From NCBI GenBank assembly GCA_017428785.1, contig JAFRQD010000017.1:1-40284 (forward strand): a stretch of DNA of 40,284 nucleotides, in the 5' to 3' direction. Under the pieces are notes generated by a model that had not been told where the DNA came from, did no database searches, and saw only the letters and a program-made list of their open reading frames with translations. The translations under genes were made by a program, and so were the position numbers. This DNA is from Bacteroidaceae bacterium. GTDB taxonomy: Bacteria; Bacteroidota; Bacteroidia; Bacteroidales; Bacteroidaceae. Shown piece by piece: positions 1 to 40,284 of the stretch (the stretch's first letter is position 1; every line of letters starts with the position of its first letter).

Positions 1-252
1 AACGAGGAGATGGCAAACCTGCTGCTCACCCTCTGCCACCAGACAGACAAGATGATGTGCACCTACATAGAGAAGCTCGAGAAGCGCTTCGTGACGGAGG
101 GCGGCATCAAAGAGCGCATGTATGCAGCCCGCACTGGCTACAGACAAGAGCAAGACGCCTACCAGCACCAGCTGGAAGCAGAGAACAAGCAACTGAAAGC
201 CGAAAACGAAGCACTAAGGAAAAAGATAGAGGAACTGACCAGGAAGCCCTAG
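1..252 (+). CDS. four-helix-bundle suffix domain protein, C-terminal part
   Basis: The reading frame is open from base 1 (N-E-E before the first internal ATG at 10) and stops with TAG at 250-252, so the gene begins upstream of the window. The visible 83 residues show a helix ending in ERLEK-like and GGIKERM motifs, typical of the four-helix-bundle suffix domain of Bacteroidetes proteins. They end in a Lys/Glu-rich coiled coil (LEAENKQLKAENEALRKKIE, heptad-like). The function of this family is not known; it is related by fold to the S23/IVP-like proteins, one of which lies at 26756. No catalytic residues can be seen. Confidence is good for coding and moderate for the family. Confidence 0.7.
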   Translation, partial: NEEMANLLLTLCHQTDKMMCTYIEKLEKRFVTEGGIKERMYAARTGYRQEQDAYQHQLEAENKQLKAENEALRKKIEELTRKP

Positions 253-422
253 GAATCCCCTAAAACTTTCCCGGAGGAAGATGCTTGGGGAATAGAAAAT
301 AATTCGTAAATTTGACTTTCAGTCGAAGACAGAAAGCATCTCGGAAATAAAAGAAAAACAAGTTTATTCTTTGTCCTTCTCTCGATTTTCACTATCTTTG
401 TCGTCGAAAACTCTATTACAAT
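253..422. other. intergenic region with promoter
   Basis: These 170 AT-rich bases separate the first gene from the decayed Sel1 gene. No ORF or clear hairpin terminator was seen. The downstream half holds the promoter at 370-400. Confidence 0.5.
370..400 (+). promoter_or_regulatory. Bacteroidetes-type promoter of the Sel1 pseudogene
   Basis: TTTG at 370-373, a 19-bp spacer, then TATCTTTG at 393-400 match the -33/-7 consensus of Bacteroidetes primary sigma promoters. Transcription should start near 407, about 16 nt before the ATG at 423. The promoter looks intact although the gene it serves is broken. Confidence 0.7.
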
Positions 423-2033
423 ATGAACACAGCGATTATGAAGAAGCTATTCTTTACACTTTGACTTCTTGCACTATGCGCTACAATTAATGCACAAAGG
501 ACTATCCCAAAGTTAGGGGAATTGCTCGATAATAAACAATATGAAGAAGCGTTAAGGCTAGCTACACTAGAAGCTCAAAAGGGAGACGCGTATGCGCAAT
601 CATGCTTGGGCATTATATATAATCATGGGTTTGGGGTAGAAGTAGACTACAAAAAAGCATTTGAATTGTTTCAAAAATCTGCTTTGCAGGGAAATTACTA
701 TGGTCAGAAAAATTTGGGCGATTGTTATTATGAAGGAGAAGGTGCAGAGAAAAACTTCTCAGAGGCTTTCAAATGGTACATGAAAGCTGCAGAGCAAGGA
801 TATGCTGATGCCCAAAACAATCTTGGAGTAATCTTTGCTATTCAACAAGATTTTGCAACAGCTTTCAAATGGTTTAAAACTGCAGCAGAAAACGGGTCTG
901 AAACCTCTCAATGTGCACTTGGAGATATGTATAAAAATGGTGATGGCGTTGAAAAAAACTGGCAGATGCATTCAAATGGTATATGAAAGCTGCTGAGCAG
1001 GGACATACTGGAGCACAATACTCTGTTGGCGTGATGTATGAATATGGCGAGGGCATAACGAAAAACTATTCAGAAGCCTTCAAGTGGTACGCAAAATCTG
1101 CAGAACAAGGTTGTCCCTCTGGAATGTGTCATTTGGGTGAATTGTATCATTTCGGACTAGGCACAACACAAGACTATGACAAAGCTTTTTATTGGTTTAG
1201 TAAGGCTGAGGAAAGTGGTGAAGAAGAGAATCCTATTTTCTATTATTTAGGTTTATGCTATGAATTGGGGAAAGGTGTGCCGATGAATTTAAAGAAGGCA
1301 TATGATTATTATACTAAGGGGGTTGAACATAATGATGATGAATCATTGACACGATTGGCAAAGTTTTATGAAATGGGAATCGTTGTTCCTTTAAATAAAA
1401 AGAAAGCCTTTGAACTATACAAAAAAAGCCGCAGAAAACGGGAATAGCGCAGGACAAGTATTGTTGGCATTTTGTTACAGCGATGGTATAGGAACTACTA
1501 AAAACTATGACTAAGCCTTTTTCTGGTTGAGAAAAGCGAAAGATAACGGCGAAGACCTGGATGATGTTATAAGTGCCATAGAGAATCTTAAACGTGCGGA
1601 AATGGAATATGAACAATTTAATAAAGCTCCCACACCAAAACAGGGATCAGAGATTACCGTCTTGATGAAAAAGATGAATTCTGTGTATTATGTGCCATGT
1701 AAAATCAATGGAATAAAGGCAGACTTCATCTTTGATACCGGCGCAGGTGCAATAAGTTTATCTTCTTATTTTGCTAATGAACTAATAAAGCAAGGAAAAT
1801 TAACGGAATCAGATTACATAGGAGAAGGTGCTTCAAGAATAGCAGATGGAAGTGTCAGTTCTGTAATAATGGTGAATATCAAAGATGTCGAAATTGGCGG
1901 GCTGCATTTATATAATGTGAAGGCCATGATAAAAGAGCAGCAGAATGCGCCATTGTTGTTGGGGCAGTCGGCCATAGAGAAACTTGGCAGAATTACCATT
2001 GATGGATATAAGCTGATAATACATAGAAAATAG
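423..2033 (+). pseudogene. Sel1-repeat / retropepsin-like aspartic protease gene, disrupted four times
   Basis: The original product would be a secreted protein with a signal peptide (MNTAIMKKLFFTL...LLALCATINA), many Sel1/TPR-like repeats (A-FKWYMKAAEQG type, 423 to about 1600) and a C-terminal retropepsin-like domain with FDTGAGAISLS at about 1731-1763 and LLLGQSAIEKLG near 1955. The frame is broken in four places: an in-frame TGA at 462-464 inside the signal peptide, a one-base loss around 952-960 (expected ...EKNLADAFKW), a one-base gain in the A7 run at 1421-1427, and an in-frame TAA at 1512-1514 (expected DKAFFW). The two frameshifts compensate, returning to the starting frame. Separate ORFs remain at 522-986, 983-1447 and 1527-2033; the last could still make a cytoplasmic protease-domain fragment. 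Sequencing error is possible for the A-run sites but does not explain both stops. Confidence 0.8.
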
Positions 2034-2092
2034 AATCCTAATATCGGCAAGAGCGCGAAATAGTAATGAAATAATAAAATAACAAAGAGTAT

Positions 2093-2770
2093 ATGGGAGT
2101 CAAATTTTATAATCATTACTTCACCAACAACGAAAGTTATGGAGGAGGTAACTTCCCCAATCTAGATTCCCTTGCATATGTCGTACAAGAATTCCTATAC
2201 ACGACTGGTTGGGCAGTACAAACAATCAATTACGGGGATACAGGGGGAGGATATCCTCATATTTTAGAGTTTGACTGCCAGATGGATATGTGCATCAAAC
2301 TATATGATTTTATGTCTATAGTACATGACTTTATCGAAGCTGCATATTCAGACTTTGCAAAGGCTACCATAAAAGAATATATTTCCGATTTACAGCAACA
2401 TGAACCTGAAGAAAACGCCTTTAATACTTTCGTGTCCGATTATGGATGCTTTTGTATAAAACATGCATCAAATGAATTGATTGTGTCTTTGCTTTGGGCA
2501 ACATGGATTTACATAAGAGCACGTAATGACCCTTATAGAAATGAAGACCTTCTTTATAATTTAATGTATGAAAACTATCCATATGGGATTAAAGATTTTG
2601 CGAAACACCCACTTATTGCCAATGCTGACGATGCTGTGAGATTAATGATTCAGCATAAGAAAGACAAAGAAGAAGAGATAAGGCCCTTTGTTGAAGAAAT
2701 GGGAATACCAAAAGAGAATACAGTGCCTGATGCGCGGGGGTCTGTTGGCTTTTCCTTGTGCGCGAGGGGA
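2093..2770 (+). pseudogene. unknown gene, 3' end apparently lost
   Basis: An ATG at 2093 opens an AT-rich frame with a plausible protein of about 215 residues (starts MGVKFYNHYFTNNESYGG, aromatic- and acid-rich, no signal peptide); the family is not recognised. Around 2730 base composition jumps from AT-rich to GC-rich. From there the same frame (open to 3310) only reads the antisense of the thioesterase gene, so the C-terminal 190 residues are almost certainly not real protein. The natural 3' part was probably removed by a rearrangement that joined this gene to the convergent ABC/thioesterase operon. An alternative is that the protein simply ends in a short run-on tail. Confidence 0.5.
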
Positions 2771-3202
2771 CTATTCTGTGAGGCTGTCGTACTGGCAGAT
2801 TGCCTGGCGCCAGGCGGTGGGGAAGGGCATGGACTGGTGGCGCACCAGGTCGTAGAGCACCATGACGGAGAGGCAGCGGCATTTCACTTCCCGGGTGTCG
2901 GTGTTGATGATGTCCTGCTCCAGCTGGAAACTCTTGTTGCCTATCTTCACGACTCGCGTTCTGGCGGAGATGTGTTCGCCAGCCTTGATCTGCGAGAGGA
3001 ACTCGGCCTCTATCTTCACCACAACGATGGCAACTCTTTCCCAATCGACATCGGGGCAGACTGTTGCGAAATAGTCGGTCTTGGCTGTGTCGTAGAACTG
3101 GAAATAGATTGTATTGTTGACGTGCCCGAACTTGTCCACGTCGTTGAAACGAATCTGGATGGGCAGCACGTGCCTGTAATCTGTGCTCTTTTCTTGTGTC
3201 AT
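2771..3202 (-). CDS. acyl-CoA/acyl-ACP thioesterase, hotdog fold
   Basis: This 143-residue protein has the 4HBT signature RFNDVDKFGHVNN at residues 18-30, which holds the acidic active-site position and the GHVNN loop of YbgC/FadM-type thioesterases that hydrolyse acyl-CoA or acyl-carrier thioesters. The length is normal for the family. The start at 3202 (MTQEKSTDYRH) lies 14 nt after the stop of the ABC transporter gene, so the two are very probably cotranscribed; the longer frame upstream only re-reads the ABC gene. No strong Shine-Dalgarno is present. The substrate is unknown. Its 3' end faces the truncated gene on the plus strand, with no clear terminator between them. Confidence 0.85.
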   Translation of the reverse strand: MTQEKSTDYRHVLPIQIRFNDVDKFGHVNNTIYFQFYDTAKTDYFATVCPDVDWERVAIVVVKIEAEFLSQIKAGEHISARTRVVKIGNKSFQLEQDIINTDTREVKCRCLSVMVLYDLVRHQSMPFPTAWRQAICQYDSLTE

Positions 3203-3216
3203 GATTGTGGTTTCTG

Positions 3217-5037
3217 TTATTGTCTTTGGCTTGCCGCGGCAGAGGATGTGATGCTGGCTATCTTGTCGACATTCATGCTGCTGGCGCTGGCGTCGAAGAT
3301 TTCCTTGTAGAGCCCGCCCTCGCGATAGACTTCTGACGGCGAGCCTGCCTGCACTACGCGGCCTTGCTGCAGGACGTATATCTGGTCGGCATCGATGATT
3401 TGGCCTATGTTGTGCGAGATGATGATGACGGTGCGGCCTTTCTTGATGGCATCGATGGAGGCCTTGATTTGCTCGGAGGCGATGGCGTCGAGGCTGGCTG
3501 TGGGTTCGTCGAGGAAGATGATTGGGGGGTTCTTGATGAACATGCGGGCTATGGCGATTCGCTGCTGCTGGCCGCCGCTCAATTGAAGGGCTGATGTCTC
3601 GAAGCCATGTGGCAGAGCGATTATCTGGTCGTAGATATAGGCCTGCCGTGCTGCCTGCACCACATCTTCGTGTGTGGCCGTGGGGCAGCCGTAGCGGATG
3701 TTCTCCTCGATGGTGCCGTCGAAGATATGATTCTTCTGCAGCACCAGTCCCACATGCTCGCGGAGCCATTGGGTGTCCCATTCCCCCAACTCGTGTCCGT
3801 CGAGAGAGATGGTGCCACGTTGCGGCCTGTAGAACTTGTCGAGCAGGTTGACTACCGTGCTCTTGCCTGCACCGCTCAGCCCGACGAGGGCAGTTATCTT
3901 TCCGCTCTCGATTCGCATCGACACATCGAAAAGGGCTTGAGTGCCTCCAGGGTAGGTGAAGTCCACGTTCCGCAGCTCGAAGTCGCCTTTCACCTGCTTG
4001 GGATGGTGCTTTCCTGTCGGCTCCACCTCGTCGTCGGCTTTCAGTATGCCGAAGAATCCCTCGGCATAGATGAGGGCATCGTTCATGTCATCGTAGATGC
4101 GGTGCAGCTGGCGGATGGGAGCGCTGACATTGGCGAAAAGCATCACGTGGTACATGATTTTACCGATGGACATGCCCGGATAGTCAATCAGCACGAGATA
4201 AGCCGTCAGGATGATGATGAGCACGGTGCCAATCTGCTCGAGGAAACTCTTCAGCCCGTTGAACAGATAGGCTTGCTTGCGGGTGTTCAGCTGCAGGTCT
4301 GTCATGGTTTGCTGCAAATCCGCCTGCCGTTTGGCCTCAGTCCGTTCGCGATTGAAGGACTTGATGACGGTAATGCTCTCGATAATGCCCAAGATGCCTT
4401 GGCTCACGGCTTGGTGTCCTCCGAAGATGCCCCGTCGTCCGCCTTTCATGCGAGAGGCCTGGATGTAGGTCACCCAGAAGTAGAGCGGCACAATGCACAA
4501 GGCTACGAGACCCACATAAACATTGGCGGCAAACATGAGGCCGAGGGCGAGAATGGCACTCGTGAAGAGCGGCAGAATCTCGATGAAGAAGTTGTTCACC
4601 GTGTTGCTCATGCTCATGATGCCTCGGTCGATGCGCGACTGCAATTTGCCCGTCTCGTTGCCCTCGCTGTTGAAGAAGGCCATTCGGAAGGAGAGGATGC
4701 GGTCCACCACCTTCAGCGACATGTCCCGACTGACCAGGATGCGCATCCGTTCGCCATAGTAACGCTGAAAGAATGTGACGGTAGCCCCTATGACTTCTTT
4801 TCCCAGAAGGATGACGCTTATGATGGTCAGGAGTTTGGCAGCCTGTCGCCACTGGAAGCCGTCGGGCTGCTGCATCATGGCATTGATGGCATCTACGGCT
4901 CTATCGAGCACCACAGCATTCACCTGCGCCATCAGCGAGCCGACAAGCGTCAGGATAAGTGTGATGACTATCAGCCACTTGTAGGGCAACACAAACGGCA
5001 GTATGTTCCGCAGCAGCCCCCAGATGTTCATTTTCAT
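3217..5037 (-). CDS. ABC exporter, fused permease and ATPase (MsbA/MDR-like)
   Basis: The 606 residues carry an N-terminal ABC-type-1 membrane domain with about six hydrophobic segments (residues 10-320) and a C-terminal nucleotide-binding domain. The NBD has Walker A GLSGAGKST (about 385-393), signature LSGGQQQRIAIAR (about 487), Walker B IIFLDEPTASLD (about 508) and the H-loop ISHN. This is a half-transporter expected to form a dimer in the inner membrane and export lipids, drugs or peptides; the substrate cannot be told. The start MKMNIW at 5037 follows a -7 element at 5071-5064. A thioesterase gene follows 14 nt downstream, suggesting a lipid or acyl-linked role (inference). Confidence 0.92.
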   Translation of the reverse strand: MKMNIWGLLRNILPFVLPYKWLIVITLILTLVGSLMAQVNAVVLDRAVDAINAMMQQPDGFQWRQAAKLLTIISVILLGKEVIGATVTFFQRYYGERMRILVSRDMSLKVVDRILSFRMAFFNSEGNETGKLQSRIDRGIMSMSNTVNNFFIEILPLFTSAILALGLMFAANVYVGLVALCIVPLYFWVTYIQASRMKGGRRGIFGGHQAVSQGILGIIESITVIKSFNRERTEAKRQADLQQTMTDLQLNTRKQAYLFNGLKSFLEQIGTVLIIILTAYLVLIDYPGMSIGKIMYHVMLFANVSAPIRQLHRIYDDMNDALIYAEGFFGILKADDEVEPTGKHHPKQVKGDFELRNVDFTYPGGTQALFDVSMRIESGKITALVGLSGAGKSTVVNLLDKFYRPQRGTISLDGHELGEWDTQWLREHVGLVLQKNHIFDGTIEENIRYGCPTATHEDVVQAARQAYIYDQIIALPHGFETSALQLSGGQQQRIAIARMFIKNPPIIFLDEPTASLDAIASEQIKASIDAIKKGRTVIIISHNIGQIIDADQIYVLQQGRVVQAGSPSEVYREGGLYKEIFDASASSMNVDKIASITSSAAASQRQ

Positions 5038-5063
5038 ATCGCTCTCTGTTTAGTTTGATGCGG

Positions 5064-5071
5064 CAAAGATA
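5064..5071 (-). promoter_or_regulatory. -7 element upstream of the ABC exporter
   Basis: On the minus strand TATCTTTG (5071 to 5064) matches TAnnTTTG and lies 27 nt upstream of the ATG at 5037. The -33 region is weak, so confidence is moderate. Confidence 0.5.
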
Positions 5072-5208
5072 CAAAAATATCTTTATAGTCGTGCCACTCT
5101 GCGACAGAATCTTTCATATTGTCTGTTTCCGACAGCCCCAACTTTCCTCCCTTCTCTTTGGAAAAGGCATTAGGAGGCAGGGAATTCCTTTCTTGCCGAT
5201 ATGGCGTT

Positions 5209-5292
5209 CTGCAGACGCAGGTTGCGATTCAAGAGACGCAGGCTGCGTTTCGACAATCACAAGCAGTGTTCCTCCGTACGCAGGTTGCGAAT
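5209..5292. repeat. four-unit 21-bp phased repeat, copy A
   Basis: Four consecutive 21-bp units start at 5209, 5230, 5251 and 5272. Units 1, 2 and 4 share ACGCAGGTTGCG or ACGCAGGCTGCG at the same offset; unit 3 is diverged (ATCACAAGCAGTGTTC). The same four-unit layout, also with a diverged third unit, is found at 13257-13340. In the plus frame it would read as heptads of the form xxTQxAx, but no convincing gene contains it. The 354-base gap 5038-5391 otherwise holds only the ABC promoter. Confidence 0.75.
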
Positions 5293-5391
5293 GGAGTTCT
5301 TAATACGGCAGAGACGACAATTCCCTTGCTTCTGTGACATTTCCCTTCCTCACGGCATGGGATTTGTTCTATAAGGGCAGGAGAAGCGTCC

Positions 5392-6051
5392 TTATTGGAG
5401 ATACTCGCTCAGTATTGCCTTCAGAGCGTCTTTCTCCTTTATGTCGAGCCAGGCTCCTTGCAGGCCTTCGTGCTGGGCTGCTTCGACGTTGAGGCGCGTG
5501 TCGTCGATGAAGAGGCATTGCTCTGCAGGGCGTCCTATCACTCGGACTGCATGATGATATATCTCGGGGTCGGGCTTTGCCAAATGCACTTCGTGGGAGA
5601 CAAAGATGTTGTCGAAGAGGTCTGCGCAGGTATAGCCGGGCTTCGAGAAGTAACGGCGCTTGATGTCTTCCCAGTGCAGGTCGTTGGTGTTGGAGAGCAA
5701 GTGGGTGTGATAGCCCTTGCGCCGCAACGCCTTTATCATGTCGAGCCGATACTCCGGTATGAGCCCGATGCATGAGTTCCAGGCCTCGATGACGTTTTCG
5801 CTTGTGACGTCCTTCGGGCAATGACTCAATACCAGGGAGAGGAACTGCTCGCTTGTTATCTCACCCACTTGATATGCCGTGATGGCTTTGCTTGCAGAGA
5901 TGCCTTGGCAGACGGTCGAGGTGTTGTCTCCATCCGTTTCTACGAAGAACAGCTCGGGATTGATGCCTAATCGCTTGCAGGCCAGCCCGATGTCGTCCAT
6001 GTTGAGGTCGAGCAGTACGCCTCCGAGGTCGAAGATGATGTCGGTCAACAT
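5392..6051 (-). CDS. HAD-superfamily phosphatase, YihX-like
   Basis: The 219 residues contain all four HAD motifs: DLGGVLLD with nucleophile Asp8, SNT at 120-122, Lys159 in AKPDPE, and FIDD at 181-184. The second Asp of motif I is replaced by Gly10, as in the YihX/HAD-IA branch that acts on small phosphorylated metabolites. The gene starts 4 bases after the PL11 lyase stop, so it belongs to the same transcription unit as the thiamine transport genes. A role as a sugar-phosphate or thiamine-phosphate phosphatase is possible but is only inference from context. Confidence 0.88.
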   Translation of the reverse strand: MLTDIIFDLGGVLLDLNMDDIGLACKRLGINPELFFVETDGDNTSTVCQGISASKAITAYQVGEITSEQFLSLVLSHCPKDVTSENVIEAWNSCIGLIPEYRLDMIKALRRKGYHTHLLSNTNDLHWEDIKRRYFSKPGYTCADLFDNIFVSHEVHLAKPDPEIYHHAVRVIGRPAEQCLFIDDTRLNVEAAQHEGLQGAWLDIKEKDALKAILSEYLQ

Positions 6052-6055
6052 TCCA

Positions 6056-9000
6056 TCATTTACTGTTTACGACTTTGCGCCCGTTCACAATGTATATGCC
6101 CTTGGCTTTCGGCTTGCTTCCCAACTTGCGGCCACTGATGTCGAACCAGACGCCATCGTCTGTTGTCTGTTGTCTGTAGTCAGTTGTCTTGATTCCCGTC
6201 CACATTGGGTCGCCCAGATATGCCAGGCGGAAGTGGTCGAAGCATGTCCAGTCCTTGCCGGTAGTGGTCGAGGAGCGTACACCGATGCGAAGCGAGCCGT
6301 TGGTCACCGATACCCTCAGGCTGTTGTCGGCATAGTCGCCCCGACTGAATGCCTTGCACGCCCCCAACTGGTTGTTGGCGGGTTTTGCATAGCCTCCTGT
6401 GCCGATGCGCATGAGCTGCACGCTCTGCTCGTTGGCATAGAGACGGGCGTTGCGGGCTGTGGAATTGCTGGTGTAGTCGCTCGTGTAGAACCCCTGGCAA
6501 GACAGCACATAGTCGCCATTGCGCAGCCCTTTCAGTTCCTGATAGACATCGAAGGTGGTGCCTTTCTGCTGTGCGCAGAAGTTGCTGTAGTCGGCGGGCG
6601 TTTCGGTGTCGGCAGCTCCGATGGTGGGATTGCCTTTCCAGGCATTGTTGCGGATGTCGTTTCGTCCGAAGTCAGCACCGCTGATGAGGAATGTGGCATC
6701 CACGGGAGCATCCTCTGTCGCATTTCGGAGCAGCATGTAGCGGTCTTGCAGGGTGACGAGTTGCCAGGCTGCCCGCTCGTCTGTACGGCTCGACACAGTC
6801 TCTACGCCTCCATCCTCCGTCGCTGCCAGATACTTGCCGCTATTGCCGATGGTATATACATAGCGCTCGTCATCGTCGGTGCTCAGGCGTGCGAAGCCCC
6901 ATGCCGACGACGAATAATCCATGTAGAGGTTCACATTCAGGCTGTTAAGGGAACCGCTTTGTATGCCAGTGGTAATGATATATCCAGCGCCGCTCTTGGT
7001 TAGTGTCAGGTCGAGCCCCACGTCGTTCGTGGCAGCATGTGTGCCCCAGTCGCCGCCAGCACAAAGCCAGGTTCCCGTCGCTACATTATATATATAATAT
7101 GTGCCAGTAGCCACAGCGTGTCCCTTCATTGTTGTCAGCGTGATGTCCTCGGCCACGACCTTAAGCTGTAGCTGGCCATCGACGAGGCTGATGGCATAAT
7201 TGCCGTCGAAGGCGCCCTCGATGACGATGTTGTCGATGTTGCCCTTGAGGCTCTCCACGCTGCCGAGCACATATGTGCCGCTACTTACGAGGCCATTGCT
7301 GCTGCGTATCTCGAAGACGGGAGTAAGATACTTCGGACCTTGCTTCCATGTCTTCTTCTCGATATTCAAGGCGCGTACATGCAGTTTGTCAGAGACGCCC
7401 CGCTCGTCAATGTCAAAGACTACACGCGCTCCGATGCCTAATGACAGGCTGTCCACACTGATGTTGCCCACTGTGCCTTCGCCGCCAATCTGTAGTGTGG
7501 CATTGTACTCCATGCGGAGACTCTTCTGGAAGGTGCCGCTGCCGAGAAGCGTCGTGTGGCGGTTCATCCAAACATCCGAGCCTTCCATTGTGCCGTCGAA
7601 CTGCAGCGTGCCGTTCCACACCTCCGTCTTGCCCGTGTAGGTCTGATTGCCCGAGGGAAGGATGAGCTTGCCTTCGCCTTGCTTCACCAGACGCATCGCT
7701 CCCGTGAAAGCGCCGCCTGTCAATGTGTGGGTGTAGTGTGTGGTCTTGATGTTAGTGTTGTTGCCTGTCCCTTGTGTCCAGGATGGTGTGTTGACGGTGA
7801 GGATGCTGGGCGATGCGCCTTCTTCGACAACGAAGGTTGCATCCTTCTGCGCAGAGATAAGGAGGTGGTCTCCATCCTTTATCGTAGCCCCTTCAGCGAC
7901 CTCGGTTCGTCCGTTAAGAGTCAATGGAGGCGGTGCGACTGTGATGTCCTCTAGCTGTCCGAGGAAATAGCTGACGTGGGGAGGTTGGTTGTAGCCGCAC
8001 ATCTGCCAGCACATGGCGTTGCGGTAGTCATGGTCGTGCCAGAGTGTGTAGTTGCGGAAGCGTGTGACCTCGGTTGTGGTGTAGATGCGAAGTTTGTGGT
8101 CGCTTGTGCGTAGGATAAGTTCCTCTCGCCAGTCGCCAAAGATGTCGCCCTGGAAGTTCGGCGAGCCCTTCGTGGAGTTGCATGTCCACACATTGTTGCC
8201 GAAAGCCCAGTAGTTGCTGCTCCAGTTCGAGCCAAGCTTCACAACATGGGGATTGAGGCCGTGGTCGTAGCCATCGTCGCTCATCTTACCATAGTTGAAC
8301 GTCTCTTCCTGCAAATCGCCGTCCCAGTAGATGCGGAAGTTTTGCATCATAGTGCCGTCGGAAGCCATTGCCGATTGTCCTGTGACTGACGAGATGTATC
8401 CGTCTGTCCTTGCCGACGACATGAGGCATCCTGGATAAGTGTTCGAGAAGTTGCCTGCCATGCAGCGTCCGTCGTCCCTGTCGGAAGAACATGTGAAATA
8501 GACATCGGCAGTTGTGGCATTGCGAAGCATCGAGCCAGGCCTGTCCTCGTGGCAAGTGAAGATTTCCTCTCCCCATCGGAAGGGGTCGAGGTCGGAGGTG
8601 TGCTGCGCGTCGCCATGTCCGCGTCCCGTAGTGCTGAGGCCCTTGCCGTTGTCATCGATGACCATTGAGCCATAGACAATCTCGTCGCGTCCGTCCATGT
8701 CCACATCGTTGATGCTGAAGTTGTGGAACCCTTGCCCGAACCACGGGCTGCTGCTCGACTCTTCTTTCCAAAACCAGCGTTGTGTCAGCTTGTGTGTCGT
8801 CGGGTTGACATCAAAAGCCTTCATGTAGATATGCGTATAGATGCCTCTGCAGATAACGATGCTCGGATGCCGTCCGTCCAGATAGGGCGCTCCGAAGAAA
8901 TGCTTGTTGGCGCGATGGCCATAGTTGTCTCCCCAGGAGCCGTTTGTTGTCCCCTTTATAAGTCCTTGCAGCGAGCGTGGCAAGGGATAATTCATCTTCT

Positions 9001-9829
9001 GGTAGATGTTGCCGGTGGCTCCTTCCAGATAAAGGAGATACTCTGTGCCTTGTGTCTCATAGGAGTTGTTGGCTTCATGCCACGCAATGGAGCCTCTATA
9101 GTTTGCTGTCTTGGAGCCTATCACCGTCTCTGTGCTATCGGCAGCATGTATAGTGAGGCCGTCATTGGCTCGCAACAGGACTTCTGCTTTTCCGTCCTCA
9201 TCCCAGTCAAAGGCCACGGCATTGCTCTCCATTTGGTTGGGGCTGAACATGTTCGGTCCGACGTCAATCCACCAAAGCAGCGTGCCGTCCTGTTTGATGA
9301 CGTCTATGCGGGTGTAGTCTTTCTGGTTGATATCCCAGATGCTTGCCTGGTCTGTTACGTTGATGCGCCGCACGATGAGTTCCATCTCTCCGTCGCCATC
9401 AAGGTCTGCCGCACTGATGTCGTTGGGCTGATATTGCGAGGTGATGTCTGTGCCATCTTTCCCGATAACAGTTGGCAGCACGATTTCCTTGTAGTTCTGC
9501 CTCCATACGCTGACGGCCTCGCAAGCTTTGCCCTCTATGCCGCGAACCACAGGGCATACGGTGTATGTTGAGGACAGAGAGCCGCCCCTGTCAGTGTAAT
9601 TCGACACCTCGAGCGGTTCTGCATTCAGCAATGTGCCGTCGCGATAGACATTGTATGTCACATCGTAGTATTCTTCGGCGGTAATGCGCCAACTGAGGAA
9701 CACGCCATTGCTTTTCTTTATGGCTACAAGTCCGCGGCCGAGCGCATCGGTTTTCCTTTGTGCTGATACGGAAAGGGGAGTGGCAACCATTGCTGTCACC
9801 AATCCCAGGATAAAAAGGATTTGTTTCAT
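6056..9829 (-). CDS. rhamnogalacturonan lyase, PL11 family, multidomain secreted
   Basis: This 1257-residue exported protein has a signal peptide at 1-24 (ends PLSVSAQ). It then has a fibronectin-like N-terminal module (GLVAIKKSNGVFLSW, YNVYRDG) and a PL11 beta-propeller to about residue 630 with Ca-binding loops DLDGDGEMEL (about 143), DWDEDGKAEV (about 210) and DVDMDGRDEI (about 376). PL11 enzymes cut the rhamnose-galacturonate backbone of pectic RG-I by beta-elimination. The rest carries autotransporter-like GEGKLILPSGNQTYTGKTEV repeats (about 710-800), unknown beta-rich modules and a Prevotella-type C-terminal KGIYIVNGRKVV tail suggesting a secretion or sorting signal. Its ATG overlaps the PnuC stop (ATGA, 9829-9826), an odd position for a pectinase. 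A short ACAGACAAC-type tandem repeat is coded at 6156-6190. Confidence 0.9.
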   Translation of the reverse strand: MKQILFILGLVTAMVATPLSVSAQRKTDALGRGLVAIKKSNGVFLSWRITAEEYYDVTYNVYRDGTLLNAEPLEVSNYTDRGGSLSSTYTVCPVVRGIEGKACEAVSVWRQNYKEIVLPTVIGKDGTDITSQYQPNDISAADLDGDGEMELIVRRINVTDQASIWDINQKDYTRIDVIKQDGTLLWWIDVGPNMFSPNQMESNAVAFDWDEDGKAEVLLRANDGLTIHAADSTETVIGSKTANYRGSIAWHEANNSYETQGTEYLLYLEGATGNIYQKMNYPLPRSLQGLIKGTTNGSWGDNYGHRANKHFFGAPYLDGRHPSIVICRGIYTHIYMKAFDVNPTTHKLTQRWFWKEESSSSPWFGQGFHNFSINDVDMDGRDEIVYGSMVIDDNGKGLSTTGRGHGDAQHTSDLDPFRWGEEIFTCHEDRPGSMLRNATTADVYFTCSSDRDDGRCMAGNFSNTYPGCLMSSARTDGYISSVTGQSAMASDGTMMQNFRIYWDGDLQEETFNYGKMSDDGYDHGLNPHVVKLGSNWSSNYWAFGNNVWTCNSTKGSPNFQGDIFGDWREELILRTSDHKLRIYTTTEVTRFRNYTLWHDHDYRNAMCWQMCGYNQPPHVSYFLGQLEDITVAPPPLTLNGRTEVAEGATIKDGDHLLISAQKDATFVVEEGASPSILTVNTPSWTQGTGNNTNIKTTHYTHTLTGGAFTGAMRLVKQGEGKLILPSGNQTYTGKTEVWNGTLQFDGTMEGSDVWMNRHTTLLGSGTFQKSLRMEYNATLQIGGEGTVGNISVDSLSLGIGARVVFDIDERGVSDKLHVRALNIEKKTWKQGPKYLTPVFEIRSSNGLVSSGTYVLGSVESLKGNIDNIVIEGAFDGNYAISLVDGQLQLKVVAEDITLTTMKGHAVATGTYYIYNVATGTWLCAGGDWGTHAATNDVGLDLTLTKSGAGYIITTGIQSGSLNSLNVNLYMDYSSSAWGFARLSTDDDERYVYTIGNSGKYLAATEDGGVETVSSRTDERAAWQLVTLQDRYMLLRNATEDAPVDATFLISGADFGRNDIRNNAWKGNPTIGAADTETPADYSNFCAQQKGTTFDVYQELKGLRNGDYVLSCQGFYTSDYTSNSTARNARLYANEQSVQLMRIGTGGYAKPANNQLGACKAFSRGDYADNSLRVSVTNGSLRIGVRSSTTTGKDWTCFDHFRLAYLGDPMWTGIKTTDYRQQTTDDGVWFDISGRKLGSKPKAKGIYIVNGRKVVNSK

Positions 9830-10443
9830 TGAAGGGTATAGTTATTATTGTGTTTGCTGTTTGCTGTCATCATCCGGCGCCAGCGACGGTAGCCAAAGAT
9901 AGCGATGACGACGTAGAGGGCGTAGAGAGAGGCCTTGAATGGGATGTCTTTATGGAAGTAGAGCACACAGGTGACCACATCCACGGCAATCCATACGAAC
10001 CATTGTTCCAAGTACTTATGTGCCAAAGCCCAGATGCCGATGAGGGACAGAGCAGTGGTGAATGCGTCGGCAATGGGGACTGTGGAGTCGGTGAAGGTAG
10101 TGAGGAGCCACCATATCAAGCCCCACAGCATCAGGAAGATGGCGCCCCAGCCCAAAGCGAGGCGAAGTGGAATATGGGTAATGGGCGTTGGCTCTTCTCC
10201 TGCTTTTCCGTTGAGGGGGAGAGCCTTCCATTTCCACCAGCCATAGGCGGTCATAGCCAGATAGTAGAACTCCATACCGCAGTCGGCATACAGCCCTTTC
10301 TGATAATAGAGCACAATGCCGAGAATCTGCATGACTGCACCCACAGCCCACATCCATATCGATGCTTTATACTCCAGCAGAATGTAGGCGAGTCCGAGAA
10401 CTGTCGTTGTTATGTCAAGCCAATGGTTAATCAGGAACTCCAT
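9826..10443 (-). CDS. pnuC: PnuC-family vitamin transporter, probably thiamine (PnuT)
   Basis: This 205-residue integral membrane protein has six to seven hydrophobic segments and the family motif YGWWKWK. PnuC proteins are facilitators for nicotinamide riboside, and PnuT members for thiamine. The gene follows a TonB-dependent receptor gene controlled by a TPP riboswitch, so thiamine is the likely substrate (established pattern in Bacteroidetes, applied here by inference). The insert in the third loop (PLNGKAGEEPTPITHIP) is longer than usual. It overlaps the PL11 start by four bases. Confidence 0.88.
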   Translation of the reverse strand: MEFLINHWLDITTTVLGLAYILLEYKASIWMWAVGAVMQILGIVLYYQKGLYADCGMEFYYLAMTAYGWWKWKALPLNGKAGEEPTPITHIPLRLALGWGAIFLMLWGLIWWLLTTFTDSTVPIADAFTTALSLIGIWALAHKYLEQWFVWIAVDVVTCVLYFHKDIPFKASLYALYVVIAIFGYRRWRRMMTANSKHNNNYTLQ

Positions 10444-10446
10444 CTC

Positions 10447-10497
10447 TTAATTTCTTATTCTCTTATTCTCTTAGTTTCTTATTCTCTTATTCTTTAG
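10447..10497. repeat. simple A/T-rich tandem repeat between pnuC and the receptor gene
   Basis: The plus strand shows repeated TTCTTATTCTCTTA blocks over about 50 bases. This is a slippage-type repeat filling the whole spacer before pnuC. Confidence 0.6.
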
Positions 10498-12905
10498 AAT
10501 CTTAATGTTATGCTTCCCATAGCAGTAAAGCCTGCGGCAGGAACGAAGCCTATCTGATAGTAGCGGTTCTCGTTGGGATGTCCATAGTCCTCGCATATAG
10601 TGCTATACACCCAGCCGTTTGCTGCATAGCGAGCATTGAAGAGGTTGGTGAGGCTTGTGCCGAAGACTACCTCACGAAGGCCAGCCCAGCGATTGCAGGG
10701 TAGGGTATAGGAGAGGTTGAGGTTGGATGTCGTGAAGGCTGGCAGCGAGCGGTCTTTGTTCTCGGTATTGTCAAGGTACTGACGGCTCACGAAGTTGGTG
10801 TGCCATGTGGCCCCAATCCCTTTCCAGTGGAAATTGAGGAAGCCATTGAGGAGCACGGATGGCGAGAAAGCGATAGTCGATTTGTCGTAATGAATAGTTT
10901 GCCAGTCGTCTTCCCAATATACGCTAGCCACTTCGTCGAAGTTCCTTAGCTTATTTTGGCTTATAGCCGCGTTGCCTTCAAGTGTCAGCAGCGGACAAAT
11001 GTCCCAAGCCGCAGTCAGCTCCATTCCCATACGATAGGAGTCCTTGATGTTTGTGGTCAGAGGCTCGCCTATTTCGCTCAGTTCGCCTGTCTGCACGAAC
11101 TGGTCGGTGTAGTCCATATAATAGAGGTTCGCGCCTAAGCGTACCTTATTCATATTGAGGTTGTAGCCCAATTCATAGTCGAGCATCTGCTCTGCTTTAG
11201 GGAATGGGTACTTGTAGTTGTCGGTGAAGTTGTCGCGCTCCGGTTCCCTATGACTCATGGCCACAGAGGCATAGGCATTGTGCGGCCCCTTGCTCCAGCT
11301 GATGCCGGCCTTGGGGTTCACGAAATTGTAATGTTCATTGATGTTGAGCTCCTGATTGTGCCATCTGCTGGCCTCTTCATAGAACTTGTCGTTGATGCCG
11401 CTGGTCTTATAGCTTACATGTCGATACTGCACATCTCCGAAGATTTTCCATTGCTTCCCGAGCTTGTAGGCAGCTTTCAGATAGATGTTGCCGTCGAGCT
11501 TCGAAGCATCCGAGTCGTAGTACTTGTAGTCGCCATTGCCGAGGAATGTCTGGCGAACGATGTCGTCGCTGGCGTATGTGAGGTAGCCGAAGTGATCGGA
11601 CTCAAAGTTCTGCACCGACAGCCCGCCGATGATGTCCCAGTGCTCGTCCTTGTAGTTCACGCTGCCCACCATTCCGTAGGCATCCTGATAGTAGCCTTTC
11701 TTGCGTACGAAGTCGGAGTATTTGATGCTCTTCCCGTCGGTATCAGTCGCTATGAGGCCGAACTTCTTCAGCTTGTTCTGTGGGCGGAATTCCTTGTAGT
11801 AGCCGTAGCCGTGCGTGTAGTGCAGGGTAGCCGTAGCCGTCCAATGGTCGTTGATGTCCCAAGCCATCGAGAGCAGGTTGCGGTTCTGCCTGAAATTGTC
11901 GGTCGTATGCTTCCAGAGGGAGCCGTCGCTCATTTGGTAACGCTGAGTCAGGTAGTTGCCGTTGGCATCAGTGGCAAAGCTGCTGTAAGGGTCGGTTGGG
12001 TCGGAATGCAGAATCTGCTCGTAGAGCGGGTTGTACTTCCCGAGGCCGTGCTCGTAGAGGTCGCCATAGGTCTTGATGCCGGAAGCGACGCCATAGGTGC
12101 CGTCCATGAGGCTGAGATAGTCGTCGCCTGCAGTAATGCCGTTCCACGCCTGGCCCGTCTTCTCATAGTTGCCGATGTTCTTGTAGCGAAGCGTCAGGCG
12201 GCTGTTGGGCATCCAGGTGATGCCGCCATAGTAGCTGCCCGAGCGTCCGTCGGTGCCGTGCACGAAGCCATCGGTCTGCGTTTGGTGCCAGGCACCGTCG
12301 ATGACCAGCTGATTCCACAGCAGACCCGTTGAGGCCGAACCGCCGTAGTTCATCGTGTTGTAGGAACCGTAGGAGAAGCTGACCTCGCCTCGAGGCGTGA
12401 GGAAAGGTGCAGCCGTAGAGAGAGCGACTGTGCCGCCGAAGGCTCCGTCGCCGTTGGTACTTGTGCCTATGCCTCTCTGCACCTGGACGCTTCCCAGCAG
12501 GGCCGAGTAGCTGTTCATGTTGGCCCAGAACACGCATTGGTCCTCGGGAGAGTTGAGGGGAACGCCGTCGAGAGTGACATTGATGCGAGAGTCGCCGGCA
12601 CCTCGGATGCGCAGATAAGTCGTTCCTGTGCCGAGGCCGTTCTCGCCCCAGGCCATGATGCCCGGCGTCCTGGCCAGAAGGATGGGCAGTTCGCGCCCCG
12701 TCTTAGAGTGCTCCTGCAGTTCGGCCTTCTTGATGGTTGTCACTGCGAAAGGTGCATTCTTTTGGGCGCGTACGCCGCTGACCACCACTTCCTGCATGTG
12801 TTCCATGCGCATGGAGTCCTTGTCTGCCAGTTCCTGAGCGGCCGCTGTGCTCCCCACAAGGCTTATGAGGCTCAGGAGAATTCTTGTTTTCTTGTCTTTA
12901 GTCAT
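10494..12905 (-). CDS. TonB-dependent outer-membrane receptor, thiamine uptake
   Basis: The mature reading begins at ATG 12905 (MTKDKKTRILLSLISLVGST, signal peptide ending TAAAQ), with AAAGGA just upstream; the 22 codons before it would lie inside the riboswitch platform. The product (803 residues) has a TonB-box-like EVVVSGVRA, a plug domain (about 40-150, with LLARTPGIMAWGENG, LRIRGAGDSRINVTLDGVPL) and a 22-strand barrel ending in Phe (SITLRF). It is not SusC-like in length and lacks a carboxypeptidase-like N-terminal domain. The TPP riboswitch directly upstream points to thiamine or its phosphates as ligand. It heads the operon with pnuC, PL11 and HAD. Confidence 0.92.
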   Translation of the reverse strand: MTKDKKTRILLSLISLVGSTAAAQELADKDSMRMEHMQEVVVSGVRAQKNAPFAVTTIKKAELQEHSKTGRELPILLARTPGIMAWGENGLGTGTTYLRIRGAGDSRINVTLDGVPLNSPEDQCVFWANMNSYSALLGSVQVQRGIGTSTNGDGAFGGTVALSTAAPFLTPRGEVSFSYGSYNTMNYGGSASTGLLWNQLVIDGAWHQTQTDGFVHGTDGRSGSYYGGITWMPNSRLTLRYKNIGNYEKTGQAWNGITAGDDYLSLMDGTYGVASGIKTYGDLYEHGLGKYNPLYEQILHSDPTDPYSSFATDANGNYLTQRYQMSDGSLWKHTTDNFRQNRNLLSMAWDINDHWTATATLHYTHGYGYYKEFRPQNKLKKFGLIATDTDGKSIKYSDFVRKKGYYQDAYGMVGSVNYKDEHWDIIGGLSVQNFESDHFGYLTYASDDIVRQTFLGNGDYKYYDSDASKLDGNIYLKAAYKLGKQWKIFGDVQYRHVSYKTSGINDKFYEEASRWHNQELNINEHYNFVNPKAGISWSKGPHNAYASVAMSHREPERDNFTDNYKYPFPKAEQMLDYELGYNLNMNKVRLGANLYYMDYTDQFVQTGELSEIGEPLTTNIKDSYRMGMELTAAWDICPLLTLEGNAAISQNKLRNFDEVASVYWEDDWQTIHYDKSTIAFSPSVLLNGFLNFHWKGIGATWHTNFVSRQYLDNTENKDRSLPAFTTSNLNLSYTLPCNRWAGLREVVFGTSLTNLFNARYAANGWVYSTICEDYGHPNENRYYQIGFVPAAGFTAMGSITLRF

Positions 12906-12960
12906 TTTTCCTTTATTATTAAAGATATAACAATAAAGGGGTGCAGGTTGTCCCTGCTTA
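12906..12960 (-). promoter_or_regulatory. riboswitch expression platform, RBS-sequestering hairpin
   Basis: On the minus strand an 8-bp stem CCTTTATT (12939-12932) / AATAAAGG (12917-12910) with a 14-nt loop hides the AAAGG ribosome site of the receptor gene. Just upstream, GCACCCCTT (12944-12936) is a perfect complement of AAGGGGTGC inside the riboswitch (13050-13042). Pairing these two would open the sequestering hairpin and break the aptamer. This suggests translational control; it is inferred from base pairing only. Confidence 0.6.
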
Positions 12961-12971
12961 GAAGATTCCAC

Positions 12972-13055
12972 TTATCATCCCTACGTCGGTATTGTCCGCA
13001 TCAGGTGAGAGGGTCTGATCTCAGCTCGCCGTTTCCGGCAGGCACCCCTTGATAA
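12972..13055 (-). promoter_or_regulatory. TPP (THI-box) riboswitch
   Basis: The minus strand reads GGGGTGCC, GCTGAGAT, ACCCTCT, ACCTGATGCGGACAATACC and CGTAGGGA in order, the hallmark of the TPP aptamer. P1 closes as TTATCA (13055-13050) with TGATAA (12977-12972). It lies about 65 nt before the receptor ATG and starts within about 10 nt of the -7 box, so it is the very 5' end of the transcript. Bound TPP is expected to switch the operon off. Confidence 0.95.
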
Positions 13056-13063
13056 TTCGGGTG

Positions 13064-13097
13064 CAAAGATAGACAAATTTACGGAATTAAGAGCAAG
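13064..13097 (-). promoter_or_regulatory. promoter of the TPP-riboswitch operon
   Basis: CTTG at 13097-13094, a 22-bp spacer and TATCTTTG at 13071-13064 on the minus strand fit the Bacteroidetes promoter pattern. The predicted start, near 13057, is immediately before the aptamer P1. Confidence 0.65.
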
Positions 13098-13191
13098 TAT
13101 GACCAGAAATAAGAGCTAAGAATCAAAAATTAAGAGTATTTGCAGGATATTCTTCGCCTTTCCATCTTTCTTTTTTCCGCCGTTTCGCTCT

Positions 13192-13235
13192 CCGCTTCCC
13201 GCCTTTTGGCTTTCCGCTTCCCGCCTTTTGGCTTT
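13192..13235. repeat. 22-bp direct tandem duplication
   Basis: A 22-bp block beginning CCGCTTCCCGCCTTTTGG occurs twice head to tail (13192-13213 and 13214-13235). It lies in the 350-base gap between the riboswitch promoter and the DUF4491 gene; no gene was recognised there. Confidence 0.8.
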
Positions 13236-13256
13236 TCCTTTCCGCCTCACTTGATT

Positions 13257-13340
13257 CTTGATACGCAGCTTGCGTTTGCAGAATTGCAGTTTGCGTTCCG
13301 GCATTCACAGTCTGCGTTTGTCAATACGCAGCTTGCGGCT
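13257..13340. repeat. four-unit 21-bp phased repeat, copy B
   Basis: Units of 21 bp start at 13257, 13278, 13299 and 13320, with ATACGCAGCTTGCG in units 1 and 4 and a diverged TCACAGTCTGCGTT in unit 3. It matches copy A at 5209-5292 unit by unit. It lies just downstream of the DUF4491 gene. Confidence 0.75.
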
Positions 13341-13408
13341 GAAATAGGCTGCGGACAAAAGAACATAATGCGGATGGGGGAAAAGATGTTTGCAGGCTGT
13401 CGCATCCG

Positions 13409-13693
13409 TCATTTCCTGTCCTTCTTCTTTGGGAACCAGCCTTTGCGCACCCGTTCTCTCTGCTGGTAGAGTTCCAGAATCGACCAGAAACAAGAGAAGC
13501 TGAAGACGCCCAAAAGCACCGACACATAGATGCTCTCGACGAACAAAGACCCGATGCATCCGGCGATTCCCAAGATGAAGAACACAGGCCAGCACCCCAC
13601 TCCGAAGTGGTATTCAGCCTTGATGACAATAGGATGAAAGACACCAATGCAAAGGAAGGTACCTAAACCAAGTATAATGCCGTGATAATTCAT
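13409..13693 (-). CDS. DUF4491 small membrane protein
   Basis: The protein (94 residues from MNYHGIILGLGTFLCIGVFH) has three hydrophobic segments, the HPIVIKAEYHFG motif near the N-terminus and a basic tail GWFPKKKDRK, all typical of DUF4491 proteins of Bacteroidetes and Firmicutes. ATG 13693 is preferred to 13705 because the family begins MN-x-x-G. The function is unknown; it is probably an inner-membrane protein. A -7 box TACCTTTG lies at 13730-13723. It is a single gene, not in an operon. Confidence 0.85.
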   Translation of the reverse strand: MNYHGIILGLGTFLCIGVFHPIVIKAEYHFGVGCWPVFFILGIAGCIGSLFVESIYVSVLLGVFSFSCFWSILELYQQRERVRKGWFPKKKDRK

Positions 13694-13722
13694 TTCAGCT
13701 ATCATTTTGTCTTTTTCGGCTG

Positions 13723-13730
13723 CAAAGGTA
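13723..13730 (-). promoter_or_regulatory. -7 element of the DUF4491 gene
   Basis: The minus strand TACCTTTG matches TAnnTTTG, 30 nt before ATG 13693. The -33 region is weak. Confidence 0.5.
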
Positions 13731-13890
13731 TGAAATAAAACCGAAAGTAGCGAAGAAATGGTTCAAGAAAGTGTGTGTGTCTGTTTCTTGCCTGCCGTAA
13801 AACGCAGCGTGAAACGGAAGACTTTGTCGGTCTGCATTTGCGCTTGAAGGTACTTTCGCTCGACAATAAAAAGAAAAAACTGCGGTTTTC

Positions 13891-13922
13891 TTTTGTATTG
13901 TGCTCGCTTATTCGTACCTTTG
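13891..13922 (+). promoter_or_regulatory. promoter of the threonine cluster
   Basis: TTTTG (13891-13895), a 19-bp spacer and TACCTTTG (13915-13922) form a strong Bacteroidetes promoter. Transcription should start near 13929, leaving a leader of about 75 nt before the ATG at 14005. Confidence 0.75.
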
Positions 13923-13995
13923 CATTGAAAAAACGATACTGACTGAGCCATTGCGCTATGTATCAGGGCCTTAGGATAACAAATCTATTTAAATA
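13921..13995 (+). repeat. leader repeat L1, similar to the region before thrB
   Basis: The segment from TGCATTG through CTGAGCCATTGCGCT to GGATAACAAATCTATTTA matches 16241-16315 upstream of thrB (ACTGATTGAGCCATCACGCT, GGATAACGAATCTGTTTA). A short ORF, MYQGLRITNLFKYHIT, starting at 13958 ends with TGA overlapping the next ATG. Confidence 0.6.
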
Positions 13996-14004
13996 TCATA
14001 TCAC

Positions 14005-15294
14005 ATGAACAACATTGTCCTTGTTAAATCATTCGTCCTCAGACGTGACAGCTTTAATGCTATTGTGAGCCAGTGTGTGCCGGGCACGATTGCCGTGGTG
14101 CGTCCGGAAAAGGCTTTAATCAACCTTTTTCACTCTCTTATTCACAAAATGATTGTGGAGAAACAGCCTGCGACTGCTGAGCTCGGTGAAGTGAAAACCT
14201 ATCTTGATGCGGTTTCAGACAATCCTGTATATGCAAAGAAGAAAGAGGACTTCATCGCTTATGTGGAGGACTACCTTCGCAAAGCCACAAGCTATTCTGT
14301 CCCGGTTGTGTCCGTGGAGGACTATATTCTGTCGCAATGCGCTAACCTCTGCGCTCAGGCTGTGGCATACTCAGCCAATGTGGAAGCTATCGATGGCCGC
14401 GACTTGGTGGTTTGTCATCTCGAGGGAAGCGTGCCTGTCTTCGACTGGGCTGCCACCAACTCGGAGATTGCGGTCAAATGCAACAACAAGTCCAGCCTGG
14501 TTATCTCCGGCGGCTACGCGAGGACTCCTCAGGGCATGGTGGTTGCCATCGGAAAGGGCGGAGCGAATATGATGGCTTCCCTCGTGGCATCTGCTTTGAA
14601 AGTGGAGGTAATTGAGTTCTATGTCGAAGGCGAAGGAATCAATGGCATCACATCCATGACATACGATGAGGCTGCTCACTACTGTGCGGCCAAGTCTGCT
14701 CCATTCCCCTCCGCAGCACTCTGGCCTGCAAAGAAAGCGGGAATACCTATCGTGGTGAAGGGCATTATGCATCCCGACTTCCCTGGCACAAAGATCAGTT
14801 CTTTGGCCGAGCCGACCACAGCAAAAACCGTCTCCGGATTGGTTGTGGACAAAGACTTGAACCTCGTTACGGTATATGGCACAGGCCTTTTCGGCCAGGT
14901 GGGCGCCTCGTCGGCCATCTTCTCTGCCCTCGCCAAGGCAGGTGTGAACATCCGCTTCATCTCACAGACTTCATCGGAATATGCAATCAGTTTTGCCGTA
15001 AACGATAAGGATGGCGAGAAGGTTAGGGCAATTGTCAACGACATCACGGCAAACAATCCGCTCACTCCGTTGGACGACATCATGGTGGTCAATCGTGAGG
15101 TTTGCATCCTCACCGTATATGGAAGCCGGATGAAAAATGTCCCTGGCGTATCAGGCAAAATGTTCTCTCTGCTTGGCGAAGCAGGTGTCAATGTGATTGC
15201 GGCATCTCAAAGCGGAGAGGAACTGAGCATCTCCATCGTCTTGGATGCAAGTGATCTGGACAAGGCTCAGAAGGCTCTTGCCGTATTGTGCTGA
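14005..15294 (+). CDS. degenerate aspartokinase-like protein with two ACT domains
   Basis: The 429 residues follow the aspartokinase layout: an amino-acid-kinase region (about 1-265) and two C-terminal ACT domains (about 287-335 and 366-415, LVTVYGTGLFGQVGASSAIF and VCILTVYGSRMKNVPGVSGK). Segments such as IDGRDLVV (129-136), PQGMVVAIGKGGANMMASLV (175-194) and APFPSAALWPAKKAGIPIVV align with the family. The key motifs are lost, however. The N-terminal KFGGTS is absent (MNNIVLVKSFVLRRDSF instead), GRGGSDxTA is GKGGANMMA, and the TDVDG loop is VEGEG. It may therefore be a non-catalytic, amino-acid-sensing relative. It heads a cluster with purU, thrB and thrC where a normal aspartokinase/homoserine dehydrogenase would be expected. 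An annotation pipeline would probably call it aspartate kinase. Confidence 0.8.
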   Translation: MNNIVLVKSFVLRRDSFNAIVSQCVPGTIAVVRPEKALINLFHSLIHKMIVEKQPATAELGEVKTYLDAVSDNPVYAKKKEDFIAYVEDYLRKATSYSVPVVSVEDYILSQCANLCAQAVAYSANVEAIDGRDLVVCHLEGSVPVFDWAATNSEIAVKCNNKSSLVISGGYARTPQGMVVAIGKGGANMMASLVASALKVEVIEFYVEGEGINGITSMTYDEAAHYCAAKSAPFPSAALWPAKKAGIPIVVKGIMHPDFPGTKISSLAEPTTAKTVSGLVVDKDLNLVTVYGTGLFGQVGASSAIFSALAKAGVNIRFISQTSSEYAISFAVNDKDGEKVRAIVNDITANNPLTPLDDIMVVNREVCILTVYGSRMKNVPGVSGKMFSLLGEAGVNVIAASQSGEELSISIVLDASDLDKAQKALAVLC

Positions 15295-15323
15295 GGAACA
15301 TAAGTCGCTCTTGTATAACTTCT

Positions 15324-16196
15324 ATGAATACAAAATATACAACAGCCATCCTGCTTTTGCATTGCCCCGACCAGCAGGGCATCATTTCCGAGGTGACGAA
15401 ATTCATTACCGACAACAAGGGGAATATCGTCTATCTCGATCAGTATGTGGATAAGGTGGATGGGATGTTCTTCATGCGTATCGAATGGGAGCTGGAAGGC
15501 TTCCTGATTCCGAGGGAGAAGCTCTATGACTACATCACTACGCTCTACTCGCAACGCTATCAGATGAAGTTCAGCCTCTACTACAGCGACAAGCGGCCGC
15601 GTATGGCAATATTCGTGTCGAAGATGAGCCATTGCCTGTATGACCTGCTGGCTCGATGGAAGGCAGGAGAGTTCAACTGCGACATCCCTTGCATCATCTC
15701 GAACCATGAGGACTTGCGCTATGTTGCCGAGCAGTTTGGAATACCTTTCTATGTGTGGAGCATTAAGCCGGATCACTCGAACAAGGCAGAAGTGGAGGCG
15801 GCCGAGATGGAGCTGCTGAGGAAGGAGGATGTCTCGTTCATCGTCTTAGCCCGATACATGCAGATTATCAGCGATGAAATGATAGCCGCTTTCCCGCATC
15901 ACATCATCAACATCCACCATTCGTTCCTGCCGGCATTTGTGGGGGCAAAGCCTTATCATCAAGCCTACGAGCGTGGCGTGAAGATTATAGGTGCCACAAG
16001 CCATTATGTGACGGCAGAACTCGATGCTGGGCCTATCATCGAACAGGATGTGGCAAGGATAACACACAAGGACACGCCGGAAAGCTTGGTCCTGAAGGGA
16101 AAAGATCTCGAGAAGATTGTCCTCTCTCGTGCTGTCTCAAAGCATATCGAACGGAAAATACTAACTTATAAAAACAAGACGGTTATTTTCAGTTGA
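15324..16196 (+). CDS. purU: formyltetrahydrofolate deformylase
   Basis: From ATG 15324 the 290-residue product has an N-terminal ACT domain (TAILLLHCPDQQGIISEVTK, about 6-85) and a formyltransferase-type catalytic domain with NIHHSFLPAF (Asn196, His198) and ELDAGPIIEQD (Asp234). It hydrolyses 10-formyl-THF to formate and THF, supplying formate for purine synthesis and balancing one-carbon units with methionine/glycine. It lies 29 nt after the ACT kinase-like gene; the ATG at 15288 overlaps that gene and is unlikely. Its link with threonine genes may reflect the threonine-glycine-C1 route (inference). Confidence 0.95.
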   Translation: MNTKYTTAILLLHCPDQQGIISEVTKFITDNKGNIVYLDQYVDKVDGMFFMRIEWELEGFLIPREKLYDYITTLYSQRYQMKFSLYYSDKRPRMAIFVSKMSHCLYDLLARWKAGEFNCDIPCIISNHEDLRYVAEQFGIPFYVWSIKPDHSNKAEVEAAEMELLRKEDVSFIVLARYMQIISDEMIAAFPHHIINIHHSFLPAFVGAKPYHQAYERGVKIIGATSHYVTAELDAGPIIEQDVARITHKDTPESLVLKGKDLEKIVLSRAVSKHIERKILTYKNKTVIFS

Positions 16197-16240
16197 GCAG
16201 GAATAGATGTTATAGGTCAGAGGTTACTGTCTTGACCTAT

Positions 16241-16315
16241 GCAATGTGAAACGCTACTGATTGAGCCATCACGCTCAGGAAAAAGATGATTGGATAACGA
16301 ATCTGTTTATGAATA
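16241..16315 (+). repeat. leader repeat L2 before thrB
   Basis: Counterpart of 13921-13995. Here the -7-like box is decayed (GACCTATG for TACCTTTG) but the small hairpin TGAGC/GCTCA around CATCAC is kept. The 112-base gap 16197-16308 holds nothing else. Confidence 0.55.
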
Positions 16316-17241
16316 TGAAGAAAGTAAGAGTTTTCGCACCAGCTTCGATAGCGAACCTGGGCTGCGGTTTCGATATTATGGGCATCGCCTTGGACGAGGT
16401 GGGCGACATTCTGGAGATGACTGCGACGGAAGGCGAGGGCATAACCATTACGAATAAAACCCCTGTGCCTCTGCCTGAAGACATCGAGGAGAATGTCGTT
16501 ACGCCTGTCATTCGCAAGTTCTTCGAGATGACGGGTCTCTCGGGGCACATCGATGTGACGATATGTCAGAAGATATATCCGGGCTCGGGTATCGGCTCGA
16601 GTGCTGCATCCAGTGCGGCTGCGGCATACGGAATGAACGAGTTGTTCGACTGTCCGCTTTCCGACGAAGACATGGTGATATGTGCCATGGAGGGCGAGAA
16701 CCTGGCCAGTGGCGGCTATCACGCCGACAATGCTGCTCCTGCTCTGCTGGGCGGCATCATCCTGATAAGAGGCTACGAACCGCTCGACATCATACAAGTG
16801 CCTATTCCTGGCAACTTCTACTGCGCTGTGGTTCATCCCGAAATCGTGGTCTCTACGAAACAAGCCAGAAGCATTCTTCCGAAGGCCGTCCCGATGCACG
16901 ATGCCATCAGTCAGTGGGGCAATGTGGGCGGCCTGATTGCCGGCCTTTACTCAGGCAATATAGGACTTGTGGGCCGCGCCATGAAGGACTCTGTGGCTGA
17001 GCCTTATCGTAAGCAATTCATCCCTGGTTTCGACGAACTGAGGGAGAAGATTCTGAAGGCGGGCTCCTTGGCGATGAACATATCTGGCTCTGGCCCTTCG
17101 GTGTTCTCGCTCTCCGACAGACGCGAGATTGCCCACAAGGCAGGGGAAATCATGAAGGAACACTTCACTTCCTTCGGTGTCAAATGTGATGTCTTTGTGG
17201 TTAAAGTGACGAACAAAGGCGCTAAACTGCTTGCACAATGA
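16309..17241 (+). CDS. thrB: homoserine kinase
   Basis: This GHMP-family kinase has 310 residues from MNMKKVRVFAPASIANLGCG. The motifs are VRVFAPASIANLGCGFDIMG at the N-terminus, the ATP loop PGSGIGSSAASSAAA (91-105) and the C-terminal SGSGPSVFSL. It phosphorylates homoserine, the fourth step of threonine synthesis. The ATG at 16309 is chosen (16315 also possible); the open frame back to 16261 begins with TTG inside the leader repeat. Its TGA overlaps the thrC ATG (17238-17241), implying coupled translation. Confidence 0.96.
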   Translation: MNMKKVRVFAPASIANLGCGFDIMGIALDEVGDILEMTATEGEGITITNKTPVPLPEDIEENVVTPVIRKFFEMTGLSGHIDVTICQKIYPGSGIGSSAASSAAAAYGMNELFDCPLSDEDMVICAMEGENLASGGYHADNAAPALLGGIILIRGYEPLDIIQVPIPGNFYCAVVHPEIVVSTKQARSILPKAVPMHDAISQWGNVGGLIAGLYSGNIGLVGRAMKDSVAEPYRKQFIPGFDELREKILKAGSLAMNISGSGPSVFSLSDRREIAHKAGEIMKEHFTSFGVKCDVFVVKVTNKGAKLLAQ

Positions 17242-18533
17242 TTTACTACAGCACAAACGGAAGAGCTCCTCGGGCAGACCTGCGAAAGGCTGTGGTGAAG
17301 GGGCTTGCAGAGGACAGAGGACTCTATATGCCGGAACAGATTCGGCAACTGCCCGAGTCGTTCTTTGCGACGCTAAGTCAGAGGTCTTTTGTGGAGAACT
17401 CCGTCAAAGTGGCTGAGGCTTTCTTCGGCGAAGACGTTCCCCAGAAGGATTTGAGCAGAATCGTGGAAGAGACGTTGAGCTTCGATTGCCCCATTCGCGA
17501 AGTGGAGCCAGATGTCTATGCATTGGAGTTGTTTCACGGGCCTACGCTTGCCTTCAAGGATGTCGGGGCGCGTTTTATGGCCAGACTGCTGCAGCATTTC
17601 AACGATGGCGAGGGGGATGTGAATGTGTTGGTGGCGACATCGGGAGATACGGGCAGCGCTGTGGCAAACGGCTTCCTGGGCGTTGAGGGCATCAAAGTGT
17701 TTGTGCTCTATCCGAAGGGCAAGGTGAGTCCCATTCAGGAGTGCCAGTTCACGACGCTCGGGCAGAACATCACGGCTCTCGAAATAGACGGCACATTCGA
17801 CGATTGCCAGGCCCTTGTGAAGGCCGCCTTCATGGATGCCGAACTGAACGAAAAGATGCATCTGACTTCGGCCAACAGCATCAATGTGGCGCGTTTCCTG
17901 CCTCAATCCTTCTACTACTTCTGGGCATATGCTCAGCTGCAAAGGATTGGTAAGGTGAAGGATGTGGTCTGCTGTGTGCCAAGCGGCAACTTCGGCAACA
18001 TCTGTTCGGCGCTCTTCGGCAAGCGGATGGGGCTTCCCATCAAGCGCTTCATTGCGGCCAATAATGCCAACAGCGTCTTCTACGAATTCCTGCAGACAGG
18101 CGACTACAAACCACGTCCATCTATACAGACCATCGCCAACGCAATGGATGTGGGCGACCCAAGCAACTTCGCCCGAATTTGGGATTTGTATGGCCACAAT
18201 ACCGAAGCTATTCGGGCCGACATTTCAGGCGCGACCTATACTGACGTTCAGATAGCAGAGACCATAAAGGAATGCTTCACGAAGACAGGTTATCTTCTTG
18301 ACCCTCACGGAGCTTGTGGTTATAGGGCATTGAAGGAAAACCTCAAGCCAGGAGAGACAGGCTTCTTCTGCGAGACGGCACATCCTGCCAAGTTCAAGGA
18401 TACGGTTGAAAGCATCATCGAGTCACCAGTCTCAATCCCCGCGAGGCTCGCAGCCTTCATGAAAGGCAAGAAACAATCGGTTTCGTTGACAACGGATTTT
18501 TGTGACTTCAAGCGCTATCTATTAAAGCAATAA
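17238..18533 (+). CDS. thrC: threonine synthase
   Basis: The 431 residues start MIYYSTNGRAPRADLRKAVV, the usual ThrC N-terminus. The PLP lysine is Lys107 in GPTLAFKDVG; the phosphate-binding ATSGDTGSAV (about 132-141) and TSANSINVAR (about 212) motifs follow. It converts O-phosphohomoserine to threonine. Overlap with thrB and a terminator at 18580-18613 mark it as the last gene of the cluster. Homoserine dehydrogenase and an active aspartokinase are not in the window. Confidence 0.97.
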   Translation: MIYYSTNGRAPRADLRKAVVKGLAEDRGLYMPEQIRQLPESFFATLSQRSFVENSVKVAEAFFGEDVPQKDLSRIVEETLSFDCPIREVEPDVYALELFHGPTLAFKDVGARFMARLLQHFNDGEGDVNVLVATSGDTGSAVANGFLGVEGIKVFVLYPKGKVSPIQECQFTTLGQNITALEIDGTFDDCQALVKAAFMDAELNEKMHLTSANSINVARFLPQSFYYFWAYAQLQRIGKVKDVVCCVPSGNFGNICSALFGKRMGLPIKRFIAANNANSVFYEFLQTGDYKPRPSIQTIANAMDVGDPSNFARIWDLYGHNTEAIRADISGATYTDVQIAETIKECFTKTGYLLDPHGACGYRALKENLKPGETGFFCETAHPAKFKDTVESIIESPVSIPARLAAFMKGKKQSVSLTTDFCDFKRYLLKQ

Positions 18534-18579
18534 CCGTAGTATTACATTAAAAGGAGCATAGAGTCAAAAGCATCCCAAG

Positions 18580-18613
18580 CATCCGGCCATGTTTGTCGTG
18601 GCTGGATGTTTTT
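18580..18613 (+). terminator. rho-independent terminator after thrC
   Basis: CATCCGGCCA (18580-18589) pairs with TGGCTGGATG (18599-18608; one G-U), followed by TTTTTG. The hairpin shares its loop and stem core (CATCCGG, GTCGTGGCTGGATG) with the terminator after the GH43 gene. Confidence 0.8.
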
Positions 18614-18625
18614 GTTTGAGGTGAG

Positions 18626-19001
18626 TTGGAAAAAGTATTACAAAAGTGCGTAAAAAGTGCTTCGTGAAAAGACGAAGAATTTTGTAAAGATTTTGGAAAA
18701 ACGCGTGATTTCTCGCTTCAAAATGGGGCGATTTCAAACTCAGCAGGTGGCGTTTGTCATCTCCACACGTGGAATTTGCCATCCCCACACGTGGAAATGA
18801 CCAGTTCAACGTGTGGCGTTTGTGCATATATCATGTGTGATTCCCTGTTTTATGCAGTCGTATTTATTCATCTCTTTGCCTAAATCATTGAAAATCAAGA
18901 AAAGTTTATGCACTCTGAGAATCGAAAAAATTCGCCCTCCACTCGTCTCGCCTCCAAATAAGCCATTCTCAGAGGGTCAAAATTTGCCAGAATCTTGACA
19001 A
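18626..19001. repeat. collinear intergenic element R1 (about 376 bp)
   Basis: This element fills most of the 506-base gap after thrC. It contains, in order: a 27-bp box (18678-18704, TTTGTAAAGATTTTGG core) identical to R3; GGGGCG; four 22-bp units at 18731, 18753, 18775 and 18797 (for example TTTGCCATCCCCACACGTGG); a variable 95-base spacer; and a 10-bp inverted repeat CTCTGAGAAT/ATTCTCAGAG (18913-18922, 18965-18974) with a loop containing TCTCGCCTCCAAATA. Compared with R3 (35370-35745) all parts keep exactly the same spacing. No ORF explains it, and 22 is not a multiple of three. Confidence 0.8.
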
Positions 19002-19039
19002 ATACAATATGAAATGTAAGGTAGAAGTGTTATTTGTGA

Positions 19040-19279
19040 TTAGATTCTCAATAGGTCCTTGACTGAATAGATTCGGCTGAGGGCTTCGAAAGAGAAGTAC
19101 TGGTCGTCCATAATCATCCATTCTTCGCGCTGCTTGCGACTGAGGTGCTTGATGTCAGGAAACATGGAAACAGGTACAATTATCTCGCGTCCATCGGTCA
19201 AATAAGCAGCCATGGCACCACGTTTCACCTTAAAGTCAAGCTTCTTGATTCCTAAGTTTGTATCCTTGAATTTGCACAT
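19040..19279 (-). CDS. DUF2442 domain protein
   Basis: This 79-residue protein has the DUF2442 pattern: LTDGREIIVPVSMFPDIKHLSRKQREEW and a C-terminal SVKDLL. The family is small, often found next to DUF4160 genes, and has no established function; a link to toxin-antitoxin-like modules has been suggested by context. A CGGAGGA Shine-Dalgarno lies 8 nt before the ATG. No partner gene remains intact upstream, only a coding remnant at 19294-19376. Confidence 0.85.
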   Translation of the reverse strand: MCKFKDTNLGIKKLDFKVKRGAMAAYLTDGREIIVPVSMFPDIKHLSRKQREEWMIMDDQYFSFEALSRIYSVKDLLRI

Positions 19280-19293
19280 ATTGAGTCCTCCGA

Positions 19294-19376
19294 TTATTTG
19301 ATTCTCTTGATTCGTACTTTCTTTCCTGCAAACACGTCGTCGATGAGTTGGTTAAGCTCCTCAAGTAATTCTGCAG
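19294..19376 (-). pseudogene. coding remnant upstream of DUF2442
   Basis: The minus strand reads AAELLEELNQLIDDVFAGKK then VRIKRIK and TAA (19296-19294), a protein-like tail with no usable upstream ATG; an in-frame TAA lies just before it. It probably is the end of a lost partner gene of DUF2442. A GTG inside could start a 13-residue peptide, but this is not supported. Confidence 0.3.
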
Positions 19377-19408
19377 CAAAGGTACATCTTTACTATTAAA
19401 GAAGCAAA
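19377..19408 (-). promoter_or_regulatory. promoter of DUF2442
   Basis: TTTG (19408-19405), a 20-bp spacer and TACCTTTG (19384-19377) on the minus strand match the Bacteroidetes consensus well. The expected start is near 19370. Confidence 0.7.
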
Positions 19409-19494
19409 TAATTGAGGGCTTTTTGGAGGTTTATAAGTGATTGCTCCTATATAAGGCGAAAGTAATGAATTTCAATCAGCCCATTCTAAACGTC

Positions 19495-19531
19495 AAATCG
19501 GCTCAAAAGCATTTATCCTTCGAGCCGAGTT
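19495..19531. terminator. possible hairpin after the MORN-like gene
   Basis: CGGCTC (19499-19504) and GAGCCG (19522-19527) form a stem with A/T-rich flanks. The U-tract is weak in both directions. The rest of 19280-19587 holds only the DUF2442 promoter and remnant. Confidence 0.35.
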
Positions 19532-19587
19532 GTTATAAGGGAATGAGGCACTCTTTTTTTTATTTGAAATACTAAGATTGTATAATC

Positions 19588-21414
19588 CTATTCAATAGGT
19601 TTCAGTTCATGTGTTTTTAATACTAATGTATCATATTGATATGATAAAATCCCATAAATACCCCAATCTATAGAACGCTCATATTGTCCGTTCAAGTCGT
19701 ATAGTTTACAAGTGTATCCTCCGAATGTGGGATGCGACTCTTTGGATTTTCTAAGTATTTTTTTTCCTGAATTACCTTTTTCATATTTATATGCGCTTCG
19801 AATTTTCCCATCCGAGAAAAAATGGCATGCAAGTATGAGTTCTTTTGTGTTATAGTCAGATGATTTTATTGATTCAACAATGCCATTTTCATACCATGTA
19901 TATTCGTTTAGATATTGAGGCTCATTGCTTTTGGAATATGTAATTTCCCACTTTCGACGGTTATTGTTGTCAATTGCAAAAATCAATTTCGGGTTATGGT
20001 CAATAGAAAAAGTATAGGATTTCTTTATTTTGTCGTATGAAATGGTACACTCATTTATATAATCCTTAATAATATAATATTGCAAGTGTTCTTCTTTTGG
20101 ATCAAAATAACCGATAGTTAAAGGATAATAGTAATCTTGGAAATACTTTTTTCGTTGAAGCTTCTCTGCAAGTGCTCTGGCTTCTGAAGGATTTGAACAG
20201 CAATTAACTTTTTCCCATTCTTCATTTGTTAATCTGTATTTTTCCATCCAGTTCCCTTTAGATATACTACTGTCCGCAAAGAAGGTTGTTCCATCAATAT
20301 AAAATGATCCCGCAGACCTTGTAAGGTCTCCCTCAAATCTATCTCCATTTGGGTATTTGAATATACCATATACAGGAGTTGAGGTGATAATACTATCGTT
20401 TTCTTTGGTACTCTTTATTGTGCCTTCAAAGTAGTTACCATTTCTGAAAAACCATTTGGCAAGGTAGCAATTCTCGTAAAACTTTTCCATATTCCAAAGG
20501 TCTTTTTCTGAAATGGTTCCATTGTCTTTAACATACAAGATTTCCTTAAATAGAAGGGGGTTGTTATCGTTGTCTTCCTGAGTATAAATAATATCTCCAT
20601 TTGCATGGCTAACAGATGTCCTTCTGGGACCTGATGTAGAGCCAGAATGCTGACCGTCTAATGGATAAAATATGATTGATTTGTCTTTACGCAATTCTGT
20701 CTTAACATAGCCCTTATATACTTCGCCATCCTTCCAACTTTTTGTGACATTTTCTTTAGCGCGAAGGAGAATAGAGGTCATATCAAAAGAATCATCAGTG
20801 TTGAGAGTAATGTCAGGAATTTGTGCGGACAAGAAAGAGAATCCCATTCCCCCTTTTTCTCCATCGACATAAACCATAGATTTCTTATTATTTAACCTCA
20901 CAATCACAGGACATTGAAGATAAAAACCTTCCAAATATGATGCTTTGGAGCACTTTATTCTTAAATCTCCGGCTTTTTTAGCTTTATAATTCATGGAGAA
21001 ATCATCCATGTTATAGACATAAAATGAGCCATATGTTTTGTTGCTTTCGGCTGTGGCATTTCCATATTTGATGCCCTTAACGACCAATCTGTCTGCATCA
21101 TACGAAACCCTTCCTTCCAACAAAAGTTTGGGAATAAGCGAAGAGGTGTCATAAAACTTTGCAATCGTTCCTTCGCATAATACCCCTTTTGAGATAACAC
21201 CTGTGACAGAATAATGCTGTGCGGGGAAATCAATCGTTTTAGGAGCTTTCGAACTTATTGTAGAGGCAGCTCCCTCAATCTGTGTGTACCAACTTCGGAC
21301 TTCGGCACTAATCTTGTTAAAAGAACTTTGTGGTAATGCTGAAGTGCAAATACAAGATACAATGATGGAAGTAATAATATGTTTCAGATTGAAACGTGAT
21401 TCTTTTGATTTCAT
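19588..21414 (-). CDS. exported protein with MORN-like repeats, unknown function
   Basis: The 608-residue, AT-rich gene codes a signal peptide (HIITSIIVSCICTSALPQS). It is followed by beta-rich sequence with scattered MORN-type motifs: DGEVYKGYVKTEL (about 228), GNYFEGTIKS (about 325) and YPNGDRFEGDLTR (about 349), and in the C-terminal half YEN-G and F-x-x-G-K turns typical of toxin-antitoxin-like wordy repeats (WYENGIVESI, FSDGKIRSAY). No enzyme motif is visible. It lies 33 nt after the PD-(D/E)XK-like gene and is probably cotranscribed. The function is not known. Confidence 0.7.
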   Translation of the reverse strand: MKSKESRFNLKHIITSIIVSCICTSALPQSSFNKISAEVRSWYTQIEGAASTISSKAPKTIDFPAQHYSVTGVISKGVLCEGTIAKFYDTSSLIPKLLLEGRVSYDADRLVVKGIKYGNATAESNKTYGSFYVYNMDDFSMNYKAKKAGDLRIKCSKASYLEGFYLQCPVIVRLNNKKSMVYVDGEKGGMGFSFLSAQIPDITLNTDDSFDMTSILLRAKENVTKSWKDGEVYKGYVKTELRKDKSIIFYPLDGQHSGSTSGPRRTSVSHANGDIIYTQEDNDNNPLLFKEILYVKDNGTISEKDLWNMEKFYENCYLAKWFFRNGNYFEGTIKSTKENDSIITSTPVYGIFKYPNGDRFEGDLTRSAGSFYIDGTTFFADSSISKGNWMEKYRLTNEEWEKVNCCSNPSEARALAEKLQRKKYFQDYYYPLTIGYFDPKEEHLQYYIIKDYINECTISYDKIKKSYTFSIDHNPKLIFAIDNNNRRKWEITYSKSNEPQYLNEYTWYENGIVESIKSSDYNTKELILACHFFSDGKIRSAYKYEKGNSGKKILRKSKESHPTFGGYTCKLYDLNGQYERSIDWGIYGILSYQYDTLVLKTHELKPIE

Positions 21415-21447
21415 AAGCTATTATTTTTTCTGTTTAACAAAAACTCA

Positions 21448-22119
21448 TTAAAGAATTATTTTGTCACTGATATCTTCCCCTTCATTTTCAATCTTTCCCC
21501 TTTTGCTCTTTCCTTCTAACGCATAACATTTGAATATAGCCTTTATACCTTTGTTCTCCTTTAATTTGTTTCTTAAACTATTTATGGTATTGTCATTATA
21601 TGTCTTAATTAGTTCAATAAAATAACGCAGGACATTCTCCTGCCCTTCATTTATGTTATTAAGTTTTAGGAAATCTTTTTGATGGTCTATTATATTTGAA
21701 TTGTTCGCTTTGAATTCAATGAGACAAATCCTGTTGAGTCTTTCATCATATATTACTAGATCAAAATTAGCGCTATCTCCGTTTTCATAATCATCATTAC
21801 GAGGATTTTTTGTAGAAAAGCCCGAATAGGTTTTCATTCTTGTGGGAGTTTCTACAGAATAGAACAAATTCAAATGATTTGTTTTACAATACTCATTGAA
21901 TGATTCTACAAAAGCAAAGCGCAGTTCCTGTTCACTAATTCGAGTCGCATTGTCTCGATGTTCTCCATACATGGGAAAGACCAAGTGACTTCCTTCATTA
22001 GTAGGTGTTTGGGGAAAGTAAGTCGTGTTTTCTTTGTGATACTTATAAACATTACTTAATCTAATGAAGGTGGCACTTATAACAGAATCCATGACCTTTT
22101 CTAATTCTTTCTTGTTCAT
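21448..22119 (-). CDS. PD-(D/E)XK nuclease-like protein
   Basis: From ATG 22119 (MNKKELEKVMDSVISATFIR) the 223 residues contain NFDLVIYDERLNRICLIEFK near residue 140: an Asp followed after a beta-turn by E-F-K, the D...ExK arrangement of the PD-(D/E)XK nuclease fold. The upstream E in SEQELRFAFVE could be the helix residue. Which DNA or RNA it acts on, if any, is unknown; an inactive relative is possible. The open frame extends upstream to 22248 but that part is the 3' end of the structured RNA region. It precedes the exported MORN-like gene and lies behind the RNA candidate. Confidence 0.6.
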   Translation of the reverse strand: MNKKELEKVMDSVISATFIRLSNVYKYHKENTTYFPQTPTNEGSHLVFPMYGEHRDNATRISEQELRFAFVESFNEYCKTNHLNLFYSVETPTRMKTYSGFSTKNPRNDDYENGDSANFDLVIYDERLNRICLIEFKANNSNIIDHQKDFLKLNNINEGQENVLRYFIELIKTYNDNTINSLRNKLKENKGIKAIFKCYALEGKSKRGKIENEGEDISDKIIL

Positions 22120-22192
22120 AACTTTGAAACACCCATTTACTAGCCTCTTGACTCCCAAAGTCGGCGTGAATAATCTGTTAAGGTTTGGAAAC

Positions 22193-22505
22193 GAAAAAGG
22201 CGTGGGAGTTGTTTCTCCGTGCCTATCCCAGACTTCAGGCCTTCGCATTGCCCCTTCTCAAGGATAAGCAACGCAAGCCAGCCCACGCCGAGTAGTATTA
22301 TACAATTGAATATAATACACTCTACGCAGACGCTTCGTTGCATCACCTCTGTGAGAAGATTCAAGGTTGCGAAGTTTGAAGTCCCAGACAGGTAACGTCA
22401 GAAAACGTCCTTTTCCCCTTTGGCTGTCCTTACAAACGGAGTGCTCAGCCGCAGGATTCCATTAAGATTGATGACCCTCCCAGCACCTGAGTTGCTGACT
22501 TGAGT
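22193..22505 (-). ncRNA. structured RNA candidate with promoter and terminator
   Basis: No credible protein is coded here. The transcript predicted from the promoter at 22542-22512 has several stems: GTGCT/AGCAC near the 5' end (22486-22441), CTTCG/CGAAG enclosing ACCT/AGGT (about 22375-22330), a long GTATTATA/TATAATAC hairpin (22318-22293), and a closing GGCGTGGG (22289-22282) with CCCACGCC (22206-22199) followed by TTTTT (22198-22194), which looks like a terminator. An inner TTGCGTTGC/GCAATGCGAA stem lies inside the last one. I looked for the signature strings of tmRNA, RNase P RNA, SRP RNA and common riboswitches and did not find them. Confidence 0.55.
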
Positions 22506-22511
22506 CGGGTG

Positions 22512-22542
22512 CAAAGTTAAAGAAAACGATGTTATGCTCCAA
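22512..22542 (-). promoter_or_regulatory. promoter of the structured RNA candidate
   Basis: TTGG (22542-22539), a 19-bp spacer and TAACTTTG (22519-22512) on the minus strand. The start is expected near 22505. Confidence 0.65.
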
Positions 22543-22624
22543 GCTTTTTCAGGTAAATTCTTCGGAAATCATTCCTTTTCAAGGAAAAACTTGTGTAATG
22601 TATGGTTTTCTCCCATTTTTTTTG

Positions 22625-22632
22625 TACTTTTG
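22625..22632 (+). promoter_or_regulatory. -7 element of the nqr operon
   Basis: TACTTTTG fits TAnnTTTG and lies 35 nt before the nqrA ATG at 22668. The -33 region (TATGG, 22601-22605) is weak. Confidence 0.55.
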
Positions 22633-22667
22633 CGGCGCGAAAATAAACATTTTTTATTAACCCAGAT

Positions 22668-23996
22668 ATGGCAAAAGTAATTAAGTTACGCAAAGGCCTC
22701 GACATCAACCTCAAAGGCAAAGCCACGAAGGAGACAGCGACCGTGAAGTGTCCGGGCGAGTATGCTCTCGTTCCCGATGACTTCTATGGCGTGAAACCCA
22801 AAGTGGTAGTCAAGGAGGGAGATGCCGTGAAGGCTGGGGATGCCTTGTTCGTTGACAAGCTGCATCCCGAAGTGAAGTTCGTGAGCCCTGTCAGCGGAAC
22901 AGTCAGCATGGTGGAACGCGGCGACCGTCGCAAACTGCTGAGCATCCGCGTGAAGGCTGACGAGAAGCAGGAAGCACGCCAGTTCGACACGAAGGGTGAC
23001 CTGAAGGCACTCATGATGGAGAGCGGTTTGTTTGCTTTCCTGCGTCAACGTCCCTATGATGTGGTGGCAAATCCTGAGGACGCTCCGAAGGCTATCTTTG
23101 TGAGCGCGTTCAACAGCATGCCGCTGAGTCAGGACTTCGAGTACGTCCTCCAAGGTCAGGAGGCTGAGTTCCAGGCAGGTCTTTCCGCTTTGGCAAAGCT
23201 CGCAAAGGTTTATCTTGGCGTGAGCGCAAAGCAGACCGCAAAAGCTCTGACCGAGGCTAAGGACTGCGAAGTGAACATCTTCGACGGTCCTGCTCCTGCA
23301 GGTAATGTCGGCGTTCAAATCAATCACGTCAATCCCGTCAACAAGGGCGAAGTGGTTTGGACACTTGGAGCCGAGGAAGTTATCTTCCTGGGTCGCCTCT
23401 TAAAGACTGGCACGGTCGACTTCACTCGCACCATCGCGCTTGCTGGTAGCGAAGTGAAGGCGCCCAAGTACTACAAGGTGAAGGTCGGCCAGAAGTTGAC
23501 CACGCTCCTCGACGGCACAATCAATGCAGAAGGTGCTCGTATCATCAGCGGCAACGTGATGACTGGTCTCAAGACCTGTGCCGAAGGGTTCCTCGGCGCA
23601 CATGCAACCGAAGTGAACGTCATTCCCGAAGGCGACCACGCAGACGAAATGTTGGGCTGGATCATGCCACGCTTCAACACCTTCAGCACCCATCGCAGCT
23701 ATTTCAGCTGGCTCTTGGGTAAGAAGAAGGAATACGTCATCGATGCACGCGTCAAAGGCGGCGAACGTCACATGATCATGAGCGGCGAGTACGACAAAGT
23801 CTTTCCGATGGACATCTATGCGGGCTATCTCGTGAAGGCCATCATCGCAGGAGACATCGACCGCCAAGAAGCTCTGGGCATCTACGAGGTTGCTCCCGAG
23901 GACTTCGCCATTGCAGAGTTCGTGGACAGCTCGAAGCTCGAGTTGCAGCGCATCGTACGTGAAGGGTTGGACATCCTCAGAAAGGAAAACGCATAA
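22668..23996 (+). CDS. nqrA: Na+-translocating NADH:quinone reductase subunit A
   Basis: 442 residues beginning MAKVIKLRKGLDINLKGKA, the conserved NqrA start. The DKLHPEVKFVSPVSGTV and YFSWLLGKKKEYVIDARVKGG segments are typical. NqrA is the cytoplasmic, quinone-associated subunit of the Na+ pump that oxidises NADH and reduces ubi- or menaquinone. First gene of the operon, separated from nqrB by a 104-base spacer of A/T-rich repeats. Confidence 0.97.
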   Translation: MAKVIKLRKGLDINLKGKATKETATVKCPGEYALVPDDFYGVKPKVVVKEGDAVKAGDALFVDKLHPEVKFVSPVSGTVSMVERGDRRKLLSIRVKADEKQEARQFDTKGDLKALMMESGLFAFLRQRPYDVVANPEDAPKAIFVSAFNSMPLSQDFEYVLQGQEAEFQAGLSALAKLAKVYLGVSAKQTAKALTEAKDCEVNIFDGPAPAGNVGVQINHVNPVNKGEVVWTLGAEEVIFLGRLLKTGTVDFTRTIALAGSEVKAPKYYKVKVGQKLTTLLDGTINAEGARIISGNVMTGLKTCAEGFLGAHATEVNVIPEGDHADEMLGWIMPRFNTFSTHRSYFSWLLGKKKEYVIDARVKGGERHMIMSGEYDKVFPMDIYAGYLVKAIIAGDIDRQEALGIYEVAPEDFAIAEFVDSSKLELQRIVREGLDILRKENA

Positions 23997-24092
23997 GAAA
24001 AGTTGAAAAGTTGAAAAATTTAAAAAATGAAAAAGGAAATGAGTCAAAGTTTTTCACCTTTTCACCTTTTCACTTTTTTACCTTATTTATAT
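23997..24092. repeat. GTTGAAAA / TTTTCACC repeat between nqrA and nqrB
   Basis: Left part AAAAGTTGAAAAGTTG, right part TTTTTCACCTTTTCACC. Together they resemble the two flanks of the four-helix-bundle gene at 26756-27112, but with no gene between. The two parts are roughly inverted with respect to each other. Confidence 0.5.
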
Positions 24093-24100
24093 TATAAGTT

Positions 24101-25276
24101 ATGAATCCAATAAAGAAACTATTCGATAACATACATCCCTACGTTGAGGAAGGCGGCAAGTTCCATGCCCTCCGCTCGTTGGTGGACGGTTTCGAGACGT
24201 TTGCTTTCGTTCCGAACACAACCAGCCGCGTAGGTAGCGTGAACATCCACGATGCTATCGACAGCAAGCGCATCATGAGTCTCGTGGTGATTGCTCTGCT
24301 GCCAGCTCTGTTCTTCGGTATGTATAACGTGGGTTACCAGAACGCTCTCGCTACAGGTCATTTGGGCGATGCTACGTTCTGGGGCATGTTCTGGTACGGC
24401 TTCCTGGCCGTTCTGCCTAAGATTATTGTCAGCTATGTAGTGGGTCTCGGCATCGAGTTCACCGTAGCTCAGTGGAAGAACGAGGAGATTCAGGAAGGCT
24501 TCCTTGTATCCGGCATCATCATTCCCATGATTGTGCCCGTCACTTGTCCGCTTTGGATGCTCGCCATTGCCGTTGCCTTCAGCGTGATTCTCGCTAAGGA
24601 AATCTTCGGCGGTACAGGCATGAACATCTTCAATCCTGCCCTCATCACCCGTGCTTTCCTGTTCTTCAGCTATCCTGCTGCCATGACAGGTGACGCTAAG
24701 GTTTGGGTCGCTCAGGACACCATCTTCGGTCTTGGCTACAAGGCTACCGATGCCTACACAGCAGCCACACCTCTTGGCGAGGCAGCTCAGGCAGGTTTCC
24801 AAGGCTTTACACCCGACCAGATTCAGAATGCCATCACGGGTCTCATCCCTGGTTGCATTGGTGAGACCAGCGTGATTGCAATCGCTCTTGGCGGTTTGCT
24901 GCTGCTTTGGACTGGTGTAGCAAGCTGGAAGACCATGCTGAGCGTCTTCGTTGGTGGTGCTGCAACAGGTTACCTCATGCAAGCTCTCGGCCTGACTCAG
25001 ATTCAATGGTACGAGCAACTCGTTCTTGGCGGCTTCGCTTTCGGTGCAGTCTTCATGGCAACCGATCCCGTGACAAGCTGTCGTACAGAATGCGGCAAGT
25101 ATGTCTATGGCCTGCTCATCGGCTTTATCGCAGTCCTGGTTCGCGTCCTCAACCCGGGTTATCCCGAGGGCATGATGCTCGCCATCCTGCTGATGAACCT
25201 CTTTGCAAGCCTTATCGACTACTGCTTCGTACAGAGCAACATTAACATGCGTGCTAAGCGCGCCACAGTAAAGTAA
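24101..25276 (+). CDS. nqrB: Na+-NQR subunit B
   Basis: This 391-residue membrane subunit has about nine to ten hydrophobic segments. The covalent FMN site is Thr223 in AYTAATPLGE; NPALITRAFLFFSYP and ATDPVTSCRTECGK are family motifs. It passes electrons toward the quinone and takes part in Na+ movement. The length is close to the usual 410. Start at 24101, no strong Shine-Dalgarno. Confidence 0.97.
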   Translation: MNPIKKLFDNIHPYVEEGGKFHALRSLVDGFETFAFVPNTTSRVGSVNIHDAIDSKRIMSLVVIALLPALFFGMYNVGYQNALATGHLGDATFWGMFWYGFLAVLPKIIVSYVVGLGIEFTVAQWKNEEIQEGFLVSGIIIPMIVPVTCPLWMLAIAVAFSVILAKEIFGGTGMNIFNPALITRAFLFFSYPAAMTGDAKVWVAQDTIFGLGYKATDAYTAATPLGEAAQAGFQGFTPDQIQNAITGLIPGCIGETSVIAIALGGLLLLWTGVASWKTMLSVFVGGAATGYLMQALGLTQIQWYEQLVLGGFAFGAVFMATDPVTSCRTECGKYVYGLLIGFIAVLVRVLNPGYPEGMMLAILLMNLFASLIDYCFVQSNINMRAKRATVK

Positions 25277-25289
25277 GGAGGACAACGAT

Positions 25290-26078
25290 ATGAAACTGAA
25301 TACAAACGGAAATGTATATACCTTCTGCTATGCAGCAGTAATGGTTATCATCGTTGCCTTCCTGCTGGCTTTCGTAGCCTCTGCCTTGAAGGAGACTCAG
25401 GAAGCCAACGTGGCTAACGATACGAAGGGACAGATTCTCTCTGCTCTCGGTTACGACAAGGCTACCATCGATGTGGCTAAGGTCTATGAAGAGAAGGTGA
25501 AGGACAACCTCTTCGAAGCGGGCGAATTGAAGCCTTACGGGGAGAAGTTCAACACGACTTACGGCTCTCTCATTAAGGAAGGCAAGCTTCACGTCTTCAC
25601 TGGCACGACTGCTCAGGGCGAACAGGCTTATGTACTTCCTGTTGTGGGTCGCGGTCTTTGGGGCGGTCTTTGGGGTTACATCGCCGTGAACGAGGCGAAG
25701 GACAAAGTGCTCGGCACATACTTCTACCACGAAAGCGAGACTGCCGGCCTCGGTGCTCGCATCGGCGAGAAGTGGTTCCAAGACCAGTTCATCGGCAAGC
25801 CCATCTTCGGTGAGGACGGTAATGTCGCTCTCACAGTCACGAAGGCTGGTGCTGCTCAAAGCGAGTTCGAAGTGGACGGCGTGACCGGCGCTACCCTTAC
25901 CAGCAACGGCGTTGCCGCAATGGTCAAGGACGGCCTGGCTGCCTACAAGGAGTTCCTTGGTGGTGCTGCTTCTGAGTGTCCTAACAAAGGAAAGTGCCAG
26001 AAGGAAGGTGGATGTCAAGCTGAGGCAGAATGCACCTGCCCTGTAGGAGAGTGTGAAGAAACCAATGTTGAACAATAA
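25290..26078 (+). CDS. nqrC: Na+-NQR subunit C with cysteine-rich tail
   Basis: The 262 residues have one N-terminal membrane helix (about 9-31) and the FMN-attachment motif DGVTGATLTSN (modified Thr202 expected), the normal NqrC plan. After residue 225 there is an extra tail of 37 residues with six Cys (CPNKGKC, GGC, ECTC, GEC) not usual for NqrC. The tail could bind a metal or be oxidised in the periplasm; this is inference. AGGAGG at 25276-25281 gives a strong ribosome site overlapping the nqrB stop. Confidence 0.95.
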   Translation: MKLNTNGNVYTFCYAAVMVIIVAFLLAFVASALKETQEANVANDTKGQILSALGYDKATIDVAKVYEEKVKDNLFEAGELKPYGEKFNTTYGSLIKEGKLHVFTGTTAQGEQAYVLPVVGRGLWGGLWGYIAVNEAKDKVLGTYFYHESETAGLGARIGEKWFQDQFIGKPIFGEDGNVALTVTKAGAAQSEFEVDGVTGATLTSNGVAAMVKDGLAAYKEFLGGAASECPNKGKCQKEGGCQAEAECTCPVGECEETNVEQ

Positions 26079-26096
26079 TTAAAGGAGGAAAAGAAT

Positions 26097-26720
26097 ATGA
26101 GTAAATTGTTTTCTGACGAGAATAAAGCCGCATTCACAGGCCCCCTTAACGTGAACAACCCCGTCGCTGTTCAAGTGCTCGGTATCTGTTCGGCATTGGC
26201 TGTCACCAGTCAGCTGAAGCCCGCCATCGTGATGGGACTTAGCGTGACGGTCATCACGGCATTCTCGAATGTGATTATATCTCTGTTGCGCAAGACCATT
26301 CCCAACCGCATCCGCATCATCGTGCAGCTTGTGGTTGTGGCAGCGCTTGTGACAATCGTGAGCCAGCTGCTCAAGGCTTATGTTTATGATGTGAGCGTGC
26401 AGCTGAGTGTCTATGTAGGCTTGATTATCACCAACTGTATCCTGATGGGTCGTCTCGAAGCTTTCGCTATGCAGAACGGTCCTTGGCCTTCGTTCCTCGA
26501 CGGCATTGGCAACGGCCTCGGCTATGCTGCCATCCTCGTTATCGTGGGCTTCGTTCGCGAGCTTTTCGGCTTCGGCACACTCTTCGGCTACAATGTCATC
26601 CCGCAGTTCATGTACGACGCAGGTTATCAGAACAACGGCATGATGGTGATGCCCGCCATGAGTTTGATTATTGTAGGTTTAGTAATCTGGGCACATCGTG
26701 CCTATAACAAAGAAAGTTGA
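26097..26720 (+). CDS. nqrD: Na+-NQR subunit D
   Basis: 207 residues, about six membrane segments, homologous in plan to NqrE. Motifs NPVAVQVLGICSALAVT and NCILMGRLEAFAM. NqrD and NqrE hold an iron centre between them in the membrane (known for the Vibrio enzyme). AGGAGG at 26083-26088 precedes the ATG. Confidence 0.96.
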   Translation: MSKLFSDENKAAFTGPLNVNNPVAVQVLGICSALAVTSQLKPAIVMGLSVTVITAFSNVIISLLRKTIPNRIRIIVQLVVVAALVTIVSQLLKAYVYDVSVQLSVYVGLIITNCILMGRLEAFAMQNGPWPSFLDGIGNGLGYAAILVIVGFVRELFGFGTLFGYNVIPQFMYDAGYQNNGMMVMPAMSLIIVGLVIWAHRAYNKES

Positions 26721-26755
26721 AAAATTAAATAATTAAAAAGTTAAAAAAGAATTGC
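26721..26755. repeat. left A/T flank of the inserted four-helix gene
   Basis: GTTGAAAAATTAAATAATTA-type sequence following nqrD; approximate inverted counterpart of 27113-27150. Confidence 0.45.
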
Positions 26756-27112
26756 GTGGAAAAACAGAGCGTTATAGAAAAGCTGAGTATCAAGTTTGCC
26801 TTGCGCATCATCAAACTTCATAGATATCTTAATCAGGATAAATGTGAGTTCGTGATATCAAAGCAAATATATCGCTCTGGAACAAGCATAGGAGCCAATA
26901 TAGCAGAAAGCAAGGCTGCGCAGAGCGACGCTGACTTCATTAACAAGATGAGCATAGCTCTGAAAGAAGCCTACGAGACGAGATATTGGTTAACATTGCT
27001 CCACGAGTCTGAAACTATTGATGATGCTGAATTTGATTCGATAGATAATGATGCGAAAGTTATAGTCGGAACATTGACCAACATTATCAAAAAGCGTAAA
27101 GGACTTGCCTAA
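26756..27112 (+). CDS. four-helix-bundle protein (S23/IVP-like) inserted in the nqr operon
   Basis: A GTG start gives 118 residues: VIEKLSIKFALRIIKLHRYL, YRSGTSIGANIAES and ALKEAYETRYWLTLL are the hallmarks of four-helix-bundle proteins related to the 23S rRNA intervening-sequence protein. No enzyme function is known; such proteins may bind nucleic acid. It interrupts the conserved nqrD-nqrE pair, is more AT-rich than its neighbours, lacks the AGGAGG site seen before nqrC, D and F, and has repeat-like flanks. It looks like a late insertion. Confidence 0.88.
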   Translation: MEKQSVIEKLSIKFALRIIKLHRYLNQDKCEFVISKQIYRSGTSIGANIAESKAAQSDADFINKMSIALKEAYETRYWLTLLHESETIDDAEFDSIDNDAKVIVGTLTNIIKKRKGLA

Positions 27113-27150
27113 AGTTTTTCACCTTTTCAATTTTTCACCTTTTAAACTTT
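27113..27150. repeat. right A/T flank of the inserted four-helix gene
   Basis: TTTTTCACCTTTTCAATTTT-type sequence, close to the right part of the nqrA-nqrB spacer (24049-24075). Confidence 0.45.
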
Positions 27151-27157
27151 TATAAGT

Positions 27158-27784
27158 ATGGATCACATGATTTCTCTCTTTGTCCGCAGCATCTTTGTGG
27201 ACAACATGATATTCGCCTTCTTCCTGGGTATGTGCTCTTACCTGGCCGTATCCAAGAATGTGAAGACAGCCCTTGGCCTGGGCGTGGCAGTCACCTTCGT
27301 GCTGCTCGTCACAGTGCCAGTCGATTATGCTTTGCAGACCTACGTCCTCGGTCCCGATGCCATCGTAGCAGGCGTTGACCTGACGTTCCTTGCCTTCATC
27401 CTGTTCATCGCCGTTATTGCCGGTATGGTGCAGTTGGTGGAGATGATTGTGGAGCGCTTCAGCCCGTCGCTCTATGCTTCTCTCGGTATCTTCCTGCCTC
27501 TGATTGCAGTAAACTGCGCCATCATGGGTGCCAGCCTGTTCATGCAGCAGCGCGTCACGATGGAGCCCACCAATGCCCAGTTCATCGGCGGCTTCGGCGA
27601 CGCAATCGCTTATGCACTTGGTTCCGGTATCGGTTGGCTGCTGGCCATCGTTGGCCTTGCTGCCATTCGCGAGAAGATGGCTTACACCGACGTACCCAAG
27701 CCCCTGCAGGGCCTCGGCATTACATTCATCACAGTTGGTCTGATGGCACTTGCCTTCATGTGCTTCTCTGGCCTTAATATCTAA
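27158..27784 (+). CDS. nqrE: Na+-NQR subunit E
   Basis: 208 residues, six membrane helices. The start [20 protein letters not shown], the [12 protein letters not shown] motif with its conserved Cys, and [11 protein letters not shown] are typical. It pairs with NqrD around the membrane iron centre. Confidence 0.97.
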
Positions 27785-27802
27785 TAATAGGAGGAACAGA
27801 AT

Positions 27803-29092
27803 ATGGATATGAATTTGGTTTTAACCAGTATAGGAGTATTCCTTACTATTATTATGATACTGGTGGCAATCCTTCTCGTTGCGAAGGCTTATCTGTCGCC
27901 AAGTGGCAACGTGAATGTAACAATCAACGGCAAGGACACGCTCTCTGTTCCTCAGGGTGCTTCTCTGCTGAGCACGTTGAGTCAGGAAGGCGTCTTCCTT
28001 CCCTCAGCTTGCGGCGGCAAGGGCTCTTGCGGACAATGCAAACTGCAGGTAACGGCTGGTGGTGGCGAGATTCTCGACTCTGAGAAAGGCCACTTCACAC
28101 GCAAGCAAATCAAGGACCACTGGCGCCTCGGTTGCCAATGCAAAGTGAAGGGCGACCTCGAGGTTAAGGTTGACGACTCAGTAATGGGCGTAAAGGAATG
28201 GGAGTGCACCGTAATTGGCAACAAGAATGTGGCAACCTTCATCAAGGAGTACAAGGTGGCTCTGCCAGCTGGCGAGCACATGGACTTCGAGCCCGGCTCT
28301 TACGCACAGATCAAGATTCCTGCATTCGACTGCATCGACTACGACAAGGACTTCGACAAGTCTCTCATCGGCGATACTTATCTGCCTGCTTGGGAGAAGT
28401 TCGGCTTGTTCCCCCTCAAGTGCAAGAACCCGCAGGAAACTATCCGCGCATACTCTATGGCCAACTATCCCGACGAGGGCGACATCATCACCCTCAACGT
28501 CCGCATCGCTACGCCTCCCTTCAAGCCGAAGGAGCAAGGCCCTGGCTTCATGGACGTCAACCCGGGTATCGCTTCGTCGTACATCTTCTCGCTGAAGCCA
28601 GGCGACAAGGTCATCATGAGCGGTCCTTACGGAGAGTTCCGTCCGCAATACGGCACGGGACGTGAGATGATCTGGGTTGGCGGCGGTGCCGGCATGGCTC
28701 CTCTGCGTGCTCAGATCATGCACATGCTGAAGGGACACGGCGTGAAGGATGAAGACCGTCAGCGCCCCATGCACTACTTCTATGGCGCACGTGCCCTGGA
28801 GGAGATTCCTTTCCTCGACGACTTCCTGCAGCTCGAGAAGGACTTCCCCAACTTCCACTTCCATCTTGCTTTGGACCGTCCCGACCCGAAGGCAGATGCA
28901 GCAGGCATCAAGTACACGCCGGGCTTCGTGGCTCCCGTCATGGGCGACACCTACCTCAAGGCACACGAGGCACCCGAGGACTGCGAGTACTACCTCTGCG
29001 GACCTCCAATGATGGCAAAGACCGTGCTCGACCTCTTGCACTCTCTCGGCGTAGAGGACGACATGATTCGCTTCGACAACTTCGGCGGATAA
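27803..29092 (+). CDS. nqrF: Na+-NQR subunit F, NADH dehydrogenase flavoprotein
   Basis: 429 residues: one N-terminal helix (about 8-30), a 2Fe-2S ferredoxin domain with Cys70, Cys76, Cys79 and Cys111, an FAD domain with RAYSMANYP (215-223), and an NADH domain with GGGAGMAPLR (about 297). It takes electrons from NADH. AGGAGG at 27789-27794; the alternative ATG is 27809. Last core gene of the operon. Confidence 0.97.
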   Translation: MDMNLVLTSIGVFLTIIMILVAILLVAKAYLSPSGNVNVTINGKDTLSVPQGASLLSTLSQEGVFLPSACGGKGSCGQCKLQVTAGGGEILDSEKGHFTRKQIKDHWRLGCQCKVKGDLEVKVDDSVMGVKEWECTVIGNKNVATFIKEYKVALPAGEHMDFEPGSYAQIKIPAFDCIDYDKDFDKSLIGDTYLPAWEKFGLFPLKCKNPQETIRAYSMANYPDEGDIITLNVRIATPPFKPKEQGPGFMDVNPGIASSYIFSLKPGDKVIMSGPYGEFRPQYGTGREMIWVGGGAGMAPLRAQIMHMLKGHGVKDEDRQRPMHYFYGARALEEIPFLDDFLQLEKDFPNFHFHLALDRPDPKADAAGIKYTPGFVAPVMGDTYLKAHEAPEDCEYYLCGPPMMAKTVLDLLHSLGVEDDMIRFDNFGG

Positions 29093-29096
29093 CCCT

Positions 29097-29666
29097 ATGA
29101 AGAAATGTTTGCTTTTAGCGATAAGCTTGCTCCTTGCCCTCGCCGTGCAGGCGCAGACGAACCTTGTTGGTCGCACCTACTACAACGCTAACATCTTGTC
29201 CGACAAGATGAACGAGGCCATCAAACAGGTGCTTCCCGAAGCTAAGGCAGAAGCAATAGCCAAGGAGGAGAAGGAGAAAGGCCGCAAGCTGACGGATGCC
29301 GAGAAAGCCGCCGTAGAGAAGAAGCTTCAAGAGGCTAGGACCAAAGCCAACGCCGTGTTGAAAAGCATGAAGACAGCCGTCACCATTGAGTTCAAGTCGG
29401 AGTCGCAAGCCGTCATGAAGATGGACATGCAGATGGACGATGAAGCCTTGAAGCAAGCCGGCGTGAACTGGGCAAAGCGTAAAATGCTGAAGGCCCTATT
29501 GTCTATGGCTCCCTCTTCGGAGAAGGCAACGTATGTGGTCAAGGGCAACCTCGTCATCATGGATCCGAATGACGAGCCTGACACGCTTCGCCTCTCCGAC
29601 GACGGCAAGTATCTTTACGGCAAGTTTGATCAAAAGAGCGACATCAGGCTGACGCGAACGAAGTAA
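29097..29666 (+). CDS. small exported protein, unknown
   Basis: 189 residues with a signal peptide (MKKCLLLAISLLLALAVQAQ). It has a charged helical stretch with KEEKEKGRKLTDAEKAAVEK (about 58-80) and a beta-rich C-terminus (ATYVVKGNLVIMDPNDEPDT). It starts 4 nt after nqrF, so it is cotranscribed with the pump and ends before the terminator at 29697. No family is recognised; it may be a periplasmic accessory or simply hitch-hiking. Coding is well supported by codon use. Confidence 0.8.
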   Translation: MKKCLLLAISLLLALAVQAQTNLVGRTYYNANILSDKMNEAIKQVLPEAKAEAIAKEEKEKGRKLTDAEKAAVEKKLQEARTKANAVLKSMKTAVTIEFKSESQAVMKMDMQMDDEALKQAGVNWAKRKMLKALLSMAPSSEKATYVVKGNLVIMDPNDEPDTLRLSDDGKYLYGKFDQKSDIRLTRTK

Positions 29667-29696
29667 ACAGCAGCGAATTAGTTTAAAGTAATAGTC

Positions 29697-29736
29697 AAGC
29701 GGCGACAGAATCATCCATTTCTGTCGCCGCTTTTTT
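29697..29736 (+). terminator. rho-independent terminator of the nqr operon
   Basis: A perfect 14-bp stem AAGCGGCGACAGAA / TTCTGTCGCCGCTT with an 8-base loop, then a T-run. Confidence 0.93.
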
Positions 29737-29795
29737 GTTTATGTTGCTGTCTGGGGAAACGGCCGAGGTGGGGTGCAGGGAACGGCTCGCTTCCA

Positions 29796-29980
29796 ACCCC
29801 ACCCCTCGCTTCGCTTTTCCCCTCCCCTTCAAGGAATGGGAGGGGAGTTGGGGCGCTTGCCCTCCGCCCCTCCTTCTATGCGCTTTCCGCTTCTTCCGAT
29901 ATGTTCTTTCCGCTTCTTCTGACAAGGGGAGTTGGCATCCATGCTCCCCTCCCATCTAAGGGGAGGGGTAGGGGTGGGGT
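29796..29980. mobile_element. small palindromic C/G-rich repeat element
   Basis: ACCCCACCCCT at 29796-29806 and AGGGGTGGGGT at 29970-29980 are exact inverted ends; inside are CCCCTCCCC and GGGAGGGG hairpins. It resembles the short intergenic repeats common in Bacteroidetes, pieces of which also sit inside tamB. The gap 29737-30779 (1.04 kb) holds this, element E1 and array R2, and no gene. Confidence 0.55.
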
Positions 29981-30061
29981 ATGTCTGATGGAGAGGATTG
30001 TTTCTATGTGCCTCGTTATCATGGGGACAGGTAACCTCTGAGTAGTTTCCTCATATACTTC

Positions 30062-30382
30062 ATTTGTAAATATTGCTGTCCGGTAAAAATTTTTCATCAT
30101 TACCTGCACCCTCCTAACCATCGGCATTTAGAGCTACATGTGATTGGCAGGGGCTTGGGACGCCCCAAAGGGGCAGAAAGATGTCAGCCCAGGGCATCGC
30201 CCTGGGTGTTGAAATACCGCGGCAAATGACGCTCTGTAAGAGCAAAAGCACTAAAACACAAAGCTTTTGCCCCTTTAGGGCGAAATCTACTTCTGCGTCA
30301 TAAACCCAGGGCATCGCCCTGGGCTGACATCTTAATGGCCTTTCAGGCCGGATTTACCGGACACCAATAATTTGTAAATATA
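30062..30382. mobile_element. MITE-like element E1 with invertible-looking core
   Basis: Ends are inverted: ATTGCTGTCCGGTAAA (left) and TTTACCGGACACCAAT (right). The core (30208-30303) lies between near-perfect 28-bp inverted repeats (30180-30207, 30304-30331; GATGTCAGCCCAGGGC). Compared with E2 at 35787 the core has the same orientation but the outer arms are exchanged. No transposase is coded. Confidence 0.75.
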
Positions 30383-30591
30383 TTTCCTATGGGCACGCTT
30401 TCTGACGGCTTGTTTTTGCTTCTGTGGCACTTTGCTACCCCAAAGGAAAAATAAGGGCTTAAATCGAATTTCCCTCTGAAATCGGGGTTTTGCGAGGAGG
30501 CGTTTTTTTGACGAAGAGCAAAGAAAGTATAAGTGCCGAATATGATGTGGATAAATTCTGCGTGGATTTTTGCCAAATTCCGCCTGCTGCG

Positions 30592-30679
30592 ATGGGCAAC
30601 TCCACATGCGGAAATTGCAAACGCCGCGTGTGGCGTTGGTCAACATCGCGTGCGGCGTTGGCCGGCATCGCGTGCGGGA
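30592..30679. repeat. four-unit 22-bp array R2
   Basis: Units start at 30592, 30614, 30636 and 30658, all 22 bp, for example TTGGTCAACATCGCGTGCGG. Same period and number as in R1 and R3. Orientation may be opposite, because TTGACAAAAA reads on the minus strand to the right. It lies just after the tamB stop. Confidence 0.7.
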
Positions 30680-30779
30680 CTTCGAAATTCCGCCTTTTTC
30701 TGCTCGATTTTTGTCAAGAAAAATTCACCGGTTTCCCTTCTTCGGACAGGCGCAGCCGGATGCCTCGGAACAGAAAGCC

Positions 30780-33700
30780 TTACTTTGCGGCCTTCTTTTT
30801 CTTTGTTCGTTGGAAGAGTTCCTTGAAGCGGTCGAAGTCGCGTTGGAACTTGATGCCGATGCCTTGTGTAGTGAGCGAAGACTGGGTGAAGTAGCGGTCG
30901 TTGGTCTGATTGTAGGCTTTCAGCGAGAAGGGGCTGCGTGGCGAGAGTCGGTACTGTATGTCGAAGTCGCCGATGAAGTTGTTGCTACCCATCTTGTACT
31001 TGTTCTCTCTGTAGCCGAAGTTGCCGTTGAACTGCAGTCTGCCGCTCAGCATCTTGCCGCTCACCAAAGCCTCTGCATCCAGCTCCTGCCAGCCCTCTTC
31101 GCCGGTTCGGAGGTTTGTGCCGAGCGTCCATCCTGTTCCGCCCAAGGCACTCGACATGATTTGATTGAAACGGGAGCTTAATGCGCTGCTTACTACGGAG
31201 TTGACCGCCATGCTGCCCTTCGTCTGCTTTGTGTCGATGAGGGTGCCGTAGGTGTAGAACCTGCCGACTCCGAGCAGGTAGATAGCCTGCATGTCTCTGT
31301 CCTCCTCGCTGCTCATCATCGAGCGGACCATCTGCTTCTCGTCCTCATTTGCGTTGGGGATGTCGAAGTCGAAGCTGATGACGGGTTCCCGTGCCATACC
31401 GCCAATCTTCATGATGCAATCGACGCGTGTGTTGGAGAGGCCAAGTCCGGTGGCCGAGAGGTCGTCGAGCGAGACATTGGGCACCGTGTGTTTGGCGGTC
31501 AGGTTGAGTGCTGCCTGCATGGCGTCGCCGCCGAAGACAATGGTTCCGTCGGGCTGGAAGGTGAAGTCCTTGCGGATGACGTCGCGGATGGACATGCGAT
31601 AGTTGCCCTCTTCCACTCGGTAGGTGCCGAAGAGCTGGAAGCGGCCTTTGTTATAATAATGTGCTCTGAGACGTCCGTTGCCGTAGAGCGAGATGTTGTC
31701 ACCCGTTCTGGGGTCCATCAGGATGCGTATCTGGGCATTCGGGTTGGCGTTGATGTCGAAGTTGATTCGAAGGTCAGCCTCCCCCGTCTCCTCCAAAGAA
31801 GGGGTGAGCCGTCCCGCATCTTCGCCGTTCACCCCTCCTTTGGAGGGGCTGGGGGAGGCAGTACTTGTGTACGTCACAAAGTCGGCATCAGCCACAGTTC
31901 CCGTTGTTGCGGTATTGTAGTTGATAGTGGTGCCAGGCATGGGCGTAGCAGAGAGGTCGATGTTCACGTTGCCTGGCTCACCGCTCAGATGCACCTGAGC
32001 ATCAGCATATACTGTGCCGAAGAAGCTCATGCTGCCTTGATGGGGGAAGTTGTAGGCGAGCATGTTGTGGGCATCTATGCTGACATCAAAGCGAAGATTC
32101 TTGAGAGAGTTGTGCATCAGATGCGCATCAACTGTGGCAGCATGCTCGCTCATTCCGGGCATTCCCAAGTAGTCGTAGACATGCGCTCCACGAATCATGA
32201 TGTTGTCTGGCCGCAGGATGACGCTGTCGCCGGTAAGGTGGTAGTCCGCTCCGGTAGCAAGGACATTCACTTTCAGCTCATCGACAAACATGTCTCCTTC
32301 AAGATTGACGAACTTGAACGGACCGTAGATGCGCGTCCGTCCCGAGGCTCGTCCCTGCAGATTCCTGAAGATGCCTTTCGTGTACTTGTTCAGGAATGCG
32401 AGGTCTATGTGGCTGGTTTGCACGTTGAGGTTGAGTCCGTCGTCCATGCCCTTACCCGGGATGATGGTTCCCAGCACTTGAGTCCGATGCTCGGGCACAG
32501 GTCCCTTCATGTCCGCCTCCAGCATGATGGCACGTTCCTGTTTGCCCCAATTGCCGTAGAGGCTCATGTCTCCGAGGTTTGCGGCGTTGAACGTGAAGTC
32601 CTTTATCTGCAGGAAAGCGTCGGCAAAGGGTTTCTTCATGAGCGATGTGGCATAGATGCTTCCCGTTGCCCGACCGTCGAAATCCACTTTGTGGAAGTTC
32701 GCGAGGTCCATTATATAAGAGATGTCGATGTCGGCCAGCTCGGCTTTCAGGGTGTCGGAGGCAAGGGCGGAGACTCTTCCGCCAATGGTGATGTGTCTGT
32801 CTGCCTGGCTGATGGAGAGATCCTCCACATCCACAACCTTGTCGTGATACATGATGGTGGCAGGTTTGATGGCCCAAAGCGAGTCGCCGATGATGATACT
32901 CGACTTGTTTATCTTGGCGTTGATGGCAGGTTTGTCGGCCAGGTCTCGGCGAACTGTGCCGGTCAGGCTGATGTCGCCGGCATTCGAGATGGTTCCCTTG
33001 TTGTCCCATCTGAGGCGAGACGTCACCTTGTCATGGGTCGCATAGGCATCGAGGTTGATATCTACGGGCTTTCCCTTGATGAGTCGCTCGCCTTGAAGGC
33101 TGGTCTGGATGGACGTGCTTCCGGCTTCTGCCCTGCATTCGATGTTCTGCAACTCCTGCCCGGCCATCTCGAGACGGGGTATGTGCATTTGCATCGAAAT
33201 CTGCTCTATCGCATCGCTTATCGTGCCTTCGAAGGTGCTTCTGGCAGGCAGGCGAAGACTCTTGCCCAGCAGCCTTTCCGCCAGCACCGTGTCCTGAAGC
33301 TGAACGTGGAAGCGGAAGTCGTTGCCCACAGGCTTCTGATGGTTGGCATTCGAGGTGAAGAGGCTGGGCAGATTCTGTCGGAGAGAATGTGTGAAGGAAG
33401 CCGGAAGCGTCTTCCAGTTCATGATGCCGTCTGCCTTTACATTGAGGAAGTCGCTCTCCACAACGAGGTGCTGACTGCCTTCCGACTGGTAGCTTTCGAG
33501 TCCGACGTCGCCGATGCGGAGCGTTCCCTTGTCCTCCGAAGTGATTGTCAGCTCGCTGAGTTGCATGTCGCCCTGCAGGTTGTCGAGACTTAAGTCGCTG
33601 AATGTCGCATCGATAAGGCCGCTGAATCGTTCGCCCTCATAGCCTTTGGTGAGTCCCATCTTGTGCGGCGCGAAGTCGTTCAGCGTTGCCTGACAGATGA

Positions 33701-35165
33701 GCGAGCGTTTTCCATTAGCCATTGACCATTGCCCATTGACCATTGCCTGCCCGTTGGGTTCGTCCACCTTCAGCTCTCCGCCGATTGATTCGCCGTCCAG
33801 GCTTGCCGTGAAGGGTATGTTCCGATGCTCGTAGCCCCTGAAGGTGAGACTGTTAAGCAAACCCGTTGCTGTGAGTTTTGCCTGCCTGCCTTTGCCCGGG
33901 AGACTGCCCGAGACATGGGTTTCCACAGAGAGTGCCGTGTTTTTCCCTTCGCCTCGCAGGTCGAGCAGGTTGCCCAGCTTGAGGTCCTTCGCAGCCACCT
34001 TCGCATCTATCTCCTGCATGTGCGACAGATTTCCTTCAATCGCGACGCTTCCCTGCTCGCTTTCCGTCAGCAGATTCGCATGGAGTTCTTTGTTCTGCCA
34101 GGCAATCGAGCCCGACGACTTCGTGCTTCCCAATCGGCTGAGAATCGGGCTGATTTCCTTCGCCTGGCCTTGGAGATTCTGTGTTACGAACTGCTGCAAA
34201 GCCGCTCCTGTCCGCAGTTCTGTGATATCGGCGAACACGGAGGGATTGTCCTTGATGTCCTGAACCGTCGCATGGCAAAGCAGGGAAATGTTGCCGCCGT
34301 TGTCCTTGATGGAAAGGTTGGGCAGTCGCAGGATATTGTTCGCCAGCCCGACTTCGGTCGAGAGGTTGATGATGTCGCCAAAGTTCGCCAGTTTCGGAAC
34401 AAAACAGGAAAGGTCGCGAGGACTTAAGCTCCCCTTCAACTCTCCCGTCAAGGGGGAGAGTGTTTTGAAATCTGATGAGGTCAGTATTTCCCCGCCGAGG
34501 TTTGTGTTTGGCAATTCGAGTTGGAAAATAAGGTGTCTTTCCCCGCTTCCCTTTAGGGGAGAGGTGGGGAGAGAGGCTGTGAGTCGCTTGACTTCAAGCC
34601 CGCTTTGCTCACGGAAAGAGAGGTTTCTAAGGTCGATGGCAAGCGAATCGGGCTTCTTGAGGTACACTCTTGCCGTTAGGCTGAGGTCCTTCAGGTGCAG
34701 GTGATGAGGGTCGAAGACCTTTTGGGCGGTTCCCTCTCTCATGGAGGAGTCGGAGGGGGACCGTAGGTCGAACTGCACCTCACCTCGCCTCACGACCAAA
34801 GCTCCGATGGCGAGGTCGAGTGGGGAAGAGGTGGTGTCCTTCTTCGAGAAAGCGTCCACGAGGAACTGGAAGTTGAAGGGTTCGTCGCCGTCCTTGTAGA
34901 TCTTGGCTTTTGTCCCGATAAGCTGTGCTCCGGATATCCGTATCTTCTTCTCGATGAGGGGCATAAGGTCGATTTTCGCAGCGATACGCGAGGCCTGGAG
35001 CATCAGGGTGTCTTGCTGGTCGTAGAGCATCACGTTGTCCAAAATGACTTGCCCCAGCATGCTCAGCCGCAGGTTTCCGATGCTCACCTGGCACTTTGCT
35101 TTGTCCGCCAAAAGCTGCGACGCCTTCTCTGCCCCCCACCTTTGGAAAGCGGGCAGGGATGTCAT
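30780..35165 (-). CDS. tamB: TamB-like translocation/assembly protein (DUF490)
   Basis: A giant beta-rich envelope protein, 1461 residues from the first ATG. The C-terminal third has the TamB/DUF490 features (GNGRLRAHYYNKGRFQLFGT, FTFQPDGTIVFGGDA, LLGVGRFYTYGT). TamB bridges inner and outer membranes and aids outer-membrane protein or lipid transport. The frame upstream of ATG 35165 codes a perfect membrane anchor (IKAIKYIFRFLVGLLAIIYL) but has no ATG, GTG or TTG before the in-frame TGA at 35261-35259; the true start may be ATC at 35237. Repeat-derived insertions lie at 31777-31859, 33712-33747, 34427-34461 and 34537-34576. Strong promoter at 35298-35267. Confidence 0.88.
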   Translation of the reverse strand: MTSLPAFQRWGAEKASQLLADKAKCQVSIGNLRLSMLGQVILDNVMLYDQQDTLMLQASRIAAKIDLMPLIEKKIRISGAQLIGTKAKIYKDGDEPFNFQFLVDAFSKKDTTSSPLDLAIGALVVRRGEVQFDLRSPSDSSMREGTAQKVFDPHHLHLKDLSLTARVYLKKPDSLAIDLRNLSFREQSGLEVKRLTASLPTSPLKGSGERHLIFQLELPNTNLGGEILTSSDFKTLSPLTGELKGSLSPRDLSCFVPKLANFGDIINLSTEVGLANNILRLPNLSIKDNGGNISLLCHATVQDIKDNPSVFADITELRTGAALQQFVTQNLQGQAKEISPILSRLGSTKSSGSIAWQNKELHANLLTESEQGSVAIEGNLSHMQEIDAKVAAKDLKLGNLLDLRGEGKNTALSVETHVSGSLPGKGRQAKLTATGLLNSLTFRGYEHRNIPFTASLDGESIGGELKVDEPNGQAMVNGQWSMANGKRSLICQATLNDFAPHKMGLTKGYEGERFSGLIDATFSDLSLDNLQGDMQLSELTITSEDKGTLRIGDVGLESYQSEGSQHLVVESDFLNVKADGIMNWKTLPASFTHSLRQNLPSLFTSNANHQKPVGNDFRFHVQLQDTVLAERLLGKSLRLPARSTFEGTISDAIEQISMQMHIPRLEMAGQELQNIECRAEAGSTSIQTSLQGERLIKGKPVDINLDAYATHDKVTSRLRWDNKGTISNAGDISLTGTVRRDLADKPAINAKINKSSIIIGDSLWAIKPATIMYHDKVVDVEDLSISQADRHITIGGRVSALASDTLKAELADIDISYIMDLANFHKVDFDGRATGSIYATSLMKKPFADAFLQIKDFTFNAANLGDMSLYGNWGKQERAIMLEADMKGPVPEHRTQVLGTIIPGKGMDDGLNLNVQTSHIDLAFLNKYTKGIFRNLQGRASGRTRIYGPFKFVNLEGDMFVDELKVNVLATGADYHLTGDSVILRPDNIMIRGAHVYDYLGMPGMSEHAATVDAHLMHNSLKNLRFDVSIDAHNMLAYNFPHQGSMSFFGTVYADAQVHLSGEPGNVNIDLSATPMPGTTINYNTATTGTVADADFVTYTSTASPSPSKGGVNGEDAGRLTPSLEETGEADLRINFDINANPNAQIRILMDPRTGDNISLYGNGRLRAHYYNKGRFQLFGTYRVEEGNYRMSIRDVIRKDFTFQPDGTIVFGGDAMQAALNLTAKHTVPNVSLDDLSATGLGLSNTRVDCIMKIGGMAREPVISFDFDIPNANEDEKQMVRSMMSSEEDRDMQAIYLLGVGRFYTYGTLIDTKQTKGSMAVNSVVSSALSSRFNQIMSSALGGTGWTLGTNLRTGEEGWQELDAEALVSGKMLSGRLQFNGNFGYRENKYKMGSNNFIGDFDIQYRLSPRSPFSLKAYNQTNDRYFTQSSLTTQGIGIKFQRDFDRFKELFQRTKKKKAAK
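31777..31859. repeat. C/G palindromic repeat inside tamB
   Basis: Inverted ends GCCTCCCCC (31777-31785) and GGGGGAGGC (31851-31859). In the tamB frame it reads ASPSPSKGGVNGEDAGRLTP, a sequence unlike the rest of the protein but like intergenic repeats of this phylum. Confidence 0.7.
33712..33747. repeat. CCATTGACCATTGCC-type repeat inside tamB
   Basis: Tandem ATTGACCATTGCCC copies that code AMVNGQWSMANGK. In frame. Confidence 0.65.
34427..34576. repeat. two C/G repeats inside tamB
   Basis: 34427-34461 (CTCCCCTTCAACTCTCCCG, reads TLSPLTGELKGSLS) and 34537-34576 (CCGCTTCCCTTTAGGGGAGA, reads SLPTSPLKGSGERH). Both are hairpin-forming and in frame. Confidence 0.6.
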
Positions 35166-35266
35166 CAGCAGCAGGCTTAGGTAAATGATTGCCAGCAGGC
35201 CAACGAGGAAGCGGAATATGTATTTGATGGCTTTGATAAGCGACCTGTTTTCTTCGTTTCAATTTG

Positions 35267-35298
35267 CAAATATACGAAGAACCACGCAAAATGCAAAA
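35267..35298 (-). promoter_or_regulatory. promoter of tamB
   Basis: TTTTG (35298-35294), 19-bp spacer and TATATTTG (35274-35267). Start expected near 35260, only about 23 nt before the candidate ATC start at 35237. Confidence 0.75.
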
Positions 35299-35369
35299 GA
35301 AAATCTTGTTTTCTTTTGATTTATTAGGAAAAACAGCCTCCGGAAATTCCCGGAAAAGGGGTTCATTGC

Positions 35370-35745
35370 CGGAAAAACATTTGACAAAAACCCATAAAAC
35401 AGCCTTTGTGAAACAACGAAAAATTTTGTAAAGATTTTGGAAAAACGCTAAATTCACAGCCTCAAAACGGGGCGATTTTCAACTTAACAGGGAGAGATTG
35501 CCAACGCCGCAGGCGAAGTTTGCCAACTTAACACGCGAAGTTTGCCATTTCCGCTGCCTGTGTTTGCCCTCAAAGCACGCCTTTTTGCCACTTTTTGCTG
35601 CCTGCGGAAACAATCTTTACATGCTAAGTGGCTGATTGTCAGCAGTTGCCATTGTTCTCTGAGAATCGATTCTTTTCGTCCGTCGCGTGTCTCGCCTCCA
35701 AATACGCCATTCTCAGAGGGTCAGTTTTTTCCAAAATATTGACAA
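35370..35745. repeat. collinear intergenic element R3 (about 376 bp)
   Basis: Same order and spacing as R1: 27-bp box at 35422-35448 (identical), GGGGCG, four 22-bp units at 35475, 35497, 35519 and 35541 (TTTGCCAACTTAACACGCGA), 95-base spacer, inverted repeat CTCTGAGAAT/ATTCTCAGAG (35657-35666, 35709-35718) and final TTGACAA. It lies upstream of tamB; the gap to 36232 also holds E2 and a promoter. Confidence 0.8.
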
Positions 35746-35786
35746 GTCCGATGTTTCGAGCCGGTTCAGACCCCTTGCGATAAACA

Positions 35787-36108
35787 TATATTTATAATTA
35801 TTGCTGTCCGGGGAATTCGGCCTGTAGGGCCGATAAGATGTCAGCCCAGGGCAGCGCCCTGGGTATTGAAATGCCGCGGCAAATGACGCTCTGTAAGAGC
35901 AAAAGCACTAAAACACAAACCTTTTGCCCCTTTAGGGCGAACTCTCCTCCAGCGTCATATACCCAGGGCGCTGCCCTGGGCTGACATCTTTCTGCCCCTT
36001 TGGGGCGTCCCAAGCCCCTGCCACTTACATCTTGCTCTAAATGCCGATGGTTGGGAGGGGGCATGAGATGATGAAATATTTTTACCGGACAACTATGATT
36101 TATAATGT
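35787..36108. mobile_element. MITE-like element E2
   Basis: Core between perfect 28-bp inverted repeats (35837-35864 and 35961-35988). Ends contain ATTGCTGTCCGG and TTTACCGGACAACTAT. Outer arms are the reverse of those in E1 while the core (CGCGGCAAATGACGCTCTGT) is in the same direction. Confidence 0.75.
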
Positions 36109-36167
36109 GTTACGCAGGCGTCGAAAGTCCTTTTGTCTGGAAATAGACAGAAAATCTTTTGCTTTCC

Positions 36168-36199
36168 TTTTGTTTTTCATTTCCTTTTTCGTACCTTTG
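36168..36199 (+). promoter_or_regulatory. promoter of the GH43 gene
   Basis: TTTTG (36168-36172), 19-bp spacer, TACCTTTG (36192-36199); 33 nt before the ATG at 36233. Confidence 0.75.
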
Positions 36200-36232
36200 T
36201 GGCTCGATAACTTTATACCTTAAAAACCGATA

Positions 36233-38956
36233 ATGAAGAAAAGAAATCTTACTCTTATGCTCTGCTGCGCCCTTTTTGCCAGCATGACAATGCCGATTCA
36301 GGCAGCAAATTCTGTTGATGAGATAGGCAATCTGTTAGTCAGCTACAGTTTTACCAACAATGGCGACGACGGCGGAAATTATTCTGCCACCTTGAAGGGC
36401 TCGGCCTCTTTCGTTACCCTCGACAACGGCAACCGTGTGCTGTCAACAGGTAACAATCAGGGTTATCTGGACCTTGGCACGCAGATGGCTCGCGAAGTGC
36501 TTGGCCGACTGAACGGCGACTACACCATTTCCCTCGACCTTAACGTGGGAGTTCCCAATTCGCTGGGCAGCTACTGCTGGGCTTGGGCCTTGAGTAACGG
36601 CACAAATCAGTACACGGCGCTGGTCAACAAGGCTGGCGGCGGCGACTGGTACTACGAGATAAAGAACTCGTCGGCCTATATGGCACATTCCAACCAAGCG
36701 CTCAGGGAAGAGGAATGGCACACGGTGACAGCCGTACAGAGCGGCAGCACATGCACCATCTATGTCGACGGTGTGAGCAAAGGTTCGGTAGCCACATCCA
36801 TCAAGCCCGCCAGCTTCGCTTCCAGTATCACCCAGAGCTGGTTGGGACGTTCGCCTTATTCAGGAGACGCCTACATGACCAATACCTTGATGGACAACTT
36901 CCGCATCTACTCCAAAGCGCTTACTGCTGCCGAGGTGAAGACACTCTCTGATGCCCGTCCCCAACAGGAAACGGAAGAAGTGACGTTCCCCGTCATCTAC
37001 GACTTCTCCTCTACCGTCGACCAGGAAGGGCAGTTCACCGGCACCCTGAGGAATGGCGCAAAGCTCGCCAACTTCGACTCTAAGCCAGTCCTCAGCCTGG
37101 GAAGTACCGACGGATACTTCGACTTCGGTGAAGACTTCGGCAAGGCCGTTGGCAAACTGGACAATTCATTCTCCATCAGCACCACGCTTTATGTGCCCAA
37201 GTCCACCTCCGTCTCCGGCGCAGGCAACTTCATATGGTGCTTCGCAAGGAGTTCAAGTCAAGGCTATCTCTTCTTGAGTGCCAAGGACACACGCTACTCT
37301 ATCTCGCCCACGAACTGGAGCGGGGAGAGCAATGTCTCTGCCGCTATGCCTATCGCTCAAGGCGAGTGGGTGAATGTCACCTATGTTCAGAATGCCAACA
37401 CAGGCACGCTCTATGTGAACGGTCAGCAGAAGAGCCGGAACACGAACATGAGCACACATCCTGCCAACCTGAACCGTCTGATCATGAACTACCTGGGGCG
37501 GAGCTGCTATGACGGTGATGCATACCTCAAGGACGCGCTCTATGCCGACTTCTCACTCTATAATACTGCCATCAGTTCCGAGGAAGTGGCTGAACTCGCA
37601 GCTCATGCCGAATCCATGAACGACATCGGCAACAAGGGATTCATCAGTATGGACCTCGAGTCCTTGACCTTGCCCAGCAGCATCAACAACCTGTATGAAG
37701 GAGTCACGTTGCCCACAAAGGGTGCCTTTGGCTCCACCATCACCTGGCAATCCGACAATACCGATCTGCTCTCCAACGCAGGAAAGGTGGTCGGCACACC
37801 TGAGGAAACACGCACTCATGTCACCCTTACCGCCACTCTGACCAACGCAGGAGAAAGTGCCACAAAGACCTTCGACATCTATGTCCACAAGAAGGACAGC
37901 CCGTACAAGCACTACCTCTTCGCCTTCTTCCCCAGCAATTCCGACGAGAACATCTACTATGCGGTATCCGACAACGGCTACGACTATACCGTCATCAACG
38001 AGAGCAAACCCATCGTCAGCGCAGAAGGGAATACCGTCATGAATGGCCTTCGCGACCCACACATCCTGCGTGGCGAGGACGGATACTTCTATATGGTGGC
38101 TACCGACATGCGCTCTGCCCTCGGATGGAGCAGCAATCGGGGCATGGTGCTCATGCGCTCCGATAACCTGATCACCTGGACATGCAGCCAGGTTCATTTC
38201 CCCACAAGATATGCAGGAACGTATTTCGCCAACGTCACTCGCGTTTGGGCTCCCGAAACTATCTACGATCCTGTGGCCAAGAAGTACCTCGTCTACTTCT
38301 CCATCCTCACGAATGATGGCACAGTTCCTTACGACAAAGTCTTCTATGCCTATGCCAATGAGGACTTTACCGACCTGGAAGGCGAGCCGACTTATTTCTA
38401 CGACAGAGGCGGAGCGACCATAGATATGGACATCGTCTTCAATGAGAACGACGGCCTGTATCACGCTTTCTACAAGAACGAAGGCGCAGGCGGCATCTGT
38501 CAAGTCACGGCTTCCAGCCTGACGGCTCCTGCTGGAGAGGAAGGCACCCAATGGAGCAACCCCTCAGGCACCTTGCAGCAGACCACAGAAGCAGTAGAAG
38601 GAGCAGGCATCTTCCGCCTGATTGACAGCGACGATTGGATACTCATGTACGACTGCTATATGAACGGACATTACCAATTCTGCTCGTCGCCCGACCTCTT
38701 CCAGTTCACATACAGGAAGAACACAGCCACTCAAGGAACCTTCACACCCAGGCATGGAACCGTCATTCCTATTACAGAGGATGAGTACCAATTACTCATA
38801 ATGCTTCCTGATGCAACGGGTATCAAGTTTCCTTCTCATTTGGAGAGGGTAGGGGAAAAGCATTCCTATCGCAAGGTAATCGACCGTTCTGGCGTCATCA
38901 TTACTGATGGGGAAAGCGAGTTCGACCTCAGCGGACGGCCAGTCCTAAAGCGATAG
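36233..38956 (+). CDS. secreted LamG-LamG-GH43 glycosidase
   Basis: 907 residues: signal peptide (ends MPIQA), two LamG/concanavalin-like carbohydrate-binding domains (about 35-240 and 255-460, each ending SYDG- or YSGDAY-type), an Ig-like domain (about 470-560) and a GH43 five-blade propeller (about 565-870). GH43 landmarks are GLRDPHIL (Asp608), RVWAPETIYDP and VEGAGIFR (Glu789, likely general acid). GH43 enzymes remove arabinose or xylose from plant polysaccharides, consistent with the PL11 lyase in the window. The Prevotella-type C-terminus FDLSGRPVLKR is present. A repeat fragment (38831-38860) codes PSHLERVGE inside the domain end. Monocistronic with its own promoter and terminator. Confidence 0.9.
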   Translation: MKKRNLTLMLCCALFASMTMPIQAANSVDEIGNLLVSYSFTNNGDDGGNYSATLKGSASFVTLDNGNRVLSTGNNQGYLDLGTQMAREVLGRLNGDYTISLDLNVGVPNSLGSYCWAWALSNGTNQYTALVNKAGGGDWYYEIKNSSAYMAHSNQALREEEWHTVTAVQSGSTCTIYVDGVSKGSVATSIKPASFASSITQSWLGRSPYSGDAYMTNTLMDNFRIYSKALTAAEVKTLSDARPQQETEEVTFPVIYDFSSTVDQEGQFTGTLRNGAKLANFDSKPVLSLGSTDGYFDFGEDFGKAVGKLDNSFSISTTLYVPKSTSVSGAGNFIWCFARSSSQGYLFLSAKDTRYSISPTNWSGESNVSAAMPIAQGEWVNVTYVQNANTGTLYVNGQQKSRNTNMSTHPANLNRLIMNYLGRSCYDGDAYLKDALYADFSLYNTAISSEEVAELAAHAESMNDIGNKGFISMDLESLTLPSSINNLYEGVTLPTKGAFGSTITWQSDNTDLLSNAGKVVGTPEETRTHVTLTATLTNAGESATKTFDIYVHKKDSPYKHYLFAFFPSNSDENIYYAVSDNGYDYTVINESKPIVSAEGNTVMNGLRDPHILRGEDGYFYMVATDMRSALGWSSNRGMVLMRSDNLITWTCSQVHFPTRYAGTYFANVTRVWAPETIYDPVAKKYLVYFSILTNDGTVPYDKVFYAYANEDFTDLEGEPTYFYDRGGATIDMDIVFNENDGLYHAFYKNEGAGGICQVTASSLTAPAGEEGTQWSNPSGTLQQTTEAVEGAGIFRLIDSDDWILMYDCYMNGHYQFCSSPDLFQFTYRKNTATQGTFTPRHGTVIPITEDEYQLLIMLPDATGIKFPSHLERVGEKHSYRKVIDRSGVIITDGESEFDLSGRPVLKR

Positions 38957-38976
38957 CCATAGAGCAGAAAGTATTT

Positions 38977-39016
38977 CAAGCATCCGGTCGCGTGTCGTGG
39001 CTGGATGCTTGTTGTT
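38977..39016 (+). terminator. terminator after the GH43 gene
   Basis: CAAGCATCC (38977-38985) pairs with GGATGCTTG (39003-39011), then TTGTTTTATT. Loop shared with the thrC terminator. Confidence 0.8.
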
Positions 39017-39023
39017 TTATTAC

Positions 39024-39051
39024 AAAAAAAAGGACGGATTGCTCCGTCCTT
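39024..39051 (-). terminator. terminator of the M48 protease gene
   Basis: Minus strand AAGGACGGA-GCAA-TCCGTCCTT followed by seven T. It faces the GH43 terminator. Confidence 0.9.
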
Positions 39052-39077
39052 ATACATATTATATATTATATAGGAAT

Positions 39078-39947
39078 CTATTTCTTCTTCGCAGACTTCT
39101 TAGTCGTGGTAGTCGTGGTGGTTGTTGTAGGAGGCGTATAGTACTTCAGAGCCTCAGGCATGCGCTTCTGCAGTTCAGCTATGCGCTTCTCGTCGGACGG
39201 ATGGTCGCTGAAGATCTCGCTTGTCGAGGATGTGCTTGACGCAGCCATGCGTTGCCAGAAGGGGATTGCCTGCTGTGGGTCGTAGCCAGCCATAGCAGCG
39301 AAGATAAGTCCGAGGCGGTCTGCTTCTGTCTCATTATCGCGAGAATACTTGAGATTGGCGAAGTTGAAGCCCGTCTGCGCTACCATATCAAGTAACTGCG
39401 CATAGCCTCCTAATCCCTTTGCCTCTGCCACTTGCGTGAGTACGCTGCCACCTATCTGTGCAGCATATTGCTGGCGAGTCTGCTTTGAGAGTTGCTCGGC
39501 AGAATGCTTTGCAACAGCGTGAGCAATCTCGTGTCCAAGCACGATAGCGAGGCTTGTTTCGTCCTGAGTGATGGGAAGCATCCCTTCATAGACAACAATC
39601 TTGCCGCCAGGCATACAGAAAGCGTTGGGCTCGCTGCTGCTTACGAGGTTGAACTCCCATTGGAAGTTTTGCACTTCGTTGGCATAACCGTTGTTCTTGA
39701 GGAATGTCTCGACAGCCGTGGCAAGACGCTGACCAACGCGTTTCACCATAGCAGTGTTGGTCTGGTTGGTCGACAACTTGGCTCCTTGCATGTATTCCTG
39801 ATACTGCTGAGTGCTAAGACTGAGGATCTGTGCATCATCAACGAGCAGACGAGTCTTACGTCCTGTAATAGGCACAGTGTTGGTGGTGCCACATGCTGCT
39901 GTGAGCAGAGCGAGGGCACAGATGAGAAAAGCTTTGATTGGTTTCAT
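39078..39947 (-). CDS. M48-family metalloprotease lipoprotein
   Basis: 289 residues with a lipobox LTAAC (Cys19), so attached to a membrane on the periplasmic side. The zinc motif is HEIAH (His139, Glu140, His143) with the third ligand in NETEAD (206-210). The plan matches the YcaL/LoiP/BepA branch that degrades misfolded envelope proteins. The tail is unusual: a run of about ten Thr followed by KKSAKKK. Start 39947, -7 box TATATTTG at 39996-39989. It stands alone. Confidence 0.93.
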   Translation of the reverse strand: MKPIKAFLICALALLTAACGTTNTVPITGRKTRLLVDDAQILSLSTQQYQEYMQGAKLSTNQTNTAMVKRVGQRLATAVETFLKNNGYANEVQNFQWEFNLVSSSEPNAFCMPGGKIVVYEGMLPITQDETSLAIVLGHEIAHAVAKHSAEQLSKQTRQQYAAQIGGSVLTQVAEAKGLGGYAQLLDMVAQTGFNFANLKYSRDNETEADRLGLIFAAMAGYDPQQAIPFWQRMAASSTSSTSEIFSDHPSDEKRIAELQKRMPEALKYYTPPTTTTTTTTTKKSAKKK

Positions 39948-39988
39948 GTTTGTTCTTCTTTATTTGTTGTTTATCGTCATTTTCCCTG

Positions 39989-39996
39989 CAAATATA
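39989..39996 (-). promoter_or_regulatory. -7 element of the M48 gene
   Basis: TATATTTG on the minus strand, about 42 nt before the ATG; weak -33. Confidence 0.5.
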
Positions 39997-40069
39997 CAGT
40001 TTTATTTTATATAAGGACTAAATATTGTATGAAAATACATATAAAAGAAGAAATTTCTTGACGAAAAAC

Positions 40070-40100
40070 TTGTGTATGTCGCAGGAAAGTACTATTTTTG
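40070..40100 (+). promoter_or_regulatory. promoter of tRNA-Asp
   Basis: TTG (40070-40072), 20-bp spacer, TATTTTTG (40093-40100); tRNA begins 19 nt later. Confidence 0.6.
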
Positions 40101-40118
40101 CATTCACTAATCGGAAAT

Positions 40119-40192
40119 GGTGCGGTAGTTCAGATGGTTAGAATACTAGCCTGTCACGCTAGGGGTCGCGAGTTCGAGCCTCGTCCGCACCG
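40119..40192 (+). tRNA. tRNA-Asp (anticodon GTC)
   Basis: Acceptor GGTGCGG / CCGCACC, D-arm GTTCAGATGGTTAGAAT, anticodon stem CTAGC/GCTAG with loop CTGTCAC, T-arm GTTCGAGCC. Discriminator G at 40192; CCA not encoded. Confidence 0.97.
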
Positions 40193-40219
40193 CGAAAAAG
40201 TACAAAATCATGGCGAATG

Positions 40220-40246
40220 AAACCTCAGTCCACAAGCTGAGGTTTT
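40220..40246 (+). terminator. terminator after tRNA-Asp
   Basis: AACCTCAG (40221-40228) pairs with CTGAGGTT (40237-40244), then T-rich sequence. Confidence 0.8.
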
Positions 40247-40284
40247 ATTCTTTAACGAGAAGATGTACTGATACACAAGTAGTT

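Follow-up and report, generated by a model that had tools for sequence, protein, structure and literature searches.

Scattered noncoding DNA elements occur in rumen relatives of Prevotella, among them several in the window analysed here (a 40,284-nt stretch from a Bacteroidaceae bacterium). Their sequence drifts, but length and 22-base spacing are largely preserved, a pattern suggesting that proteins may read this spacing along the helix. Two of them, R1 and R3, belong to one family (family A) and share 67% identity over their full length, both being 376 bp long. The initial annotation had described this pair as diverged without net indel, and its description is borne out: the 27-bp identical box, the four 22-bp units, the 10-bp inverted repeat with a 52-base offset and the final TTGACAA are all present in the sequence. 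The features of the window are the following:

18628..19003, + strand: R1, family A element of 376 bp, 3' of the end of thrC (threonine synthase)
18677..18703, + strand: 27-bp box of R1, AATTTTGTAAAGATTTTGGAAAAACGC, with a weaker inverted motif copy at the right end
18739..18826, + strand: four units of R1 at 22-bp pitch
18913..18974, + strand: tail module of R1, CTCTGAGAAT...ATTCTCAGAG, the two parts at 18913 and 18965 (offset 52 bases)
18994..19002, + strand: right-end motif of R1, CTTGACAAA
35372..35747, + strand: R3, family A element of 376 bp, upstream of tamB
35421..35447, + strand: 27-bp box copy of R3
35483..35570, + strand: four units of R3 at 22-bp pitch
35657..35718, + strand: tail module of R3, 10-bp inverted repeat with 52-base offset (CTCTGAGAAT and ATTCTCAGAG at 35657 and 35709)
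35739..35745, + strand: final TTGACAA of R3
30780-35165, - strand: tamB, with R3 upstream
30370..30726, + strand: family B element of 357 bp that contains the third array, with direct TTTGTAAAGATTTTT-like motif copies at both ends
30580..30677, + strand: five boxes within this family B element, each exactly 22 bp from the next
13261..13337, + strand: further array of about four CGCAG-type boxes of unrelated sequence, spaced by about 21-22 bp as judged by eye

Family A spans at least 11 species. The compared set consists of R1, R3, L003 and 12 of 31 compared loci, after leaving out duplicates (L324, L345, L349), L321 (orthologue of L003), partial copies (L322, R3 5-332; L323, R3 73-332), array-only loci (L327, L347), the 24-bp L348 and loci with the tail module only (L334-L341, L343, L346), this module being the part of the family most commonly found as a solitary copy in other species. 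Among these 15 near-full copies, chosen as near-full-length or best-scoring matches and hence by a choice that favours equal length, 11 measure 376 bp, three 375 or 377 bp and one 398 bp (376+22), at a mean identity of 61%. Each pair differs by 146 substitutions vs 0.51 gap events on average, the copies being partly non-independent (flanks are common to G084, G087 and G026). The right end carries a 19-bp inverted copy of the family's own motif.

A third locus had been thought to carry the same four-unit array. The 22-bp array is indeed there, with five boxes instead of four (starts at 30580, 30602, 30624, 30646 and 30668, one mismatch allowed), but it sits in a different element, of family B, and is therefore not a third copy of R1/R3. 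All 18 aligned copies of family B, whose choice likewise favours equal length, are 355-357 bp long, and two further copies in the window's genome (labelled G000 and counted apart from the other genomes of the genus) reach 378 bp (356+22); two of the 20 rows, L315 and L316, gave no alignment and were dropped beforehand, being probably misplaced loci cut at contig ends. Per pair, 108 substitutions stand against 0.52 gap events. Gap events per substitution amount to 0.0043 in family B and to 0.050-0.056, about 12 times as many, in a repeat of this genome taken as control. The distance between the end motifs (at most one mismatch) is 337-339 in 16 of the 18 G000 copies and 350 in one, the remaining copy giving no motif match. 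Of 20 loci from other species, 13 have a distance of 337-339 and one of 360, with no motif found in six, and 6 of the 14 loci having the right motif show a second match elsewhere.

Fixed geometry together with drift, formerly read as a sign of function, thus holds for the long elements, where the only family A exception to a length within one base is a +22 copy, and does not extend to the other 22-bp arrays. In this sense, unit number and spacing do not vary freely in families A and B, but the other arrays do vary in unit number, with up to 14 units. A slippage minisatellite was discarded for the two families, where free copy-number and small-indel variation is lacking; slippage may account for the other arrays, since unit number is variable there.

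We give about even chances to the interpretation that the elements are DNA-level putative protein-binding arrays under helical-phase constraint, dispersed as non-autonomous elements. Two-turn units, with four as the commonest number, would set binding sites on one DNA face for a protein capable of cooperative binding or oligomerisation. The array of families A and B stands within a fixed-length frame that starts and finishes with AAAAATCTTTACAAA-like motifs, which are missing from most short arrays. Because such an assembly would need its sites in phase, substitutions would be tolerated and single-base indels mostly not, and the gain of a whole unit (+22 bp) would be possible. Both short arrays and longer elements would spread across the genome as non-autonomous elements, probably through transposition-like copying. 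The one-face protein array of the initial annotation fits the geometry, in its two-turn pitch and +22 step; the binding itself stays putative.

The 22-bp arrays exceed chance in number. A strict two-box pattern has 397 matches in the genome, and its reversed form, used as control, has none. Across the genus, tandem repeats outside ORFs have period 22 far more often than any other (census made without runs of N), the underlying sequences being unrelated. Such period-22 repeats number 68 in G000 and 32 in 20 other genomes of the genus, and none was found in a smaller control of 11 genomes from 11 other genera. Short 88-bp arrays occur 48 times in the sampled 27% of the genome, which would give about 180 in total if the sample is typical. 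Among 66 G000 arrays, 21 have three units, 32 four and 12 five; in the 20 genus genomes 14 of 32 arrays have four units, with a maximum of 14, and in G091 a single interval of 21 bp is frequent within the short arrays (on C1, 11 of the 44 short spacings). Over 139 genus genomes, three have 224, 208 and 34 strict matches and the other 136 have 0-2. The end motif lies at most 350 bp from an array in 9 of 66 cases in G000, 0 of 25 in G091, 0 of 4 in G128 and 3 of 32 (the three being in G042), with 1 of 15 elsewhere; as a general array mark it was rejected, being confined to families A, B and G042. Palindromic units were also dropped as a general feature, the signal being weak (p<0.05 at 6 of 38 sites), and so were compensatory changes within units, which show no enrichment (3.5%, or 19 of 538 changed cells, vs 2.9% at other centres). 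We propose tentatively, and with more doubt than confidence, that these arrays constitute a genus-wide noncoding class defined by geometry and not by sequence: two-turn units, mostly four, with a fixed-length frame in the long families, unrelated letters between species and between families of one genome, length change mainly in whole two-turn steps, a phase-sensitive protein assembly that reads the frame, and an array that is exchangeable.

The strict length and the inverted repeat of the tail module would also suit a structured or catalytic noncoding RNA of conserved length, as had been suggested previously. In that repeat 79.5% of cells are paired, compared with 28.5-43.8% when it is slid by 1-3 columns; however, covariation in the tail hairpin is not above shuffles, compensatory change, the proposed check of this idea, occurs in 0 of 28 predicted family B pairs, and the consensus fold of family A has just 4 pairs (-1.2 kcal/mol). 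In the 48 short arrays the halves pair at 32.3 of 44 positions vs 35.1 of 44 in shuffled halves, all 2000 draws being equal to or above the observed value. Rfam gave no above-threshold match for the elements in the window, and around R1 far sub-threshold matches only. Taken together, these results make an RNA of this kind very improbable. A global RNA hairpin was likewise rejected: five single arrays fold strongly (z -2.6 to -7.1), but the shuffle test on the 48 arrays opposed it.

Regarding genomic placement, 42 of the 48 short arrays could be assigned, by our own gene calls, to a gap of 100 bp or more between genes, and 27 of these 42 lie at most 60 nt from a gene 3' end vs 8.0 expected, a count that none of 2000 draws reached. 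Their gaps are convergent in 19 cases, tandem in 18 and divergent in 5, against 9.2, 18.4 and 14.4 expected, and the array flanks show a weak consensus, CCCCTNNAGGGG followed by a T-rich run, directed outward on both sides. Published REP elements of the GTAG and CGTC families are placed likewise, mostly between tandem or convergent genes and near 3' ends, and are also short, high-copy repeats (PMC3733652). This placement, the outward flanks and the five strong single folds would agree with transcribed REP-like or terminator-like palindromic repeats at gene 3' ends, forming RNA hairpins for termination or mRNA end protection. Such a role is nevertheless unlikely: the halves pair below shuffles, boxes 2 and 3 share their central dinucleotide in 40 of the 48 short arrays and have complementary ones in 0, as in direct repeats, and the 3'-end bias is also expected from promoter avoidance alone. 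It would explain neither the strict length of families A and B nor one pitch in unrelated sequences, and the tamB copies lie, in our reading, upstream of a promoter-like site. The resemblance to REPs in 3'-end proximity concerns the short arrays only; the elements differ from them in direct-repeat units, a fixed pitch, sequence that is unrelated between species of one genus and the lack of a Y1/RAYT link. A RAYT/REP origin was rejected on the domain counts, Y1_Tnp (PF01797) having one match in G000 and none in G091 (89% complete; 208 strict matches).

Old copies that have stayed in place are found upstream of tamB and next to a tex-like gene. Seven of the 15 family A copies lie upstream of tamB, the R3 position is common to six other species, and across these 7 species the distance from element to tamB is 206 or 207 in five and 184 and 250 in two. 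At thrC of relatives, a full R1-like element was found in 0 of 29 loci (many only 1.5 kb), with one short array match, and a 22-bp array occurs at most 400 nt past thrC in 3 of 79 loci. Of the G000 arrays, 7 were testable for an orthologous site, too few to call, and two of these 7 look like simple AT-rich repeats; the G091 interval has an unrelated 22-bp array in 3 cases and none in 4.

Two copies in G038 are 94% alike across 339 bp with unmatched flanks, and a family B copy is absent from the short syntenic interval of G091, which together indicate dispersal. With no frame open across all 18 family B copies, dispersal goes along with a lack of coding capacity, as in MITEs. A plain non-autonomous MITE-like element without host function, whose fixed geometry would reflect the need of its transposase, would account for these observations, for the bursts of strict matches in 3 of 139 genomes and for the 19-bp inverted motif copy of family A; we find it possible but rather unlikely, given that old copies are retained at tamB and next to the tex-like gene, and that transposase domains (PF01797, PF09299) do not follow the arrays. 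Family B ends are direct and family A motifs are mixed, so no single transposition model suits both.

Mu and Tn7 ends carry 22-bp transposase sites, and the elements resemble them in having a few sites of about 22 bp in an array, read as DNA. They differ in that the Mu/TnsB-type domain (Mu-transpos_C, PF09299) is present in just 1 of 139 genus genomes and absent from G000, and a Mu/Tn7/TnsB origin was rejected. BOX repeats are modular. Pneumococcal BOX, RUP and SPRITE resemble the present elements as intergenic repeats of a small number of related species, and the authors describing them consider them parasitic; the abstract does not speak of one pitch common to unrelated sequences (PMC3049150). 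BrickBuilt, a MITE of Porphyromonas gingivalis, is likewise a dispersed intergenic direct-repeat element in a Bacteroidales species; it has a 23-nt direct-repeat array between a non-repetitive leader and tail, with 1 to 22.8 repeats, 0-6% indels within the element, a length of 84-991 nt and IS5-like terminal repeats (PMC4596501). Families A and B, in contrast, keep their length except for the +22 copies (one in A, two in B), and a BrickBuilt-type MITE, with its wide unit-number variation, was rejected for both. Their ends, compared by eye only with the IS5-like repeats, appear to differ from them: they are AAAAATCTTTACAAA-like, direct in B and with an inner inverted copy in A. A search of the open PMC library alone found no account of the elements.

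With its constant length at 61% identity, family A is also a clear example of what looks like selection for spacing. If the reading by helical phase is true, these would be noncoding elements largely missed by sequence search and caught by a periodicity census, and R3 at tamB would allow a chromosome organiser or a repeat spreader to be tested directly.

The elements R1 and R3 are real, aligning end to end with 67% identity, and the features that the initial annotation had named for them are present in the sequence. The third locus that it had grouped with them does carry a 22-bp array but belongs to family B, which is separate from family A (R1 and R3). The window, one entire contig of a 2.98 Mb source genome (71 contigs, 84% complete), contains the following features:

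18628-19003: R1, family A element of 376 bp, after thrC
35372-35747: R3, family A element of 376 bp, upstream of a TamB-family gene
30370-30726: family B element of 357 bp, including the third array
13177-13247: further intergenic array of about three 22-bp units
13261-13337: further intergenic array of about four CGCAG-type boxes, spaced about 21-22 bp
12961-13059, minus strand: TPP riboswitch, adjoined by both of these further arrays
30140-30350 and 35800-36010: repeat of ~211 bp with CCCAGGGC ends, used as control

Going by threonine synthase, the relatives of the source genome are mostly uncultured Bacteroidales, Bacteroidaceae and Prevotellaceae of gut and rumen; a few are named Prevotella.

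Family A is represented in the source genome (G000) by R1, R3 and a copy at C49, and has matches in 23 of 139 genus genomes, G000 included, many of them being the array or the tail alone. Among 15 copies from 11 species, 11 measure 376 bp, three 375 or 377 bp and one, with one whole unit added, 398 bp; near-full or best matches were chosen for the A, B and control sets, which biases all of them toward equal length. Identity averages 61% and is 43% at the lowest; two copies differ on average by 146 substitutions and 0.51 gap events. Family B has at least 43 matches in G000 (40 of 271 candidates scored); 18 copies are 355-357 bp long and 68.7% identical, any two differing on average by 108 substitutions and 0.52 gap events, and two further copies measure 378 bp. 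Of the 18, 16 have their two end motifs 337-339 apart and one has them 350 apart; in the remaining copy the pair was not detected. An open search (200-480 bp) at 20 B loci of other species gave 337-339 in 13 and 360 in one, six of these 14 also giving a second match elsewhere, and no end-motif pair in that range at the other six. The control repeat is dispersed in the same genome, with 13 near-full copies within 800 kb. With at least 85% coverage required, sets of 10 and 13 of its copies gave 0.050-0.056 gap events for each substitution, versus 0.0043 for B (11 copies from the same sample, at least 75% coverage). The proposed fixed geometry with sequence drift is supported for both families, whose lengths stay nearly constant while the letters change.

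Seven of the 15 family A copies lie upstream of tamB, the match in G026 being short. Five of them stand 206 or 207 from the gene. One is closer, at 184 (about 22 less), a shortfall that is scattered among several gaps and may in part be fortuitous; another is farther away, at 250 (about 44 more), and there a single 44-bp gap explains the excess. Another copy adjoins a gene that we take to be tex and is common to G036, where element and adjacent DNA are 94-97% identical and the DNA further upstream 78-88%, with one bin lower. Two copies in G038 share 94% identity across 339 bp, with no match between their flanks, and one G000 family B copy is absent from a short syntenic interval in G091. Some copies thus appear old, and others show dispersal. 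In G084 (locus L328, 1603-2204, minus strand), a presumably PIN-domain-like gene and a small partner directly follow a family A element; the corresponding interval in G087 has only about 30 bases.

Short arrays form a third layer. The two-box CCGCNNGCGG pattern has 397 matches across G000 versus 0 for the reversed pattern. With one mismatch allowed, 800,446 sampled bases held 75 groups of at least two boxes: exactly four in 49, five in 9, three in 6 and two in 11, some of the latter by chance. Spacing was 22 in 187 of 206 cases, and 48 arrays had exactly 88 bp with ACG...CGT ends. By our own script's gene calls, 27 of the 42 that could be placed (six could not) lie within 60 nt of a gene 3' end versus 8.0 expected, a preference also compatible with REP-like or terminator roles; the published passage on REP elements describes the same placement (PMC3733652). 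By eye, arrays of mostly three TTGATTTATCATGATGCAGCAA units seem to lie in phase inside other 22-bp series (G000 C2, C55, C56, C57).

The 22-bp pitch is more widespread than any one sequence. Outside long ORFs, tandem repeats with a period of 22 number 68 in G000, 26 in G091, 4 in G128 and, across 20 further genomes of the genus, 32; the next most frequent period, leaving out 44, had 6, 2 (at 43), 0 and 4. In eleven genomes from other genera there were none at period 22 and one at 21 (399 kb, 36 kb of it outside long ORFs, where the 20 genus genomes provided 61 kb), and 50 kb of E. coli gave no tandem repeat at any period. Eighty named loci yielded 15 matches at period 22, in 13 loci, versus 4 at the next period (44 left out). 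Unit sequences differ highly among species, and unit number centres on four yet varies. Of the 66 arrays in G000, 21 have three units, 32 have four and 12 have five; of 32 in other genus genomes, 6 have three, 14 have four and 6 have five, and the number reaches 14. For three of seven testable G000 arrays, the orthologous G091 interval holds an unrelated 22-bp array (G000 C2, G091 C2). Arrays with an A/B end motif no more than 350 bp away number 9 of 66 in G000, none in G091 or G128, 3 of 32 in other genus genomes (all three from G042, where the units are unrelated) and, among named loci, 1 of 15, so this frame marks A, B and some arrays, not all.

A structured RNA had also been suggested. Five single arrays (88 or 89 bases) gave folding z of -2.6 to -7.1. 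In the 48 short arrays, pairing between the two halves was poorer than after shuffling them, and boxes 2 and 3 have identical central dinucleotides in 40 arrays and complementary ones in none. None of 28 predicted pairs in family B was compensatory, the family A consensus fold has four pairs (double changes in three), and tail-hairpin covariation did not exceed shuffles. Weak pairing of halves and missing covariation in these sequences therefore favour a DNA-level reading over RNA.

No known family is assignable to the elements. BrickBuilt fails on unit number, which families A and B hold nearly fixed; REP/RAYT fails on the RAYT transposase feature tested, and Mu/Tn7 on the transposase-domain feature. 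What the data show directly is dispersal, near-constant length in families A and B, copies longer by 22 bp and the recurrent position at tamB. In the DNA-level reading, the elements would be scaffolds offering sites two turns apart, presumably kept in helical phase, to a putative cooperative protein, and may have spread as non-autonomous elements.
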